DNA of 64,000 nt, taken from Lewinellaceae bacterium SD302 (GTDB lineage: Bacteria > Bacteroidota > Bacteroidia > Chitinophagales > Saprospiraceae). Location of the stretch: the NCBI GenBank assembly GCA_002591745.1, contig PDLQ01000003.1:186001-250000 (forward strand). The letters run 5' to 3'. Below, piece after piece: positions 1 to 64,000 of the stretch. How positions within the stretch are numbered: position 1 is the stretch's first letter; each line of letters begins with the position of its first letter. The translations under genes and the position numbers were made by a program. Under the pieces are notes generated by a model. That model was not told where the DNA came from. It saw only the letters and a program-made list of their open reading frames with translations, and did not search any database.

Positions 1-1
1 T

Positions 2-310
2 ACCAACCAGCTAGTGATCGGTCCCTATCAGGGTACTCTGGGCTGTTTGTATATCGACTTCGGCCGGGGTGTTTGCGGCAAAGCCGCCGCTACCGGAGAA
101 ATTCAACTGGTGGCCGATACCCACGCCCTCGACCAGGGCAGCGAACACATTGCCTGCGACCCGAATAGTGCCTCGGAAATCGTCCTGCCCGTTTATGGCA
201 AGAACGGGGAATTACTGGGCGTCTTCGACGTAGATGCCACCGAAAAAAATGCCTTCGACGAGATCGACGCTGAAGAACTGGATAAATTGCTCAAGCGATT
301 GTTTGCTTAG
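2..310 (+). CDS. Free methionine-(R)-sulfoxide reductase, GAF-domain (5' end cut by window)
   Basis: The open frame runs in from the window edge, and the GTG at 14 is internal (residues TNQLVIGPYQG continue upstream of it). The visible 103 residues match the C-terminal two thirds of the fRMsr (YebR-type) GAF domain. Three cysteines sit at the family's catalytic and resolving places: in LGCLY, in GRGVCG and in HIACD, followed by SEIVLP. The family reduces free Met-(R)-sulfoxide with thioredoxin in the cytoplasm. The stop overlaps the convergent esterase stop by 4 bp. Only the missing N-terminus limits certainty. Confidence 0.9.
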   Translation, partial: TNQLVIGPYQGTLGCLYIDFGRGVCGKAAATGEIQLVADTHALDQGSEHIACDPNSASEIVLPVYGKNGELLGVFDVDATEKNAFDEIDAEELDKLLKRLFA

Positions 311-1401
311 AGCGTCTCCTGGAAAAAAAGCCATTGAATGGCGTGGGGAAATTCCTCGCCCCAACGGGCTTCATTGTGTTGTCCGTTGGGATCAATGGAG
401 AGATTGAATGCTACGTCGCGGGCTCCGCTTTGCCGGGCCAATTCCTCCCGGAACCGTTCGATATTGGGTACCATGGTAGTGCTTTCCGCCTGACCACCGT
501 ATAAGTAGATGCGGCCATCGAATTCGCTGGTCAAATCAACCAGGTGAAAAGGGATATTGGGGGTCACCCATAGTGACGGACTAAAGATCATCAGTTTATC
601 GTAGACTTCGGGGTACATCAAACCAGCGTAAATACTGATGAGTCCGCCCATGGAACTGCCACCGATACCAGTGTTGGGAGCATCCGTCAGCGTGCGATAG
701 TGATCATCAATGTAGGGCTTGAGAGTATCCGCCAGGAAGCGGACGTACTTTTTGCCATCTCCCCGACCCAATTTGGTGCGGAAGCTTGGGGTGAATTCCG
801 CCACCCGTTGCTCTTCGGCGTGGTCGATGGAAATAACGATGACGTCACCGATCCCTTGCTCCGCGAGCATGGCCAGCCGCTTATCAACACCCCAACTACC
901 GTAGGGGGCGTAATCGTCATAAAGATTCTGCCCATCCTGTAAATAGAGTACGGGATAGCGTTTATCCGTTTCGTAATAATCGTGGGGCAGCAGAGCCGCG
1001 ATGCGTCGGGTCCGGATAAGTTGAGGTATCTCAAAGTCCTCGCTGATCACTTCGATCTTCGGCAATAAATCTTCCCGATAGTAAAGCGCATCTCCGGCCC
1101 AGCGGTCTACGTAGTCGATGTGGCGCCAGCCGTTGCCCGTTGTATGATAACGATTGGAGGCGTACTGCCCGTAATTGCCTAACTCCACGGTGGCCCAGCT
1201 ACCGCGGGTGAACTTATATTCCACGGCAGTAGTGTCATCCGGCAAATTGATTTCAATACGGTATTCGCCCGGCCTCTCGGTAGGTTGCAGTTCATAATCG
1301 GGGTGGCTGGCGTTCCAGTTGTTGAAAGTGCCAGCTACGAAAACAGGCCGGGGGTTGAATAAGTCGCCGTTGTCGGTACGGAGCAAAATTCGTCGGGTCA
1401 T
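307..1401 (-). CDS. Esterase with N-terminal glycogen-binding-like (CBM48/E-set) domain
   Basis: The protein has 364 residues. Roughly residues 15-80 (FVAGTFNNWN, VEYKFTRGSW) resemble the CBM48/AMPK glycogen-binding fold. Residues about 130-364 form a putative esterase of the enterochelin-esterase/esterase D type (Pfam Esterase). The nucleophile elbow is GGSSMGG near residue 250, and a histidine in GQHNEARW near the C-terminus is the likely catalytic His. No signal peptide is seen, so it is probably cytoplasmic. The two-domain layout is known from Fes-like and feruloyl esterases. The substrate cannot be told from sequence. It ends 4 bp inside the convergent fRMsr gene. Confidence 0.8.
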   Translation of the reverse strand: MTRRILLRTDNGDLFNPRPVFVAGTFNNWNASHPDYELQPTERPGEYRIEINLPDDTTAVEYKFTRGSWATVELGNYGQYASNRYHTTGNGWRHIDYVDRWAGDALYYREDLLPKIEVISEDFEIPQLIRTRRIAALLPHDYYETDKRYPVLYLQDGQNLYDDYAPYGSWGVDKRLAMLAEQGIGDVIVISIDHAEEQRVAEFTPSFRTKLGRGDGKKYVRFLADTLKPYIDDHYRTLTDAPNTGIGGSSMGGLISIYAGLMYPEVYDKLMIFSPSLWVTPNIPFHLVDLTSEFDGRIYLYGGQAESTTMVPNIERFREELARQSGARDVAFNLSIDPNGQHNEARWGEEFPHAIQWLFFQETL

Positions 1402-1458
1402 GGGGTCGTTCGTTAAGCTATCGTACTTGAATCAAAGTGGTTTGTTTCAGGTACAGAA

Positions 1459-1499
1459 CTTGTTAGGCTCAGATTGCGGCGCAATTTAAGCCTAACAAG
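1459..1499. repeat. Inverted repeat (11-bp stem) in the gap between esterase and carbonic anhydrase
   Basis: CTTGTTAGGCT at 1459-1469 pairs perfectly with AGCCTAACAAG at 1489-1499. The 19-base loop contains a second small stem (TTGC/GCAA). It lies upstream of the esterase gene and downstream of the carbonic anhydrase gene, both on the minus strand. It may be a terminator without a clear T-run, an mRNA-stability hairpin or a protein site. Confidence 0.6.
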
Positions 1500-1531
1500 C
1501 TAAGACCCCAACGGACTTACGGTCTAAATCT

Positions 1532-2101
1532 CTACAACATATCCACTTTCCCCGAACCCAGGTTATAGTAGGCTGGAACGATCTTCAGCTTTCCGCTGTC
1601 TACGGCACCTTTGATGATCGCCGAGCGGCTGACGAGTTCTTTAGCGGTCATTTCCGCATTCTTTTTAACGACGTCATTGACCGTGGCACCTTCAGCACTG
1701 GCGTTCAGCGCCGGAGCGACGTGGGCCAACAGGTGATTCAGGTTGTAGCCGTTGTCACCTCCATTGACGGCGGCGGTAACCGCTCCACAACTTTCGTGGC
1801 CGAGGACAACGATCACGGGAGAGCCGATATGGGCTACGGCGTACTCAATACTGGCGATGGAGGAACTGTTGGCAATGTTTCCGGCTACGCGAACGACGAA
1901 GAGTTCACCCAATCCGGCGTCGAAGGCCAGTTCCGGTACTACCCGGCTATCGGCGCAACTGAGGATAATGGCGTAAGGCTCCTGTCCGCCGGTGAGGCCA
2001 TTGCGGCGTTCCGAGTTCTGTAATTTTCCGTCTAGCTTGTCTTCGGTGAAGCGTTCGTTTCCGGCTTTGAGGCGGTCCAGCACCTGATCAGCATTCATCA
2101 T
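1532..2101 (-). CDS. Beta-class carbonic anhydrase
   Basis: This 189-residue protein interconverts CO2 and bicarbonate. The zinc-site signatures are clear: CADSRVVPE near residue 50 (Cys ligand and the Asp-Arg dyad) and GHESCGAV near residue 103 (His and Cys ligands), with RVAGNIA between. No signal peptide is visible, so it should be cytoplasmic. Length is slightly short for the family but complete, with a C-terminal YNLGSGKV-type strand. It stands alone between minus-strand genes. Confidence 0.93.
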   Translation of the reverse strand: MMNADQVLDRLKAGNERFTEDKLDGKLQNSERRNGLTGGQEPYAIILSCADSRVVPELAFDAGLGELFVVRVAGNIANSSSIASIEYAVAHIGSPVIVVLGHESCGAVTAAVNGGDNGYNLNHLLAHVAPALNASAEGATVNDVVKKNAEMTAKELVSRSAIIKGAVDSGKLKIVPAYYNLGSGKVDML

Positions 2102-2190
2102 TCTTCTGGTATATTTGGTTACGTTTCGCTAACGTTAAAAAACGCTACAGGTTCAGAGAACGGACCGATTATGTAGGTATACATATCTAC

Positions 2191-3087
2191 TTATCGCCTG
2201 ATTCGCCGCAGTCCTTGCCTCCTCAGTATTGTCCGTTCAGTAGCGATATAAATGAATTCTTCGTTGTAAAAATCAATGGCTTCGTACTGTACCGGCTTAG
2301 CCCAGCTTAGATTTCGTCTTTCAGCCCGCCCCCGGAAATATTGGCTGGCAGGATAGTCTCTAATAACGATCAGCGAGCTGGAAACGAAGGGAATAATGCC
2401 CAGAATACGCTGGTAGTTGTAGGTAACCAACGCCAGTTCGTTACGCTCTTTATCCAATGCCGCTCCGGTGATCACCCGCCGGGGCAGGTAGAGACTGTCG
2501 ATGAGTTCGGCCACGTAGGTGCCGGCCGCGTCCGGGAGACTAAAGTGGTAGGCCCAATAGGCTTTACGGCGGCCGGGCAGTGCTTTCGTGAACAGGTGAA
2601 GTTTACCGTCTTCTGGCGAGTGGATCAGGGCTTCGCAGTCATAATTGCCGATACTTAACCGACCACCACCATCTTGGTCCGGGTAAGTAAAATTGATGGT
2701 ATCGACCTGTCCGGTAAGGGGAGCATAGCGGTAGATCGTCTGTTCCTGGCGAAGGCCGCGGTTGTTGCCGGTATCAGCAATATAAAAGTGGCCGTTTTCG
2801 TCTCTGGCCAGGGATTCCCAGTCGGCAGCAGCAGCCGGCAGAGCGGTCGTTGTCGTCTGGCTGGCTTCGGGGTTGAAAGCGTATAGATTGGGGCCATCAC
2901 CGCTATCATTATGCAGATAAAAAATGTTGCTGTCCCGATTGATAACCAGCCCCGATGCTTCGCTGAGTTCGGCGGGTAATTTCATTTTCCGGGGTGGGAG
3001 GTTCGGACTGGCACAGGAGCAGAGTTGGCTTACCAGGAAAAGCGGGATAAGCCGGTACGACATTAGCATGGCTACTTTGTTAGTCAT
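2191..3087 (-). CDS. Putative lipoprotein, beta-propeller-like, unknown function
   Basis: The frame opens at 3087, but a start at Met8 or Met10 (MLMSYRLIPLFL...) fits better. That start gives a short signal peptide followed by LCSC, an acceptable lipobox. The rest resembles six-bladed beta-propeller proteins (repeated SGLVINRDSN, HNDSGDGPNLYAF, YIADTGNN, EALIHSPEDGKLHLF segments), compatible with an extracytoplasmic binding or structural role. No catalytic motif is recognised. The upstream part of the frame is made by a copy of the dispersed GCTACTTTG motif (3071-3079), another reason to prefer the later start. Confidence 0.7.
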   Translation of the reverse strand: MTNKVAMLMSYRLIPLFLVSQLCSCASPNLPPRKMKLPAELSEASGLVINRDSNIFYLHNDSGDGPNLYAFNPEASQTTTTALPAAAADWESLARDENGHFYIADTGNNRGLRQEQTIYRYAPLTGQVDTINFTYPDQDGGGRLSIGNYDCEALIHSPEDGKLHLFTKALPGRRKAYWAYHFSLPDAAGTYVAELIDSLYLPRRVITGAALDKERNELALVTYNYQRILGIIPFVSSSLIVIRDYPASQYFRGRAERRNLSWAKPVQYEAIDFYNEEFIYIATERTILRRQGLRRIRR

Positions 3088-3165
3088 AATACGTACAAAA
3101 TTTAGTGGCTAATCGGACTTGCTTGCCAATATTCAGTAACTTACTCACAAAGATGCAATTCTAAG

Positions 3166-3987
3166 ATGAACAAGAAATACACAACCTACGGCGTCATCGG
3201 TTTTATACTGCTGCTGGCCATTATAATTTTCAGTAACGCGACTTTCGTGACCATTGAGTCCGGCGAACGGGGCGTACTGTTCCGCACCTTCACCGGGGGG
3301 CTGGACAAAGAAAATATTTATCAGCCTGGTTTCCACGTCGTAGCACCGTGGAACACAATGTACATCTATGAGGTAAGGGAAAATCAACTTGAGGAAGAAA
3401 TGGAGGTCCTGAGTAGTAACGGACTGAACATTAAGGTAGACGTCACCGCCCGGATTCGCCCCCGTTACGATAAAATAGGTGAGCTGCACGAAACCTTCGG
3501 CCGCGATTATATGGAACGACTGGTACGTCCCGAGGTCCGCTCGGCAGTGCGCCAGATCATCGGTAAATTTACGCCGGAAGAACTCTACTCCACCAAGCGT
3601 GACGAGGTACAGACCCTCATCACCGAAGAGCTGAGCAACACCTTGCAGAATAATTACATTGATCTGCGTGCCATCCTGATCCGCGACATTGAATTACCCG
3701 ACAAGGTTCGTACTGCCATTGAAGAAAAACTGGAGGCTGAGCAGGGCTCCCTTAAGTACGAATACATCCTCACCCGCGAGCGGCAGGAAGCCGAGCGACG
3801 CCTGATCGAAGCCGAAGCAAAAGCCGCCGCCAACCGGGTCCTCTCCGCCAGTTTGAGCGACAAGATCCTGCAGGATAAAGGCATTGAAGCTACGCTGGAA
3901 TTGTCCAAATCTCCGAACAGCAAAGTGATCGTTGTCGGTGGTAGTGACAATGGTGGATTACCACTGATCCTGGGTGGCGGAAACTAA
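3166..3987 (+). CDS. Prohibitin / SPFH (band 7) family membrane protein
   Basis: This 273-residue protein has one N-terminal membrane helix (residues about 8-25), then an SPFH domain typical of prohibitins: ESGERGVLFRTFTGG, YQPGFHVVAPW, RPRYDKIGELHE. A long helical stretch rich in E, A and R follows (about residues 175-230). Prohibitins form large ring assemblies in the membrane and scaffold proteases and other complexes. The C-terminus is Gly-rich. It stands alone on the plus strand and is followed by an AT-rich inverted repeat. Confidence 0.9.
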   Translation: MNKKYTTYGVIGFILLLAIIIFSNATFVTIESGERGVLFRTFTGGLDKENIYQPGFHVVAPWNTMYIYEVRENQLEEEMEVLSSNGLNIKVDVTARIRPRYDKIGELHETFGRDYMERLVRPEVRSAVRQIIGKFTPEELYSTKRDEVQTLITEELSNTLQNNYIDLRAILIRDIELPDKVRTAIEEKLEAEQGSLKYEYILTRERQEAERRLIEAEAKAAANRVLSASLSDKILQDKGIEATLELSKSPNSKVIVVGGSDNGGLPLILGGGN

Positions 3988-4016
3988 ATTTCAAAAATAA
4001 TTGAAAATTTTGAAAT
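3988..4016. terminator. AT-rich inverted repeat after prohibitin gene
   Basis: ATTTCAAAA (3988-3996) pairs with TTTTGAAAT (4008-4016) directly after the prohibitin stop codon. All pairs but the two C-G pairs are A-T, so the stem is weak. It is a possible terminator or simply AT-rich spacer. Confidence 0.35.
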
Positions 4017-4055
4017 CAAATACTTGTTCCCGTCGTTCTACGTGAAACGGCTGGC

Positions 4056-4637
4056 ATGAAATTGCTTTTGAAACGACCTACTGAGGATGATCTAATTGAC
4101 TTTGCGCTCGCCCAGGCGAAATTACCGCTTAGCTATAAGGAAGTTGGACGAGCTGACTCGACGGTCTTCCCTCTCGGGTATGACCACGATAGAAATGAAC
4201 GCGAGCTTGGTCGGGGAGAAGCGGCTTTCAAAGCCGTCAGATCCGCTATTCAGGCATACGATCATTTTCCCCGAAGCTGGGCCTTTGCCCGGCCGCTTAC
4301 TCTAATTCCTCCCACCGCCGGCCAGGATGTGGCCGTCGCATTCCAGCAATTAGGCCTTTGGTGGCTCAACGGCAGCCGGGTAATCGAGGTAATCGACCAA
4401 CCGGGCTTTTACGGCTTCAGCTACGGTACGCTCATCAGCCACGTTGAGCGAGGGGAGGAACTTTTCTACGTACGTATGGACGAAAACGGGCGCGTTTTTT
4501 ACGGCATCAACGCTTACAGCCTTCCACGTTTCTGGGGCGCTAAGCTATTGAAGCCGTACGCCCGGTGGCAGCAGCGGCGCTTTGTGAACGACAGCATTTC
4601 ACGCATGCTGAAAATTGCGCGAGCTCATGGAAAATAG
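4056..4637 (+). CDS. DUF1990 (UPF0548) family protein
   Basis: This 193-residue protein begins LLLKRPTEDDLIDF and contains SYKEVGRA, RELGRGEAAFKAVRSAI and GFSYGTLISHVERGEELF, the pattern of DUF1990. Biochemical function is not established for this family. The gene overlaps the following YndJ-like membrane protein, so the two are probably co-translated. The same pairing is known from Bacillus and other bacteria. Confidence 0.8.
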   Translation: MKLLLKRPTEDDLIDFALAQAKLPLSYKEVGRADSTVFPLGYDHDRNERELGRGEAAFKAVRSAIQAYDHFPRSWAFARPLTLIPPTAGQDVAVAFQQLGLWWLNGSRVIEVIDQPGFYGFSYGTLISHVERGEELFYVRMDENGRVFYGINAYSLPRFWGAKLLKPYARWQQRRFVNDSISRMLKIARAHGK

Positions 4638-5502
4638 GTTGCTTTATCCTGCCCTCACCGGCCTGCTTGGCTGGCTGATCCTGATCCTGATTTTCTGGCC
4701 GCCCAGTCCGCTTCACCTGGATTACGTACGCCTGATCCTCGTGGCCGCTCCTTTGGCCATCGTTCCCCTTTGTCTGGCAGCGGGAGCGCGCAGCATCAAC
4801 CCTTGGCTGACTTTGGCCCTGGCCTTTCCCTTCGCCCTCGGCATGCTGATTCCCCCCGGTTGGTTCGGCACGTTGCTCGTTCTTCCCTGGTTGGCCTTTA
4901 GCCTTTGGCTTACTTATCAGGCGCTCAAAAAATCGGCCTTCAGTTTGAGTCTTGCCACGATTCGCTCTATCGCTCCACCGGTTTTTCTCTGCGTAGCCGC
5001 CTGCTGGGCTTTGGCCGACCGGGCCGAATTAAACCCCATGGGCTTCGGGCCGGACATCACCCTGCTCACCGCCGTCCACTTCCACTACGCCGGTTTCACG
5101 TTGGCCTGGCTGGTCGGCCGCATCCGTGGTCCGCGTTGGATGCAGTGGGGCATCCTGGGCGGCGTGGCCCTGGTGGCCGTGGGCATCACCGCCTCCCAGT
5201 ACGACTTGCCGGCTTGGGTAGAAGTGGCTTCCGTCAGCTTACTGGCAGTTTGCGCGCTGATTTTTTCCACCAGAATTATTCGATTGGGTATTAGCGAAAA
5301 ACGCTGGCTACTGGTCTCCGGCGGCCTCGCGCTGGGGGCGGGGATGCTGCTGGCACTCTGCTACGGCTGGCGCTATTATTTCCCGATTCCAGCTTTGAAT
5401 ATTCCGGTGATGTATGCACTGCACGGGAGTCTGAATTCTCTGGTTTTTGCACTACCGGTAGTGTGGTCCGAAGCCTTTTTTATTCGCGAACTGCCAAAGT
5501 AG
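4627..5502 (+). CDS. YndJ-like multi-span membrane protein
   Basis: The frame is open from a TTG at 4615, but ATG at 4627 (MENRLLYPAL) is the likelier start; it overlaps the DUF1990 gene by 11 bp. About eight hydrophobic helices cover nearly the whole 291 residues, with little soluble sequence. YndJ-like proteins are annotated as putative transporters, and their substrate is unknown. The last eight codons (FIRELPK-stop) lie inside a 49-bp repeat identical in 46 positions to the 3' end of comF, so the C-terminus may have been rebuilt by recombination. Confidence 0.65.
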   Translation: MENRLLYPALTGLLGWLILILIFWPPSPLHLDYVRLILVAAPLAIVPLCLAAGARSINPWLTLALAFPFALGMLIPPGWFGTLLVLPWLAFSLWLTYQALKKSAFSLSLATIRSIAPPVFLCVAACWALADRAELNPMGFGPDITLLTAVHFHYAGFTLAWLVGRIRGPRWMQWGILGGVALVAVGITASQYDLPAWVEVASVSLLAVCALIFSTRIIRLGISEKRWLLVSGGLALGAGMLLALCYGWRYYFPIPALNIPVMYALHGSLNSLVFALPVVWSEAFFIRELPK

Positions 5503-5527
5503 CAAGGCTGATGATGACCCGAGGGTA
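5479..5527 (+). repeat. Left 49-bp direct repeat (comF 3'-end remnant)
   Basis: It is identical to 12811-12859 at 46 of 49 positions (mismatches at 5489, 5506 and 5522). In the right copy this is the end of comF. Read on the minus strand the left copy still encodes YPRVIISLATLAVRE-stop. Two of the three differences are synonymous and one is Ile to Leu, so the copy diverged as coding sequence. It contains one copy of the dispersed CAAAGTAGC motif (5495-5503). Confidence 0.9.
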
Positions 5528-5560
5528 AGCGGTTAGTGAATTATCGGCCTATGCGCATAT

Positions 5561-7378
5561 CTACCGAATAATAATTTTCCCCCGCCACAATTCGCCTCCT
5601 TTGTCTTCAACGATTACTACATACAGGCCACTGGCTAAACCAGTAGTATCGATCTCTGAGCGAGGCGTTGGTACCAAATCATTACGCCCTACGGCAACTC
5701 CGAGGGAATTGAATATAGACAAGGTACCGCCACGAAAACCCGGACCGAGTGCTACGTAAAAGCGGTCCCTTGCTGGATTTGGGTAGATGTGTAAAGGCCG
5801 AAAAGAAAACACTTCCTGGTTATTGCTAGTCGGTGGTACCCCCAAATAAAGCCAGCGACAGCGCGTATCACTACCACTAGGCGCGGAAACCGTGAGACAT
5901 ACTTCGTAAGCCCCAAGACTATCGTATTGGTAAACCGGGAAAGGCCCCTCACCAGTGTTACCATCACCGAATTCCCAAAACCAGTCCGTTACGTAGACAC
6001 TGCTGGAATCGTAGAAATTGACCAGGCTGCTGTCCTGCCCCGGCACGGCATACTCAAAAGCCGCGAGGGGGGGCGGATAGTCGATGCCGAGGGTGTCACA
6101 GGGCGAGTTTTCGGCGGGGCCCAGGGAGTAGTTGGGTAAGTTGGGGAGGTAACCGGAGATGAGACTTAGACTATCTAAAAATTTCCAAACCAAGTCTGTG
6201 CTATCCTTAGCAGGCTGATTGGCATGCCTGATCGAATGCATATAGCGGGTAGTCCCGGCCAAGCCGACCAATAAGTGTCCGGAGGGCGTAAGGCGAATAG
6301 ATTCAAGGACGGCCAGAAAGCTATTAGAATCGGGTTCGGGCTGTTGGTAATAATCGAAAATTTGCACTGCCGAGCCGACTACGTCATCCACTAGCAAATC
6401 ATACTGGTACAATTCTCCCCCGGTGCTAACGTACAAATAACGACCGTTGGGAGAAAAGGCTAAACTCTGAGGAACAACGCAACAGTTTTCTCCGTCCGGT
6501 ATTCTAAAATCCAGCCATTCCTCGAAAGCACCTGTACAGCGGTCAAACTCATATACGGTTACCCATCTTTCTAGTGTAGTATCACTAGGAACCGTATACT
6601 TAATCTTAGCAAACAAACTACCGTCGGGCGAAAACAGAGATTCCCCGGGGCCTAATCGTAGGGTATCGATACCGTCAGTAGTGTTCAGGTCGTGGTCGAA
6701 CTCATAGGTGGCGACGGAATCTATGCCCTCCGGGCCGTAGCGCAGCAGGTGTTGTTCTTCCCGCGTTCGGCTGTTTAGCATCAGCCACCAGTCTCGACCG
6801 TTGCCGTGACGTACAGCGGCCAGCCCCTGGTCGAGCGTATCGGTAAAAACGATCTTACGCTTTTCCGTTACCGTGCCGTAGGGTGGGCCGGCTTGCCGGG
6901 TGACCGTGGTTTGGAATAGGTGGGGTAAAAGCGCGTCTGGGGTCGGTTCCCCGTTAACGAAAATCCGTTCGACACCAATGTGGAATACGCTGAATTGCTC
7001 CGGCTCGAGAGTGGGGAGAATCAGACATAAATCCGGTGAGGGCATCCCGGCAATCAACCAAGCATCACCCGAGTCACCGGTGGATGGATGATAGCTAAGG
7101 CTATCCGCACCGGTAATTTTCCCTCCAGGATATGAATAAATGGTATTGCCATTCGTCGCGTAAACTATTCCTGAATCGTCATAATTTATCGAACTGGTAG
7201 AACCACTAACCCGCATGCCGTTAAAAACGGTATCATAATCCACCGAAGCGGAAGACACATCCAAAATACCACTACCCATATACCACTTATCCGCAAACCC
7301 TTGGTCTTCGAATATTTGTGCGTTGGTAATATTTGACAATGATATTAGGATTATTAAAAGAATAACGCCCCTTATCAT
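5561..7378 (-). CDS. Secreted T9SS protein with WD40/propeller-like region and PKD domain
   Basis: The 605-residue protein has a classic signal peptide (MIRGVILLIILISLSNITNAQ). A propeller-like region with repeated SPDG/SPNGRYLYVS and GHLLVGL segments covers about residues 30-420. A PKD domain near residues 450-515 (VTDWFWEFGDGNTGEGPFPVY, YEVCLTVS) follows, then a type A T9SS sorting domain (HIYPNPARDRFYV ... GLYVVIVEDKG ... KIIIR). It is expected at the cell surface or secreted. Its start overlaps the stop of the larger upstream gene by 4 bp, so the two form an operon. Both lie inside the AT-richer block bracketed by direct repeats. Confidence 0.85.
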   Translation of the reverse strand: MIRGVILLIILISLSNITNAQIFEDQGFADKWYMGSGILDVSSASVDYDTVFNGMRVSGSTSSINYDDSGIVYATNGNTIYSYPGGKITGADSLSYHPSTGDSGDAWLIAGMPSPDLCLILPTLEPEQFSVFHIGVERIFVNGEPTPDALLPHLFQTTVTRQAGPPYGTVTEKRKIVFTDTLDQGLAAVRHGNGRDWWLMLNSRTREEQHLLRYGPEGIDSVATYEFDHDLNTTDGIDTLRLGPGESLFSPDGSLFAKIKYTVPSDTTLERWVTVYEFDRCTGAFEEWLDFRIPDGENCCVVPQSLAFSPNGRYLYVSTGGELYQYDLLVDDVVGSAVQIFDYYQQPEPDSNSFLAVLESIRLTPSGHLLVGLAGTTRYMHSIRHANQPAKDSTDLVWKFLDSLSLISGYLPNLPNYSLGPAENSPCDTLGIDYPPPLAAFEYAVPGQDSSLVNFYDSSSVYVTDWFWEFGDGNTGEGPFPVYQYDSLGAYEVCLTVSAPSGSDTRCRWLYLGVPPTSNNQEVFSFRPLHIYPNPARDRFYVALGPGFRGGTLSIFNSLGVAVGRNDLVPTPRSEIDTTGLASGLYVVIVEDKGGELWRGKIIIR

Positions 7379-10300
7379 AACAACACTACTTTACGGATAT
7401 GACTGTTACCATTTTTGTCAAGAAACTGGATAAAGACAATGCCGCTATAATTCAATTGAATTTCCTCTTGGTAGCTGGTAGAACCGTTGAAATTATTTCC
7501 TTCAATTTCCGAAGCGTACAACAACTGACCTTGCTGACTAAATATCCTTAGTTTGCCGCTGGTTAAAAGCCCATCTAAACTGACGTTAATAAAGCCTTCA
7601 GTTGCGGGGTTGGGAAACGCTTCGAAGATGACTTCATCCAGGTTTATATCTTGCTTAAAATCGTTAGTTAAGCCGGATGACTCAGATGCCCCATTCGTGC
7701 CGCAATCACTTGCGGGTAGAGAGACATTCGGGAAGTGTTTACGAAGCAAGTGTCTGGCGGTCGCCACCGATAGCGGATTTTTCCAGTGACATTCAGCCGC
7801 GATGGCCAAAAGGTCGGCTTCAACGGCCCCGGGGTTCCAGTTGGTCAGCCCGTAGGCGCTCTCCAAAGCATATAGCTGCGCGAATTGCAAGTCCTCCTGC
7901 CACGGTTGACAGCTGAGCCGCTCCGCGAATTCGTGTACGAAGCCCGCCTCTCTTTTCCTTAGGTAATTTAGGTCTTCGTTTAATGCCTGACTGTTCGTTT
8001 TTAACTGACCGATAGAATCGACCAGGGTTGCGCGGTAGAGCGAATCTCCTTGCCCGATCGATTCCAGACTATCCTGCAATAAAAGTTCTAGTCTTAGCTC
8101 GTCGATAATTTCCCAGTTTCTTGCTCTATCCGCTCTGATACTGGGAAAAAGTTCCGCGATATTACGCATCGCAAAGTCCATTTCAACCAACGCCTTATCT
8201 CCGGTAGCTACTGAATCCCGGTAGTAATCATTGAGGAATATACTAAAAGAGTCGGGGTGGTGCAGTAGGTTCGACCAAAGGGAAGCGTGCATATTCCAAA
8301 CGTAATCCGATGTCGCAACCCCGGAGGCTTCCATTGTTCCGATACTGTCGTACTTGGCCTTGTCCCTTTCTAGTTGTCCTTGAAAATTAGGGCAATCTTC
8401 GCTAGATTCATTCAGCTCCTCGTACCAAAAGTTTTCAAAGAACGGATAATTAGTAATCGTAACCTCATTATTGGGTAATGTCGTATTGGTTTCAATATTC
8501 GAAACTTCGTAGCGTTGCTGATCGAAGAATACCGCTGGATCATTTACTGAGCCTAATGCTATGTCATGCAAAAGACCACTCCCTGGATAAGTCTGCGTTT
8601 CCCAAACGTTCCCATTGAGAAGTTGTGCGGACATCTCCAGCACGTTCTCCCCGTAGCGGATACCGTTGAAAAGGTCACCCCGGAAGGTGTTGCCGATGAT
8701 ACTTATCCCCGTCCAACTGCCTTCAACGTTAAACGCGGTACGTAAGTCCTCAATAGTATTATCACAAAAGACATAACCTTCCTGGCTGGCGTTAGAAATT
8801 GGGGAAAGACTGATACCGATCCCTAACTGTTGGTTCCGGCCACTGATGATATTATTCGTAACCCGGTTATCATAGCCACCCTCAACTTCAATGCCGATAA
8901 ATTCATCATTCGGCAAAGCAAAGCCAATTTCATTGGTGGTTACGTCGTAGCCCGAAGCATTAAAGAGTTGGATACCGATACCATTGCTGTTGATGGCACC
9001 AATCGTATTGTCAAAGATCAGATTTTCCAATCCGGTCGGAGTATCTCCGGTGTCGAAAACTTGTAGACCGATAAATGCCCCAGCTCCACCTTGGTTGTAA
9101 ACTATCGTGTTTTCAACAATATCTACGTTTCCACTAATGCCGGAATTGGAAAGAATGATGCCCTTCCGGTAATTGCTGATTAAACTATTCGATATGCTGA
9201 TCGGCATATCCATATAGTCCGCCGCAATAAAGCCGGACTGCCCGTTTCTGGCGGAAGCATTTATTATTTCCGTCCTTACACCCTGGCTACGTACCGCTAC
9301 GTCACAATTAGTGAAAGTATTTCCAGGGGTGGGGCTAATCGGTCCTTGCGAGATGGTCCCATCAATAAACAGTCGGCTATCGTAAGCTCCGGAGCGCGCA
9401 TTGATGGCATAGCCAGTCATGTCGAACGGTGCGTTATTATCATCCGTAATGTCGTAGAACATAGTTCTTACAATGTCGGCCTGCGCGCCGTTCAAAATAA
9501 CACCATTTAATATACCGTGAATACGATTTAAGTCATTCAGACTAGCATTATTAGCTAAACCGATAGTTAAATCAGATGTGACATCATTAATTTCGATTGC
9601 CGCAAATGGCGTTATGTAAGTATCTACAATTTGAGCCGGATGTGAAGGAAGCAAATTGTTCTTCTTATATACTTCGTTACCGTAAAACCCTGTTAAATCG
9701 AGTGCCGGATATAGCGTTTCCTCTGTTTTGAAAGCAATGTGATTGTCGATAAACTCCGATGACCGTACATCAATAATGGGTCGTTTAGAGGTGTAAATAG
9801 CGTGTACGGCATCCTGAATTATCGAGCCCGTCATTTCTATCCAACCATAATTCACGGTAATTCCTTCCCACAATTCATCACAACCGTGGATTCCTCCATT
9901 ATTGTCAACGTTATTAACCCTAAGTCTCGGCCCTGTTTCTTGACTAAAAATATCATCCTGAATAAGTATGTTTGACCCAGGCTGCATAATTATTTCACAA
10001 TTGGTGAGTTCGTAGTCAATATCGACCCACAATTGACCGGTAATGACTAACACGTCTTCCCCTGGATCATCGCCAAATGCATTAGGTGGCATTTGATCGC
10101 CACTGCCACAACCCGCAATCAGTTCTGACAACTTTATACAGCTTTCATCATCGCCGATGACCAAGGCATTATTAGGAATACAGTTAAAAACACAATCATT
10201 TACGTTGACATCAACCGTTCGGGAAATCGTTTGCGTTCCACCACAGGGCGAATTAACGATGAAATCAGACTGAACGCTGAATATTCCAGTATTGATCGTA

Positions 10301-12510
10301 CCCGCTGTTTCAACGTCAATGATCACGTCAATACAAGTATTTGAAGGTACCACTATTGGGTTGGTATTATTAGCAGTTATCGTAACATCGGAATTTACCG
10401 AAGAATGGGTAACTGTTATACTATTTTCGATCTCCGCGCTACAAAGCTGATATTGAATCATTGCCTGTTGGCCCACACAAATATTTATTGCGTTGTTTTC
10501 GGTGATTGTCAAACCAGGCGGGCAATTCAAATTGACTTCGATATTATCGATAAGTAAATCATAATAGGTTTCATCTGGTACCCCTCCTTCAGTTTCCGGC
10601 AAAAGAAAAGTGAGAAAATTCCACTGCACCAGACTCTCGTTTGTGTAAGTGTTTGTAACGGTTGTCAAATTCGGTATCGGGCAGAAACCTAAACCATTAC
10701 CATTAGGAGGAAGATTGCTGGGAAACTCATCCAGTAATTCAGGAGCAAAGATTACACCATCATTACATGTCATTGTTTGAGTAACATCGGTGCCAAAAGG
10801 CATCGTTGAGTTAAATACATCGCAGATTGGGTTTTCACTAGCCCAAAGAATAGCTTCCATTCCAGCGTCCAAGGCATAGTCAAAATTTAAATCTATTGAA
10901 CACCCTGGTAGTACGGGCTGATTTAGTGGCAAAACTCCATACTCTCCATAATATTCGCCGTTCGTATTACTGGCTCCTATTCTCCACATGTATTCATTAC
11001 TAAAACAGCTTACGACGTCAGTACTAGAAATTCGTTCTGGATCATCACCGTACGCATACGTTTGGATACCTAACAAAGCTTGCACGTAGCTTATAGCTGG
11101 ATCAAACTCAAATTCATTGAAATCGCCGTAACAAGAAATATCGCAACCTAAATTGACAACATCATCGCAATCCAAACAATACTGATCTGGAAAAACGCTG
11201 ACCTCACTCAAATAATTCAACCCGTCGCAACCGCTAAACGGAATTAAAAGCCTGAATGACGGATTAATTTGGAGCGGGGCTATTGGCAAGTCCGGGTCGA
11301 CCGACACCGTCAAAACGTCATTATTGACCGTTAAATTTACAAAGGGTGCTAAAGCAGGATCGGCCAAATAGGGAGTTCCTAAAGTTAGGCCATCTAGGGT
11401 TGCAGTATTGTCAAGAACATCGCTTAGATTCATTGAACTTTCTTCCGCACCGCAGGTAGTTAAAAAAAGCGTACATTCGTTATGGTCGGCATTAATGTCC
11501 GCTCCTATTTTATAACTCGGGGCAATAAAACAGGCATTTTCGCCGCACGAAACATCGCCAATAATTTCATAGCCTATTTCGCAAAGAATTCTCCATTCTT
11601 CATCAGACAACTCTCGATTCACCTGACCGGTACCCGAAAAAGGCTCCATGACATAATCCACTCCGTTACCGTTACATGCAGTTAAATTAGATAAATGAGA
11701 TAGTTGATCGTTTACAAATATTTGAGTACCGTTCAATGCCAGCACATTATCGCCTGGCCCTATCCTTACGCTTAAATCCGAGGTATTACCAGTACAATTA
11801 TCAGTTAAGGCCGTAGCCAATTGAGGATTAATGATCAGACACCCATCATTACCATTAATGTCATTTTGTAATAAGTCCGCGACGACTCCAGAATTTAAAT
11901 CCTCGATCACGATCCTAGAATCAAGAGTCGAGTAAAAACTACTACTATTGGCCCTTGATAAAAAGCCCAGTCCATGCATTCCATTATGTAAAACCTCTGA
12001 AAACAGATCAATTTCACATCCGCCAATGTTGGTTGTCGTTAAGTCTGTATTATACGTGATATTTGGGCAGGCAGCATTATTTAACCCAGTGTTAAAAATT
12101 ATGTACATATCGGGAAGCTCCGGATTAACAACGTAAGTTCCATTGATTTTCAGAAAAGGCCGCCCATGAAGCAGGTATGGGCAATCCAGATCGTCCGTTA
12201 AAGGACTGTAGTACGGTGAAGAAACAGCTATAATTTGGTTTGCAAAATTAGCAGGAATGATATTGAGTCCGAATCCCGCTTCTTCCAATAACGTTTCATC
12301 AGGGTCAGTGAAATCAATAAAAAGGACTAGAACATTGACTTCACTATCTTTATTGAAACACACGTCTTCAATATTGCGACGTATAATCCTATCTTCCAAA
12401 CCCATAAGTGCAGCATCAGTTACCACTTCGAAAACAGGGTCTGGAGTGCCAAAATATGCTATATTAAAGAACGGGGGAACTACGTTTTCCGAAGAATTGC
12501 CAAATTGCAT
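7375..12510 (-). CDS. Giant T9SS-secreted protein: degenerate metalloprotease-like N-terminus plus right-handed beta-helix
   Basis: From the first in-frame ATG the protein has 1711 residues, but the frame stays open upstream to 12714 and encodes a hydrophobic signal-peptide-like stretch with no ATG, GTG or TTG. The N-terminal region contains HNGMHGLGF near residue 180, matching the HExxHGLGF zinc motif with Glu replaced by Asn. Cys-rich immunoglobulin-like regions follow (about 320-800). A right-handed parallel beta-helix (about 820-1330; repeated NTIVYNQGG, NEIGFAL, NNIISGRN units) and a helical region come next. A type A T9SS sorting domain (FEAFPNPATEGFINV ... HIRKVVLL) ends it. Likely a surface adhesin or polysaccharide-binding protein. 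GC content is visibly lower than in the flanks. Confidence 0.8.
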   Translation of the reverse strand: MQFGNSSENVVPPFFNIAYFGTPDPVFEVVTDAALMGLEDRIIRRNIEDVCFNKDSEVNVLVLFIDFTDPDETLLEEAGFGLNIIPANFANQIIAVSSPYYSPLTDDLDCPYLLHGRPFLKINGTYVVNPELPDMYIIFNTGLNNAACPNITYNTDLTTTNIGGCEIDLFSEVLHNGMHGLGFLSRANSSSFYSTLDSRIVIEDLNSGVVADLLQNDINGNDGCLIINPQLATALTDNCTGNTSDLSVRIGPGDNVLALNGTQIFVNDQLSHLSNLTACNGNGVDYVMEPFSGTGQVNRELSDEEWRILCEIGYEIIGDVSCGENACFIAPSYKIGADINADHNECTLFLTTCGAEESSMNLSDVLDNTATLDGLTLGTPYLADPALAPFVNLTVNNDVLTVSVDPDLPIAPLQINPSFRLLIPFSGCDGLNYLSEVSVFPDQYCLDCDDVVNLGCDISCYGDFNEFEFDPAISYVQALLGIQTYAYGDDPERISSTDVVSCFSNEYMWRIGASNTNGEYYGEYGVLPLNQPVLPGCSIDLNFDYALDAGMEAILWASENPICDVFNSTMPFGTDVTQTMTCNDGVIFAPELLDEFPSNLPPNGNGLGFCPIPNLTTVTNTYTNESLVQWNFLTFLLPETEGGVPDETYYDLLIDNIEVNLNCPPGLTITENNAINICVGQQAMIQYQLCSAEIENSITVTHSSVNSDVTITANNTNPIVVPSNTCIDVIIDVETAGTINTGIFSVQSDFIVNSPCGGTQTISRTVDVNVNDCVFNCIPNNALVIGDDESCIKLSELIAGCGSGDQMPPNAFGDDPGEDVLVITGQLWVDIDYELTNCEIIMQPGSNILIQDDIFSQETGPRLRVNNVDNNGGIHGCDELWEGITVNYGWIEMTGSIIQDAVHAIYTSKRPIIDVRSSEFIDNHIAFKTEETLYPALDLTGFYGNEVYKKNNLLPSHPAQIVDTYITPFAAIEINDVTSDLTIGLANNASLNDLNRIHGILNGVILNGAQADIVRTMFYDITDDNNAPFDMTGYAINARSGAYDSRLFIDGTISQGPISPTPGNTFTNCDVAVRSQGVRTEIINASARNGQSGFIAADYMDMPISISNSLISNYRKGIILSNSGISGNVDIVENTIVYNQGGAGAFIGLQVFDTGDTPTGLENLIFDNTIGAINSNGIGIQLFNASGYDVTTNEIGFALPNDEFIGIEVEGGYDNRVTNNIISGRNQQLGIGISLSPISNASQEGYVFCDNTIEDLRTAFNVEGSWTGISIIGNTFRGDLFNGIRYGENVLEMSAQLLNGNVWETQTYPGSGLLHDIALGSVNDPAVFFDQQRYEVSNIETNTTLPNNEVTITNYPFFENFWYEELNESSEDCPNFQGQLERDKAKYDSIGTMEASGVATSDYVWNMHASLWSNLLHHPDSFSIFLNDYYRDSVATGDKALVEMDFAMRNIAELFPSIRADRARNWEIIDELRLELLLQDSLESIGQGDSLYRATLVDSIGQLKTNSQALNEDLNYLRKREAGFVHEFAERLSCQPWQEDLQFAQLYALESAYGLTNWNPGAVEADLLAIAAECHWKNPLSVATARHLLRKHFPNVSLPASDCGTNGASESSGLTNDFKQDINLDEVIFEAFPNPATEGFINVSLDGLLTSGKLRIFSQQGQLLYASEIEGNNFNGSTSYQEEIQLNYSGIVFIQFLDKNGNSHIRKVVLL

Positions 12511-12695
12511 TGTTCCTAACTTCTCGAAGAGATTATAAGAATTGTCAAACCTATCGTATAATACAGAATCGATCGGACTATTTGATATTGTCGTGTCCGC
12601 TGGAATACCGCAATGGGATAAATTTCCTGATTGGGAAAATAGTCCAAAGGCTAGAGTTAAGGCAAATGCGAAGAGCGAAGAGCGAAGAAATTCAT
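12511..12695 (-). other. Out-of-frame start and signal peptide of the giant secreted protein
   Basis: The frame of the giant gene continues upstream of 12510 as ...SLFAFALTLAFGLFSQS and HCGIPADTT, a convincing signal peptide and mature N-terminus. The only nearby ATG (12693-12695) is in another frame and gives MNFFALRSSHLP-stop. Adding one 7-bp unit to the repeat at 12668-12688, or removing two, would join this ATG to the signal peptide. With four units it would read MNFFALRSS then LFAFALTLAFGLFSQS. A CTG at 12697-12699 is the only other in-frame option. The gene may be in an OFF state, frameshifted or mis-assembled here. Confidence 0.7.
12668..12688 (-). repeat. Three perfect 7-bp tandem repeats (GCGAAGA; CTTCGCT on coding strand)
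   Basis: Three uninterrupted copies lie at 12668-12674, 12675-12681 and 12682-12688, inside the signal-peptide coding region of the giant secreted protein. Seven is not a multiple of three, so any change in copy number by slippage changes the frame between the ATG at 12695 and the long coding frame. Confidence 0.9.
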
Positions 12696-12810
12696 TCAGT
12701 TGGGTTTGGACGGGTTAGCGAATAGAACATTATAGTGAATTAAATCGATTTCCCCAAATTTTAACGCCAATATCGGTATAAAGGCAAATTGTTTAACCCC
12801 GCCCAAAGAA

Positions 12811-12859
12811 TTTATTCGCGGACTGCCAAAGTAGCAATGCTGATGATGACCCGGGGGTA
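12811..12859 (+). repeat. Right 49-bp direct repeat (3' end of intact comF)
   Basis: This copy is the partner of 5479-5527 at an offset of 7332 bp. Here it forms the last 15 codons plus stop of comF. It contains a copy of the dispersed motif (12827-12835). The 7283 bp between the two repeats hold only the two secreted-protein genes and no recognisable integrase. Confidence 0.9.
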
Positions 12860-13537
12860 TTTGGCCAGCAAAGCTTCGGCACAGGCCTCCAGGGTAGCAC
12901 CGGTGGTGAGTACGTCGTCGACGAGCAGTACGTGCTGGTCATTCAGGTCAGTGGCCCCGGCGCTAAAAGTTTCTTCCACGTTCGTGAATCGCTCTTCTTT
13001 GCCTTTTTTGGTCTGAGAGACTTCGAAGGTATTGCGCTTCAGGGCTTTTTTCAATACGGCTACGTTCATACTTTCCGCCAGCCCGGTAGCGATCTTTTCC
13101 GCTTGGTTGTAGCCTCGTTGCCGGAAGCGACTCGGATGAAGTGGAACGGGAATGATCCCCGCCAAATCTTTTAACACATCTACTTCCCTTAATTCTTGGC
13201 CGTAAAGGCGACCGAGGCCGACGGCGATATCGGACCGCTTTTGATACTTGAACCCGACGATCATCCGCTGGGTAAGGGAACCACTCCGATAGTATAGCAT
13301 TGAAGCGCCGAAGCGCAGCCTTAGCCGGCCGGCAAACTTGTCCGTAACCGGATTTTCCACCAATTCGTGTAAATTGGTGAAGGGCAATTCCGCCGTACAG
13401 GCCAGGCAGAGATATTGGTCGGAGAGGTTACCGGACAGGCTACGGTCGCAGCCAGGACAAAGCTGAGGATACAGCAAGTCGAGTACCCCATTTTTCAGCG
13501 TCCCTAACAGCGACAGGATTCCCGCTCCCGTAGCCAT
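12812..13537 (-). CDS. comF: ComF family phosphoribosyltransferase-like protein
   Basis: The protein has 241 residues. An N-terminal zinc-ribbon-like region carries CPGC and CLAC (about residues 25-50). A phosphoribosyltransferase domain follows, with the PRPP-binding signature LLVDDVLTTGAT near residue 205. ComF proteins act in uptake and processing of transforming DNA in naturally competent bacteria. Its start shares one base with the end of the upstream beta-barrel gene, so the pair is co-transcribed. Its 3' end is duplicated 7.3 kb away. Confidence 0.92.
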   Translation of the reverse strand: MATGAGILSLLGTLKNGVLDLLYPQLCPGCDRSLSGNLSDQYLCLACTAELPFTNLHELVENPVTDKFAGRLRLRFGASMLYYRSGSLTQRMIVGFKYQKRSDIAVGLGRLYGQELREVDVLKDLAGIIPVPLHPSRFRQRGYNQAEKIATGLAESMNVAVLKKALKRNTFEVSQTKKGKEERFTNVEETFSAGATDLNDQHVLLVDDVLTTGATLEACAEALLAKYPRVIISIATLAVRE

Positions 13538-14307
13538 TAATCAATGTACTGCACTTTCCGCAGGAAACGGAAGCCGGCGGAAACCTCGAGGGTGAAGTTA
13601 CGGATCTTACGTTCCGGCAAGGTCACGTTTTGCCCCTGCTGGAAAGGCGAAGCTACGTTATCTATCGCCGGTTGATTATACTGGAGACTGAAATCCGGCT
13701 GAGCGGTTACCTGAAGAACCACTCCGATCTTATCACTCAAAGGAATGTCTACACCACCCCCAAAAGTCAGTCCGTAATTGATTCGGTTTATGAATTCATA
13801 AGTATCGAAAGGGTAGAAAGCGCGAAACTGAGAATTGGCCCCTTCGCTGAGGTCATTATAGTCATCGAGGTTGGTGTCGATGGTGTAATCCAGGCGGAGT
13901 CCGATCGTATAGTAAACGTCGGCAATTTTGGTGTAAGCGAAAACGGATTTTCCCCCAACGGCCAGGGAGGCATTCTGAAACTGAAAGCTTTCTCCCGGGG
14001 CCTGAAATGGATTACCACTCAGGTCAAAAACCCGGCGTTGTTGAATTCGGCTTCCCCGAATATGGTATCCCAAAGAAGCCCATAGGCTAAAACGCCCGTT
14101 TTCCGGCAGGGTCTCTAAAAAGACATCGCCGTGGTAAGTTAAAAGCGGGTTCATCTCAAATCCGCTCCAGCTTTGGGTGCCGATGCTGAGGCCACCACGC
14201 ACCCCGAAAAAAGAGCCACCCTCATCCTCCTGAATGTGATCGATGTATTGAGCAGGCAGGCCACAAAGCAGACAACTGATAAAAAGAGTGGTGAGGATAC
14301 GAGACAT
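13537..14307 (-). CDS. Putative outer-membrane beta-barrel protein, unknown function
   Basis: The 256-residue protein has a signal peptide ending near LLCGLPAQ. Alternating aromatic and polar strands (FFGVRGGLSIGTQSW, FSLWASLGYHIRG, YYTIGLRLDYTIDT, INYGLTFGGGVDIPL) follow, ending in strands suited to an outer-membrane barrel (NFTLEVSAGFRFL). It resembles the many porin-like barrel proteins of Bacteroidetes, and no specific family is recognised. It overlaps comF by one base (ATGA-type junction). Confidence 0.7.
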   Translation of the reverse strand: MSRILTTLFISCLLCGLPAQYIDHIQEDEGGSFFGVRGGLSIGTQSWSGFEMNPLLTYHGDVFLETLPENGRFSLWASLGYHIRGSRIQQRRVFDLSGNPFQAPGESFQFQNASLAVGGKSVFAYTKIADVYYTIGLRLDYTIDTNLDDYNDLSEGANSQFRAFYPFDTYEFINRINYGLTFGGGVDIPLSDKIGVVLQVTAQPDFSLQYNQPAIDNVASPFQQGQNVTLPERKIRNFTLEVSAGFRFLRKVQYID

Positions 14308-14550
14308 AAACTATGCTTAAATGAACTAGACAAAGCTAAGCATTATCAATCGCTTCTCAGGCTTGGCATAAGTCCTCAATCATATTGGAATGATCGACAT
14401 CCTAACTATCCAAGACTTATAATCGGCAATCCGTCCACTTGCTCCGTTTAGCGCCTTACCAAATGGGATATTCAGCTCAATGGTTTGGATTGAATTTGAT
14501 TTTGACCTGCCTCCAAAGCAGAAAGAGTAGATTTACGAGTTCGGCAAAAT

Positions 14551-14588
14551 AAAAAAAACCGGGCGGTGATACCGCCCGGTTTTTTTTT
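14551..14588. terminator. Bidirectional Rho-independent terminator
   Basis: A GC-rich stem (ACCGGGCGGT / ACCGCCCGGT) has a 2-base tip, is preceded by eight A and followed by nine T. It serves the minus-strand glucosaminidase gene, whose stop codon touches it, and would also stop plus-strand transcription. Confidence 0.9.
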
Positions 14589-16128
14589 ACTGAACCTGCA
14601 ATCGCTGACCGATCGAGATCGTATTCGAGGTCAGACCATTCAATTGCTTGAGCCGATCTACCGTCAGTCCGTAACGGCGGCTGATGTTGTAGAGGGTATC
14701 TCCCTTTACGACGCTGTGAAACTTGGTCGCCGCCACCGGAGGCTCAGTAACGGGCGGCGTCACCGTCGGTTGTGGCGTCGGTGTTACCGTCGGCTGTTGA
14801 GGCGGAGTTGAGGGTGGCGTATATGGTGGGTCTGTCGGTTCGGTCACCGGTGGGTTGGGTGGAGCAGGGTTTGGTGACGGAGTGCCGAAGTCTGGTTGCC
14901 CGGTGCCGATATCCGGGTTAGGTATCGGCGGAGAAGGCTGGGGAGTCACCGCTGGGTTTGGGTCCGGAGTAACCGGCGGAATAGTTGGGGAATCCGTATC
15001 CAGGTCGAGATTACCGTCCGCATCCGTAGGAATGCTGGGGTTTTCCGGGGTTGGTGCCGGAGCACCACCCAAACGGGGCGCAGTCTTCACTTTGCTGCCA
15101 CGCAGTTTGATCTGCTCGCCCGGAGCGACGCGCTGATCCGGAGAGATCAAACGGTTACGCTTCAGCAACTTGTCCATCCGGATAGCGTAGCGATCGCTGA
15201 TCTCCTGTAACGTTTCACCGGCTTGCATGGTATGGTATTTATCCTTTCCCCGGTAGCTGTTGCGCTTCTTTTGGATAAATACCCGTTGGCCGGGCAACAC
15301 CTGCTGGCCGCCACTGGAGATAGGCTCGTTGTATTCGATCAGCTTACGCAAACTGATGTCTACCCGGCGGGCCACCTCGTCTACACTAATGGCCTCGTCA
15401 GATACGAAGAAAGTGACGTCGTTGGTATTCAGAAAACCGGTAACCAGGTTTTCAATCGGGGTGTCAACGTCCGTAGGAGGTGGGTTGGCAGGCACCCGGC
15501 CGGGGCGGGTGATCGTACCGGGGCGGGTCACCCCACCGTTTTGGTCTTCATCGTCCGCCACGAAGTTATCGTCACTAATCGGTAGGCGGTCGTACTGGTC
15601 GAGGTTGTACTTCTCGATCCGGCTAATCAATTTTTCGGGGTAAGCAGGATCGGTGGCGTAACCGGCGCGGCGCAGTCCCTCGGCCCAACGCTCGTAGTCC
15701 TGGGGGTTGAGGCGAAACAGGAAACCGTAGCGGAAAGCCTTTTTCGGATCACGCAAAAATTCACTGTGGGCAACGAAACTGGCGTTAGCATTGCGGTAAC
15801 CCCGGAAGCAACTTTTCATCAACTTCCCTTTATCGTCGTAGTCATCATCTTCGCGGTAGACTTCCTTGCCATTCCAGTTACTACCGCACTTAATTCCAAA
15901 GTGGTTATTGGCATTACGGGCCAAATAAGAGGTTCCGCTGCCGCTTTCCAGTAAGCCCTGGGCTAGTTTGATACTGGCGGGAATACCGGCTCGCTCCATT
16001 TCCTGGATGGCGATATCCTTAAATCGTTCGATATACTGCAGGTTGCGATCTTCAGTATTTTGTGCACTCAGCGCGAAACCGGCCGTAGCCAGTAGGCAAA
16101 GTAACAGTGTTTGCAGTGCTTGTTTCAT
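14587..16128 (-). CDS. Secreted glucosaminidase (GH73-like) with LysM domains
   Basis: The 513-residue protein has a signal peptide (cleavage near ALSAQN). An N-acetylglucosaminidase domain spans about residues 28-185 (PASIKLAQGLLESGSGTSYLA, NNHFGIKC, YRNANASFVAHSEFL). Three LysM-type repeats lie near residues 245-288, 298-345 and 470-513 (YHTMQAGETLQEIS, FHSVVKGDTLYNIS). A long Pro/Thr-rich linker separates the last two. It should bind and cut peptidoglycan in the periplasm or at the surface, with a role in cell-wall turnover or division. Confidence 0.92.
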   Translation of the reverse strand: MKQALQTLLLCLLATAGFALSAQNTEDRNLQYIERFKDIAIQEMERAGIPASIKLAQGLLESGSGTSYLARNANNHFGIKCGSNWNGKEVYREDDDYDDKGKLMKSCFRGYRNANASFVAHSEFLRDPKKAFRYGFLFRLNPQDYERWAEGLRRAGYATDPAYPEKLISRIEKYNLDQYDRLPISDDNFVADDEDQNGGVTRPGTITRPGRVPANPPPTDVDTPIENLVTGFLNTNDVTFFVSDEAISVDEVARRVDISLRKLIEYNEPISSGGQQVLPGQRVFIQKKRNSYRGKDKYHTMQAGETLQEISDRYAIRMDKLLKRNRLISPDQRVAPGEQIKLRGSKVKTAPRLGGAPAPTPENPSIPTDADGNLDLDTDSPTIPPVTPDPNPAVTPQPSPPIPNPDIGTGQPDFGTPSPNPAPPNPPVTEPTDPPYTPPSTPPQQPTVTPTPQPTVTPPVTEPPVAATKFHSVVKGDTLYNISRRYGLTVDRLKQLNGLTSNTISIGQRLQVQ

Positions 16129-16347
16129 GACGTGATTAAAGGTTTTGGTAGGTAGCGGACCTTAGTGCTTGTTAAGTCTATAACGTGAATAAAGGCTAAA
16201 GTTGCGAATAAAACGCTTTGTCGCTTACATCCAATTGCCTTATCTACGGCTTAATTTCAACTTTGTTAACTTAAGAATGCTTTTGGTGATAGCAAAACGA
16301 AAACTATTCAGGCTTATTTAACGTCCTTGAAAACCAAAACCTCTCCG

Positions 16348-16920
16348 ATGCGTCGCTGGCTTTTACCTTTTCTCCTTTTACCGGCATTGCTACTTTGGCA
16401 GCCCAAAAATCAATTATTCGCTCAGCTGGAAGGTTATGCGGAAATCGCCATCCTGGGAGTCGACGATGAAGTGGCCACCGACGGCACCGCAGCCTTTGCC
16501 GGCAAAACCGGCTATGGCCTGGGCCTCGATCTGCTCTACGGCAAGAGCAGGATTTCCCCCTTGCTAGGGCTGCACTTACAAACCTTCAATTACGATGCCG
16601 ACGCTCCCGGAGTCGGCAATCAGCGTTTGTGGCACCTTATGGTTCCGGTGGGCCTGGCCTACCACGTTGCCCCACGCACCTATAGTTTTAACCTGATGTT
16701 TACCGCTGCAGTGGCTCCTTATTTCGGCATGGATGACCCAACTGAGGACAATCGTATTGTCAGTGAACGCAATCTGCCGCTGAGTACCCGTTTCGGTCTC
16801 ACGGCCACCCTGGATTACCTCTACCTGGGCACCAAGTTTCACGGATTCCCGGACGGTCGATTCGGCGGGACGAATGAATGGTCCTGGGCCGGCAGCTTTT
16901 TGGTTGGCGTGCGTTTTTAG
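16348..16920 (+). CDS. Putative exported beta-barrel-like protein, unknown function
   Basis: A TTG at 16327 opens the frame, but the ATG at 16348 (MRRWLLPFLLLPALLLW) gives a normal signal peptide ending near QLFAQ. The remaining ~160 residues alternate hydrophobic and polar strands (GYGLGLDLLYG, HLMVPVGLAYHV, SWAGSFLVGVRF) and end in Phe, like small outer-membrane barrels. The stop overlaps the convergent downstream gene by 4 bp. A copy of the dispersed motif (16389-16397) lies in the signal-peptide codons. Confidence 0.65.
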   Translation: MRRWLLPFLLLPALLLWQPKNQLFAQLEGYAEIAILGVDDEVATDGTAAFAGKTGYGLGLDLLYGKSRISPLLGLHLQTFNYDADAPGVGNQRLWHLMVPVGLAYHVAPRTYSFNLMFTAAVAPYFGMDDPTEDNRIVSERNLPLSTRFGLTATLDYLYLGTKFHGFPDGRFGGTNEWSWAGSFLVGVRF

Positions 16921-17756
16921 TTTTTTTCCGTTTCTCCGATATAGGGGATTTCTTCCCGTTTGATGCGTAACGGCCGGCCGCAATGAGCGTGCAGAATGTT
17001 GTCCCATAACTTGGCTTCGGCACCAGTTTTTTTTCCTACCTCGGTGACCGTTTTAGCCAAGGGGAAAAGCCGTCCGTGACTGTAAATGAGAAAAACGGCC
17101 GCCAAGACCTCTCCTTCCCGCGTCTGAATGCCCCACGGCCCACCCCAGCCCCGGTGCAAGGTCTGGTACATGAGGCGCTGCATGGCGTGAAAATGCCAAT
17201 CCGTTTCCGTCCCGGCCCCGTGAAAATCGCGGTATAGCGCGGCGATTCGCTCCGGTTTGAGATTTCCGGTGGGCATCAGGTCCGCCAACTCGGCTTTGGC
17301 CAGTTCGTTGAACCAGGCGGGATCGAAGTTGTCGGTGACTTCTTCGTAGGGTCTGCTCAGATCCAGTACGCTGCCGGTAGCTTCGGTGAGCTGGAAGCGG
17401 GTTTTTTCGTCGGGAATCGACCAGGGTTCCAACGTCAGACTTCCCCTTTTGAACTCCGCGGGTACCGCTTCCCAGAAACTGGCCACCCTTTTCTTACTCA
17501 GCGGTTTCACGGAATAAAGGGCCAGCTCCGGTACCAGCCTGGGCTGCTCCAGTTGCAAGCGGCCGAGCCAGTTTTTTGTCTTAGGTAAAGGCAGCGCACT
17601 AACGTATTTATCACCCTCTACGAGCAAGTCCCAATCGCGGGCCGTATTGTTCAGCCACCAGTCGTAGCCGTAAATGCTGCCGTTAGTGGCGAAGTGGACG
17701 CAGCTGTTATAGAGCTGGCGATCAATTTCTTCCTGGGGGATAAAGCGGATATTCAT
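16917..17756 (-). CDS. Hypothetical protein, possibly an acyltransferase-like (GNAT/FemAB) fold
   Basis: This 279-residue soluble protein has no signal peptide. N-terminal YNSCVHFATNGSIYGYDWWL and LLVEGDKYVSALPLP, and C-terminal WGIQTREGEVLAAVFLIYSHGRLFPL, recall the two GNAT-like halves of FemAB-type N-acyltransferases. No defining motif is certain, so the assignment is tentative. The sequence CATTGCTACTTTGTTAGTC on the minus strand ends 9 bp upstream of its ATG, where it could act as a promoter. Confidence 0.55.
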   Translation of the reverse strand: MNIRFIPQEEIDRQLYNSCVHFATNGSIYGYDWWLNNTARDWDLLVEGDKYVSALPLPKTKNWLGRLQLEQPRLVPELALYSVKPLSKKRVASFWEAVPAEFKRGSLTLEPWSIPDEKTRFQLTEATGSVLDLSRPYEEVTDNFDPAWFNELAKAELADLMPTGNLKPERIAALYRDFHGAGTETDWHFHAMQRLMYQTLHRGWGGPWGIQTREGEVLAAVFLIYSHGRLFPLAKTVTEVGKKTGAEAKLWDNILHAHCGRPLRIKREEIPYIGETEKN

Positions 17757-17810
17757 TAATTAGACTAACAAAGTAGCAATGTTCCTGTTGCAAAATCAGC
17801 CTTGATATTT

Positions 17811-19250
17811 TCAGCCATAGCGTATACAAACATTCTTGGCCTCCGTAAAGAACCGCAAAGCCTCGAAGCCACCTTCTCGCCCGACACCCGAATTCTTTAC
17901 CCCTCCGAACGGCGTTCGCAAGTCCCGTTGTAACCAGGTATTGACCCACACGATGCCGGCGTGAATTTCTTTGGCCATACGGTTGGCCCGGCTGAGGTGT
18001 TCCGTCCAGATGGTACAGGACAGGCCGTAATCGGTACCGTTAGCGTAATCCAGCACTTCGGCCTCAGTATCGAAGGGCATGATGGTTACTACGGGGCCAA
18101 AGATTTCTTCTGTATTGGTCCGGCAATCGGCACTCAGCCCTTCGATGATGGTGGGAGCAATGTACCAGCCATTTTCGAAGCCCTGGGGATGTACGGCGTG
18201 TCCGCCGGCCAGAATCGTACCGCCTTCTTCTTTGGCGATTTCGATATAGGAGAGTACTTTATCGTAGTGCGGTTTGGAAACCACCGCCCCCAGCTTCACG
18301 GAATCATCGGAGGGGTGACCGACTTTCAGGGCTTTGGTCCTGGCTATAAAATCCGCTTTGAACCGTTCGTAGATTGGCCTTTCCACGAATATCCGGGACC
18401 CACACAGGCAGATCTGCCCCTGGTTGGCAAATGAGGAACGCACGGTGGTGTCCAGCATCCGCTCGTAGTCGCAGTCAGCGAAGATGATGTTCGGGTTCTT
18501 GCCCCCCATTTCCAAGGAAAGCTTTTTGAAGACCGGCGCGGCTACTCTGGCAATTTCCGCACCTACCCGCGTACTGCCCGTAAAGGAAATCGCTTTAATA
18601 GCCGGATGGCGAGTGATCTCCGCGCCTACTTTGGCTCCATCTCCGTGGATGATGTTGAACACACCCGGTGGTAATCCGGCCTCCACACAAATCTCGGCGA
18701 GCAGGTAAGCCGTCAGTGGTGTCACTTCCGAAGGTTTGGCAATCACGGTATTACCGGCAGCCAGGGCGGGCGCTACTTTCCAGGTAAACAGGTAGAGGGG
18801 TAAATTCCAGGGAGAGATAGTACCTACTACCCCCAGTGGTTGTCGTAAGGTGTAATTGATCGCGTCGGTCATCTCATGAGCCTGGCTGGAAAACTGGGTA
18901 ATAGCGCGGGCAAAGAAGCGAAAATTGGCCGAGGCGCGTGGAATATCCACTTGTTTGGCCAGCCAGACTGGCTTACCGTTGTCCAGCGATTCGGCTTCGG
19001 CCAGTTTATCCAGCTTTGCTTCTATGAAGTCCGCAATCCTTTCCATAATTCTGGCTCTATTATCCACCGAGGTAGCGGACCAGGCGGGAAATGCTTTTCT
19101 TGCGGCAATCACGGCCCGTTCAACGTCACCGGCATCCGAGTCAGGGACCTTGCTGTAGACCTGCCCCGTAGCAGGATCATAAAGATCTAGGTAATTTCCG
19201 CCAGCCGGGGCGACCAATTTCCCGCCGATGTAATTTTGGATCGTTTGCAT
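17811..19250 (-). CDS. nbaE: 2-aminomuconate 6-semialdehyde dehydrogenase (2-hydroxymuconic semialdehyde dehydrogenase family)
   Basis: This 479-residue NAD-dependent aldehyde dehydrogenase has ISPWNLPLYLFTWKVAPAL, the general base in LEMGGKNPNI and the catalytic Cys in NQGQICLCGSRI. The C-terminus PFGGVKNSGVGREGG is typical of the ALDH8/HMSDH branch. In this cluster it should oxidise 2-aminomuconate semialdehyde to 2-aminomuconate. It is the last gene of the minus-strand cluster, 3 bp after the aldolase gene. A hydroxymuconic semialdehyde substrate is the alternative, but the neighbours favour the amino form. Confidence 0.85.
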   Translation of the reverse strand: MQTIQNYIGGKLVAPAGGNYLDLYDPATGQVYSKVPDSDAGDVERAVIAARKAFPAWSATSVDNRARIMERIADFIEAKLDKLAEAESLDNGKPVWLAKQVDIPRASANFRFFARAITQFSSQAHEMTDAINYTLRQPLGVVGTISPWNLPLYLFTWKVAPALAAGNTVIAKPSEVTPLTAYLLAEICVEAGLPPGVFNIIHGDGAKVGAEITRHPAIKAISFTGSTRVGAEIARVAAPVFKKLSLEMGGKNPNIIFADCDYERMLDTTVRSSFANQGQICLCGSRIFVERPIYERFKADFIARTKALKVGHPSDDSVKLGAVVSKPHYDKVLSYIEIAKEEGGTILAGGHAVHPQGFENGWYIAPTIIEGLSADCRTNTEEIFGPVVTIMPFDTEAEVLDYANGTDYGLSCTIWTEHLSRANRMAKEIHAGIVWVNTWLQRDLRTPFGGVKNSGVGREGGFEALRFFTEAKNVCIRYG

Positions 19251-19253
19251 GGA

Positions 19254-20273
19254 TCAGTTCTTCCGTTTTTTCAAGATGTCTAAGGCTACGTCAACGATCA
19301 TATCTTCCTGCCCACCAACCATCTTCCGACGGCCTAATTCGTTAAGTATGGTCCGGGTATCCAGTCCATACTTTTCCGCAGCTCGCTCCGAATGTAGCAG
19401 AAAGCTGGAGTAGACCCCGGCGTAGCCCAGTGAAAGGGTTTCCCGATCGACTTGTACCGGCCTGCTCTGGAGCGGACGGATTACATCATCGGCCAGGTCC
19501 ATGAGTTCGAACAGGTCGGCGTTGGGATGCTGGCCCATCTTTTTGAGACAAGCGACCAATACTTCCAGCGGGCAGTTACCGGCCCCCGCCCCCATACCGG
19601 CCAGGGAGGCATCCAGGCGATTAGCCCCCGCCTCCAGCGCGACGATGGTATTGGCAACACCCAGAGAGAGATTGTGATGACAGTGAATGCCCACCTCCGT
19701 CTCCGGTTGTAGTATGTCCCGAAACGCTTTCACCCGATCGCGTACGCCATCCAGCAATAAAGCCCCGGCCGAGTCGGTCACGTAAACACATTGGGCCCCG
19801 TAACTTTCCATGAGTCGGGCTTGACTGGCGAGACCTTTCGGATCATTCATGTGGGCCATCATCAGAAAGCCGGCTACGTCCATATCCAGTTTTCGCGCGG
19901 CCTCGATGTGTTGGGCAGAGATGTCGGCTTCGGTAGAGTGGGTGGCCACCCGTACGGAAACTACTCCGAGATCACGAGCTTTTTTCAGGTCGTCGATTGT
20001 CCCGATGCCGGGGATCAGCAGGGTGGTCAGTTTGGCGTGGGTCAGATTTTCGGCAACCCCTTCCAGCCATTCCCAATCGGAGTGGGCACCGAACCCGTAG
20101 TTGAAACTGCCGCCGGAAAGTCCGTCACCGTGGGCTACTTCAATAGCATCTACTTTGGCGCGGTCCAGCGCGATGGCGATGTCCTTGATCTGTTGTTTGG
20201 AGTACTGGTGGCGGATGGGGTGCATGCCGTCGCGCAGCGTTACGTCTTGCAGGTAAAGTGGATGCATGATCAA
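19254..20273 (-). CDS. nbaI: 4-hydroxy-2-oxovalerate aldolase
   Basis: The 339-residue protein begins with [16 protein letters not shown], the DRE-TIM aldolase signature with catalytic His and metal-binding Asp. It continues with [31 protein letters not shown] and [10 protein letters not shown], all typical of MhpE/DmpG. It splits 4-hydroxy-2-oxovalerate to pyruvate and acetaldehyde and channels acetaldehyde to the partner dehydrogenase encoded immediately upstream, whose stop it overlaps by 4 bp. Confidence 0.95.
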
Positions 20274-21196
20274 GAATTAAGGGCTACTAATTTCTCACCG
20301 GTGGCCAGGGCGGCACTGGTCATAATGTCGAGGTTACCGGCGTATTCCGGGAGGTAATGGCCGGCTCCGATGACCTGAAGCAGGATGGTGGTTTTTAATC
20401 CGTGGCGGTGGCCAAGTCCTTCGATGTAGACCGGCGCGTCGGCGGAGATATCGTCGAATTGCACTTCCTGGTGGAGCGTATAGCCGGGTACGTACTGCTG
20501 CACTTCGGCCACCATTTCGTGGATACTCCGGCGAATGGCTTCCCGATCGTCCGCGTCGCTGAGGGTAAAGACGGTATCCCGCATCACAACCGGCGGTTCT
20601 GCCGGGTTGAGTATAATGATAGCCTTACCCTTTTCGGCACCTCCAACTTCTTCGATCGCCCGGGCGGTGGTTTCGGTAAACTCGTCAATATTCGCTCTGG
20701 TTCCCGGCCCGGCCGAGCGGCTGGCAATGGAAGCTACAATTTCTCCGTAATGGACCTTCGCAACTCTATTTACGGCCGCAACCATCGGAATGGTTGCCTG
20801 ACCGCCACAGGTCACCATATTCACGTTTCTCACATCACTAACCTCAGAAAAGTTAACCGGCGGCACCAGGAACGGTCCGATGGCTGCCGGAGTGAGGTCC
20901 ACAATCCGTTTATCCGGGTATTTTTCCACAATGCTCCAGTTGTAGTGATGGGCCTTGGCCGAGGTGGCGTCAAAAACGAGTTTGATTTCTTTCCACTCCT
21001 GCCTTTTTTCCAGTCCGGCGAGCCCGTCCGAAATCGTCATAATACCCATTCGCCTGGCGCGCGCCAGCCCGTCTGATTCTGGATCGATGCCTACCATGGC
21101 GCATACCTCCAGTTGCGTAGAGTTTCTGATCACTTTGATCATCAGGTCGGTGCCAATATTGCCGGGACCTACGATGGCTATTTTGTTTTTTTTCAT
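20270..21196 (-). CDS. nbaJ: Acetaldehyde dehydrogenase (acylating)
   Basis: The 308-residue protein has the Rossmann motif [10 protein letters not shown] at the N-terminus and the catalytic Cys in [10 protein letters not shown] near residue 130. [17 protein letters not shown] and [11 protein letters not shown] are typical of MhpF/DmpF. It converts acetaldehyde and CoA to acetyl-CoA in complex with the aldolase of the next gene. It is preceded by a 125-bp gap with inverted repeats that separates it from the deaminase gene. Confidence 0.95.
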
Positions 21197-21234
21197 CTTA
21201 ATATATTGTTAGAAATCCAGGGTCAAGGACCTCT

Positions 21235-21277
21235 GGTCCGAGTGTTACGTTGGCCGCTTTTACGAGTACCTCGGACC
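21235..21277. repeat. Inverted repeat in gap between deaminase and acetaldehyde dehydrogenase genes
   Basis: GGTCCGAG (21235-21242) pairs with CTCGGACC (21270-21277). More self-complementary sequence follows (CCCGATATGCACCGGGAT). It fills much of the 125-bp intercistronic gap of the 3-hydroxyanthranilate cluster and may affect mRNA processing or termination. Confidence 0.55.
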
Positions 21278-21321
21278 GTCCCGATATGCACCGGGATCGA
21301 CCCTAGGCTCCGTCCTGAACT

Positions 21322-21741
21322 TTACAAAGGCAAATAAGCTACCGCCTTAATCTCGATCAACAAATTCGGATGGGGCAATTGGTGTACGGCAACCGTAGTG
21401 CGGGTGGGGCCGGTATCGTGGTTGAAGAAAGTGCCGTAAACCTCGTTGTACCCACTAAAATCTTTCATATCCACCAGGAAGGTGGTAATGTCTATCAGGT
21501 GGGATAGATCGGCACCGGCACTGGCCAGGAGTTCGCCGATGTTTTCAATAACGGCTTTCGTTTGGGCACGGATGTCCAGCTGCCAATTGTCGTCTGCTCG
21601 CTGTTCGGCTCCAACGTGGGTATTGTCCTTGCGTCGGCTACTGGTACCGGAGACGTAGATGAAGTCTCCCACCCGTTTTACGTGAGGGTAATTCCCCAGG
21701 GGCCGGGCTTTATCGGCGAGGACTTTGTTGGTAGTTTTCAT
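21322..21741 (-). CDS. nbaF: 2-aminomuconate deaminase, RidA/YjgF family
   Basis: This 139-residue RidA-fold protein has the family core HVKRVGDFIYVSGTSSRRKD and the C-terminal substrate-binding arginine segment TGPTRTTVAVHQLPHPNLLIEI. Within this cluster it is best read as the 2-aminomuconate deaminase (AmnD/NbaF type) that yields 4-oxalocrotonate. A generic 2-iminoacid deaminase role is the alternative. It sits between two repeat-filled intercistronic gaps. Confidence 0.85.
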   Translation of the reverse strand: MKTTNKVLADKARPLGNYPHVKRVGDFIYVSGTSSRRKDNTHVGAEQRADDNWQLDIRAQTKAVIENIGELLASAGADLSHLIDITTFLVDMKDFSGYNEVYGTFFNHDTGPTRTTVAVHQLPHPNLLIEIKAVAYLPL

Positions 21742-21755
21742 AACAATGATTTTAG

Positions 21756-21870
21756 ATTCTGGAGTACGCTGCTCTCCGAGCGGCTAGAAATCATACTTTG
21801 GTAGCCGCTCGGAGAGTGACGTATTCCGGGTGATTTCTTGATAGCCGCTCGGAGAGCGGCGTATTCCAGG
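21756..21870. repeat. Three copies of a ~33-bp repeat forming a strong hairpin
   Basis: A unit with core AGCCGCTCGGAGAG followed by CGTAYTCC occurs three times in the gap between the hydratase and deaminase genes. One copy is inverted (21756-21792) and two are direct with a 40-bp period (cores from 21803 and 21843). CTCTCCGAGCGGCTA at 21772-21786 pairs perfectly over 15 bp with 21802-21816 around a 15-base loop. Confidence 0.85.
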
Positions 21871-21890
21871 TAGCTTCAAGGCAGCAAACT

Positions 21891-22679
21891 CTACTCCCCG
21901 AACCGAACGCTTACTTCTCCCAGTCCTTCAATTGTAGCACTGAACCGATCGCCAGCCTTAACACTCACCATCGGACCCAAGGCGCCCGAAAGGATCAGAT
22001 CGCCAGCCCGGAGCGGTTTGCCGATACTCACCATCTGGCGGGCCAGCCAAAGCGTGGCATTGATCGGAGAGCCGAGACAATTCTTACCGTAACCCTGGGA
22101 GACGACTTCATCATTCTTTGTCATCCTCATCTTACAGTTGATCAGGTCCAGGGCGGAGAGCTTTGCCGGGCGATGACCTACGACCCAGTGACTGGCCGAA
22201 GCATTATCCGCAATGGTATCGGTGATCTGGATGTCCCAGTCCTTAATACGGCTGCCGACGATCTCAATGGAAGCCAGAGCGTAGTCGATGGCGGATATAA
22301 TGTCAACGGAGGTCAACCGTTTTGCGGTCAGGTCTTTGGCCAGGACAAAAGCGACCTCGGCCTCCGCCCTCGGCTGCAATATTTTGCGAACCGAGATCTC
22401 GCCGCCATTCACCACTTCGGTATCGTTCCAGAGCAAGCCAAAATCCGGTTGATTCACACCGAGTTGATGTTGCACCGCCGGGGAGGTCAGCCCAATCTTA
22501 CTACCAACTGGCCGGGCGCCTTCTTCGACTCTTAACCGGCTGTTGATTTCCTGAACGGCGTAGGCTTTCCCCAGGTCGGCACTTCCGATCAGTTCACGGA
22601 TCGGAGCACATACCTGGCCACTGATACTGGCTTCGCGTAGCCTTTTGGCGGCGGCAATCACATTGGAGTCGTTACTCAT
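21891..22679 (-). CDS. nbaH: 2-oxopent-4-enoate (2-keto-4-pentenoate) hydratase
   Basis: The 262-residue member of the fumarylacetoacetate hydrolase-like hydratase/decarboxylase family has YAVQEINSRL, VGSKIGLTSPAVQHQLGVNQPDFG and the metal-ligand segment QPRAEAEVAFVL. LGSPINATLWLARQM is closer to MhpD hydratases than to oxalocrotonate decarboxylase. It hydrates 2-oxopent-4-enoate to 4-hydroxy-2-oxovalerate. Its start overlaps the stop of the ACMS decarboxylase gene by 8 bp. Confidence 0.88.
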   Translation of the reverse strand: MSNDSNVIAAAKRLREASISGQVCAPIRELIGSADLGKAYAVQEINSRLRVEEGARPVGSKIGLTSPAVQHQLGVNQPDFGLLWNDTEVVNGGEISVRKILQPRAEAEVAFVLAKDLTAKRLTSVDIISAIDYALASIEIVGSRIKDWDIQITDTIADNASASHWVVGHRPAKLSALDLINCKMRMTKNDEVVSQGYGKNCLGSPINATLWLARQMVSIGKPLRAGDLILSGALGPMVSVKAGDRFSATIEGLGEVSVRFGE

Positions 22680-23751
22680 TATTAGCTTTTATTCGGTTCA
22701 GAAAATCAGTTTGCTCCGTTCCGCAGAGCCAGCGGATGACGTTATCACACCAGATTTCTTCCCGTTGTTTTTCGTTGATGATTTTTTCTTCCACGGCCAG
22801 GTCCAGCAACTTGCCAGGGTAGGAAGATTGTCGTTCGCTTTCCATTTCACCCAGGGGATAAGGGTCGTCCAGTCCCATGATGATCTGATCGGTTCCTTGC
22901 TGACGGCGGACCATCAGGTCAAGCGAAATGGTGTCATGAACCAGGGTGTCGAAGAAAATATTTGGATGACCAACCGCTTTGCGGGGGCGAGTCTTACCTT
23001 CGAAGAGGTCTGGCCGGCCGTCAAAACCCTGGGTACGGCGACCAATATTCAGGTGGTTCAACTGGCCACCGTGAGCGAAGCAAACCCGGATATCGGGGTA
23101 CTTGTCGTAGAGTCCGTCGAGGGTGTAAAAATGATAAGCATCGGCACACTGAGCGATCATCCAGACGAGGTGAAAGCGCCAGGCAGTATTCTCTAGCTGA
23201 ATGAATTTCTCCCCATCGTAGGGGTGAATCTCGATGGCCAGTTTATACTTATTGGCGAGTTCAAAAATGGGGGCAGTCTCCGGGTCGAAGATGCCCCGCC
23301 AGGTGCCTACCGAATCCATGTAATGGGTAGGCAGGCAGAGTACCCGCATCCCCAGTTCCTCCACGCAGCGTTCGATCTCCCAACAAGCACCATCGATGAA
23401 ACCGGCGTGTACAACGAAGCCGCAGGTAAATTTGGTGGGGTGATCGTGCTGTACCCTGGCGTTAAAATCGTTTTGGAACCGCAAGGCGTATTTCATATCG
23501 TGTATCCGCAACCCATTTCCGTAGAGCTGGGATAGGTTCAGTACAACGGCGTGGTCCAGACGGTTACGTTCCATCCAGGCCAGTTTTTCATCCAGGAAGA
23601 AGCTCGAGTCCGTAACCGGTCGCTTCCAGTTTTTCTGAAGCATGTACTGGCGGTCTTCGTCTACCCAAAAGATTTCTTTCTCCTTCAGGTAGGCAGGAAT
23701 TTGCTCCGGGTATGGAAGCAGGTGAGAATGTCCGTTGATGCGTAAGTTCAT
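22672..23751 (-). CDS. nbaD: 2-amino-3-carboxymuconate-6-semialdehyde decarboxylase (ACMSD), amidohydrolase-2 family
   Basis: This 359-residue TIM-barrel amidohydrolase has the N-terminal zinc ligands in INGHSHLLPYP, further ligand segments IEIHPYDGE and CFAHGGQLNHL, and an Asp in LDDPYPLGE. These match ACMSD. It decarboxylates the ring-cleavage product of 3-hydroxyanthranilate to 2-aminomuconate semialdehyde and so diverts it from quinolinate. It shares one base with the upstream dioxygenase gene, indicating tight coupling. Confidence 0.94.
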   Translation of the reverse strand: MNLRINGHSHLLPYPEQIPAYLKEKEIFWVDEDRQYMLQKNWKRPVTDSSFFLDEKLAWMERNRLDHAVVLNLSQLYGNGLRIHDMKYALRFQNDFNARVQHDHPTKFTCGFVVHAGFIDGACWEIERCVEELGMRVLCLPTHYMDSVGTWRGIFDPETAPIFELANKYKLAIEIHPYDGEKFIQLENTAWRFHLVWMIAQCADAYHFYTLDGLYDKYPDIRVCFAHGGQLNHLNIGRRTQGFDGRPDLFEGKTRPRKAVGHPNIFFDTLVHDTISLDLMVRRQQGTDQIIMGLDDPYPLGEMESERQSSYPGKLLDLAVEEKIINEKQREEIWCDNVIRWLCGTEQTDFLNRIKANNE

Positions 23752-24266
23752 CAGGTCGGTGGCTGCATGGTGGTACCGCAGGCGTCGCAGGTCCGCAGTT
23801 CCTCATTGGAATAATAACGATCGAATATGACGGGCATATCCTTCTCGATATTCTTCAGGGTAAAGGGTTCTTCGTAAAGCTTGTTGTGGCAGTTCTCACA
23901 GAACCAGGCCAGCCCGTCATCGGTACCTTCGGGTCTTCTTTGTTCGATGACCAGACCAACGGTATTCGCTCCACGCTGAGGAGAATGGGGAATATCAGCC
24001 GGCAGGTAGAAGACCTCGCCTTCGCGAATATTTACGTCCCGCGGCTCACCGTCTTCAATCACCTTCAGGGTGATGTCACCTTCCACCTGATAGAAAAATT
24101 CCGGCGTCTGGTTGAGGTGATAATCCTTGCGGGAGTTGGGCCCACCGACGACCATCACAATGTAGTCATCGTTGTAAATGGCTTTGTTGCCGACGGGTGG
24201 CTTTAGTAAGTGACGGTTATCGTCAATCCACTGTTTGAAGTTGATGGGTGGTGGGAGTTTTGGCAT
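23751..24266 (-). CDS. nbaC: 3-hydroxyanthranilate 3,4-dioxygenase
   Basis: This 171-residue cupin has MPKLPPPINFKQWIDDNR at the N-terminus. Catalytic iron ligands lie in YHLNQTPEFFYQVEGD and PADIPHSPQRG. A second, rubredoxin-like metal site near the C-terminus is formed by CENCHNKLY and CDACGT, as in the bacterial (not animal) enzyme. It opens the ring of 3-hydroxyanthranilate with O2. It starts the inner block of the cluster, after a gap with two near-palindromes. Confidence 0.96.
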   Translation of the reverse strand: MPKLPPPINFKQWIDDNRHLLKPPVGNKAIYNDDYIVMVVGGPNSRKDYHLNQTPEFFYQVEGDITLKVIEDGEPRDVNIREGEVFYLPADIPHSPQRGANTVGLVIEQRRPEGTDDGLAWFCENCHNKLYEEPFTLKNIEKDMPVIFDRYYSNEELRTCDACGTTMQPPT

Positions 24267-24282
24267 GGTCGATCATTTGGCT

Positions 24283-24350
24283 AGCGACCTCCAGGTCGCT
24301 CTGTTTAGATTTTTACTTTTAACTCGGGTTTGCGTGACCTGGAGGTCGCG
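24283..24350. repeat. Pair of near-palindromes in gap upstream of 3-hydroxyanthranilate dioxygenase gene
   Basis: AGCGACCT-CC-AGGTCGCT at 24283-24300 and the related GTGACCT-GG-AGGTCGCG near 24334-24350 are reverse complements of each other over most of their length. They lie between the decarboxylase stop and the dioxygenase start. They could form a cruciform or hairpin, or be paired operators. Confidence 0.65.
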
Positions 24351-24368
24351 GGCCGGATTCTGGTCACT

Positions 24369-25142
24369 TTATTTTACCGTCAGCTTTACTCCACCGAGGC
24401 CCGTAAAAGTCCCTTCAATCCGGTCGCCCGCATTTACGTAAACCGCCGGGGTCGCCGCTCCGGCTAAAATAATCATCCCGGCTTTGATAATGATTTTTTG
24501 TTCGCTCAAAATACGGGTGATCTCAGCCAGGGCTGCCAGCGGGTTGCCCAGGATAGCACTGGAGCTGCCGGCCTGACTGAGTTCTCCGTTGATCTTCATT
24601 TCAATAGATACGTTAACTACGTCAGTGGTCGGGTGCTGCCATTCGCCCAGTACGTATGCCGCTGACGAACAGTTGTCGGCGATCACGTCCTCCAGACTGA
24701 ATTTGAAGTTTTCGTAACGGGAATCAATGATCTCGAGGGCACCGGCAACTCCTTCAAGGTAGCCGGCTACCTCATCGACCGAAAGCGCCCGCTCAATCGG
24801 CCTACCGATGAGAAAGGCGATCTCCGGTTCTACCCGGGGATGAATGTGCTTGCTTCGGTGCAGTTGACCGCCATTTTCGATGGCCATCCGGTCCGTTAAT
24901 CTTCCCCAGATGATCTCATGGACGCCCATTTGCTCCATCTTCGCCTTACTGGTAAAGCCCAGTTTAAAGCCGGTCAGCTTTTCACCCCGACCGTGGCGAC
25001 GATCGAGGGAAGCCGCCTGAATAGCGTAGGCATCCGCCAGATCAAAGGACTGATTTTGGCTGATCTGGCCCGTGGCCGTTGCCGAAAAAGCCGCCTCGTC
25101 CAAGGTGGCAGCGATCTCATTTTTTGTTTCTTGTTGCAGCAT
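24369..25142 (-). CDS. nbaG: 4-oxalocrotonate decarboxylase
   Basis: This 257-residue paralogue of the hydratase has GFKLGFTSKAKMEQMGV, IIWGRLTD, HPRVEPEIAFLIGRP, EIIDSRYENFKFSLEDVIADN and LAGAATPAVYV. These match DmpH/NbaG-type oxalocrotonate decarboxylases rather than MhpD. It converts 4-oxalocrotonate to 2-oxopent-4-enoate and normally pairs with the hydratase. It is the first gene of the minus-strand cluster. The 52-bp divergent gap to the glycosylase gene must hold its promoter, but I cannot point to a clear -7 box there. Confidence 0.9.
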   Translation of the reverse strand: MLQQETKNEIAATLDEAAFSATATGQISQNQSFDLADAYAIQAASLDRRHGRGEKLTGFKLGFTSKAKMEQMGVHEIIWGRLTDRMAIENGGQLHRSKHIHPRVEPEIAFLIGRPIERALSVDEVAGYLEGVAGALEIIDSRYENFKFSLEDVIADNCSSAAYVLGEWQHPTTDVVNVSIEMKINGELSQAGSSSAILGNPLAALAEITRILSEQKIIIKAGMIILAGAATPAVYVNAGDRIEGTFTGLGGVKLTVK

Positions 25143-25194
25143 TGCTTATTGTGCGAATTACGTACGAAGCAAGCTAACGAAAAATCTTCGAACC

Positions 25195-25821
25195 ATGATT
25201 CCCCTAGTAGCCCGCCAACACCTCGCCCAAGACCCCTTACTCGCTCCGCTTCTGGAAAAAATCACCGTAGAAGGAAGGCCCGATTTCGGCGGCGATGTCT
25301 ACTTCGGCCTCATCCGTTCCATCGCCTACCAGCAATTGAGCGGCAAGGCGGCAGGCACCATCTTCGGGCGTTTTCTGGAGCTTTTCCCCGATCATTATCC
25401 GGAACCGGAGCGGTTGCTGTCTTTCTCGGAAGCCGATCTCCGCGCCGTGGGCCTCAGTCGCGGCAAGGCAAATTACATGCAAAATGTGGCCGCCTATTTC
25501 CAGGAAGAAAAACTCTTTTCCGTGGACTGGGACAGTATGGACGATGACACCATCATTCAAAAACTGACCCCTATTAAAGGCATCGGCAAATGGACGGTAG
25601 AAATGGTCCTCATGTTCCTGCTCGGTCGCGAAGATGTCTTACCCCTGGACGATCTGGTAGTGCGCAACCGCATGGTCGACTTACTTGGACTGGAAGAATT
25701 GAAGGGCCGCGCCCAGACCAGGGCACTTATGGAAGCAGCGGAAAAATGGCGCCCCTACCGTAGTTGGGCGAGTAGGTTGATGTATGCCTGGGAGCATGCG
25801 CGGCGGAAAGCTAAGACGTAA
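25195..25821 (+). CDS. DNA-3-methyladenine glycosylase-like (AlkA/HhH-GPD superfamily)
   Basis: The frame is open further upstream, but the ATG at 25195 (MIPLVARQHLAQDP) is the natural start and leaves room for the divergent operon. The protein has 208 residues. The helix-hairpin-helix KLTPIKGIGKWTVEMVLMFLLGR is followed by the conserved Asp in LPLDDLVVRN, the AlkA signature. It removes alkylated bases in base-excision repair. Its last codons lie in the outer arm of the long inverted repeat that follows. Confidence 0.9.
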   Translation: MIPLVARQHLAQDPLLAPLLEKITVEGRPDFGGDVYFGLIRSIAYQQLSGKAAGTIFGRFLELFPDHYPEPERLLSFSEADLRAVGLSRGKANYMQNVAAYFQEEKLFSVDWDSMDDDTIIQKLTPIKGIGKWTVEMVLMFLLGREDVLPLDDLVVRNRMVDLLGLEELKGRAQTRALMEAAEKWRPYRSWASRLMYAWEHARRKAKT

Positions 25822-25992
25822 GACGCTCGCGTTCGCTTTGCGGAACGGCGTAGGAAGGAAACGCTGCTCTGGCAGTTGCGCTCATAGGAATGGGCACGCG
25901 TGTACCCACGCTTACTCATTCCTATGAGCGTACACGAAAAATCAGGTATCCTTCCTAAGAGACGACGAAGTCGGCGAGCAGTCTTGTGTCTT
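25813..25992. repeat. 180-bp nested inverted repeat between convergent genes
   Basis: Three nested arm pairs are seen: outer AAGACGTAAGACGCTCGC (25813-25830) with GCGAGCAGTCTTGTGTCTT (25974-25992, imperfect); middle TAGGAAGGA (25851-25859) with TCCTTCCTA (25949-25957); inner CGCTCATAGGAATG (25879-25892) with CATTCCTATGAGCG (25917-25930), perfect. It fills the whole gap between the glycosylase and transporter genes and may be a MITE-like element or a bidirectional terminator. Confidence 0.8.
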
Positions 25993-25994
25993 TT

Positions 25995-27626
25995 CTAGCC
26001 CAACAGATTGTATAGGATTTGTACAAACAGAATCTTCCCAATCAGCACCACCGGCAGCACACGGGTATAACCGATCGTCGGGTATTTATTGCCGGCCTGC
26101 TCGATGGCAAAATCCAGTACGGCGGGTTGGCTGCCCACCATTCCTCCCAGAAAGCTGAAGGGAATCCGGAGAAGTTTATAGCCGACTAGCAAAGTAGCAA
26201 TGGTAGAGATAACCGCGATGATCGTGCCTGCAACGAACAATTTCCATCCCAGATCGGTGGCCACGGTCTGAAAAAAGGTCTGGCCGGAGCGGATACCGAT
26301 GCCCGCCAGTAAAAGGATAAGCCCGAATTGTCGCAAGGTCAGGTTGGCTCCGTAGGGTAAGGTCCAGACGATCGGGCCGGTACGTCGCAATTGGCCCAGA
26401 ATGAGGGCAATGATCAGGGGCCCTCCGGCGAAACCCAGGTTGAAGTTATAGCCGCCCGGTAGTGAGATGTTTACCATGCCCAGCATCAGCCCGAGCGTCA
26501 TGCCCAGGCCGAAGGAAAGCAGATTGACCTTGGAGAGGCTTTCGTAGCTATTGCCGAAAATTTTGAAGAGTTCCGGCAAGTCTTCCCGTTTGGCAACCAG
26601 CAAAATGCGGTCACCCAGTTCCAGGGTGGTGTCGGCATTGGCCAATACGTCCATGTCACCACGCTGTACCCGGGTGATGACCAGGCTGAAGCGCTCGGCA
26701 AGGTTGAGAGAAGCAATGGTTTTGCCGGCAATCTGACTATTGGAGATGAACAGCCGGCGAACGTCGTAGATCGAACGATCGTAAGTGATCTGATCTTCTG
26801 CGGGCTCTCCGATCAGGGGTTCTAGTTCGGCCAGCGTCTGAGCATTGCCGATGATCACAAGTTGATCGCCAGCCTCCAGGACCGTATCCCAGTTGGAAAG
26901 AAAAGTATCCCCTCCTCGTTTGATCCGGCCAAATGCGACCCGAAACGGATGGCGGTTATGGAAGGTCCGGATCGTCTCTCCGTAAACCGCAGGCATTGCT
27001 ACTTTGATAGTCCTGCTGATCAGTTTTTCCCCCAAAGGAAAATCCAGTTGAAGTTGCTCCGCCTCCTTGGCGTAATTGATCCTGAAAACCCGCTGGAGGA
27101 GATAGATGGAAAGCATAACGCCCAACACGCCCATGGGGTAGGAAAGCGAGTAACCGACCACGGCCCGTTGGCTCATAGCGGTGAGATTATCTTCGGTCGC
27201 GGTTTTTTGAATGGCATCAAGCAGGCCGGCCAAAGCGGGCGTATTGGTACTTGCCCCGGCGTAGAGTCCGGCGGTGGTAGCGGCGTCAAAACCAAACCAG
27301 AAATGCATTCCGTAGGCCAGCCCCGCCGAGAGCACAATGGTGGACAAAGCGAAGTAAACGTCTCGCCAACCATTCTGGCGGAAACTGGCAAAAAAGGCGG
27401 GGGCGCTACTGAGCCCGACCGTGTAGACAAAGATGGTCAGCCCAAGAAAAATGATCAGTTGGGGCACTGAGAAAAGCGGATCGATGGCCCCGAAAGCCAG
27501 ACCCACGAAAAGTACGGCCGCTACCCCGAGTTTGAAACCCCTGATCCGGATCTCCCCCAAACCATAACCCAGCGCCATGACGCAGAACAAAAGAAGCAGC
27601 GGATTTTGCTGGAAAGTTTCGATCAT
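25995..27626 (-). CDS. AspT/YidE-type putative transporter with two TrkA-C domains
   Basis: The frame opens at 27659, but Met12 (27626, MIETFQQNPLLL) is the more natural start for an N-terminal membrane helix. The 543-residue protein has two membrane halves of about five helices (LLFCVMALGYGLGEIRIRGFKLGV; LGLMLGMVNISLPGG...). They flank two TrkA-C domains near residues 195-370 (FRVAFGRIKRGGDTFLSNWDTVLEAGDQLVIIG). This is the aspartate:alanine antiporter duplication architecture of YidE/YbjL. The substrate is unknown. Confidence 0.88.
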   Translation of the reverse strand: MIETFQQNPLLLLFCVMALGYGLGEIRIRGFKLGVAAVLFVGLAFGAIDPLFSVPQLIIFLGLTIFVYTVGLSSAPAFFASFRQNGWRDVYFALSTIVLSAGLAYGMHFWFGFDAATTAGLYAGASTNTPALAGLLDAIQKTATEDNLTAMSQRAVVGYSLSYPMGVLGVMLSIYLLQRVFRINYAKEAEQLQLDFPLGEKLISRTIKVAMPAVYGETIRTFHNRHPFRVAFGRIKRGGDTFLSNWDTVLEAGDQLVIIGNAQTLAELEPLIGEPAEDQITYDRSIYDVRRLFISNSQIAGKTIASLNLAERFSLVITRVQRGDMDVLANADTTLELGDRILLVAKREDLPELFKIFGNSYESLSKVNLLSFGLGMTLGLMLGMVNISLPGGYNFNLGFAGGPLIIALILGQLRRTGPIVWTLPYGANLTLRQFGLILLLAGIGIRSGQTFFQTVATDLGWKLFVAGTIIAVISTIATLLVGYKLLRIPFSFLGGMVGSQPAVLDFAIEQAGNKYPTIGYTRVLPVVLIGKILFVQILYNLLG

Positions 27627-28002
27627 AAAAAGTCGGCGGCAGAAAGGAGCCGAGAGCAAAATTGCTGCGGGGGCCTTTCTTTGACCGGCAAAGATACTTC
27701 GTAAAGAAGGATTAACCGGATCAGTGGGCGACCAATCACTGGCGCAGGAGCAGATAGTAGTACAGGCAGCCCACCGTTGCTGCTGGGTCAGCGATTACCA
27801 TCAACGAAAGCAGAATAATCACACCTTACTGACTTAATTAATGAGCAGCTAAAGGAGACCGCTGACCTCCAGCAATAATATAAGCAACCTCCAAAGCGAA
27901 AGATTTGGTATTGATTTGTCGTCCCAACACCAAGCGGTGTAAGGTATGCTTTCCATCCACTAGCCTTTCGTATCTTTCCTCTCTAACCAAAACTGAATTG
28001 AA
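27627..28002. other. Intergenic region of 376 bp between divergent genes
   Basis: A minus-strand -7-type box TATCTTTG (27689-27696) faces the transporter gene. On the plus side TATCTTTC (27971-27978) lies just before the hydrolase start and is one base off the TAnnTTTG consensus. I see no ORF or strong repeat in the middle. Confidence 0.5.
27689..27696 (-). promoter_or_regulatory. Candidate -7 box TATCTTTG of the AspT-like transporter gene
   Basis: It is an exact match to the Bacteroidetes TAnnTTTG consensus on the minus strand, 62 bp upstream of the preferred start codon at 27626. No clear TTG -33 box is seen at the usual distance. Confidence 0.45.
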
Positions 28003-29937
28003 ATGCTGAAACAAATTGCCTTTTTACTATTGTTTTGCCTGAGCTTCTCCCTGCTGGGCCAGCAAACCGCCCGCGAAAAGCTGGAAGAGATCGCCGTGAT
28101 CGAGCAGAAGGTCATGATCCCGATGCGGGACGGTATACGGCTCGCCACCGACGTCTACCGGCCCAAAACCAAGAACAAGGTGCCGGTTATTTTTTCTCGT
28201 ACCCCTTATAACTTCAACAGTTGGGGAGATGGCGAGGAAAGAACCCGTACCTACCAACGTGCCATGCAGGCCGTAGAAAAGGGCTACGCCTACGTCGTAC
28301 AAAATGAGCGCGGCCGCTACTTCAGCGAAGGCGAATGGGACATCCTGGGTGTGCCGCTGACCGACGCCGCCGATGCCTTCACCTGGCTGGCCGAGCAAAA
28401 CTGGAGCAACGGCAACATCGGCCTACTGGGTTGTAGCAGTACCGCCGAATGGCAGATGGCCGCCGCTACCCTGAACCACCCCGCGCTGAAAGCCATTGTT
28501 CCGCAAGGATACGGTGCCGGCGTTGGCCGGATCGGTGACTATTACGAACAAGGCAACTGGTACCGTGGCGGTGCCCAACAGATGCTCTTTACGGCCTGGC
28601 TGTACAGCGTGCAGCACGACCCCATGCGGCCCCGCTTGCCGGAAGGAATTGAAACCGAGGATCTACTGCGCTTACAACGGTTCTACGATATGTCGCCGGA
28701 GTACCCGAAGGTAAAATGGTCCGATGGCCTTGCTACTTTGCCGGTACAAGACATCATCAAGGCCCAGAATGGACCAAAGGGCATCTACGAGGAAATGATC
28801 ACCCGAAAACCCAATGACCCCAAGTGGTACGAAGGTGGACTTTATCACGATGATATGGAACTCTCCGTTCCGGCCTTCTGGTTCACCAGCTGGTATGATG
28901 TGTCCATCAGTCCTAACCTGGCGCTATTTAACCACGTGCGCCAGAATGCTGCCAAAGAGGTACGGGACCAGCAACACCTGGTCATCGCGCCCACCTTGCA
29001 TTGTGCTTACACCAGGGCAACGGATAATACCGTCGTAGGTGAACGCAGCGTGGGCGACGCCCGCCTGAACTATGAGGAGCAAATCTACGCCTGGTTCGAT
29101 CACTACCTGAAAGAAGAGCCGCAGCCGATGGTCAAGAAAATGCCCCGCGTCCAGTACTACACCATGGGCAGTAACAAATGGCAAACGGCCGACGCCTGGC
29201 CACCGGCCAACGCCGAAATGCTGACTTATTACCTCACCAGTGGCGGTAAGGCCAATACCCGCAATGGCGACGGTAAACTGAGCACCACACCACCCGCCAA
29301 GGAGGCTTCTGATGGCTTCGTCTACGACCCCATGAATCCGGTGATGTCCTACGGTGGTAACGTTTGCTGTACGGGCGATGCGGTCAAGGGCGGTGCCTAC
29401 GACCAACAGGAGATGGAGTTGCGCGATGACATCCTGGTCTACACCAGCGAACCACTAAAAGAAGGAATGGAGGTCAGTGGTTTCATCAACAGCACGATTT
29501 ACCTCTCTTCCGATGTTAAGGATACCGACGTAACCCTCAAGTTAATCGACGTCTACCCCGACGGCAAAGCCTACAATTTGGACGAAACCATCCAGCGCGT
29601 CCGCTACCGGGAAGGCTACGACAAAGAGGTATTCATGAAAAAGGGAGAGGTCTACAAAGTAGCATTGACCCCGCTTTCGACTTCGAACTATTTCGCGCCA
29701 GGTCACCGCATCCGCATTGAGATCAGCAGCAGTAATTTCCCCCGTTTTACCCGCAACCTGAATACGGGTGGTAACAACTACGACGAAAGTGAGGGTGTAA
29801 TCGCTAATAACCGCATCCACCATTCTAAGGAATATCCGAGCAGCATTGAGTTGCCCGTGGTCCCCAAGAAAATGGCTGCGGAAACGCCCAAGCGTCCGCG
29901 CCGGGCTAAGCCACAGCTAAAGAATGCTGAGTTTTAG
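28003..29937 (+). CDS. CocE/NonD family hydrolase (X-Pro dipeptidyl-peptidase S15-like)
   Basis: The 644-residue protein has a signal peptide (cleavage near LLGQQ). An S15/CocE alpha/beta-hydrolase domain spans about residues 35-370 ([42 protein letters not shown]). A C-terminal jelly-roll PepX_C domain (about 400-610; [23 protein letters not shown]) follows. The nucleophile region reads [11 protein letters not shown], where most of the family has GxSYxG; His is in [11 protein letters not shown]. It is probably periplasmic or secreted and acts on esters or N-acylated substrates. Confidence 0.9.
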
Positions 29938-29959
29938 TCAAGCCATGTCTTCTAATAAG

Positions 29960-29996
29960 AATGCCCCTTACGACTGAGTCGTAAGGGGCATTTTTT
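29960..29996. terminator. Rho-independent terminator between convergent hydrolase and SDR genes
   Basis: AATGCCCCTTACGAC and GTCGTAAGGGGCATT form a perfect 15-bp stem with loop TGA, followed by a T-run. It lies 23 bp after the hydrolase stop and would also work for the minus-strand gene through the A-U ends. Confidence 0.92.
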
Positions 29997-30013
29997 GTTA
30001 GAGGCTGAGTAAT

Positions 30014-30868
30014 TTATCCGCCAACGATCATACCACCGTTGATGTGGATGGTCTGCCCGGCAACGTAAGAGCTGTCCTTACTGGCCAGATATACGTAAGC
30101 TGGGCCCAGTTCGCTGGGTTGTCCGGGGCGCTCCATCGGCGTCATTTTACCAAAGTTTTCGGTGTTTTTCATACCGCCGGGGATAAAGGGCGTCCAGATC
30201 GGACCGGGGGCCACGGTATTAACGCGGATTCCCTTAGGGGTCAGTTGATCGGCCAATGAGCGGCTGAATGCCAGATTCGCACCCTTGGTCGAGCTGTAGT
30301 CCAGCATGGAGCCCATACCGACGTAAGCATTTACGGAGGAAGTGTTGATGATGGTCGCGCCCTTCTTCAAATGTGGCATAGCAGCTTTGGCGAAGTAGAA
30401 GTAACCGTCGGCATTCACCGCAAAGGTCCGCTTCCATTGCTCATTCGGGATTTCGGTAAAATCGGAGATCTGGTTTTGGTAGGCGGCGTTGTTGACCAGA
30501 CAATCCAGCTTGCCGAAATTGCTGATCACTTTGTCGACCACTTCTTTACAAAACTCGGGCTTGCTCTGGTCGCCACTGAAAAGCATACATTTTTGCCCTT
30601 CGGCCTCCACGAGCTCTTTGGTTTTTTTGGCATCGCGATCCTCATCGAGGTAAACGATGGCTACGTCGGCTCCCTCACGGGCGAAGTGAACGGCTACGGA
30701 GCGGCCGATACCGCTGTCGCCACCGGTGATCAAAGCCACCTTGCCTTTCAACTTCTCGCTGCCTTTGTAATCGTCACGGATGTATTCCGGTTCCGGGTCC
30801 ATTTTATATTCTACGCCCGGATTACGTTCCTGGGTCTGGTTGTCAATTTCTTCTGCACTCACTTTCAT
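30014..30868 (-). CDS. SDR family oxidoreductase (general-stress YhdG/YghA type)
   Basis: The frame extends to 30958, but the ATG at 30868 (MKVSAEEIDNQTQERNPGVEYKM) is the expected start, giving 284 residues. NAD(P)-binding GGDSGIGRSVAVHFA, NNAAYQN, and the catalytic Ser and Tyr-x3-Lys in INTSSVNAY and DYSSTKGA are present. The extended N-terminus with MDPEPEYIRDDYKGSEKLKGKVA is typical of the glucose/ribitol-dehydrogenase-like general stress SDRs. The substrate is unknown. Confidence 0.92.
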   Translation of the reverse strand: MKVSAEEIDNQTQERNPGVEYKMDPEPEYIRDDYKGSEKLKGKVALITGGDSGIGRSVAVHFAREGADVAIVYLDEDRDAKKTKELVEAEGQKCMLFSGDQSKPEFCKEVVDKVISNFGKLDCLVNNAAYQNQISDFTEIPNEQWKRTFAVNADGYFYFAKAAMPHLKKGATIINTSSVNAYVGMGSMLDYSSTKGANLAFSRSLADQLTPKGIRVNTVAPGPIWTPFIPGGMKNTENFGKMTPMERPGQPSELGPAYVYLASKDSSYVAGQTIHINGGMIVGG

Positions 30869-31009
30869 CTTGTGGGTTTTTATCGGGTTAATATTTGAAA
30901 AGTCTAATTGATAGTTCCATCTGATAAAGCAAAGACCGCGTCGTATATGTTCGATCACCGGAGAATCTCCGGGCTTGCGAAAAATCTGATTTGTTCCTAC
31001 TTTAGGATA

Positions 31010-33367
31010 ATGAAAAAGCTGCTCCTCTCTTTGCTGACCTCAGTGTTAGCTTGTTCCCTTTTTGCCCAAGCCGTTGAAAACTATCAAAAGATCTTGTTGC
31101 CCACGCCGGAAGCAATTCCCCAATTGGCGCAGCATGGCGTAGCTGCCGATCATTTCCACGCTACGGATCAGGGGAAGATAGAGTTAATCGTTTCCGAGGG
31201 GGAGCTGGCCATCATTGACGCTCTGGACATTCAATACGCGGTACTCGTCAACGATATGACAAGTCATTATCGTGAAGTACTGGCCACCGAAAGTTCCGCG
31301 CGTGTCGCCGATTGCGGTCTGGAAAACTTCGACGCCGGGGAGATGGGCGACTACCATTCCTACGCGGATATGATTGCCCACATTACGCAAATGGAAACAG
31401 CGTCTCCGGACCTGGTACACGTCTTTGAAGTCGGCCGCTCAGTGGAGGACCGTCCAATCTATGCTGTTAAGATCTCAGATAACGTCGGCTCTGATGAATC
31501 AGGCAGTGAAGCGGTAGTCTACTACGACGCCCTCACCCACGCCCGCGAGCCGATGGGGCTGGAAACTATTCTTTACTTCCAGTGGTGGCTACTGGAAAAT
31601 TACGGCAGTGATGCCGAGGCCACTTACCTGGTCGACAACCGGGAAATCTTCTTTATCCCGATCGTTAACCCCGACGGCTACGTTTATAACCAGACGACCA
31701 ATCCTAATGGTGGTGGCCTCTGGCGCAAAAACCGCAGCGAACAGGGCAACGATTGTTTCGGGGTGGACCTTAATCGCAACTACGCCGCCGCGTGGAGTGA
31801 CCCCCAGGGCTCTAGCTCAGACCCTTGCTCCAATTTGTATCACGGTCCCTCCGCATTTTCCGAGCCCGAAACCCAGACCGTGCGGAACCTCACCGATTCC
31901 ATCCAGCCAGCCACGGCTTTTTCAAACCATACTTACAGCGATGTATTTCTCTGTGCTAATGGTTTTAACGACGAGCTGGATCGCTTCGACCTCTACGCAG
32001 AATTCGCCTCGGAATTTTCTCCACCAGAGTACCGTGGCTACGGTAACTGGGTAAACATGATCTACTACTACGGAGCCGGCACCACCCACGATTACCTGAA
32101 CAGTGGCGGAACGGTGGCTTATACCCCGGAGATCGGTCACGAATTCTGGGAACCTTCTGCCGTGATCTGCGACCGGATTCAGGAAATGCTGCCCGTCATG
32201 CAGTACCTGGCCTGGGCGGCCGGAGATTTCAGCCGGGTACAGAACGTGGAATTTCCGGACGGCCGGGAACTCATTCAGGGCGAAACATTAAGTTTTAACG
32301 TTCGGATCAAGAACCGGGGCATGACCATGGCTGCAAATGAGGTGACCGTTATCGTCAGTTCGGATCACCCCACTCTGACTCCGGTGACCACCAGTGCGAA
32401 TTACGGCGATCTGGAAGCTCGTTCTTTTGCCACCAACGACAATACTCCCTTCGAATTTCTAGTGACCGAAACTGTTTTGTTGAACGAGCCGGTGGCTATC
32501 AAAGTAGCCGTGTTTCAGGGTGACATGATGACCGACGAGCAAGAGTTTATCCTCTTCGGCGGCAGCAGAGATGTTCTTTTTGCCGATAACGCTGATACGC
32601 TGAACGACAACTGGATCAGTGACGGCAGTGCCGACTGGAGCCGAAGTAACCTGGATGCCGTCTCCGGTGACTTTTCCTACGCCGACTCCCCCGAAAAGGA
32701 ATACGCTCCCGAACTAACGGGCAGCCTTTTCAGGATGTCCTCGGCAAATAATATCGACCTCAGCGAAGCAACGGACCCCTGGTTGGAGTTCAACGCCAAA
32801 TGGTCATTCGATGCCGACAATGATTACGTAGAGCCGGTCATTTCTACCGACGACGGGCAAAGCTGGCAAAACCTGACAGGGATACACACTCAATTACAAA
32901 GTGGCGGGCAAGCTTACATCGATACCGAACACTGGGTAGCGGAACGCATCAGTCTGAACGAATACATCGGGGAACCGGAAGTCGTCTTTGGTTTTCGGAT
33001 CTATAGCGGTTTCAATCGCCAGAGCGATGGTTTTTACTTTGATGATTTCGCCGTCGTTAATTACGCGGAGCAGGATACCATGGTAAGTACAAATAGCACT
33101 GGTCTTCTTGCCCGCAAGCTGGAAATTTTCCCCAATCCCGTTCGGAAACAACTGGAGATTACCAACGGAGATGTCGTCGGGCCGGAAGTAAACATTCGAT
33201 TATTAGACGGTCAGGGCCGTGCGGTAATTAGCCGGGAAGCGATGATGGACCATCCCGACCGTCGTAGCACTCTAGACCTCAGTGGCCTCCCCGTGGGCAT
33301 GTACTATTTGGAGATCAGTAATGGCACAGAGCGAGTTTACCGAAAAGTAATTAAAGGAGTAGATTAG
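31010..33367 (+). CDS. Secreted M14 zinc carboxypeptidase with T9SS sorting domain
   Basis: The frame opens at 30908, but ATG 31010 (MKKLLLSLLTSVLACSLFAQ) gives a proper signal peptide and 785 residues. The M14 domain spans about residues 105-400: zinc ligands HAREPMGLE and the His in FSNHTYSD, substrate-binding DLNRNY, catalytic Glu in YTPEIGHEFW. An Ig-like region and a jelly-roll-like domain (about 515-680) follow. A type A T9SS sorting domain (EIFPNPVRKQLEI ... GMYYLEISNG ... VIKGV) ends it. It should cut C-terminal residues from peptides outside the cell. Confidence 0.94.
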   Translation: MKKLLLSLLTSVLACSLFAQAVENYQKILLPTPEAIPQLAQHGVAADHFHATDQGKIELIVSEGELAIIDALDIQYAVLVNDMTSHYREVLATESSARVADCGLENFDAGEMGDYHSYADMIAHITQMETASPDLVHVFEVGRSVEDRPIYAVKISDNVGSDESGSEAVVYYDALTHAREPMGLETILYFQWWLLENYGSDAEATYLVDNREIFFIPIVNPDGYVYNQTTNPNGGGLWRKNRSEQGNDCFGVDLNRNYAAAWSDPQGSSSDPCSNLYHGPSAFSEPETQTVRNLTDSIQPATAFSNHTYSDVFLCANGFNDELDRFDLYAEFASEFSPPEYRGYGNWVNMIYYYGAGTTHDYLNSGGTVAYTPEIGHEFWEPSAVICDRIQEMLPVMQYLAWAAGDFSRVQNVEFPDGRELIQGETLSFNVRIKNRGMTMAANEVTVIVSSDHPTLTPVTTSANYGDLEARSFATNDNTPFEFLVTETVLLNEPVAIKVAVFQGDMMTDEQEFILFGGSRDVLFADNADTLNDNWISDGSADWSRSNLDAVSGDFSYADSPEKEYAPELTGSLFRMSSANNIDLSEATDPWLEFNAKWSFDADNDYVEPVISTDDGQSWQNLTGIHTQLQSGGQAYIDTEHWVAERISLNEYIGEPEVVFGFRIYSGFNRQSDGFYFDDFAVVNYAEQDTMVSTNSTGLLARKLEIFPNPVRKQLEITNGDVVGPEVNIRLLDGQGRAVISREAMMDHPDRRSTLDLSGLPVGMYYLEISNGTERVYRKVIKGVD

Positions 33368-33434
33368 CAAATCTCAATTTTTGATCGTGCCAGCATAACG
33401 TGAACACGTATCTAGCAAAATCAGAAACCGCTAA

Positions 33435-34076
33435 TCAAATCCGCCGCGCCACCGATAACCCATCACGCAATGGCAAGACAACCGTCTCTACCCGCGGGTC
33501 ATTAGCCAGCATACGATTGAATTCATCCAGGGCACGGACGTCGGGTTCTTTATCCTCCGGGTCGACTACCCGCCCGTCCCACAGCACGTTATCGGAGATG
33601 AAGAGGCCACCCGGATTCAGGCGGTCGATCAGTTGGTGGAAATAGTTCGTGTAATTGCGCTTGTCGGCGTCTAAAAAAATGAGGTCGAAGTGGCCGGAGA
33701 GCTGATTCTCGATGTACTCACCAGCTTTGCTACTTTGCAGTCTGAATACCTCCGCGTAGGGAGATGCGTCGAAATATTTTTGGGCGATCCAGGCCACTTC
33801 GGGGTTGCCTTCGATGGTGATCAGTTCGCCGCCGGGGGCAATGCCCTCGGCCAGACAGAGTGCGGAGTAGCCGGTGAAAGTGCCCACTTCTAATATTCTT
33901 TGCGGCCGTAATAATTTACTGAGCAAAGCCAGAATACGTCCCTGTAGATGGCCGCTGATCATCTGTGGCGACAGCGTTTTCAGGTTGGTCTCCCGCACCA
34001 ACAGGTGGAGATATTCGGGAACCGGCCCGCTGAGGGCTTCGGCGTAATCGAAGAGGGGATTCAGGTCATCGCGCAT
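33435..34076 (-). CDS. Class I SAM-dependent O-methyltransferase (catechol OMT-like)
   Basis: The 213-residue protein has SAM motif I ILEVGTFTGYSALCLAEG and the metal-site DLIFLDADKRNYTNYF. SDNVLWDGRVVDPEDKEP is also present. Together these match the bacterial catechol/caffeoyl-CoA O-methyltransferase-like family (Mg-dependent). The natural substrate is unknown. Its start overlaps the stop of the thioredoxin gene by 11 bp, suggesting an operon with the two genes upstream. Confidence 0.9.
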   Translation of the reverse strand: MRDDLNPLFDYAEALSGPVPEYLHLLVRETNLKTLSPQMISGHLQGRILALLSKLLRPQRILEVGTFTGYSALCLAEGIAPGGELITIEGNPEVAWIAQKYFDASPYAEVFRLQSSKAGEYIENQLSGHFDLIFLDADKRNYTNYFHQLIDRLNPGGLFISDNVLWDGRVVDPEDKEPDVRALDEFNRMLANDPRVETVVLPLRDGLSVARRI

Positions 34077-34596
34077 TGTCCAGGAATTGACGGATCTCAG
34101 CGAAGGATGGGTTAGTGGCTACGAGGTGCCCCCGGTCATCGATCAGGAATTCGGTGGGTACTTCGTTGACACCGTAGAGATCGCTGATCGGGCCATTGAG
34201 GAAGCGAAGGCTGGTGGTGGCATCCATGGTGTGCTCTACCCAGTTGAGGCGGTCTTTGGCGATAGCACGTTGCCAGCGCTCTTTGTCCTGTTCGATGGCT
34301 ACGCTGAAAATCTTGAATTCATCGCGCCGTTCGTTGACCAGTTTGACCAATTCCGGATGCTGACGGCGGCAGGGGCCACACCAACTACCCCAAAAGTGCA
34401 ACAATACGGTCTGGCCCCGAAAATCGCTGAGTGAAACTTCGCTGCCGTCCAGAATTTGGGCGGTAAAGTCAGGGGCCATTTCACCGGGGTCAGCCGAAGG
34501 TGTGAAGTACCAGTGACGGGCCAGGTAAAAGCCTCCGACCAGTAATAGGGGGATCAGCCAACCGATTATTTTCTTTCTACCAGGCGAGGTCTTCAT
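34066..34596 (-). CDS. Membrane-anchored thioredoxin-like (TlpA/ResA) protein
   Basis: The frame runs to 34737, but ATG 34596 (MKTSPGRKKIIGWLIPLLLVGG) gives 176 residues with an N-terminal membrane anchor and a thioredoxin fold outside. The redox motif is HFWGSWCGPCRRQHPE, and the cis-Pro region is NEVPTEFLIDD. It probably reduces or exchanges disulfides on the periplasmic face. The start lies within the preceding small gene by 20 bp. Confidence 0.88.
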   Translation of the reverse strand: MKTSPGRKKIIGWLIPLLLVGGFYLARHWYFTPSADPGEMAPDFTAQILDGSEVSLSDFRGQTVLLHFWGSWCGPCRRQHPELVKLVNERRDEFKIFSVAIEQDKERWQRAIAKDRLNWVEHTMDATTSLRFLNGPISDLYGVNEVPTEFLIDDRGHLVATNPSFAEIRQFLDNAR

Positions 34597-34915
34597 CTTC
34601 CAGGGGTTTTGGTTTAAAAGTGGCCTTGGTATAGGCGCGCCGCCGTTGTCGCTCGTAAATGAGCCGGGCCAACGCTTCGTTGGCCGGTACCGGAGATAAG
34701 GGATGGAGTGCGTCGTTAACGTCGTTTTCATCCACATCCATGGTGTAAAGCAAACTCATCAGGCGCTCCAGGTGACCTTGCATATAACGGTCTACCTCGT
34801 CGGCCAGTAAGCGAAGCACGTCTGCTTCGGTTAAGGTGCCTTCTTCGCCGATTTGGAGAGCAAAGTCTTTTTTGAGCAGGGCGGTGGTAGCCGGTAGAAG
34901 ATGGTCTTCACTCAT
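34577..34915 (-). CDS. Small conserved hypothetical protein
   Basis: This 112-residue, acidic, helical protein has no signal peptide and no recognised domain. N-terminal ALQIGEEGTLTEADVLRLLADEVDRYM and C-terminal RRRAYTKATFKPKPLEDEDLAW look like a small adaptor. It is the first gene of a three-gene minus-strand operon with the thioredoxin and O-methyltransferase, overlapping the next gene by 20 bp, which supports it being real. Confidence 0.6.
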   Translation of the reverse strand: MSEDHLLPATTALLKKDFALQIGEEGTLTEADVLRLLADEVDRYMQGHLERLMSLLYTMDVDENDVNDALHPLSPVPANEALARLIYERQRRRAYTKATFKPKPLEDEDLAW

Positions 34916-34925
34916 ATACTATTCA

Positions 34926-34957
34926 TAAAAAAGGCCGGTGGCAAAATGCCACCGGCC
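34926..34957 (-). terminator. Rho-independent terminator after coiled-coil gene
   Basis: GGCCGGTGGCA (34933-34943) and TGCCACCGGCC (34947-34957) form a perfect 11-bp stem with loop AAA. On the minus strand the stem is followed by a run of six T. It ends transcription of the coiled-coil gene just before the next small gene. Confidence 0.92.
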
Positions 34958-34999
34958 AATAAACACTTCTTAAAGCATTTGGGATTAATCAAACGGCTG

Positions 35000-36028
35000 T
35001 TACTTCAGTCGCATACTGGTGCTACCGGCGAGGTAGCCTTTGTTATACAACTCGATGGTGTAGTCACCACTGGTGTAGGTATATCCTGGCTCGTTCCACT
35101 CGGCACAAAGGTTTTTGGTACCGCCATCGAAATCGAAGTAGACAGGCTTGGTGTAAGGGATCATATCACCGTTTTCCTCGCTTTTGAGGTTGCCACTGCC
35201 CTGGGCGTCCAGACTGATGGTAGCACCACTCGGGTCGATCACCCGGAGGTAGTAGACTTCCTCACCGGCTTCGGCTACTTTGTTTTCCAGGGTACTGAAG
35301 CATACGTAAAGGCGGTCGACGTTCTTGGCGGAGTTACGGTCAACGAATTTTCCACTGTTGCGCTGCTTTTGGCCTACGGCGGAAATGCTGTTTACGGCAA
35401 TAACACTACCGGCGGTCACTTTACGGCTCAGCTGTTCATTTACGTTCGTCAGTTGATCGCGCTCGCTAACCAATACAGCTTTAGTGGCGTTGAGCTCCTC
35501 GTTTTCCATTTGACTGGTTTGGAGGTTGGTGTTCAACTCGTCGCGTTCGGTAGTCAGCTGACGATTGTTCTCGGTCAGCATCGCGTTCTCCTCACGCAGC
35601 GTATTCAACTCGGCGATGTAGCTGTCGGCCTGTTCGCGCAAGGCGGCCAGTTCACGGCGGGCGTTGGACAAGTTCCGGCTGTCACGGGTCAGACCGTCAA
35701 CCTTCTCTTTCATGGTCTTAAGTTCGGCCTTTTGCTGGTCGATCAACGCATTCATTTCTTCGTTGCTGCCGCGCATTTCTTCCAGTTCGGCGATAGCCTC
35801 GTAGTATTGCTGTTCGGCTTGGGCCCGAAACTCGATCGTTTCATTAAGTTCAGTGGTCAACTCGGCGTTGTCGGTGCGTCCGCTCAACCAGCCGTAGGTA
35901 GTGAAGGCCAGTAGTGCAGCCAGGGCAACAATAGCCACCGTCATAATGGTAGACTTGGTGTTGTCCTTTTTGGGTGGGGTGTAATTAGGTTTTGGGTTGG
36001 GGGTTGGATTGCTTTGAATGGTAGCCAT
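35000..36028 (-). CDS. Membrane-anchored coiled-coil protein, unknown function
   Basis: The frame opens at 36103, but ATG 36028 (MATIQSNPTPNPKPNY) is the likely start, giving 342 residues. A Pro-rich cytoplasmic tail and one membrane helix (IMTVAIVALAALLAFTTYGW) come first. A long coiled coil (about residues 50-195, heptads rich in E, L, R and N) follows. The C-terminal globular domain of about 140 residues begins near VIAVNSISAVGQKQ. Similar uncharacterised proteins are common in Bacteroidetes. The position suggests a periplasmic structural role. Confidence 0.75.
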   Translation of the reverse strand: MATIQSNPTPNPKPNYTPPKKDNTKSTIMTVAIVALAALLAFTTYGWLSGRTDNAELTTELNETIEFRAQAEQQYYEAIAELEEMRGSNEEMNALIDQQKAELKTMKEKVDGLTRDSRNLSNARRELAALREQADSYIAELNTLREENAMLTENNRQLTTERDELNTNLQTSQMENEELNATKAVLVSERDQLTNVNEQLSRKVTAGSVIAVNSISAVGQKQRNSGKFVDRNSAKNVDRLYVCFSTLENKVAEAGEEVYYLRVIDPSGATISLDAQGSGNLKSEENGDMIPYTKPVYFDFDGGTKNLCAEWNEPGYTYTSGDYTIELYNKGYLAGSTSMRLK

Positions 36029-36241
36029 GTGGCAATTGATTTGGTGAAGATCAGGTTTCCTTAAATAGTTGATAACGAACGATGTTGGTTGATGTTCGCT
36101 CAACCGGAAGCCGGATCAAAAAGCGTGTCCGTCTCTCATTTTTACTTGAGACGGCTATAAAACGGGGGCATGGGGTGTTTATTGCATCCCCACCCCATAC
36201 TGTCGCATTACGACATTTATTTTTGCCCTGATTTATATCAC

Positions 36242-36580
36242 TTAACGCAGTTTTTTATTGTTTTGGTGCCGTTCTCTGTCCCGGCCGGTTTTCTTAGCTA
36301 AGTTGGCTTGAAATGCGGCTTCCAGGTCAATCCCGGTCTGGTTAGCCAGGCAGATCAGGACGAACAGAACATCCGCCATTTCGTCCGCCAACTGATGGGG
36401 TGCTTTTTCCGCATCTTCCTTATTCTTGAAAGACTGCTCCCCATAGATTCGGGCCATCAGGCGAGCTACTTCGCCCACTTCTTCCGTCAAAACGGCCATA
36501 TTCGTCAACTCGTTATAGTAGCGTACGCCGATAGTGCTGATCCATTCATCTACGGTGGTTTGGGCTTGCTGAAGGGTCAT
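36242..36580 (-). CDS. MazG-like nucleotide pyrophosphohydrolase
   Basis: The 112-residue protein is a single all-alpha MazG-like domain: metal-binding EEVGEVARLMAR and HQLADEMADVLFVLICLAN. The family hydrolyses NTPs or dNTPs to the monophosphates and removes non-canonical nucleotides. Upstream, the minus strand reads CTTTGCTACTTTGAAGTTC, a copy of the dispersed motif 17 bp before the start, where it may serve as a -7 element. Confidence 0.88.
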   Translation of the reverse strand: MTLQQAQTTVDEWISTIGVRYYNELTNMAVLTEEVGEVARLMARIYGEQSFKNKEDAEKAPHQLADEMADVLFVLICLANQTGIDLEAAFQANLAKKTGRDRERHQNNKKLR

Positions 36581-36885
36581 ATTTGATTTTTGAACTTCAA
36601 AGTAGCAAAGTTTGGCGGGGAAGACGTCGATTCCAAGGGACGCTGCATGAATAAATTACCGTTTCAGAGCTGGCTATTTTGTTTGCTGGCAAGGCGGCCG
36701 AAGCCGATTATACCAAATGTTTAAGGCCCCTACCCCAAATACCGCATGACTACATAAGGCTTTGGGCAACGATGGCAGGGGGCAAAAGAGTCGCTCTAAA
36801 ACTGGTAAGTTATTTTTACGGCGTTCCTACATTACCAGGTGATAAGCACCGGCAATCTGGCTTCAACAACGGCGCAGCTTTTAAT
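36581..36885. other. Intergenic region of 305 bp
   Basis: It contains one dispersed-motif copy (36598-36606) near the MazG-like gene. The rest has no convincing coding sequence, hairpin or promoter. A short plus-strand open frame (36679-36912) lacks family features and overlaps the lactonase 3' end, so I do not call it a gene. Confidence 0.5.
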
Positions 36886-37941
36886 TTACAAGGACAAGCA
36901 AACTGGGGTTAAAAGCTCCAGTTCATCAATTTTTTCCAATTCTCCAGTCGTGGTGTTGATCCTGAATTGTACGATATTGTCAGTATTCTGGTTGGCTACG
37001 TATAGAAAGTGTCCGTCTTTACTGATACAAAATGCCCGGGGTTCCTCACCAAGTGTAGAGAGGTATCCGACGGTTTTCAGGTCTCCGTTTTCTTTGATTC
37101 TGGCACAGTACAGACTATCGTGCCCTCGGTTGCTGGCGTAGATAAGTTTCCCTCCGGGATGTACGTGAACATCGGCACCGTCATTACGCCCCCCGTAGTC
37201 AGCGGGCACCGTACGGACCGTTTGCCGGATAGATAGACGTCCACTTTCCCGCTCATAATCCATCGCGATCAGGCTGCTGCTCATTTCGTTGATGAGGTAA
37301 GCGAAAGGTAGCTTGGGGTGAAAGGTCATGTGCCGTGGCCCTGAACCGGTATCGACTTCCAGGTAGACTTGCTCGGTGGGCAAGAACCGGCTGGTCAGTT
37401 CGTTGAAAGAGAAACACCAGATGCGGTCCAGTCCCAGATCGGGAACGAAGACGTACCGATTATCCGGGCTGAACACGGTAGAATGAGGATGGGATTTGAG
37501 CGCTTTTGCTTCTACTGGGTTTAGATCGATCCGCTGAACTTCTACTAGCTTCCCCCCAACTTCTCTGCGAAAGAGATTTACAAAGCCACCGAGGTAGTTG
37601 CTGGCCGCCACGTAAGTATCGCTTTGATCCGAGGTAATGTGGCAGGTCGCTCCGCTCCCGGTGTTCCAATGTCCGATCTTTCGGGGACCGCTGACTTGAT
37701 CGATTTCGAATCCGACCACCCTCCCATCATTTAATTCTTCCACAACGTAAAGGTTACGCCCGTCGCTGCTAACCGTCAGATATGAGGGGTTGATCAACCC
37801 GCTAACAATATTTCTAATCCTCAATTTCCCGGTGTTCTGGTCTACCGTCAATTCATAGAAGCCCGGTGCTTCTCCTTTGACGTGAGGTTCCTTTCTGGTG
37901 TAGGTACCGGCGTAGCCCAGTCCTGGTTTATTAGTCAGCAT
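36886..37941 (-). CDS. Lactonase family beta-propeller protein (6-phosphogluconolactonase Pgl/YbhE-like)
   Basis: The 351-residue, seven-bladed propeller begins GYAGTYTRKEPHVKGEAPGFYELTVD. Repeated blade motifs follow (SYLTVSSDGRNLYVVEE, HPHSTVFSPDNRYVFVPDLGLDRI, GPRHMTFHPKLPFAYLINE, ASNRGHDSLYCARI, GHFLYVANQNTDNIV). These match the Lactonase Pfam family. No signal peptide is seen, so it is probably cytoplasmic. 6-Phosphogluconolactone is the best-known substrate of the family, but it is not proven here. Confidence 0.9.
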   Translation of the reverse strand: MLTNKPGLGYAGTYTRKEPHVKGEAPGFYELTVDQNTGKLRIRNIVSGLINPSYLTVSSDGRNLYVVEELNDGRVVGFEIDQVSGPRKIGHWNTGSGATCHITSDQSDTYVAASNYLGGFVNLFRREVGGKLVEVQRIDLNPVEAKALKSHPHSTVFSPDNRYVFVPDLGLDRIWCFSFNELTSRFLPTEQVYLEVDTGSGPRHMTFHPKLPFAYLINEMSSSLIAMDYERESGRLSIRQTVRTVPADYGGRNDGADVHVHPGGKLIYASNRGHDSLYCARIKENGDLKTVGYLSTLGEEPRAFCISKDGHFLYVANQNTDNIVQFRINTTTGELEKIDELELLTPVCLSL

Positions 37942-38012
37942 GGTGATGAAGATTGATGGGGTCTTAAAATAACGCTAGCTAACTTACCTTGTGCGAATCT
38001 AACCAACTTCCT

Positions 38013-38681
38013 ATGCTATACCTGGTTCCCACCCCCATCGGCAACCGTGAAGACATTACCCTGCGGGCCATCCGAACCTTGCGGGAGGCCGATCTCATTC
38101 TGGCCGAAGACACCAGAACCTCAAAACCTTTGTTAAAGCACCTGGAAATTGAAACACCCCTGCGTTCCTACCACGCCCATAACGAGCATGGCATTGTTGG
38201 CGGCTTGGTGGAAGAACTGAAACAAGGTGCCACCTACGCCCTGATTACCGACGCGGGAACACCCGCCATCAGTGACCCTGGCTTCCTGTTGGTACGCGCC
38301 TGCCGTGAGGCTGGTGTCCAGGTAAGCTGCCTCCCCGGAGCTACTGCTTTCGTACCCGTACTGGCCGCCTCGGGTATTCCTTGCAATCAATTTCACTTCG
38401 AAGGTTTTTTGCCCCACAAGAAAGGCCGACAGACCAGGCTCAAATATCTGGCGACGCTACCCAACACCTTTGCGCTTTACGAAAGTCCCTATCGGCTGGT
38501 AAAATGTCTGACCCAGCTGGCCGAACACTGCGGTGAGGAGAGGCTGGCCTGCGTGGGCCGCGAAGTCAGCAAACTCTACGAAGAGATCAATACCAACAGT
38601 CTGAAAGCTTTGATCGAAGATTTCAGTGAGCGCGGCAAGGTAAAGGGAGAGATTGTTATCGTCGTTGCCGGCCCCCAATAA
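38013..38681 (+). CDS. rsmI: 16S rRNA (cytidine(1402)-2'-O)-methyltransferase
   Basis: ATG 38013 (MLYLVPTPIGNREDITLRAI) is preferred over the in-frame GTG/other start at 37989. The 222-residue tetrapyrrole-methylase-fold protein has the RsmI signatures LVPTPIGN, ILAEDTRTSKPLLKHL, SYHAHNEH, LITDAGTPAISDPG and VCLPGA-like SCLPGATAFVPVLAASG. It methylates C1402 of 16S rRNA in the decoding centre. The next gene follows after 13 bp. Confidence 0.96.
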   Translation: MLYLVPTPIGNREDITLRAIRTLREADLILAEDTRTSKPLLKHLEIETPLRSYHAHNEHGIVGGLVEELKQGATYALITDAGTPAISDPGFLLVRACREAGVQVSCLPGATAFVPVLAASGIPCNQFHFEGFLPHKKGRQTRLKYLATLPNTFALYESPYRLVKCLTQLAEHCGEERLACVGREVSKLYEEINTNSLKALIEDFSERGKVKGEIVIVVAGPQ

Positions 38682-38694
38682 TTCTTAGCGCTTA

Positions 38695-39897
38695 ATGACC
38701 AATCGCGAACTGCTCACCAACTACCCCCGCTACCTGGCCTTCGGCTTTCTGCATTACTTTTTCAGTTTTGTCGGCCAGACCTTTTTTATCAGTCTGTTTG
38801 TGACCGGAATCACGGCCGAGCGAGGCTGGGAAACGGAAACTTTTGCCGGCATTTACTCTGGCGTAACCCTTTGCGCAGCCTTTTTGCTGCCCGTGATCGG
38901 TGGCCAGCTCGACCGTCTGCGTGTTCGCTACGTGAGTACAACAACGGTGCTCGTTATGATCGCCGGCTGTCTGCTCCTGGCTTACGGCCACGGCTGGCTT
39001 CTACTGGCTTTGGGTATTTTATGTGTCCGTCTGGGAGGGCAGGGCGTATTGACGCTGACCGGCTCTACCACCATCGGTCGTTTCTTCGAACGGGGGAGGG
39101 GTAAGGCACTTTCCTATTCCATGCTGGGCATTTGTGCTGCTGAGATCATCGTGCCGTTATTAGCGGTTTACCTGATCCAGGAGCAAGGTTATCGCTCCAC
39201 CTGGCTAGTGGCCGCGGCCCTGTTGGCTATGGTTTTTCTACCCGCCATCTGGTTACTGGTCAGCCGCCATGACAACTTCCAAAAGGCCGCAACGATAGTC
39301 AATAGCGGCGAAACCAGTTCCGTGGCTTCCTGGACGAGGCGACAGGTCATTTCCGACCCCCGTTTTCAACTCATAGTTCCGATCGTACTCTTTATTCCTT
39401 TTTTCTTCACCGGTTTCGTTTTCAACCAGACCGATATTGGGGAATTGCGGGGGTTTAGCCCGGAATTGATGGCGCTGGGCCTGAGTACCTTCGGGCTTAC
39501 CCGCGCATTTTGCATTCTGTTCGCCGGCCAGATCGTCGATCGCTTTGGGCCCGCTAAATTGCTCATCGTGGTACTGCTCCCGGCCGTAATGGGTATGCTC
39601 GTTTTCTGGAGTTTTCCCGGTGGGTGGACGATCCCCGTCATCTTTGGTCTTATTGCCGTCAGCGCCGGAGTCATCACGGTCACTATGCCAACGCTTTGGG
39701 CAGACCGCTACGGCCCCCAGTTTTTGGGCAGCATCAAAAGCACGGTAAAATTACTGGAAGTGCTATCCTCCGCCGGCGCACCCATCCTGTTCAGTTGGGG
39801 GCTTAAATCCCTCGGCCTCTCTACCTGGATGGCTTTGATGATCGGCTATGGACTGGCCTGCGTACTATTGGCTGTGTTGGAACGACGGCGTCAGTGA
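38695..39897 (+). CDS. MFS transporter
   Basis: The 400-residue protein has twelve predicted membrane helices. Loop signatures such as RLRVRYVSTTTV after helix 2 and FAGQIVDRFGPAKLLIVVL after helix 8 are the duplicated MFS motif A. It resembles the oxalate/formate or monocarboxylate-like branch, but the substrate is not evident. Likely co-transcribed with rsmI 13 bp upstream. It ends abutting the convergent aminotransferase gene. Confidence 0.85.
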   Translation: MTNRELLTNYPRYLAFGFLHYFFSFVGQTFFISLFVTGITAERGWETETFAGIYSGVTLCAAFLLPVIGGQLDRLRVRYVSTTTVLVMIAGCLLLAYGHGWLLLALGILCVRLGGQGVLTLTGSTTIGRFFERGRGKALSYSMLGICAAEIIVPLLAVYLIQEQGYRSTWLVAAALLAMVFLPAIWLLVSRHDNFQKAATIVNSGETSSVASWTRRQVISDPRFQLIVPIVLFIPFFFTGFVFNQTDIGELRGFSPELMALGLSTFGLTRAFCILFAGQIVDRFGPAKLLIVVLLPAVMGMLVFWSFPGGWTIPVIFGLIAVSAGVITVTMPTLWADRYGPQFLGSIKSTVKLLEVLSSAGAPILFSWGLKSLGLSTWMALMIGYGLACVLLAVLERRRQ

Positions 39898-40728
39898 TTA
39901 CTTCCCTTCGCAATAAATTCCCCAATGGTCCATCAGTCTCTGCGTTATTGGCCCGACTTTCCCGGCGGCGATAACTCCCTGGTTGGTGGCGGTGATCGGC
40001 ATGGCGCCCTTGGTCGAACTGGCGATGATGGCTTCATCGGCTAACAACAACTCTTCAAGGGTGACGACTCGTTCTTCCACGGGAATACTCAACTCTCCCG
40101 CTAATGCGATAAGGTGTTTTCGGGTGATCCCGAGCAAAACCCCTTCGGCCGGAGTGATCAACACGCCATCCCTGACGATAAAGACATTCGAGCGATCACT
40201 TTCCAGCACGATTCCTTTTTCCGTGACGTAAAGCGGGAAATCACAGCCGGTCTTTTCCAACTCCGGAATTAGGCGAATACCCTGAATGTAGTCCGTCGTC
40301 TTCACCCGAGGCGTTTGTCGGCGATAAACGTAAAGCAAAATTTTTGCCCCATGGCGATAAAGTTTTTCTGGTGGCGCTTTATGCGGGTAAGCCATTGCCA
40401 GCAAATTCGGTGTAGTTGGGGTGTAGCCATCCAGCGCGTAGCCGCCGGTGAGCACGAAACGGATGCCACCGTCGGCAGCCTCATTGCGTTCGATCAACTG
40501 GTGTACGACCTCCGTCAATTCCTGATCGCTCAGCGGAAATGGCATCCCCATCTCCCGTGCGCTGTTGCGGAAACGGGCCAGGTGATCAGCCAGGAAGCGG
40601 GGCCGCCGGTTCAGGTAACGGAAATAATCAAAAACAGCGAACCCCCTCAGGATGGAGAGGTCACTAAAGTGGAGTTGGGCGCTCTCGCTGGGTAGATAAG
40701 CACCGTTCAGATAGGTAATTGGTAACAT
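39898..40728 (-). CDS. Class IV aminotransferase (branched-chain or D-amino-acid aminotransferase-like)
   Basis: The frame opens at 40764, but ATG 40728 (MLPITYLNGAYLPSESAQLHFSD) fits fold-type IV enzymes and avoids overlap with the divergent gene. The 276-residue protein has FSDLSILRGFAVFDYFR, the PLP-site KTTDYIQGIRL, VLESDRSNVFIV and GVLLGITRKHLI. IIASSTKGAMPIT closes the active site. Substrate range (branched-chain amino acids, D-Ala or aminodeoxychorismate) cannot be fixed. The convergent MFS gene ends at the preceding base. Confidence 0.88.
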   Translation of the reverse strand: MLPITYLNGAYLPSESAQLHFSDLSILRGFAVFDYFRYLNRRPRFLADHLARFRNSAREMGMPFPLSDQELTEVVHQLIERNEAADGGIRFVLTGGYALDGYTPTTPNLLAMAYPHKAPPEKLYRHGAKILLYVYRRQTPRVKTTDYIQGIRLIPELEKTGCDFPLYVTEKGIVLESDRSNVFIVRDGVLITPAEGVLLGITRKHLIALAGELSIPVEERVVTLEELLLADEAIIASSTKGAMPITATNQGVIAAGKVGPITQRLMDHWGIYCEGK

Positions 40729-40779
40729 GTACCCAAGATACGGTTCTAATAAAGATTGGCTCATTACCTTTACGCGCCT

Positions 40780-41712
40780 ATGGATAGCCTGATTGCTCAG
40801 TTTGGAATTTTTGCCGCCAGTATCGTTGCACTGCTCTGGGCCAGCGATCGCTTCGTGGAAAGCGCCGAACGCATCGGCCTTTCCTGGGGTATATCCCCCT
40901 TCATCATTGGGGTAACTATCGTAGCCTTTGGCACTTCTCTGCCTGAACTGGCCACCAGCATTGCCGCAGTTCTGGGTGGAGAGCCGGAAATTGTGGTCAG
41001 CAACGTTGTCGGTTCCAACATCACCAACATCGCATTGGTCCTGGGGCTCAGTGCCGTGGTCGTCAAATCTATCGATTTGGAGATTAACCTCTGGTACATC
41101 GATATACCCTTCCTCTGGGGTTCAGCGTTCCTGCTGTATTTCCTGGTTTCCGACGCCCGCTTCTCCATTTTCGAAGCCGTAGTTTGCCTGGGTGGCATCG
41201 TCCTTTTCCTGACCTACTCCCTGAAGGATGGTGAAAAACCCGCCGCCGAAGATCGCCCGTCGGCCAGCTGGAAAGACTACCTGTTCCTCTTACTCAGTGC
41301 GGCCGTTGTTTCCTTCGCGGCCAGTTGGGCAATATCCTCCATCACCAACATCAGCGGCATCCTCAATATTGCTCCCAAAATTATCGCCCTCACCGCCGTT
41401 GCCCTCGGCACCAGTCTGCCGGAAGTGGCGGTCAGCCTCAGTGCGGCACGCAAAGGCCGGGCATCCATTGCGGTAGGTAACGCCCTGGGGTCCAACGTCT
41501 TCAATACTTTCGTCGTTATGGCCATCCCCCGCTTTTTCGGCCCCCTGGAGATTCCCGCAGACATCCTCAGCACCTATTTACCCCTCATGGTTGCCATGAC
41601 CATTTTGCTGGGGATTATGAGCAACAACCGCCAGATATCGCGCATGGAGGGGATGGTCCTGCTGCTATTCTACATCTGGTACCTGGGGCAGATTATCGAG
41701 TCTGCGCTGTAG
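40780..41712 (+). CDS. Calcium/sodium antiporter (CaCA family, YrbG-like)
   Basis: ATG 40780 (MDSLIAQFGIFAASIVALLWASDRF) is preferred. The 310-residue protein has about ten membrane helices and both alpha-repeats: GTSLPELATSIAAVLG with SNVVGSNITNIALVLG, and GTSLPEVAVSLSAARKG with VGNALGSNVFNTFVV. This is the K-dependent or bacterial Na/Ca exchanger type. A box TACCTTTA (40765-40772), one base off the TAnnTTTG consensus, lies just before the start. Confidence 0.93.
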   Translation: MDSLIAQFGIFAASIVALLWASDRFVESAERIGLSWGISPFIIGVTIVAFGTSLPELATSIAAVLGGEPEIVVSNVVGSNITNIALVLGLSAVVVKSIDLEINLWYIDIPFLWGSAFLLYFLVSDARFSIFEAVVCLGGIVLFLTYSLKDGEKPAAEDRPSASWKDYLFLLLSAAVVSFAASWAISSITNISGILNIAPKIIALTAVALGTSLPEVAVSLSAARKGRASIAVGNALGSNVFNTFVVMAIPRFFGPLEIPADILSTYLPLMVAMTILLGIMSNNRQISRMEGMVLLLFYIWYLGQIIESAL

Positions 41713-42094
41713 AATTTTATGGCTGGCAAAGTAGCAGTGTTTATTGGTCACCGATTTGCGGTCAGAAACAGCGCGATCTCCCGGTAGAGGACCTTATCGT
41801 AAGCTGAACGGTGGCTAAGCCGGCAGTAACAAATATGCGATCTCAGTACATCGTTATAATGAAAAGGAAATTAGGACTCAGTAACTAATGGTTACCTTCT
41901 GATTGATTACACCGATCAAAGTTCTCCTGCGTCTGCTGGCTGGGCCACTTCTCTGCATTGCTACTTTGCCAGCCAAAATTCCAATGATTATTAGTTAGCG
42001 CCAGGGATTTGAAGCCATAATAAAACTGAGTACCTTTGCGCCCTAGCCGTTTCCAAACCGGAGACCAAGCCTGTAACTTGAAAAGCTAACCACT
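41713..42094. other. Intergenic region of 382 bp with an outward-facing pair of dispersed motifs
   Basis: CAAAGTAGC at 41727-41735 and GCTACTTTG at 41960-41968 bracket about 225 bp containing AACAGCGCGATCT, a word related to sequences in two other intergenic regions (48468-48648 and 54414-54752). The trhO promoter lies at the right end. I see no ORF. Confidence 0.6.
42009..42038 (+). promoter_or_regulatory. Promoter of trhO (TTG-N19-TACCTTTG)
   Basis: TTG at 42009-42011 is followed after 19 bp by TACCTTTG at 42031-42038, an exact match to the Bacteroidetes -33/-7 consensus with standard spacing. The GTG start is 57 bp downstream. Confidence 0.75.
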
Positions 42095-43153
42095 GTGTCT
42101 AAGAAACAACAATTACGTAACCTCCTGAGCAAGGAGGAACTGGAGGCCCGTCTGGCCGCCGATCCACGCCCCCGCACTACCCTGTCCTTTTATCAGTACG
42201 CTAATATTACGGAACCTCACCAGTTTCGCGATGCTCTGTTCGCCGCCTGGACGGAACTGGAAGTACTAGGCCGCGTTTACATTGCTCACGAAGGAGTGAA
42301 CGGACAAATTTCGCTGCCCACTGAAAATCTGGAAGCCTTCCGCGCTTACCTGAACACCATCGATTTCCTGAGCGGCATCCGACTGAATATTGCCATTGAG
42401 GCCGATGCCAAAAGTTTCCTGAAACTGAAGATCAAAGTGCGTAAGAAAATCGTGGCCGATGGACTGGACGACGCCTCCTTCGACGTCACCCGGAGAGGTC
42501 GCCACCTGAGCGCCCGCGAGGTCAACGAATTGATGAGCCAGGACGACACCCTGGTTGTGGACATGCGCAACCATTACGAGAGTGAAGTGGGCTATTTCAA
42601 AGGAGCAATCTGCCCCGATGTGGATACCTTCCGCGATGCGCTGCCCGTAGTAGAGAAAATGCTACAATCAGATAAGGACAAGGACATCATCATGTACTGT
42701 ACCGGTGGGATTCGCTGTGAAAAGGCCAGTGCTTACTACCTGCACAAAGGTTTTGATAAAGTACACATGATCGATGGCGGCATCATCGAATATACCCGAC
42801 AATGCGAGCAGGAAGGACTGGAGAACCAGTTTCTCGGCAAGAACTTTGTGTTCGACGAACGGATGGGTGAACGCATCTCCGAGGATATTGTGAGCAACTG
42901 TCATCAGTGTGGAAAACCGGCTGACAGCCACCGGAATTGCGCCAACGATGCTTGTCACCTGTTATTTATCCAGTGTGATGACTGTGCCGATAAATTTACG
43001 AATTGCTGCTCCGTAGACTGCCGGGAATTCAATGCGCTGGACGAAGACGAAAAGCGACGTCAACTACCAACCAGGGAATTCAACGGCAGCAGTTTCGCCA
43101 AGGCCAGGGCCGGGATTCGGTCGCAGAAAGGCAAAACTGACAATTTAGTGTGA
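42095..43153 (+). CDS. trhO: tRNA uridine(34) hydroxylase (YceA, rhodanese-like)
   Basis: A GTG start (42095) gives 352 residues. The N-terminal domain contains TLSFYQYANITEPHQFRDALF and GRVYIAHEGVNGQISLP. A rhodanese domain follows (about residues 130-255) with the active-site Cys in YCTGGIRCEKASAYY. A C-terminal Cys-rich extension (CHQCGKPADSHRNCAND, CDDCADKFTNCCS) completes it. TrhO makes 5-hydroxyuridine at tRNA position 34 with O2. A consensus promoter lies upstream. Confidence 0.95.
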   Translation: MSKKQQLRNLLSKEELEARLAADPRPRTTLSFYQYANITEPHQFRDALFAAWTELEVLGRVYIAHEGVNGQISLPTENLEAFRAYLNTIDFLSGIRLNIAIEADAKSFLKLKIKVRKKIVADGLDDASFDVTRRGRHLSAREVNELMSQDDTLVVDMRNHYESEVGYFKGAICPDVDTFRDALPVVEKMLQSDKDKDIIMYCTGGIRCEKASAYYLHKGFDKVHMIDGGIIEYTRQCEQEGLENQFLGKNFVFDERMGERISEDIVSNCHQCGKPADSHRNCANDACHLLFIQCDDCADKFTNCCSVDCREFNALDEDEKRRQLPTREFNGSSFAKARAGIRSQKGKTDNLV

Positions 43154-43186
43154 ACATCCTAGCGGTTAGTTCCTTTATGAATCATA

Positions 43187-43618
43187 ATGAAACTGCAACC
43201 CGGCACCGGAATCGGACAGATTACTTTCGGGCTTACTCCCGAAGAAACGGAGGACCTGTTAGGTCATCCCGATCGCGTTGGGTTGGATGAGGAAGACGAG
43301 GGTTCCCTAAGTTATCAATATAACCACCTCAAGCTGCGGCTCACTTATTACGACCGTACTGATGGCCGCCTCGGATATATCCGCTGTGCCCATCCAGAGT
43401 TAAATTATCGGGGACATCGATTGATTGGCGCGCCGGTCAAAAAAGCACAATTCGTGCTGCGCAAATCACAGAAGAGCTGGCATTTCGAAACCTACGATTT
43501 TTTTGAGGCTTACTTCGACGAACAACACTGGCTGACTTTGAACGTAGAGTACGAGCAAGTGATCAGCGTAGAAATGGGACTGCCTTTTACTGAGGATGGG
43601 GATTACATCTGGCCTTAG
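43187..43618 (+). CDS. Hypothetical protein (143 residues)
   Basis: The soluble protein begins LQPGTGIGQITFGLTPEETEDLLGHPDRV, a pattern seen in small SmpA/BamE-like or immunity-type proteins that compare metabolite or lattice values. No family is certain. It follows trhO by 33 bp on the same strand and is probably transcribed with it. Conserved aromatic and acidic residues near the C-terminus (SWHFETYDFFEAYFDEQHW) suggest a real folded protein. Confidence 0.6.
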   Translation: MKLQPGTGIGQITFGLTPEETEDLLGHPDRVGLDEEDEGSLSYQYNHLKLRLTYYDRTDGRLGYIRCAHPELNYRGHRLIGAPVKKAQFVLRKSQKSWHFETYDFFEAYFDEQHWLTLNVEYEQVISVEMGLPFTEDGDYIWP

Positions 43619-43690
43619 AATACTTGCAATTATAGTGAACAACAGGCCTTTTGCCATTGCTGTAAGGATATACTCCAATATCAACTTACA

Positions 43691-44023
43691 ATGGCCGATA
43701 AATCACACGACGATATCTACGACAACTTCTACGACGCCGTAAATATGCAGCCCAAAGAACTGGAAGAGTGGCTCGAAACCGAAGAAAGTAAAAGCGTAGG
43801 AAGTAAAGAAAACGGTGGCGAAAGTACCGGTCACCGTAGCGGCCGGCGAATCGTGAAGATCAAGCGCAAGAAAAAAGATGAACTGACCGATAGCGACTAC
43901 GAGCATATGAACAAGGTAGTTGGCTACATCAATCGTCATACCGCCCAGCGCCCGGACGGAGACGTAAAGGATACAAACTGGGCTTACAGTTTAAAGAACT
44001 GGGGTTACGACCCGACCAAGTAA
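43691..44023 (+). CDS. DUF3140 family protein
   Basis: The 110-residue, highly charged protein contains YDNFYDAVNMQPKELEEWLE, TEESKSVGSKENGGESTGH and RRIVKIKRKKKDELTDSDYEHMNKVVGYINRH, matching DUF3140. The function is unknown; the family is often seen near stress genes. It ends 1 bp before the convergent phosphorylase gene. Confidence 0.8.
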   Translation: MADKSHDDIYDNFYDAVNMQPKELEEWLETEESKSVGSKENGGESTGHRSGRRIVKIKRKKKDELTDSDYEHMNKVVGYINRHTAQRPDGDVKDTNWAYSLKNWGYDPTK

Positions 44024-44024
44024 A

Positions 44025-44846
44025 CTAAAGTTCCGCCAGGAAATCCTTCATGAACCCGACCAACTTAGGTTCCACGCTTTCCACCATTTCGATAACGCTT
44101 TCTACCGTGGTTTCCTGAATCTCGTCCAGGGGAAAGCACTTATTGCTTACTACGGAGAGGACGAAGACGGGTAAGTCCATGTGACGAGCTACCAACACCT
44201 CCGGTACGGTAGACATCCCGATGAGATCAGCTCCGAGAATGTGCGCCATTCTATATTCAGCGGGGGTTTCCAGATTAGGGCCGGAAATGGCCAGGTATAC
44301 TCCTTCGTGGGCTTTGATGCCGTGTTTTTCAGCCATTTGGATAGCGCGGGCATTTAATTCACGATCGTAGGTTTTTAGCATATCCGGGAAACGGGGGCCA
44401 AGGCGGTTGTCGTTGCTCCCCCTCAGTGGATTACTGGGTTGTAGGTTGATGTGGTCCCGCAAGAAAACAACTTCGCCGGCAGCTATATGCTCGTTCACGC
44501 TGCCCGATGCATTGGAAATTATGAGTTGCTCGACGCCCAAAGCCTTGAGCACCCGCACCGGAAAGGTGAGTTGCTGCATACTGTACCCCTCGTAATAATG
44601 AAAGCGGCCGGCCATTGCCACCACGGGAATACCGTTGAGTTTGCCGAAAACCAGCTTGCCGGCGTGGCTGGCAACCGTGCTGGTAGGAAAAAACGGCAAC
44701 AGACCATAATTGAATTCATTGACCACCTCTATTTCATCGGCCAGACCACTGAGCCCAGTGCCCAGGATGATGCCGAAACGAGGTTGAAAATCAGTACGCT
44801 TACGGATGAAGGCCAGGCACTCCTGGATTTGGTCGAATAATTGCAC
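44025..44846 (-). CDS. Purine-nucleoside phosphorylase
   Basis: The frame extends to a TTG at 44903, but GTG 44846 gives MQLFDQIQECLAFIRKRTDF and 273 residues, the usual length of trimeric PNPs. Motifs are GIILGTGLSGLADEIE, STVASHAGKLVFG, VVAMAGRFHYYEGYSMQQLTFPVRV, the base site SGPNLETPAEYR and GMSTVPEVLVA. It phosphorolyses guanosine and inosine in purine salvage. Confidence 0.93.
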   Translation of the reverse strand: MQLFDQIQECLAFIRKRTDFQPRFGIILGTGLSGLADEIEVVNEFNYGLLPFFPTSTVASHAGKLVFGKLNGIPVVAMAGRFHYYEGYSMQQLTFPVRVLKALGVEQLIISNASGSVNEHIAAGEVVFLRDHINLQPSNPLRGSNDNRLGPRFPDMLKTYDRELNARAIQMAEKHGIKAHEGVYLAISGPNLETPAEYRMAHILGADLIGMSTVPEVLVARHMDLPVFVLSVVSNKCFPLDEIQETTVESVIEMVESVEPKLVGFMKDFLAEL

Positions 44847-45082
44847 GGGCGTTTGTTGGTTAGGGGCGGTAAAATAATAACGTCCCTGATTGAAAACGAG
44901 CAATTGTGGCTCTGAACTAGCCAGATAGTTGGAAGCATAGCCATAGCTACGGTTTCGACTAGTTGGAGAAGTCAGGGCCGCAAGTACCGTTTGGAAATCG
45001 GGAGGTTGTTTTTTTACCGCCCCTTAGTTCTCTTCAAAAACTCCTTCTCTCTACAAATAGTTTTCGGTGAAAAAGATTAGTT

Positions 45083-45640
45083 CTATTTCCACTTAATGCC
45101 ACAGCCGGCACTCGGGTATTGCTTTTCCGGAGCGGCCTGACCGGCGAGCATCGTATCCATAGCCAAGCGCAACTCACTCCCGTCTGGTTCAAGGCCCGTA
45201 CCGGGGCGATTGGCATCCAGTCGACCGCGGTAGTAAAGTTTGTCGTTCGCATCAAAAAGATAAATATCCGGGGTACAGGCAGCGGCGTATGCGCGGGCCA
45301 CGGCCTGACTCTCATCGTAGAGATAAGGGAAGGTGTAATCGTTTTGCACGGCGAAGCCATGCATATTGTCGGGAGAGTCAACGGGGTATTTCACCACATC
45401 ATTGGAACTGATGTGCACCGTACCGATCCCTTTTTCACGGTAGTCATTAGCCACTCGTACCAGTTCCTCAATTACGTGAATCACGTAGGGGCAATGATTA
45501 CAGATGAAGACCACCAGTGTGCCATTCGCTCCCTTCACTTCCTGAAAGGTAAAACTGCGGCCCATCGAAAGAGTATCGGGTAAGGAAAATTCCGGGGCGG
45601 TAGTGCCCAGTTCGAGCATGGTAGATTCGGTAAGTGCCAT
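45083..45640 (-). CDS. Thioredoxin-like/peroxiredoxin-like redox protein (CNHCPYV type)
   Basis: The 185-residue thioredoxin-fold protein begins with AhpC/TSA-like APEFSLPDT. It carries VFICNHCPYVIHVIEELVR, the motif of the PRX-like subgroup in which CxxC replaces the single peroxidatic Cys. ACTPDIYLFDANDKLYYRGR is the cis-Pro region. No signal peptide is visible. It probably acts as a cytoplasmic thiol reductase or peroxidase. Confidence 0.85.
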   Translation of the reverse strand: MALTESTMLELGTTAPEFSLPDTLSMGRSFTFQEVKGANGTLVVFICNHCPYVIHVIEELVRVANDYREKGIGTVHISSNDVVKYPVDSPDNMHGFAVQNDYTFPYLYDESQAVARAYAAACTPDIYLFDANDKLYYRGRLDANRPGTGLEPDGSELRLAMDTMLAGQAAPEKQYPSAGCGIKWK

Positions 45641-45766
45641 ATTGGAGAATTATACTTCCATGATCATTCTGTTACGAATAGCAATAATTTTACCGCTGGA
45701 ACGGAATAAAATCATAGAAAAGTTATCTTTAAAACTTGTCTCTTAATAGTACAAATCGCCGCCGGC

Positions 45767-45774
45767 TAAGTTTG
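45767..45774 (+). promoter_or_regulatory. Candidate -7 box TAAGTTTG of the ATP-grasp gene
   Basis: It is an exact match to TAnnTTTG, 28 bp upstream of the preferred ATG at 45803. The nearest TTG upstream is too far for a standard -33 element. Confidence 0.5.
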
Positions 45775-45802
45775 TTTGGCGGTGGCCACAACTTCTACTT
45801 CC

Positions 45803-47002
45803 ATGACTTTCCTCTGCATTTCCTGTTACTTCAAAGGCGGTCCTTTCCTCAGCGCCTGTAAGGCCGCCGGCAATACCGTCTATCTGCTTACCATGAAAAA
45901 TCTGGAAAACGCGGACTGGCCCAGAGCAGATATCGACGAGTTTTTCTACATGGGAAGTGATAACAATAGCCCGGAAAACCTGAAAGATGTTGCCGCCGGA
46001 CTAGCTCACCTCATGCGCAATCGAAAAATCGACCGCCTGGTAGCTTTGGATGATTTCGATGTAGAAAAAGCCGCTTACCTCCGTGAGGAATTTCGCATTC
46101 CCGGCATGGGGCAAACCACTGCCCGTTATTTCCGCGATAAACTCGCCATGCGCGTTCAGGCCCGCGATTCGGGAGTGCCCGTACCGGCCTTTGCCGATCT
46201 TTTTAATGACGTGGAACTCACCGAATTTGCCAATAATATTGAATATCCCTGCCTTGTCAAACCAAGAGGAGAAGCCAGTGCCACCGGCATCACCAAAGTA
46301 CATTCCGCGGATGAACTTTGGCAACACGTCCATTCCCTTGGCGAAAACCGTAGGAATTATCTCGTAGAGCAATTCAAGCCGGGCGATGTTTACCACGTCG
46401 ACTCCATCAGCCACGATGGAGATATTGTATTCTGCCAGGTTTCCCGTTACCTGAGTACTCCCTTTGAAGTAGCCCACGGCGGCGGCATTTTCCGCTCGGT
46501 AAGTATTCCTTACGATCACGATGAAGCCCATCAGCTCCGCCGTCTCACCGAGGATGTGTTGCAGGCATTCGGCATGCAATTCAGTGCCAGCCACACGGAG
46601 TACATCAAAACCGCCGACGGGAAATTTGTCTTCCTGGAAACTGCCAGCCGGGTTGGCGGAGCCCACGTAGCCGAGATGGTGGAGGCCGCCACGGGCATCA
46701 GCCTCTGGTCTGAATGGGCAAAACTCGAAGATGCTAAAGCGAGAGGTGCAAACTACCAGATTCCCGAACGCCGCTATGACCAATCGGGCATCCTGGTTTC
46801 CCTTAGCCGTTTCGAGTGGCCGGATATGTCCGGATTCAACGACCCGGAAGTCGTCTGGAAGATCAATAAACCGCACCACATCGGGATGATCGTCGCCAGT
46901 TCTTCCGCCGAACGGGTCCGTGAGTTGCTGGATGACTACGCCGAACGGGTGAGCAAAGATTTCCACGCCAGCGCACCGGCTCCAAAGAAATCACTGAACT
47001 AA
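45803..47002 (+). CDS. ATP-grasp domain protein, substrate unknown
   Basis: The frame opens at 45776; ATG 45803 (MTFLCISCYFKGGPFLSACKAAG) gives 399 residues. A pre-ATP-grasp Rossmann-like domain (about 1-110) is followed by an ATP-grasp fold (CLVKPRGEASATGITKVHS, NYLVEQFKPGDVYHVDSI, FVFLETASRVGGAHVAEMVEAATG). This is the carboxylate-amine ligase type related to biotin carboxylase and PurK. Product not inferable. It is followed by a strong terminator. Confidence 0.85.
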   Translation: MTFLCISCYFKGGPFLSACKAAGNTVYLLTMKNLENADWPRADIDEFFYMGSDNNSPENLKDVAAGLAHLMRNRKIDRLVALDDFDVEKAAYLREEFRIPGMGQTTARYFRDKLAMRVQARDSGVPVPAFADLFNDVELTEFANNIEYPCLVKPRGEASATGITKVHSADELWQHVHSLGENRRNYLVEQFKPGDVYHVDSISHDGDIVFCQVSRYLSTPFEVAHGGGIFRSVSIPYDHDEAHQLRRLTEDVLQAFGMQFSASHTEYIKTADGKFVFLETASRVGGAHVAEMVEAATGISLWSEWAKLEDAKARGANYQIPERRYDQSGILVSLSRFEWPDMSGFNDPEVVWKINKPHHIGMIVASSSAERVRELLDDYAERVSKDFHASAPAPKKSLN

Positions 47003-47041
47003 AAACGAAGGGCTTTCGCGATGCGAAAGCCCTTCGTTTTT
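47001..47041. terminator. Strong bidirectional terminator
   Basis: AAAAACGAAGGGCTTTCGC and GCGAAAGCCCTTCGTTTTT form a perfect 19-bp stem with a 3-base loop. It overlaps the ATP-grasp stop codon and faces the convergent YceI gene. Confidence 0.95.
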
Positions 47042-47051
47042 AGTTTGAAAG

Positions 47052-47100
47052 TATAACTGTCGATAGTCTGGTAGTAGGTCTACTACCAAACAGTTGACCA
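47052..47100. repeat. Second hairpin between convergent genes
   Basis: GGTAGTAG-GT-CTACTACC forms a short palindrome inside ACTGT...ACAGT arms. The word GATAGTCTGGTA recurs (as its complement) in the hairpin at 57690-57755, which also lies between convergent genes. Confidence 0.5.
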
Positions 47101-47106
47101 TCAAGA

Positions 47107-47775
47107 CTATTTCTTAGCCACGATCTGCAAAACCAGCCCGACGTTATCGTTGATGATGTTGTCTTTGGCCAGGTCGGCTACGCTACCATCGGCTCCATAG
47201 TTGACGCCCCACTCGGTGCGGTCGATTACGAAATCGTTAGAGGCGATCTTCAGCATATCGCCGTCCATAGAAACGATTACGGGAATAGCGATGCTGCGGG
47301 TTTGGCCTTTCATAGTGAAGTTGCCGGTTACCTGGTGGGTTGCCGGGCCTTCGTTACCGGCGGGCACGGGCTGGGCACTTACTACGTTGAAGGTAGCGGT
47401 AGGGTATTCTTCCACATTGAAAAAGTCGCCACTTTTCAGGTGGCCTTCCAGTTTCTCTTTACCGTTACCGGCTTCCAGGTCGGTATTGGCCAGGGAAGTC
47501 ATGTCTACGGTGAAGTCACCGCCCACGATGTTATTGTTGGCCAGCGCGATACGCCCGCTGGAGATATTGATGGTGCCCTCGTGGCCGCCACCGACCAGTT
47601 TGGTGCCTTCCCAGTTGATAATGCTCATTGCTGGATCTACGGTGTAGGCAGCGGCGGCAGTAGTCGTTTCGGCTTCGGCCAGGGCTTCGCTACTTTCTAC
47701 TTTCTCGCCTTCCGGCCCGCAGGCGAACATAAGGGCGGCTAGCAAGAAAAGGCTAAATAATGAGGTGAGTTTCAT
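47107..47775 (-). CDS. YceI family lipoprotein
   Basis: ATG 47775 (MKLTSLFSLFLLAALMFACGPEG) gives 222 residues with a lipobox LMFAC. The YceI domain covers about residues 45-222: YTVDPAMSIINWEGTKLVGGGHEGTINI, FTVDMTSLANTD, KLEGHLKSGDFFNVEEYPTATF and VTGNFTMKGQTRSI. YceI proteins bind isoprenoid or amphiphilic ligands in a lipocalin-like barrel. It is expected to be anchored in the periplasm or outer membrane. Confidence 0.93.
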   Translation of the reverse strand: MKLTSLFSLFLLAALMFACGPEGEKVESSEALAEAETTTAAAAYTVDPAMSIINWEGTKLVGGGHEGTINISSGRIALANNNIVGGDFTVDMTSLANTDLEAGNGKEKLEGHLKSGDFFNVEEYPTATFNVVSAQPVPAGNEGPATHQVTGNFTMKGQTRSIAIPVIVSMDGDMLKIASNDFVIDRTEWGVNYGADGSVADLAKDNIINDNVGLVLQIVAKK

Positions 47776-47879
47776 AGTTGAGTGTTTTGGTTCTGTGAAA
47801 CAATTGTTCCAACCCCTAAACGCAGGAAGGAGCGAATTTGTTAGCAAAAGGACGTAAATAGTTGTACGTACATGTAAAT

Positions 47880-48467
47880 TTAGTTGGTCAAAACCATACT
47901 TACACGCTTTCTCAAGCTCAAAATCGTCTCATTCTCAAACCAGTCGTTCTTAGCCAACCAGATTCGGTTGCGTGGAGATGGGTGAGGCAAAGGAAAGAAA
48001 GCCGGCAAATAATCTTCGTGCTGACGCACTGTTTCGGTCAGTGTCTTTCGAGCCCTCTTTCCCAGATAAGCCTTTTGTGCGTAGGCACCGATCAGGATGC
48101 GGAGTTGCACATTTGGCAAGGCAGCCAGAATTCGATCGTGCCAGAGGGGGGCGCACTCGGGCCGGGGCGGTAAGTCGCCACTTTTTCCTTTTCCAGGATA
48201 GCAAAAGCCCATGGGCATGATGCCAAAATTATTCGGGTCAAAAAAATCGGCATCGGTTACCCCCAGCCATTCTCGCAGGCGTTTTCCGCCGTGGTCTAAC
48301 CAGGGCACTCCGTTTTTATGCACGATGGAGCCCGGGGCCTGGCTGATCAATAGAATACGGGTATGTTCTGTAAAGTCAACGATCGGTCTTGGGCCTAATG
48401 GCAAACACTCGGCGCAGTGGGTGCAAGCTCTGGCGGAGTTAAGTAGTTCAGTAGTGGGGTCATGCAT
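47880..48467 (-). CDS. Uracil-DNA glycosylase family protein
   Basis: The 195-residue protein has an N-terminal Cys pair CTHCAEC. The UDG-superfamily fold follows, with ILLISQAPGSIVHKNGVPWLDHGGKRLREWLGV (motif 1 region) and the C-terminal FPLPHPSPRN (motif 2, with catalytic-type His-Pro-Ser-Pro). It belongs to the family often annotated as uracil-DNA glycosylase family protein in Bacteroidetes. Iron-sulfur ligands of class 4 enzymes are not complete. Activity on uracil is likely but not proven. Confidence 0.85.
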   Translation of the reverse strand: MHDPTTELLNSARACTHCAECLPLGPRPIVDFTEHTRILLISQAPGSIVHKNGVPWLDHGGKRLREWLGVTDADFFDPNNFGIMPMGFCYPGKGKSGDLPPRPECAPLWHDRILAALPNVQLRILIGAYAQKAYLGKRARKTLTETVRQHEDYLPAFFPLPHPSPRNRIWLAKNDWFENETILSLRKRVSMVLTN

Positions 48468-48648
48468 GGGAGATACGGGATTACGGCAGCCTTGCTACTT
48501 TGAAGTCAAAAGAGGTAACAAATATTAGACAATTAGAACTAATCGCATATCAAAACAGCGGTCTGACAGCGTAGCGATCTAGCATTTTCATTTAATAACT
48601 AAGCGCTCTTTTCTGACTAACTAAGTAGCAGTGTTTACTGCAGAGCGC
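48468..48648. repeat. Intergenic element with inward-facing dispersed motifs
   Basis: GCTACTTTGAAGTCAA at 48494-48509 and CTAAGTAGCAGTG at 48621-48633 (one base off the consensus) bracket about 110 bp. The interior contains ACAGCGGTCT and GACAGCGTAGCGATCTAG. Closely related words in the same order occur at 54440-54634. It resembles a small non-autonomous element with terminal inverted repeats, but could be paired regulatory sites. Confidence 0.55.
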
Positions 48649-49800
48649 TCAAACCCTTTCACCCAGCTCCAATGGGCTTCCAGGTAAGGTTGCCGGTCGC
48701 CGGCCCAGCTCCTCCGCTAAAGAACAGGTCTTAAGCTGCGGTAAGACGTAGCGACCAAATAGCTCACACTCCTCTTTGTGGGGATATCCGGACAGGATAA
48801 AGGAGCGGATGCCCAGGTCCATGTAGCGAAGTAGTTTGTCCCTCACTTGATCTGGATTGCCGACTATGGCCGCTCCGCAACCGGAGCGGGCACGGCCGAT
48901 ACCGGTCCACAGATGGTCTTCCACGTAGCCGTCGTTGTCACTTCGTTCACGCATTTCAGTCTGGCGGGCAACGCCGTAGCTTTTGGCATCCTGGCTGCGG
49001 TTACGAATGTCTTCGCCCAGCTGAGCGTCGAGGTCTTTCATTAAATTTTGGGCAGCTGCCCGGGCTGCGCTTTCCGTTTCCCGTACAATGACGTGAACGC
49101 GGAGACCGAAATCCACCAACCGATCGTGTCTGGCCGCCGCCTGGCTCATATTGGTCATTAGCTCTGCGATCCGGCCCTCTGTTTCCGGCCACATGAGGTA
49201 GACATCGCAATGCTCGGCGCATAGTTTCACGCCGGGGGGAGAATAACCGCCGAAGTAAAGTAACGGACCACCATTTTGCTGGTAGGGTTTTACCGGCTGA
49301 GTGGGTAAGTCACGAAAATTGTAGAAGTCACCCTTAAAATTGATCATTTCCTCTGTCCAGGCCTGCTTGAGAATCTGGATCACTTCCCGGCTGCGTTGGT
49401 AGCGGTCCGAACTGGGCAGTTCCTCTCCCGGCAGATTACTGCTGATGATATTGACGGTGAGACGGCCGTGCAGCAGGTGATCCAGCGTACTCAGGGTACG
49501 GGCCAGCATGGGCGGGTGGATCTCCCCACAACGAACCGCGGTCAGTAAGTTCATTTGCCGTAATTGAGGAGCCAGAGCTGCGGCGAAGGTCAAGGTGTCC
49601 TGACCCACTTGGTAGCTGCTGGGGCAAAGAAGATTGCGGTAGCCAAGACGATCGGCCGTAAGTGCTACGGAGCTGGTGTTGTTCCAGTTACTGCGAAAAA
49701 GTGGGTCGCGACGCCCCAGATAACGATCGTCTCCGTTACAGATCGGGGCAAACCAGGAAACTTCGGCGGCATTGAGGGCGCGGGAACGAACGGGGATCAT
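48649..49800 (-). CDS. LLM-class flavin-dependent monooxygenase (alkanesulfonate monooxygenase SsuD-like)
   Basis: The frame opens at 49890, but ATG 49800 ([19 protein letters not shown]) is the natural start, giving 383 residues. SsuD-like features are [59 protein letters not shown] and [41 protein letters not shown] closes the TIM barrel. It uses reduced flavin and O2 on a sulfonate or similar small molecule. The divergent gene starts only 20 bp away. Confidence 0.9.
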
Positions 49801-49820
49801 AGATATGTGGTTATACCTGG

Positions 49821-50102
49821 GTGAAATACTCCGAACAATATTACGAAACATACCAGGGCCTGCCAGAGCGTTTAGTCGAACGCTATCCAAACAAGCGTTT
49901 TGATAATCATTGCTACCTCCGAATCAGTCTGGACAACACTTTCGGGGCAAAGTGGGATACTCGGCTAAAACGACCCGCCTACAAAAATCTGGAACCAAAG
50001 GATTTGAAGACGCTGCTAGATTTACTTCATCGTTATGGGCATGACGAAGACCTGTTAATGGAGCATAATGACAAATCGCTTGGCTGGCGAAGCAAAAAAT
50101 AA
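49821..50102 (+). CDS. Small conserved hypothetical protein (93 residues)
   Basis: A GTG start (49821) is used. The basic soluble protein contains [29 protein letters not shown], then [28 protein letters not shown]. No recognised domain. The strong conservation-like pattern of aromatic and charged residues suggests a real gene, perhaps nucleic-acid or acyl-group related. It lies 51 bp before pxpB and may share its transcript. Confidence 0.6.
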
Positions 50103-50153
50103 TTTTTCCTAGTCTGCCAAGCTTGCTACCTTGTTAGCCATAACCAAGAACTA

Positions 50154-50846
50154 GTGAGACTTCCCCGTAACATCCAAAACTATGGTTCGGACGCTTTGCT
50201 GCTAGAATGGGAGCAGGAGATCGACCCTGACATAAACATCAGCGTTCACCACTACGCCGAGGCACTGCGTGGCCATCCCGCCGTGGTGGAAAGCGTAGCG
50301 GCTTACAATTCCTTGTTGGTGCGCTATGATCCCAACCAGCTCAACGCTTATCAGTTGCGGGAATGGATTTATGATCACCCGGCTACGGAGAGCAACAATA
50401 AGCCAGGCAAGCTTCATCGATTACCCGTAGTGTACGGTGGTGACTACGGCCCTGACTTGGCGACTACCGCCAAATCCCTAAAGCTGAGCCAGAAAAAACT
50501 GATCGAATTACATACCGCTACAACTTACCTGGTTTACCAGATGGGTTTTCAGCCGGGCTTTGCGTTTCTCGGTTTAACGGATAAGAAGCTTTCCGTAGAT
50601 CGCCGTGAGACACCCCGCACAATGGTGCCGGCGGGAAGCGTAGGACTGGCTGGAAGACAAACAGCCGTTTATCCGAACTCTTCGCCCGGTGGTTGGCAGA
50701 TCATTGGCCGCTGCCCCACCAGACTATGGGATGCCAGTAAATTCAGGGCGAATCGTTTACAAGCGGGGGACCGCGTAAAGTTCTACGCCGTTCAACCCGA
50801 AGAATGGACTGCCCTCGAAAAAAAGACTGCCTCATGGAAAGCATAA
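50154..50846 (+). CDS. pxpB: 5-oxoprolinase subunit B (KipI family)
   Basis: A GTG start gives 230 residues. The allophanate-hydrolase subunit 1 domain is clear: YGSDALLLEWEQEIDPDINISVHHYAEAL, VVYGGDYGPDLATTAKSLKLS, YQMGFQPGFAFLGLTDKKLSVDRRETPRTMVPAGSVGLAGRQTAVYP and PGGWQIIGRCP. With PxpC it forms the carboxylase-like part of ATP-dependent 5-oxoprolinase. It overlaps pxpC by 13 bp. No LamB/YcsF-type pxpA is in this window. Confidence 0.93.
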   Translation: MRLPRNIQNYGSDALLLEWEQEIDPDINISVHHYAEALRGHPAVVESVAAYNSLLVRYDPNQLNAYQLREWIYDHPATESNNKPGKLHRLPVVYGGDYGPDLATTAKSLKLSQKKLIELHTATTYLVYQMGFQPGFAFLGLTDKKLSVDRRETPRTMVPAGSVGLAGRQTAVYPNSSPGGWQIIGRCPTRLWDASKFRANRLQAGDRVKFYAVQPEEWTALEKKTASWKA

Positions 50847-51697
50847 TTCGACTGGAATGTATAAAGCCCGGCGGCGGGGCTTATCTCGTTGACCAGGGTC
50901 GGGCGGGGCTTCGTCACCAGGGTATTCCCACCGGAGGGCCGGCCGACAACAGTTCAGCTCAACGTGCCCGAGAACTCTTGGATCTAGATGACGATGCCAT
51001 ACTCCTGGAGTTTACCCTGGAAGGTGGTCAATGGTTGCTGAGTGGAAAAGGGCAGTTTGCCATCACCGGTGCCGATATGGGTTGGAAGATCAACGGCCGG
51101 CCAGTGGAAATTTACACTACGATCGACATCGACGGTGATTACCTGCTAGATGGTGGTTTCGCCGAACGTGGTTGCCGCAGCTATCTGGCAATCAGGGGTA
51201 ACTGGAAAAGCCCCCGCTACCTGGGAAGTGTATCGCCCGGTTTGCCGGAAATAGAAAAAATCACCACCGGCTGGAAGGTCCTGATCGAAGGCATGGACGA
51301 GGTCGACTACAGTAGTGACCTGGATATCTATCAGCACTTACCGACATTACCGCTGACCCTGAAAGTTACGCCCGGCCCGGAGTGGCCTCTGCTTTCCGAT
51401 GAGGCCCGCAACTACTTTAAAGAAGCTTCATTTCATCTGGGTCAAAACAGCAACCGTCAGGGAGTCAGACTCGTCAGCGATCTGGACGTACCACCTCCCG
51501 GACCACAGGTCGCCCGTATGGTCAGTTCACCAGTGCTACCTGGCACGATCCAATTTCCACCCAGCGGACCGATCATTTTGCTCAACGATGCCCAGACCGT
51601 TGGTGGTTTTCCCAGAGTCCTACTCGTTGAAGATTACGCCGATCTGGATTTACTGGCACAACTGAAGCCAGGTGATAAAGTAACGTTCGCACTGTAG
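50834..51697 (+). CDS. pxpC: 5-oxoprolinase subunit C (KipA, biotin-dependent carboxyltransferase family)
   Basis: ATG 50834 (MESIIRLECIKPGGGAYLVD) is preferred over the frame start at 50804. The 287-residue protein has QDQGR-type VDQGRAGLRHQGIPTGGPADN, LEFTLEGGQWLLSGKGQFAITGADMGW, SYLAIRGNWKSPRYLGS and the C-terminal GPIILLNDAQTVGGFPRV. These match the allophanate-hydrolase subunit 2/KipA family. It works with PxpB. Its partner PxpA must be elsewhere. Confidence 0.92.
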   Translation: MESIIRLECIKPGGGAYLVDQGRAGLRHQGIPTGGPADNSSAQRARELLDLDDDAILLEFTLEGGQWLLSGKGQFAITGADMGWKINGRPVEIYTTIDIDGDYLLDGGFAERGCRSYLAIRGNWKSPRYLGSVSPGLPEIEKITTGWKVLIEGMDEVDYSSDLDIYQHLPTLPLTLKVTPGPEWPLLSDEARNYFKEASFHLGQNSNRQGVRLVSDLDVPPPGPQVARMVSSPVLPGTIQFPPSGPIILLNDAQTVGGFPRVLLVEDYADLDLLAQLKPGDKVTFAL

Positions 51698-52130
51698 TTC
51701 AACGGTTACAATCCTGATTTTTTGCGTTCACTGAAAATGGAATCCATCCGGATGGCCCGTAGAGCTTATTGTGATATCGCAACCGTCTCCCAACGTAAAA
51801 TCCTAAAATATTTGATAATTTCCTGGCTTCCTACTTAAAGTAACAAGTGCCTGATAATCAGATATTTGCACATTTCCTATTCATTTTAAAACGTTTATAA
51901 TCGTTTTTAAACGTAAGTAATCGTTTAATACACGAATACGGCTACCACCCCGCCCCATCTTTGCATCGTCGCCGCTGGGAAGCAGTTGTTCATCACGCTT
52001 TTCACGGATCACGACAAACACATTGCGCCGGGGATTTGGTGCCGCTTGTATTACGAAGACAGGCGGTGCGGATCAATCTCCGGGAATCTTTCAACCGGGC
52101 AAAACAAGAACGCCCACAAATACATTCGCC
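51698..52130. other. Intergenic region of 433 bp upstream of ssb
   Basis: Apart from the four 10-bp repeats (51891-51930) and a near-consensus -7 box CATCTTTG (51956-51963) I see no features. If that box is used, ssb has a leader of about 160 bases. Confidence 0.5.
51891..51930. repeat. Four consecutive 10-bp repeats (WCGTTTNTAA-type) upstream of ssb
   Basis: ACGTTTATAA, TCGTTTTTAA, ACGTAAGTAA and TCGTTTAATA follow each other without gap, so the WCGT core recurs once per helical turn. They end about 25 bp before a CATCTTTG box. This pattern is typical of a phased binding array for a DNA-binding protein. Confidence 0.65.
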
Positions 52131-52487
52131 ATGCAAATTCGTAACAACATCACCCTCATTGGTAACGTAGGTAAGCAACCGGAAACCGTAAACACCTCCA
52201 CCGGGAAGCCAATGCTCCGTTTCAGCCTCGCCACCAACGAATACTGGAAAGACCAGGACGGTAACCGCCAGACCCGCACGGAGTGGCACAACATCGTAGC
52301 GTTCGGTAAGCAGGCTGAGCTCATGAAATCAATGATTGGCAAAGGAGAGTTACTCGCCGTTTCCGGCACCTTGCGCTACAATAAGTGGGTAGACAAGAAT
52401 GATCATAAGCGGGTTACCGCACAAATTCATGTCGATGGTTTCGAGCTATTGACGCCAAAAAGCCAAAAAGAGCCGGTAGCGGCCTGA
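52131..52487 (+). CDS. ssb: Single-stranded DNA-binding protein, short form
   Basis: The frame extends to 52023, but ATG 52131 (MQIRNNITLIGNVGKQPE) is the start, giving 118 residues. The OB fold is complete (MLRFSLATNEYWKDQDGNRQ, TEWHNIVAFGKQAELM, LLAVSGTLRYNKWVDK). The usual flexible tail with the acidic DDDIPF-type tip is missing; the protein ends KSQKEPVAA. It is probably a second SSB (repair, transformation or phage-like role) beside a main SSB elsewhere. Confidence 0.9.
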   Translation: MQIRNNITLIGNVGKQPETVNTSTGKPMLRFSLATNEYWKDQDGNRQTRTEWHNIVAFGKQAELMKSMIGKGELLAVSGTLRYNKWVDKNDHKRVTAQIHVDGFELLTPKSQKEPVAA

Positions 52488-52595
52488 TAAATTTCACCCT
52501 TTGTTTTTTTGCTGGAAAGTCTTGGCGTGTAGGCCACACTGATTTAAAACCTTAGTGTCTTTCTCAAAACTTTGCAACCCTGACTTTCTTTAACA

Positions 52596-52630
52596 AGCCA
52601 TCCTGCTCGCCATAGCGGGATGGCTTTTTT
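52596..52630 (+). terminator. Rho-independent terminator after ssb
   Basis: AAGCCATCC and GGATGGCTT form the main stem with an imperfect inner part, followed by a run of T. It lies about 110 bp after the ssb stop codon. Confidence 0.8.
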
Positions 52631-52719
52631 AGTATTATCGTAACATTCATCAACAAATAACCACCCACCAGAACCGAGTAAATGCTCATCTGTTGCTTAT
52701 GTGTTATAACTTTAGGTTT

Positions 52720-53805
52720 ATGAATTCATCATCCCCCCTCGGCCGGCTGGCCGCGCTGTTATTGCTCGTTGTCTCCCTGGCTTCCTGCGGCAGCGACCTG
52801 GCCCAGTCCGTCACCCCGACCCCAACTGCTTTTGGCAAGATCAACGCCCTGACGGTGATCGCTGACAGCTCTCTTTGGCAGGCCGGGATTTCGGACTCCG
52901 TAGATTATTTCTTCGGGGCTCCCTACATCATTCTACCCCAGCCAGAACCGATCTTTGACATCAATTACATCAGTCCCGAGCGGCTGAGTGGCCAGCCTAC
53001 CTGGCAGCAATTGCGCAATTATATCGTCATGGCGGATCTGAGTGACGATAATTCCCCGACCACTCAAATGGTCCTGGGTGACATGACGGACGAAAAGATT
53101 CAGCAGGTCCGCCGCGAAGGATTCGGTACGGCCGTGGCCAACAACAAGTGGGCCGTCGGTCAGCAACTCATCTACCTGATGGGTAAAGACCTTACGGAAC
53201 TTAAACGAGGCCTTAGTACGGCCTACCCCGCCGTGGTCAAACGAATCAAATTACGGGAAGAGGATCGGATCGGGGCCACCACCTACTTTGAAGGTGCCGG
53301 CAACCGCAGCATTGAAAAAACGGTTTTGGAAAGGACCGGTGCTCGTCTGCGTATTCCCGGCGATTACCAGTTGGCTCCTTTAGAGGATACCTCAGTCGTA
53401 TGGTTGCGTAAAGACATTCCGGAAGGGAGCGTTAATATCATGATGAGCACGGTCCCCTATGAGAATCAGTCCCAACTGACCCGTGAAGGCCTTAAATCGT
53501 TGCGGAACCAACTCGGCGAGAAGTACATCAGCTCCACCACGCCGGGTACTTTCATGCGCATTAACGACCACGATCTGCCCCTCTTTATGGAAACCACCGA
53601 CCTCAACGGCAACTACGCTCTGGAGGGCCGGGGAATCTGGGAAATGGAGAATGGTTATATGGCCGGCCCCTTCGTCAGCTACCTCGTTCACGACCCGGAG
53701 CAGGAAAACCTGCTTTTCATCGATGGCTTCGTACACGCGCCCGGTAAGAAAAAGCGCAATCTGATGGAGGAACTTACTTATGTGCTCAGAACTACTGATT
53801 ATTAA
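52720..53805 (+). CDS. DUF4837 family lipoprotein
   Basis: ATG 52720 (MNSSSPLGRLAALLLLVVSLASC) gives 361 residues with lipobox SLASC. The body matches DUF4837: KINALTVIADSSLWQAGISDSVDYFFGAPYIILPQPEPIFD, IVMADLSD, PVVKRI-like AVVKRIKLREEDRI and RGIWEMENGYMAGPFVSYLVHDPEQENLLFIDGFVHAPGKKKR. The function is unknown; the family is restricted to Bacteroidetes. A box TAACTTTA (52707-52714) lies directly before the start. Confidence 0.88.
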   Translation: MNSSSPLGRLAALLLLVVSLASCGSDLAQSVTPTPTAFGKINALTVIADSSLWQAGISDSVDYFFGAPYIILPQPEPIFDINYISPERLSGQPTWQQLRNYIVMADLSDDNSPTTQMVLGDMTDEKIQQVRREGFGTAVANNKWAVGQQLIYLMGKDLTELKRGLSTAYPAVVKRIKLREEDRIGATTYFEGAGNRSIEKTVLERTGARLRIPGDYQLAPLEDTSVVWLRKDIPEGSVNIMMSTVPYENQSQLTREGLKSLRNQLGEKYISSTTPGTFMRINDHDLPLFMETTDLNGNYALEGRGIWEMENGYMAGPFVSYLVHDPEQENLLFIDGFVHAPGKKKRNLMEELTYVLRTTDY

Positions 53806-53819
53806 GGGGACAACTGCCT

Positions 53820-54413
53820 TTAATCGGTAGCCGAGTCCTCCTTTGCCGGCTGGCCTGCGGCGTTCCACTTTTTCCACTGCTCTTCGGAAAAAGAGTAATA
53901 CATAATCCCGAACAGGCTGAATACGGCGGCCCAGGTGAGTGAGCCGATCAATAAATTATGGGGGTAGCGAGCAAGGCCGTCGGGATAGGTAACCTTGGTT
54001 TTTCCTTCCCCCCCGTTGTCAGTCAGGGTTTCCCGCAGTTTGATCAAAGTATTAGTCTGTACCAGTTGTTCGGCGTCTTTGGCACGGTTCAGTTCAGCCT
54101 TACTCGCCTTCAGGTTCTCGTACCAAAAACCGATATCCTCAGTAGGTTTTTCGTAGAGCACGGACGTATGGCCGGAGGTAAGCCCATTTGCTTCCAGGTA
54201 GTTCAGGACAGTCGTCAGTTCGCGTTCGGCCAGTTCGATGTTGTTGGCGTCGGAAGCCAGTTTCAAATGTCCGCTCACGTTTTGGTTGAACCGGATGTTA
54301 TTCATAATCTGCCAGCCGAATACGCCGGCCGCAAAAAGAAATAGAATGCTCGCGATCAGGTATCGGCCGACGGTATTTCCGGTAGGTTTTGCTGATGGAT
54401 AGTTCATGTGCAT
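53820..54413 (-). CDS. Small two-span membrane protein, unknown function
   Basis: The 197-residue protein has an N-terminal membrane helix (YLIASILFLFAAGVFGW) and a second near residues 150-172 (LLIGSLTWAAVFSLFGIMYY). A helical periplasmic domain of about 115 residues lies between them (ASDANNIELAERELTTVLNYLEANG). No family is recognised. The C-terminus is acidic. It is convergent with the DUF4837 gene. Confidence 0.65.
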   Translation of the reverse strand: MHMNYPSAKPTGNTVGRYLIASILFLFAAGVFGWQIMNNIRFNQNVSGHLKLASDANNIELAERELTTVLNYLEANGLTSGHTSVLYEKPTEDIGFWYENLKASKAELNRAKDAEQLVQTNTLIKLRETLTDNGGEGKTKVTYPDGLARYPHNLLIGSLTWAAVFSLFGIMYYSFSEEQWKKWNAAGQPAKEDSATD

Positions 54414-54752
54414 TAGTTTTTAGTGTGGGTGAAAACTTTGCTACTTTGAAGTCAACCAGAAAGATGGAGATTAGAGATTGGATATTAGACTGCCACTGCT
54501 CATGCCAAGTGATTCACAATCGTAAATTGCTCTTTTCAATAGTGCAGCGGTCCAATTCCTGACCTCTAACAGCGCAGCGATCCAGTGTCTAACGTCTTAG
54601 AGTGAAATGACCTCTTCTTGGCTACCAAAGTAGCAGTGCTCCCGTTAAGCCGGCAGCGATCTCGACCGGTCTGGATCGAAACTCGACGAAAAATACTCCT
54701 GATAAGCTCTTGGGGTTTGCCTAATTTTGCGGCTGAAACATTTTCTATCGCG
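54414..54752. repeat. Intergenic region of 339 bp with inward-facing dispersed motifs
   Basis: GCTACTTTGAAGTCAA at 54440-54455 and CAAAGTAGCAGTG at 54626-54638 bracket about 170 bp. The interior shares words with the element at 48494-48629: CAGCGGTCC, then AACAGCGCAGCGATCCAG. A further CAGCGATCT lies at about 54655, and the E1 promoter box is at the right end. It may be a small repeated element. Confidence 0.55.
54722..54729 (+). promoter_or_regulatory. Candidate -7 box TAATTTTG of the E1 fusion gene
   Basis: It is an exact TAnnTTTG match 23 bp upstream of the ATG at 54753. No TTG is found at the usual -33 distance. Confidence 0.5.
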
Positions 54753-56765
54753 ATGCCCGCAACCAAGTTACCAAATCTCCAATACACCACCGGCAGCCAT
54801 TCCAAAGAGTTGCTATTGAGTCTCTACGAGCAGCTCCTTCGCCCCCGGATGATTGAAGAAAAAATGCTCAAGCAACTCCGGCAGGGCATTATTTCGAAGT
54901 GGTTTTCCGGCATTGGCCAGGAGGCGATCAACGTTGGGGTAACTGCTGCCCTGGAGCCGGATGAGTATATCTTTACCATGCACCGCAATCTGGGGGTATT
55001 TACAAGCCGGGAATTACCGCTGGATCGGCTTTTCGCCCAATGGCAGGGCCGGCCACACGGTTATACCAAGGGTCGCGATCGCTCTTTCCACTTCGGCACT
55101 TCAGCGCATCATATCGTCGGTATGATCTCTCACCTTGGGCCCCAACTCAGTTTGGCGGCCGGTGTGGCGATGGCCAACAAACTGCGTAAAAATGGTAAAG
55201 TAGCCGTGGCTTTCACCGGCGACGGTGGCACCAGCCAAGGTGAATTTCACGAAGCTCTGAATACGGCCGCCGTATGGAAGCTACCGGTAATTTTCGTGAT
55301 TGAGAACAACGGCTATGGCCTTTCTACCCCAGTGAGCGAACAGTACGCCTGCGAAAGCCTGGCCGACCGGGGTAAAGGCTACGGCATGCGCTCGCTGAGC
55401 ATCGACGGCAACAACGTGCTGGAAGTCTACGAAACCATGCAAAAGCTCACGGCCGAGCTACGCGAAAACCCCGAGCCGATCCTGTTGGAGTGCCGCACTT
55501 TCCGCGTTCGGGGCCACGAAGAGGCCAGCGGTGTCAAATACGTTCCCAAGGAATTGATCCAGGCCTGGCAGGAAAGAGACCCGGTCACCAATTTCGCCAG
55601 TTTCCTGACGGACAAAGGCTTACTGACCGATTCCGACGATAAGCAGTTGAGAAGCCGGATAAAGAAGGAAATTGAAAGCGGACTGAAGAAAGCCGCCGGC
55701 CATGATCGCCCGGTAGCCAACACCCAGCGGGAGCTAAATGATATGTACGCGGATTTTGACCATCGGGCCGTATCGCCAACTGAAAATGGAACTTCCGAAC
55801 GCCGTTTCGTAGATGCCATTTCCGATGGCCTCCGGGAAGGAATGCGCCGTCACGAAGACCTGGTACTGATGGGTCAGGACATTGCTGATTACGGGGGTGT
55901 TTTCAAGATCACCGACGGGTTTATGGATGAATTCGGAGCCGAGCGAGTACGTAATACGCCACTCTGTGAAAGCGCGATCATCGGTATCGGGCTGGGCTAC
56001 TCCATTGCCGGGGGCAAGAGTATGGTGGAAATGCAGTTCGGTGATTTCGTGACTTGTGGTTTCAACCAGATTGTCAACAACCTGGCAAAGAGCCACTATC
56101 GTTGGGGACAGCCGGCCGATGTGGTGATCCGCCTGCCTTCAGGTGGTGGTGTAGGAGCCGGCCCCTACCACAGCCAGACCGTTGAAGCTTGGTTTGCCCA
56201 CGTACCTGGCCTCAAAATAGCTTACCCCAGTAACCCTACCGACGCAAAAGGCATGTTATTGGCTGCTCTGGCCGATCCTAACCCTGTCCTCTACTTCGAG
56301 CACAAAGCCCTTTACCGAAGTTTGAAGGAAGAAGTCCCGAACGGCTATTACACTACGCCACTCGGTGAGGCAGCTATCGCCCGGAGCGGTGAAGACCTGA
56401 GTATTGTCACTTACGGCAATGGTGTACACTGGGCTAATGAACTGGCCGCAAAAATGCAGGAAAGCGACGATGTCTCCATTGAAGTGCTGGATCTCCGTAG
56501 CCTGGCTCCGCTGGACCACGAGGCCATTCGCGCCACCGTGAGCAAAACGAATAAGGTGATCGTCTTACACGAAGCCAACATCACCGGTGGCTTCGGTGCT
56601 GAACTTTCCGCCTGGATCAATGAGCATTGTTTCGAGCAGTTGGATGGTCCGGTACTGCGCATCGCATCGCTGGATACTCCCGTGCCGTTTGCCGGGGAAC
56701 TGGAAGCCGATTACCTGCCTTTACAGCGTTTGGAACAAGCAGTTATCAACTTGTTGGCTTATTAG
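54753..56765 (+). CDS. 2-oxoacid dehydrogenase E1, alpha and beta subunits fused (branched-chain type)
   Basis: The frame opens at 54618, but ATG 54753 (MPATKLPNLQYTTGSHSKELL) gives 670 residues. The alpha half (to about 330) has the TPP motif GDGGTSQGEFHEALN...ENNGYGLSTP and SFHFGTSAHHIVGMISHLGPQL. The beta half (about 350-670) has LVLMGQDIADYGGVFKIT, GIGLGYSIAGGKSMVEMQFGDF and RLPSGGGVGAGPYHSQTVEAWF. E1 decarboxylates branched-chain 2-oxoacids or pyruvate for acetyl/acyl-CoA formation. Fused E1 is common in Bacteroidetes. Confidence 0.93.
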   Translation: MPATKLPNLQYTTGSHSKELLLSLYEQLLRPRMIEEKMLKQLRQGIISKWFSGIGQEAINVGVTAALEPDEYIFTMHRNLGVFTSRELPLDRLFAQWQGRPHGYTKGRDRSFHFGTSAHHIVGMISHLGPQLSLAAGVAMANKLRKNGKVAVAFTGDGGTSQGEFHEALNTAAVWKLPVIFVIENNGYGLSTPVSEQYACESLADRGKGYGMRSLSIDGNNVLEVYETMQKLTAELRENPEPILLECRTFRVRGHEEASGVKYVPKELIQAWQERDPVTNFASFLTDKGLLTDSDDKQLRSRIKKEIESGLKKAAGHDRPVANTQRELNDMYADFDHRAVSPTENGTSERRFVDAISDGLREGMRRHEDLVLMGQDIADYGGVFKITDGFMDEFGAERVRNTPLCESAIIGIGLGYSIAGGKSMVEMQFGDFVTCGFNQIVNNLAKSHYRWGQPADVVIRLPSGGGVGAGPYHSQTVEAWFAHVPGLKIAYPSNPTDAKGMLLAALADPNPVLYFEHKALYRSLKEEVPNGYYTTPLGEAAIARSGEDLSIVTYGNGVHWANELAAKMQESDDVSIEVLDLRSLAPLDHEAIRATVSKTNKVIVLHEANITGGFGAELSAWINEHCFEQLDGPVLRIASLDTPVPFAGELEADYLPLQRLEQAVINLLAY

Positions 56766-56821
56766 ACAAGCAAAACTAAGCGGAGCGAAACGTGTTGTTT
56801 TAATGTACCTACATCTACAAT

Positions 56822-57691
56822 ATGAAGACCCGTTCCGTTGCCCACATCATCCCCGCTTTTGAGCTCGACATGGGCGGTACGATCGTAAAGCAAAGCTTGC
56901 CCACCCAGCAGGTGGAACAAATCGATCCGTTTCTATTATTGCATCACTTCGGCCCTTATGATATTGAGGCTGGCCATGATCCATTGGACGTAGGCCCTCA
57001 CCCACACCGTGGTTTCGAGCCGGTTACCTTTCTATACTCCGGTGGACTGTTGCATAAGGACAGCCGTAACAACGTTGGCGAACTCGAAGGCGGCGACGTA
57101 CAGTGGATGACCAGCGGTATGGGTATCATTCACAGTGAGCGCGGCAGCAAAAAAATGCTGGACGAAGGCGGCACCTTAGAGGGTATTCAACTCTGGGTGA
57201 ATTTACCCGCAAAGGACAAGATGGTGATTCCCCGTTATCAAGATATCAAAGCTGCCGACATACCGACAGTGAACCTGGAACACGGCGGCAAGCTGCGCGT
57301 GGTCGCCGGGGAATTCAACGGTAAAAGTGGTCCTGCCGAGACATTCACCGAACTCAATGCCTGGCAGTTGGAACTGGTCGGTGGTACCGGAGCAGAACTT
57401 CCTATTCCTGTCAGTCACAATGCGCTGGTTTACCTGCTGGACGGGCACGTAAAGCTCAACGATAACTTCGATTATACCGGCCCTTCCTTACTGCATTTCC
57501 GCAATGATGGCGAGGCCGAAGGCATTACCCTGGAAGGAATGGCCGAAAACACCCGTGCCCTCATCCTGACCGGCGAGCCCATTGGCGAAAAAGTCACTCA
57601 ATACGGCCCATTCGTGATGAACACCCAGACCGAAATCATGCAAGCTATGCGGGATTATCAGATGGGGAAAATGGGAGTGTATATCGAGTAG
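56822..57691 (+). CDS. Pirin family protein
   Basis: The 289-residue bicupin has the pirin metal site DVGPHPHRGFEPVTFLYSG with GGDVQWMTSGMGIIHSE (His-His-His-Glu) and GIQLWVNLPAKDKM. Bacterial pirins act as quercetinases or as regulators of pyruvate metabolism, and the role here is open. It follows the E1 gene by 56 bp on the same strand, which fits a link with 2-oxoacid dehydrogenases. Confidence 0.93.
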   Translation: MKTRSVAHIIPAFELDMGGTIVKQSLPTQQVEQIDPFLLLHHFGPYDIEAGHDPLDVGPHPHRGFEPVTFLYSGGLLHKDSRNNVGELEGGDVQWMTSGMGIIHSERGSKKMLDEGGTLEGIQLWVNLPAKDKMVIPRYQDIKAADIPTVNLEHGGKLRVVAGEFNGKSGPAETFTELNAWQLELVGGTGAELPIPVSHNALVYLLDGHVKLNDNFDYTGPSLLHFRNDGEAEGITLEGMAENTRALILTGEPIGEKVTQYGPFVMNTQTEIMQAMRDYQMGKMGVYIE

Positions 57692-57755
57692 TGATAGTAC
57701 TTAGTAGATAGACTGGCAGTAGTCGCTCAAGCGTGTAATACCAGACTATCACTAC
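57690..57755. repeat. Inverted repeat between pirin and ThuA genes
   Basis: AGTGATAGT after the pirin stop pairs with ACTATCACT near 57746-57754, with further partial pairing inside. It lies between convergent genes and shares GATAGTCTGGTA (complement) with the hairpin at 47052-47100. Confidence 0.5.
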
Positions 57756-57766
57756 GCTCAGATTAA

Positions 57767-58531
57767 CTAAAGCCCCTTTCCCGTAGCGGCCCAATAGATA
57801 CCTCCGTAGACGTGTTCCAGAAATAATTTATCGGAGTAGACTTCCGGCATATGCCCCAGGGCGGTATAGAAGGCACGGCCTCCGTCATATTCGTGGTACC
57901 ATGAAATGGGATGAAAGTCGCCCATCCCGTCTCCTTTCTTAGTACCCCAGTCTGCTTTGGGGTCGTAGGTAGACTCGTCGATCGTGATCAGATAATTCAA
58001 TCCCTTAGTTTTGGCGGGCGTAAATTCATAATACTCATCAGTCCACAACAGTCGGTCCGGCCAGCGTTCCAGCCCGGGAAAGTTTCGGTCACTGACGTCA
58101 ATCATGGCAGTTTGCACGGCTGGGTGGATGACGAACATGTGGCCGACCATTTTAGTGTACCATTCCCAGTCGTATTCCGTATCCGAAGCGGCGTGAACCC
58201 CGACGAAGCCTTTCCCGGACCGGATGAATTTTTCGAAGGCGGCTTGCTCCGCTTCATCAAAAATATCCATGGTTGTGTTGACGAAAACAGCGACGTCATA
58301 AGGTGCCAGCATTGCTTCCGTAAGTTTCATGCCCGGCTGGTAGCGATCCAGTACGAAGTTGTGCCGGGCGGCCAATTCTTCCATCGCGGGGGTGGCTGCA
58401 GTGATCGACGGATGGTGCCAGCCACCGGTTTCCGTGATCAAAATAGCTTTAAATTGCTGGCTGGCCATTGCCGTAAGCGTAAGCATAAGTAAACAGCTTA
58501 GGCCGATAAAGCGTTGTAAATAAGTGGTCAT
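57767..58531 (-). CDS. ThuA-like domain secreted protein
   Basis: The 254-residue protein has a signal peptide (MTTYLQRFIGLSCLLMLTLTAMASQ). The ThuA fold (class I glutamine amidotransferase-like) follows: ILITETGGWHHPSITAA, YDVAVFVNTTMDIFDEAEQAAFEKFI, GFVGVHAASDTEYDWEWY and RAFYTALGHMPEVY. The catalytic Cys of amidotransferases is replaced, as is usual in ThuA. The role is probably carbohydrate-related, with no firm substrate. Confidence 0.88.
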   Translation of the reverse strand: MTTYLQRFIGLSCLLMLTLTAMASQQFKAILITETGGWHHPSITAATPAMEELAARHNFVLDRYQPGMKLTEAMLAPYDVAVFVNTTMDIFDEAEQAAFEKFIRSGKGFVGVHAASDTEYDWEWYTKMVGHMFVIHPAVQTAMIDVSDRNFPGLERWPDRLLWTDEYYEFTPAKTKGLNYLITIDESTYDPKADWGTKKGDGMGDFHPISWYHEYDGGRAFYTALGHMPEVYSDKLFLEHVYGGIYWAATGKGL

Positions 58532-58628
58532 CAGTTATCGTTTGTTTAGATCAATGTACCTTGCAAGATAGTTTACGCCAGTTTATCATCGTACTGGCCA
58601 CATTTCAAATTTATATCCACATTTATTA

Positions 58629-61364
58629 ATGAGTACTCTTTCGTTTTTAAAAGAAGGCCTGCGCAACCTGCGCACTACCGGTACCATCACCCGCTCCGGC
58701 ACCGCGCTTTGTAAAGCCGCCATTGACCGGATCGACTTTAGCCGCGCCCGTGTTATTGTAGAGTTGGGTGCTGGAGATGGCGTTATTACTCGTCACATCT
58801 TGAAAAATTTACATCCTAAGGGGATGGTCATCGCCTTCGAGGTCTTTGATGACCTGTGTGAGGATTTACGTAAAATCGACGATCCCCGCCTGGTGGTCGT
58901 TAATGACAGCGCCGAGCACATTGGCAAGTACCTCAAGAAAAACGGCAAGCGATTTGCCGATCATATCGTTAGTGCTTTACCTTTTGCTTCCTTACCCGAA
59001 GAATTGGGTAAAAAGATTGTCTATCGCGCTAAAAAACACCTCCGTTATGGAGGTCAGTACAATCAGGTCCACTACAGCCTCAAAACGCTGGATTATTACA
59101 AAGAAGCTTTTGGAAACGCGGAAACCAAACGCATTTTCATGAATCTCCCCCCGGCTTATGTGATTTACTGTCAGCACGAAGCACCAGAGCGCAAACCCCG
59201 TGAAGACCGCCCGGAACGCAAACCCCGTAATCAGAAAAGAACGGACAAGCGTGACGACAACCGAAAGGAAAAATCCACCGAACGGGAAGCACGGCCCCAA
59301 GACGAACAACGCAGCCAGTCCCGGAAGAAAAGAGCAACTCAACGAGACGATCGACCAAGGGAAGAACAGGCGCCCGCTGATGATCGTCGGCACAAACTTC
59401 GTAATTCTGAAGATTCAAAGAGTGATCGCCACGATGAGCAGCCAAAGCGAAATAAGCCTTCGAGCCGATCAGCCAGGCCAGAGCAGCGCGACCAGCCCGA
59501 ACGCAAGCAAGAAAACGATAACAACCGACGTAAAAAACCACAAGCGAACGTCGAGCAGGATGAGTCGGCGCAGGGCCTATCCAAGCTGGAATTATTCGAA
59601 AGGCGCCAGGGACTGAGCACTAAGCCTGTAATGAAAAAGAGGAAAGCCGAAAAGCCCGTTTCTAAAGCTGCCGAATCTGTCAGGAATGAGGAAAAGGGAA
59701 CAAAAGCATCTCCGAAGAAGGTCAAAACTCAGGCATCAAATTCGAAAACTTCCAAAGCAAAAGCGCCTAACCCTATAGAAGTTCAGGCAGAGGAGGCCTT
59801 CCAGGAAGATGCCGAACGATTAGAAAAAATCTACGGTGACTACAGCGAAGAGCCGTTAGAAGAAACTAAAGAAATCGCTACTGAAAAAAGCGTACCTTCG
59901 GCAGCCCAGCCCAAGGAGCAAAAGAAAACGGACCGCTCTGACCACGATGACAAGTCAACTATGAGCGAAAAAAATCCCCCTGCCTCCGAAGAGGAAGCGC
60001 CGGAACAACCGCAAACACCCCAGCCAGAACCGGAGGAAAGTGAAGAGGAAGTCTGGTTTGAAGACCTGGACATTGCCGACGAGGTACTCGACGGACTGGA
60101 TGACATGGGTTTTACCAAATGTACTCCTGTTCAAGCCCTGTCTATTCCCCCCGCGCTCGAAGGCAGAGACGTGCTTGCCGTAGCCCAAACGGGTACGGGT
60201 AAGACCGCAGCCTTCCTTTTGCCGATTATCAGTAAACTGACAGACAAGCCCGTCAAGAAGGTCAATACCATCATTTTGACACCAACGCGCGAACTGGCCA
60301 TGCAGATCGACCGCCAGCTGGAAGCCTTTTCTTACCATACCCCCGTTAGTTCGATTGCCATTTACGGTGGTCGCGACGGCCACAGTATGGTACAGGAGCG
60401 CAACGCCCTGAAAACGGGTGCGCCCATCGTAGTGGCTACCCCCGGCCGCCTGATCGCTCACCTTGATCTCGGCTACACCGATCTGAGTGAGTGTAATCAC
60501 CTCGTTCTCGACGAAGCCGACCGGATGCTCGATATGGGTTTTGTGCACGACATGCAGAAGATCATTGCCATGCTGCCACAAACCGGCCGTCAGACTCTGT
60601 TCTTCAGTGCCACCATGCCGCCCAAGATCCGCAAGTTCAGTAAGGAAATCCTGACCAACCCCGTAGAGATCAATATCGCCATCTCCAAGCCGGCGGAAAA
60701 GATCGACCAGAAAGCTTACGACATCATTGAGCGGGGCAAGGTCAAACTGGTCACCGAAATCGTACAACAGAAAAAAGACCTGGACCGCATCCTGATCTTC
60801 GCCGGCACCAAGAAGGGCGTCCGGGAGCTTACGACTTCACTGAAGCGTAAAAACCTCAACGTAGCGGCCGTAAGCTCGGATCTGGATCAAAAAGAGCGGG
60901 AAGACCGTCTGGTTGAATTCCGCAGTGGTCGTCTCCGGATTATTGTCGCTACCGACGTACTCAGTCGGGGTATCCACATTAACGGTATCGATCTGGTCAT
61001 CAATTACGATGTACCCGGCGACGCCGAGGATTACGTCCACCGCATTGGCCGTACTGCCCGGGCCGCAGCCGAAGGAGCTGCCATTACCCTCATCAGCCCC
61101 AAAGACCGAATGCGTTTTAAGCGCATTGAGGAATTGATCGGCAACCGCATTGAACGTCTCCCGTTGGAAGGCGATCTGGAAGTCTTTGATCCGCGTAAAG
61201 GCGGTGGAGACAATGATCGTCGTGGTGGCGGCGGCGGAGGAGGAAGAGGTCGTGGCGGTAATAATCGCGGCGGAGGAGGAACCCGCAATGGTGAAAACCG
61301 TGGCGGCGGCAACCGTGGTGGTGGCCGTGGCCGCAGTAACAAAGGCCGAGGCGGCGGGAAGTAA
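58629..61364 (+). CDS. Fusion: PmtA/KsgA-like SAM methyltransferase + charged linker + DEAD-box RNA helicase + RG-rich tail
   Basis: One unbroken frame encodes 911 residues. Residues 1-184 are a Rossmann methyltransferase (VIVELGAGDGVITRHIL; DHIVSALPFASLP; FMNLPPAYVIYC) closest to phospholipid N-methyltransferases of the PmtA type. Residues about 185-470 are a disordered charged linker. Residues about 474-850 are a complete DEAD-box helicase (AVAQTGTGKT, VLDEADRMLDMGF, FFSATMPP, VHRIGRTARAAAEGA). Residues about 857-911 are a Gly/Arg RNA-binding tail. ATG at 59960 (MSEKNPPASEE) could give helicase alone. Confidence 0.88.
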   Translation: MSTLSFLKEGLRNLRTTGTITRSGTALCKAAIDRIDFSRARVIVELGAGDGVITRHILKNLHPKGMVIAFEVFDDLCEDLRKIDDPRLVVVNDSAEHIGKYLKKNGKRFADHIVSALPFASLPEELGKKIVYRAKKHLRYGGQYNQVHYSLKTLDYYKEAFGNAETKRIFMNLPPAYVIYCQHEAPERKPREDRPERKPRNQKRTDKRDDNRKEKSTEREARPQDEQRSQSRKKRATQRDDRPREEQAPADDRRHKLRNSEDSKSDRHDEQPKRNKPSSRSARPEQRDQPERKQENDNNRRKKPQANVEQDESAQGLSKLELFERRQGLSTKPVMKKRKAEKPVSKAAESVRNEEKGTKASPKKVKTQASNSKTSKAKAPNPIEVQAEEAFQEDAERLEKIYGDYSEEPLEETKEIATEKSVPSAAQPKEQKKTDRSDHDDKSTMSEKNPPASEEEAPEQPQTPQPEPEESEEEVWFEDLDIADEVLDGLDDMGFTKCTPVQALSIPPALEGRDVLAVAQTGTGKTAAFLLPIISKLTDKPVKKVNTIILTPTRELAMQIDRQLEAFSYHTPVSSIAIYGGRDGHSMVQERNALKTGAPIVVATPGRLIAHLDLGYTDLSECNHLVLDEADRMLDMGFVHDMQKIIAMLPQTGRQTLFFSATMPPKIRKFSKEILTNPVEINIAISKPAEKIDQKAYDIIERGKVKLVTEIVQQKKDLDRILIFAGTKKGVRELTTSLKRKNLNVAAVSSDLDQKEREDRLVEFRSGRLRIIVATDVLSRGIHINGIDLVINYDVPGDAEDYVHRIGRTARAAAEGAAITLISPKDRMRFKRIEELIGNRIERLPLEGDLEVFDPRKGGGDNDRRGGGGGGGRGRGGNNRGGGGTRNGENRGGGNRGGGRGRSNKGRGGGK

Positions 61365-61411
61365 TTCGCTAGCGAGTTTCCAGGGTTTCGACTAACTACT
61401 ACCTGGCTGCC

Positions 61412-61433
61412 GAGCGTGTTGCCACCCACGCTC
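61412..61433. terminator. Short hairpin downstream of the helicase gene
   Basis: GAGCGTG (61412-61418) pairs with CACGCTC (61427-61433). No T-run follows, so terminator activity is uncertain. Confidence 0.4.
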
Positions 61434-61658
61434 AATTAACCGGCAAACCATCATGAATACCGAATAAGCGTTCACCGATTTATGGTCGGCATCCGTCCTT
61501 GACCGGTTATTTCGCTTAATGGGTTATAGCAAGGAAAAATCTGATGGTTACCTTTAGCGTTTGAACTCTATCTGATCGTCCGAAAGCAACCATCTATGTC
61601 TCTTCGCCCGTTACTTTGCTACGTTAGCTTCGCTGATCGTCGCTGGTCTTTAACTCCT

Positions 61659-63443
61659 ATGTATTCAATCAGCCCTGCTACTTTGTTAGTCAAGAAACAA
61701 CTATTGCTTAGGCTGCTCCTCGGAGTTGTTAGTCTAAGCCTGTTTTCCACCCTTTTTGCCCAGGGCACCCTTCATCCGGATTTAACGGATGCTTTCACCC
61801 GTGATGATAAAGTGGAAACACTCATCATCTTCCAAAATCAGCAACGCTTTATTCCCGCCGACACCGATGCATTGATCAGCAAGGTGGCCAAGGGGCAGTA
61901 CGTGTTCAATGAATTACGCAAGCTTGCCGGTGAAGATCAACGAGCCGTGAGTAGCTACCTCACTGCTGCTGAAATCGAGTACCGTAGTCTGAGTATCGCC
62001 AATGTGATCGGTACTACGCTCAATGAAAGTCAGGCCAAAAGCGTAGCTGAATTGGCGAACGTAAAAACCCTGATTGTAAATCCCTGGATTCAGCAAGATC
62101 TCGGTTTCGTAGAGCGGGAGCAAGTTCAGGCCCGTCAAATAATCGAATGGGGTGTACAGCAGATCGGTGCACCACAACTATGGGATGAGGGATTTACCGG
62201 TCAGGGCGTGACGGTGGGTGGTCAGGATACCGGCTACGATTATCTACATCCAACGCTATTCGCAAAGTACCGGGGTAACGTGGCGGGCGACACCATCCAC
62301 GATTATAACTGGCACGATGCTATCCACAGCATCAGCCCGCTGAATAACAACGACGATAATCCCTGTGGATTAGACGTGCCCTTCCCTTGCGACGACAACA
62401 ACCACGGCACCCACACCATGGGAACGATGGTGGGCGACGACGGCGCAGGTAACCAGATCGGCGTAGCCCCCGGTGCGAGCTGGATGGCTTGCCGCAATAT
62501 GGAACGCGGCTGGGGTAGCCCTCAGAGTTACCTGGAGTGTTTCGAATGGTTTCTGGCTCCTACGCGGGTTGACGGTAGCGAACCAGATCCGGCCCAAGCT
62601 CCTCACGTAATTGCCAACAGCTGGTCTTGCCCCCTGCAAGAAGGGTGCACCGACGAAACTTACGAACTGTTTGACGTAGCCATCAATAACCTTCGGGCGG
62701 CGGGCGTGGTCGTAGTTACCTCCGCCGGCAACGACGGCTCCGAATGTGAGACGATCAATAAGCCTCCGTCGGTTTTTCCAGGAGCCTACTCTATCGGAGC
62801 ATCCAACGACAGCGACGAAATTGCCAACTTCAGCAGCCGAGGCCCGTCTACTTTCAACGGAGAAACTTATTTACAGCCACAGGTGGTCGCCCCGGGAGTG
62901 AACGTGCGTTCCGCCATTCGCGATGGAGGCTACGCCAGTTTTAACGGTACCAGTATGGCCGGACCTCACGTAGCCGGGGCGGTGGCCGTCTTGATCTCCG
63001 CCCTCCCCGATTTGGCCGGCAATGTTACCGCTATCGAAGAGATATTCCGCCAGTCCGCCGTGCCCTTATTCTCTGATCAGAGCTGTGGCGACTTTCCCGG
63101 CGATGAGCGCCCCAACGCTGTTTATGGTTACGGCCGCATCGACTTGGTAGAAGCCTACGCGCTCGGCCAGGAGATCGTGAGTACACGGGAGATTTTGCTT
63201 GCTGCGGACCGCTTCGAAGTGTTTCCCAATCCGGCCAGCGACTTCGTAACCGTTGTCAAGCGCCACGGTGCTCCGGCTCGGAATTACACGGTGACCGATT
63301 TGAATGGTCGGGTTTTATTAGGACTTCAAAGTAGCAATGCCGGCAATGACCGAATTGAGCTGAAGAGTCTGCCAACGGGTGTCTATTTGTTGCGGATCGA
63401 AACAGCGGATGGAATAGTCGTTCAGAAAGTTGTTAAGCAGTAA
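61659..63443 (+). CDS. Secreted S8 (subtilisin-like) serine protease with T9SS sorting domain
   Basis: The frame opens at 61596. ATG 61659, or a TTG at 61683 (TTG TTA GTC AAG AAA), would each give a signal peptide ending in SLFSTLFAQ. The S8 domain spans about residues 150-500 of the long frame: Asp in GGQDTGYDYLHP, His in NNHGTHTMGTMVGDDG, oxyanion Asn in TSAGNDGS, Ser in FNGTSMAGPHVAGAVA. A type A T9SS domain (EVFPNPASDFVTV ... GVYLLRIETADG ... VVKQ) ends it. The stop overlaps the next gene's ATG. Confidence 0.94.
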   Translation: MYSISPATLLVKKQLLLRLLLGVVSLSLFSTLFAQGTLHPDLTDAFTRDDKVETLIIFQNQQRFIPADTDALISKVAKGQYVFNELRKLAGEDQRAVSSYLTAAEIEYRSLSIANVIGTTLNESQAKSVAELANVKTLIVNPWIQQDLGFVEREQVQARQIIEWGVQQIGAPQLWDEGFTGQGVTVGGQDTGYDYLHPTLFAKYRGNVAGDTIHDYNWHDAIHSISPLNNNDDNPCGLDVPFPCDDNNHGTHTMGTMVGDDGAGNQIGVAPGASWMACRNMERGWGSPQSYLECFEWFLAPTRVDGSEPDPAQAPHVIANSWSCPLQEGCTDETYELFDVAINNLRAAGVVVVTSAGNDGSECETINKPPSVFPGAYSIGASNDSDEIANFSSRGPSTFNGETYLQPQVVAPGVNVRSAIRDGGYASFNGTSMAGPHVAGAVAVLISALPDLAGNVTAIEEIFRQSAVPLFSDQSCGDFPGDERPNAVYGYGRIDLVEAYALGQEIVSTREILLAADRFEVFPNPASDFVTVVKRHGAPARNYTVTDLNGRVLLGLQSSNAGNDRIELKSLPTGVYLLRIETADGIVVQKVVKQ

Positions 63444-63931
63444 TGACTCCTTTCCCGCTCCTTCGTATTTTTGATTGACTGGCCCTGTTAGCTATCTTGT
63501 TGGGTTATGGAATTGTCATTTTCTATTACGGGCAATTACCGGATGAATTACCCCGGCACTACGGCAGTAAAGGTCTGCCAACCGCCTACGCTTCCAAAGC
63601 GATACTATTCGGCCTGCCGATTATCGCCACAGCATTATACGTGGCAATGGGCTGGGCCGGCAACACATTTTCCGATACCCGGAGCAACTGGAGCAAACTA
63701 CCAGAAGATCCACTAAAGCGTAAGGAGGCACTGAAACTCAACCGTCAGCTACTGGCGGTGATGCGTACCGTCATTGGCTGGGTATTTACCTATATCATTT
63801 TTGGAACCATTCAGGTTGGCCGGGGAACATGGGAGGGGCTGGGAGAGGGTTTCGCCAGCGCCTTTTTATTTCTGATTTTCGGACTGCTCGCTTTTCACAT
63901 CTGGCGATTAAAGCGGCTGGAAAAGCAGTAG
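63443..63931 (+). pseudogene. DUF1648-type membrane protein with in-frame TGA at codon 12
   Basis: ATG 63443 overlaps the protease stop as TAATG and reads MTPFPLLRIFD, then TGA (63476-63478). The same frame continues LALLAILLGYGIVIFYYGQLPDELPRHYGSKGLP, a membrane helix and the DUF1648 signature, to 63931. TGG to TGA at codon 12 would explain this. Without it, translation could restart at TTG 63497 (144 residues) but would lose part of the first helix. Three membrane helices remain in total. Either a recent nonsense mutation, a sequencing error or genuine late initiation. Confidence 0.65.
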
Positions 63932-63935
63932 TCAA

Positions 63936-64000
63936 TCATCGGTACAAGCCACTCCGCTCCAGTTCTTCCGCTACGGCGTCCGGCACCAGGTAACGAATGC
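63936..64000 (-). CDS. C-terminal end of an unidentified minus-strand gene (cut by window)
   Basis: On the minus strand the frame reads IRYLVPDAVAEELERSGLYR-stop with the stop at 63936-63938, 4 bp after the convergent gene's stop. It looks coding in composition. Too short to name a family. Confidence 0.5.
   Translation of the reverse strand, partial: IRYLVPDAVAEELERSGLYR

Follow-up and report, generated by a model that had tools for sequence, protein, structure and literature searches.

To our knowledge, DNA uptake guided by a self-tag has so far been known in only two unrelated families, both proteobacterial; the USS of H. influenzae, for instance, number about 1,500 copies. Most of the USS/DUS hallmarks seen in the present study are listed in PMC1626085, where the density of the known sequences is given as roughly one per kb. 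As described there, Pasteurellaceae USS possess a 9-bp core with flanking A/T tracts, are balanced between strands, prefer intergenic DNA, are more often perfect than singly mismatched, form close opposite pairs, originate by point mutation and occur in two dialects. Their spacing is even (Karlin et al., as cited in PMC1939737), and uptake by H. influenzae is reported in PMC1939737 to be independent of USS orientation. Neisseriaceae DUS show several dialects within one clade (PMC3630211) and, as far as the accounts in PMC1626085 and PMC3630211 go, are 10-12 bp long without flanking motifs; their receptor ComP is a minor pilin of the type IV pilus. Among Bacteroidota, Riemerella is transformed without type IV pili. 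R. columbina prefers its own DNA, and the discussion of frequent k-mers in PMC7965970 leaves open whether these act as DUS.

Here we show that a motif dispersed through a 64,000-nucleotide stretch of Lewinellaceae bacterium SD302 (the window) displays the genomic hallmarks of USS/DUS, density excepted. Judged from the sequence, it is probably (at about 0.7) a DNA-uptake signal of a naturally transformable species. An earlier note on this DNA had proposed an uptake-type sequence, a recombination or nucleoid-protein site or solo ends of a mobile element; among these, the uptake-type sequence accounts best for the data. The motif resembles Pasteurellaceae USS in all the features named above from PMC1626085 other than density, and Neisseriaceae DUS in having several dialects within one clade. 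It differs from USS in its unrelated sequence and from DUS in its longer site. Its density (0.28 per kb genome-wide) is also lower than that of USS/DUS, but density describes the known cases and is not needed for function.

The window holds 20 exact copies of GCTACTTTG, 10 on each strand, and every coordinate and strand listed in the earlier note proved exact. Dinucleotide shuffles of the window gave a mean of 0.36 copies and a maximum of 2, with none of 100 reaching 20; the earlier note had estimated about 0.5 by chance. Against a third-order Markov model, no other 9-mer in the window was as strongly over-represented. In the whole genome it occurs 1,533 times (770 forward, 763 reverse) as against 80 (43/37) for the reversed word, a strong over-representation in the range of hundreds to thousands of copies, as in USS/DUS. 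Neither orientation is favoured genome-wide or within any of three long contigs (33/39, 57/46 and 39/43 on the plus and minus strands). Counted by contig, the strand skew along replichores that marks KOPS was absent; the earlier note had argued against such signals from the 10:10 balance. Of TGCTACTTTG there are 1,344 copies in this genome against 16 for the control, and at most 56 in any of 297 other genomes of the family. Perfect 10-mers (115) outnumbered single-mismatch forms (52; reversed control, 3 and 40). For the 9-mer, perfect copies were fewer (127 against 156; reversed control, 9 and 136), and the excess of perfect over mismatched copies emerges only after the background is considered. 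A pattern scan of genome contigs with CATTGCTACTTTGN{1,2}AGYCAA revealed no other enriched organism among the matches listed, which included at least five single scattered ones and from which records of the own genome may have been left out. In viral contigs, 20 had one match apiece, indicating no other enriched organism.

The full motif spans about 25-45 bp and reads RRCAYTGCTACTTTG, followed by NY or A, then AGYC and an A-rich tail. In 464 kb including the window, 126 sites had full flanks; of these, 35 belonged to the 1-base class, 67 and 13 to two 2-base classes and 11 to neither, so that both spacings of AG proposed earlier, one or two bases after the core, were found. Seven window copies (12827, 16389, 17769, 26190, 26998, 41960 and 63327) indeed read CATTGCTACTTTG. 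When scored with a flank weight matrix built from a set that includes the window copies themselves, 18 of the 20 had flanks of +6.9 to +20.1 bits, and the flanks of the other two, at 29655 and 35274, were poor. A hairpin, suggested by GCTA...TAGC in some of the copies, was set aside on inspection, its second arm being variable (Y at two positions and the 1-base class). An RNA element was rejected as well: the window contained neither a tRNA nor an Rfam family at gathering score.

Counting in relatives, as the earlier note had proposed, showed that the congeners carry other words. At least 100 copies of CGCAGGTGCA, balanced between strands, were present in 17 of 20 congeners (maximum 1,193) and fewer than 100 in the other three, against at most 51 in each of 292 genomes from other genera of the family. 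In the SD302 genome it occurs 11 times, as does the control (11), i.e. at background. One congener (G001) has 384 copies of GCGCTCCGCCGC, another (G013) has 255 of CCCGCGGCAGCGCC, and the word of a third (G005) shows a T-tract with weak A/G-rich flank signals to about +30. The congener words share a similar plan with the GCTACTTTG word, and over-representation in relatives as dialects is a trait of USS/DUS. From this architecture we infer that CGCAGGTGCA is homologous to the GCTACTTTG word. Congener words emerged from 60-160 kb of sequence, 20-kb stretches being too small; in 60 kb each of G004, G007, G009, G012, G016 and G017, the k-mer search found no prominent dispersed word. Seeded motif refinement in 18 genomes was clean in G001, G002, G005, G013 and G014, rough in G006, drifted to codon-periodic or unclear profiles in G000, G003, G004, G007, G009, G011, G012, G015, G016, G017 and G019, and yielded no motif in G020; therefore, only the five clean motifs were used. 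In a two-protein tree of 19 genomes (two with one protein; midpoint root), the SD302 genome lay on the longest branch, a placement compatible both with a change of word in this species and with an early split from the others. Such dense, species-specific and strand-balanced marking would also suit a self-marker whose reader is a nuclease of defence or DNA processing instead of an uptake receptor, but this would leave the match to the USS/DUS hallmarks unexplained and is very improbable.

Placement relative to genes was assessed with our own gene calls. Window copies are given here with strand and flank score in bits. Cores at 3071..3079 (plus, 15.6; it would fall inside the longest ORF, 2191-3087), 54440..54448 (plus, 8.6) and 54626..54634 (minus, 13.5) lie in divergent gaps, and the core at 17769..17777 (minus, 17.5) in a co-directional one. 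Also intergenic are 36598..36606 (minus, 13.2), 41727..41735 (minus, 20.1), 41960..41968 (plus, 14.9) and 48494..48502 (plus, 12.3); the cores at 41727 and 41960, like those at 54440 and 54626, form opposite-facing pairs. The core at 5495..5503 (minus, 6.9) is at the stop of a YndJ-like gene, that at 16389..16397 (plus, 18.3) at a called gene start and that at 61677..61685 (plus, 17.6) at the called start of a subtilase gene, which contains another in antisense (63327..63335, minus, 15.9). A permease gene holds cores at 26190..26198 (minus, 10.9) and, in antisense, 26998..27006 (plus, 12.4), and an S15 peptidase gene those at 28732..28740 (plus, 10.6) and 29655..29663 (minus, -1.9; may be a chance occurrence); all four align ungapped with 17 congeners. 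The remaining copies are within an M14 peptidase gene (32500..32508, minus, 9.5), an O-methyltransferase gene (33729..33737, plus, 10.3), a further gene (35274..35282, plus, -7.9; probably chance) and, in sense frame 0, the last codons of a comF-like phosphoribosyltransferase gene (12827..12835, minus, 13.1). This last gene (12812..13537, minus) matches PF00156 over the cut-off, the zinc-ribbon PF18912 just under it and TIGR00201 (comF) with E 3e-26, below the curated cut-off; it belongs to a competence-associated family.

Of 127 sites in the 464 kb, 60 were intergenic, though intergenic DNA makes up only 12.7% of the sequence; thus the preference for non-coding DNA known of USS/DUS is evident. 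Six sites straddled a gene edge and 61 were intragenic, close to the half proposed earlier. The -7 box of Bacteroidota promoters is TAnnTTTG, and TACTTTG is contained in GCTACTTTG, so that some copies might double as promoters, as previously suggested. In divergent gaps, where site density is 1.79 per kb compared to 0.96 in co-directional gaps, 21 of 30 copies face the nearer gene, a weak promoter-like trend. Promoters would be oriented with the downstream gene, yet in co-directional gaps 17 copies run along and 15 against the gene direction. Moreover, half of the copies are intragenic, the congeners' CGCAGGTGCA is devoid of the TAnnTTTG box, and strong enrichment occurs in the own genome only. 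Promoters were rejected on orientation and the congeners' word; doubling as promoters fails as a general explanation, and that the copies are Bacteroidota promoters is scarcely tenable.

A sharp consensus in many hundreds of copies could equally be expected of solo mobile-element ends, REP/MITE copies or another copied element, which would have been inserted into older sequence. The comparison of orthologous sites that the earlier note called for revealed extra residues at none of the 12 testable intragenic sites (49 of the 61 had no ortholog in hand), four of them examined at residue level and eight resting on one relative each. At these 12 sites, as in USS/DUS, the motif originated by point mutation and not by insertion. 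Frame preference is also kept, 22 of 27 sense copies being in frame 0. Mobile-element ends were rejected because the intragenic copies that could be tested align without gaps, and we give a copied element of any kind hardly any credence.

Spacing of GCTACTTTG, the test of which had also been proposed, was more even than random, and strongly so for each orientation. The coefficient of variation of same-strand spacing was 0.599 as compared to 0.853-1.180 in 500 null placements, and only 3 same-strand gaps were below 1 kb against 34.3 expected. Each orientation alone forms a regular lattice, its evenness fading past about 6 kb. Opposite strands show no mutual exclusion, and of neighbours less than 1 kb apart 54 were in opposite and 2 in the same orientation; regular spacing with close opposite pairs is again a USS/DUS trait. 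The exclusion recurs in G005 (4 same-strand gaps below 2 kb against 16.8 expected, null minimum 9) but is weaker, with 48 opposite and 34 same neighbours. When orientations in G005 were shuffled on the real positions, the observed count was reached in 390 of 5,000 shuffles for gaps below 1 kb and in 9 of 5,000 for those below 2 kb.

That each orientation has a lattice of its own suggests directional reading of the site, which would serve mainly the DNA on one side of it over a few kilobases. Since uptake by H. influenzae is reported to be independent of USS orientation, in contrast to the separate regularity seen here, some other directional process could underlie the lattice. The main rival is a Chi-like or otherwise directional recombination-repair site that a chromosome-tracking enzyme would read, each orientation then requiring a regular supply of its own: reading in one direction would favour even spacing per orientation that fades past about 6 kb, and the abundance is on the order of that of E. 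coli Chi. Like Chi of RecBCD/AddAB, the motif is frequent, dispersed and oriented. However, known Chi sites are 5-8 bp long and read in single strands, and E. coli Chi is short, coding-rich and strand-skewed with replication, whereas the present motif is 25-45 bp long with a T-tract and weak flanks, favours intergenic DNA and lacks strand polarity; the congeners' main word being at background here also argues against this reading, which we consider unlikely. Even spacing and the weak flank signals of the G005 word would accord with binding of a DNA-bending or SMC-type protein at a site for nucleoid organisation or chromosome segregation. A KOPS-type site, however, needs the replichore polarity absent from the three contigs, and an essential folding site is not expected to differ so much within a genus; this role is decidedly improbable.

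For the preferred reading, an uptake signal, competence genes are at hand as in USS/DUS bacteria: ComEC was present in 21 of 21 genus genomes and the comF-like gene lies in the window, a likeness to Riemerella. A PilT family search at E <= 0.001, in which 13 of 14 control genomes gave matches (5 over the cut-off), found no PilT-type ATPase in the 21 genomes. With PilT as the single pilus marker, the type IV pilus of both known families was thus not detected, unlike in Pasteurellaceae and in Neisseriaceae with their pilin receptor, and uptake would need another machine. In the own genome a TonB-plug/CarboxypepD_reg protein adjoins a triple DUF5689 protein. Judged by domains only, these are of the types of Riemerella RA0C_RS04915/RS04920, an outer-membrane pair implicated there in transformation. 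At the thresholds applied, no congener out of 20 yielded the pair, which hence cannot serve the whole genus. Three outgroups carry it (k-mers were taken from 9-14 kb each of partly overlapping loci), and no PDB entry matched the DUF5689 protein in a search by sequence.

Competence, a surface receptor, uptake bias and directionality are what we infer for this organism. A surface receptor would bind the site of about 25-45 bp on double-stranded DNA outside the cell; fragments bearing the site would be imported, made single-stranded, passed through ComEC and recombined. Copies would accumulate because uptake itself favours mutations that create a site, the genome filling with sites by point mutation. 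As sister species have other words on a similar plan, the word would mark conspecific DNA. It is possible, at rather less than even odds, that this is a pilus-free directional uptake system, evolved independently of the two proteobacterial families, in which a receptor-motor reads a site of about 45 bp one way and imports a few kb from one side, selection or drive has produced two interleaved and independent lattices (one on each strand), dialects separate sister species and the surface receptor in this species may be the TonB-plug/DUF5689 pair. If the uptake reading is true, this would be a third, unrelated case with multiple dialects within a single genus, and DNA self-tagging would evolve repeatedly and without need for type IV pili. 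The receptor could then be sought by coevolution across the 21 genomes, and the orientation-specific spacing would be a genomic signature with which to test in what direction and how far DNA is taken up.

The earlier note had reported a 9-mer dispersed 20 times through the window, and our recount returned 20 copies of GCTACTTTG, 10 per strand, with every position proving exact; shuffled sequence gave 0.36. It was the top-ranked 9-mer of the window under a third-order Markov model. The whole genome of SD302 (5.48 Mb in 147 contigs) contained 770 forward and 763 reverse copies, as compared to 43 and 37 for the reversed word used as control, and a further word, TGCTACTTTG, occurred 1,344 times vs 16 for its control. 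When a 10-mer was used on a sample of this genome, 115 perfect and 52 single-mismatch copies were counted (reversed word, 3 and 40), while the 9-mer gave 127 and 156 in 464 kb (reversed word, 9 and 136). Since the reversed word yielded 136 one-mismatch copies vs 156, most of these 9-mers are background.

The anatomy of the motif was determined in 464 kb of this genome including the window (127 copies, of which 126 had full flanks). The consensus was RRCAYTGCTACTTTG, followed by two bases (N, Y) or by one base, usually A, and then by AGYC and an A-rich tail. A larger sample (263 copies in about 909 kb) gave the same consensus, with weak signals extending to about 18 bases on one side and 28 on the other. 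Good flanks were present in 18 of the 20 window copies, 35274 and 29655 being the exceptions, as scored with a weight matrix built with these copies included. The copies at 5495 and 12827, which sit at the ends of two different genes, were near-identical in their 5' context, CGGGTCATCATCAGC[CA]TT, and in their 3' context, GCAGT[TC]CGCGAATAAA; local duplication or gene conversion may lie behind this match.

The spacing of the sites was more even than random, both on contig C1 (100 sites, CV 0.785; 95% null range 0.815-1.182) and over 844 kb (CV 0.862 vs a 2.5% null bound of 0.879), and this regularity is orientation-specific. Opposite orientations were seen in 169 of 237 neighbour pairs and equal orientations in 68 (p 4e-11), the ratio of opposite to same being 54:2 below 1 kb, 70:27 at 1-4 kb, 23:16 at 4-6 kb and 22:23 beyond. 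When each site was measured to its next same-strand neighbour, the distances had a CV of 0.599 vs 0.853-1.180 in 500 random placements, and only 3 were below 1 kb where 34.3 were expected. Measured to the next opposite-strand neighbour, they were random in CV (0.918), with an excess below 1 kb (59 vs 34.6). Same-way neighbours closer than 4 kb numbered 33, as compared to an average of 82 and a minimum of 61 in 5,000 orientation shuffles on the real positions. Because same-strand distances are even and opposite-strand distances random, each strand carries a separate lattice, its sites lying on average about 6.9 kb apart, and this suggests a one-way reader. A directional uptake motor would be one possible reader of this kind; a Chi-like enzyme would be another, although we rank it as less likely than the uptake motor. 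The same-strand exclusion recurred in a congener, G005, where a contiguous 360 kb contained 83 copies of its word CGCAGGTGC (39/44): 4 same-strand distances fell short of 2 kb, as compared to 16.8 expected and a null minimum of 9, and the same-strand CV was 0.697 (null minimum 0.735). It was weaker than in SD302, with 48 opposite and 34 same neighbours, and of 5,000 orientation shuffles on real positions 390 reached the observed value at <1 kb, 9 at <2 kb and 159 at <4 kb.

Gene calls made with our own script placed the 127 sites in intergenic DNA (60), at gene edges (6) or within genes (61), where intergenic DNA was 12.7% of the sequence. Site density per kb was 0.15 in genes, 0.96 in co-directional gaps, 1.79 in divergent gaps and 0.27 in convergent gaps. 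Orientation within gaps was first scored on the reverse-complement word and then converted to GCTACTTTG, which ran along the genes in 17 co-directional cases and against them in 15; in divergent gaps, the nearer gene was the one pointed at in 21 of 30. Within genes, 22 of the 27 copies in sense orientation fell in one frame, as did 24 of the 34 in antisense orientation. Congener words also favoured gaps, with 15 of 22 sites in G005 (19% intergenic DNA), 13 of 18 in G001 (15%), 9 of 24 in G013 (18%) and 6 of 12 in G015 (19%), the other ten genomes examined giving ≤10 sites each.

Four intragenic window copies, one of them (29655) weakly flanked, were aligned at codon level to 17 congeners each at about 70% DNA identity, and every alignment was ungapped at the site. 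Extra residues in the SD302 protein were found at none of the 12 copies with an ortholog in the sequence examined (the testable ones among 61 intragenic), of which 8 relied on just one relative (identity 40-55% in several); one congener entered this comparison with two loci, and one poor alignment had a gap on the SD302 side. Some copies coincided with unusual residues, such as KVAMP at 26998, where relatives were mostly VEHP-like.

Besides its own genome, the SD302 word was counted in 59 further ones (20 from the genus, 16 from the rest of the family and 23 from the order), none of which showed comparable enrichment (the two highest counts were 179, with 66 for the control, and 127, with 27); TGCTACTTTG reached at most 56 in 297 other family genomes. 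The 20 congeners carried another word, CGCAGGTGCA, in 1,193, 1,134, 1,098, 756, 640, 617, 594, 578, 518, 364, 252, 232, 230, 213, 163, 135, 123, 84, 61 and 28 copies (controls 2 to 30), with 11 in SD302 vs 11 for the control and at most 51 outside the genus (292 family genomes). G001, which had the fewest, carried 384 copies of GCGCTCCGCCGC (control 0), and G013 carried 255 of CCCGCGGCAGCGCC (control 2). By eye, the genus words have a common plan of T-tract, GGC-like block, core and purine-rich tail; set in the CAAAGTAGC orientation, the SD302 motif reads TTTTGRCTRNCAAAGTAGCARTG and that of G005 TTTTGGGCGNGGCCGCAGGTGCAAGG. From this plan we infer that the words are homologous, which the letters alone leave unproven. 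No dispersed word was prominent in 60 kb each of G004, G007, G009, G012, G016 and G017; their whole-genome CGCAGGTGCA counts were 61 to 252. Other repeats were also seen in congeners. G019 (loci L069, L128, L129, L151-L153) had a longer dispersed repeat around GATCCTTCGGGAATTGATCC, unlike other genus words, in 14 separate copies in 120 kb. Locus L134 (G006:C73:1-20000) had runs of ACTCCATGC-like units with CCATGGGCTAA at their end at six places in 20 kb, and short tandem-unit clusters (CTCCCGACTC; CTACCGCCTA) occurred in L064 of G014 (6032-6341) and in L069 and L129 of G019.

ComEC (PF03772) was present in all 21 genus genomes and a comF-like gene in the window. PilT-type ATPases were found in none of the 21 at E ≤ 0.001; 13 of 14 control genomes matched, 5 above cut-off. 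Riemerella anatipestifer is described, in passages of PMC8459023, as a pilus-free transformable member of Bacteroidota that requires ComEC, DprA, ComF, RecA and four further proteins, including a DUF5689 protein and an outer-membrane CarboxypepD_reg protein. In SD302, an adjacent pair on contig C115 (locus L232, 2674-7602) comprised a TonB-plug/CarboxypepD_reg protein, both matches being under Pfam cut-offs, and then a triple-DUF5689 protein weakly matching the NCBIfam M949_1556 lipoprotein, under cut-off. Plug-protein homologs (E ≤ 1e-60) among 39 other genomes were confined to the outgroups G021, G022, G024 and G039, and in all four the homolog was directly adjoined by strong DUF5689 matches; the 20 congeners gave no match to either partner at the thresholds used. 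By domain likeness, the pair is a lead as candidate receptor for this species only. Three window proteins had PF18962 secretion-system sorting tails, which together with the earlier note's label Saprospiria point to membership of the Bacteroidota; one such protein, with PKD (5561-7378), adjoins a 1,711-aa protein (7375-12510) with no Pfam match at E ≤ 0.001.

For the uptake sequences of Pasteurellaceae and Neisseriaceae (USS/DUS), passages of PMC1626085 give as hallmarks no orientation bias, more-than-random regularity, opposite-facing pairs at close range, a preference for non-coding DNA, more perfect than singly mismatched copies, origin by mutation instead of insertion, enrichment in relatives (with dialects), and a density of about 1 copy per kb. 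The SD302 motif shares every hallmark in those passages except density (0.28 per kb here vs about 1). It differs from known cases in its orientation lattice and in that no PilT-type ATPase was found. A portion of PMC1939737 reports H. influenzae uptake to be independent of USS orientation and cites Karlin et al. for even USS spacing. Our search of the open-access literature for uptake sequences, transformation or competence in Bacteroidota, Saprospir-, Lewinella and Flavobacteri- found no such motif described. Neisseriaceae and Pasteurellaceae are named, in an extract of PMC12616744, as the only families known to have uptake sequences; R. columbina favours its own DNA, its uptake word being left open by the authors in the part of PMC7965970 concerned. 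The motif is probably a DNA-uptake signal (probability roughly 0.7).
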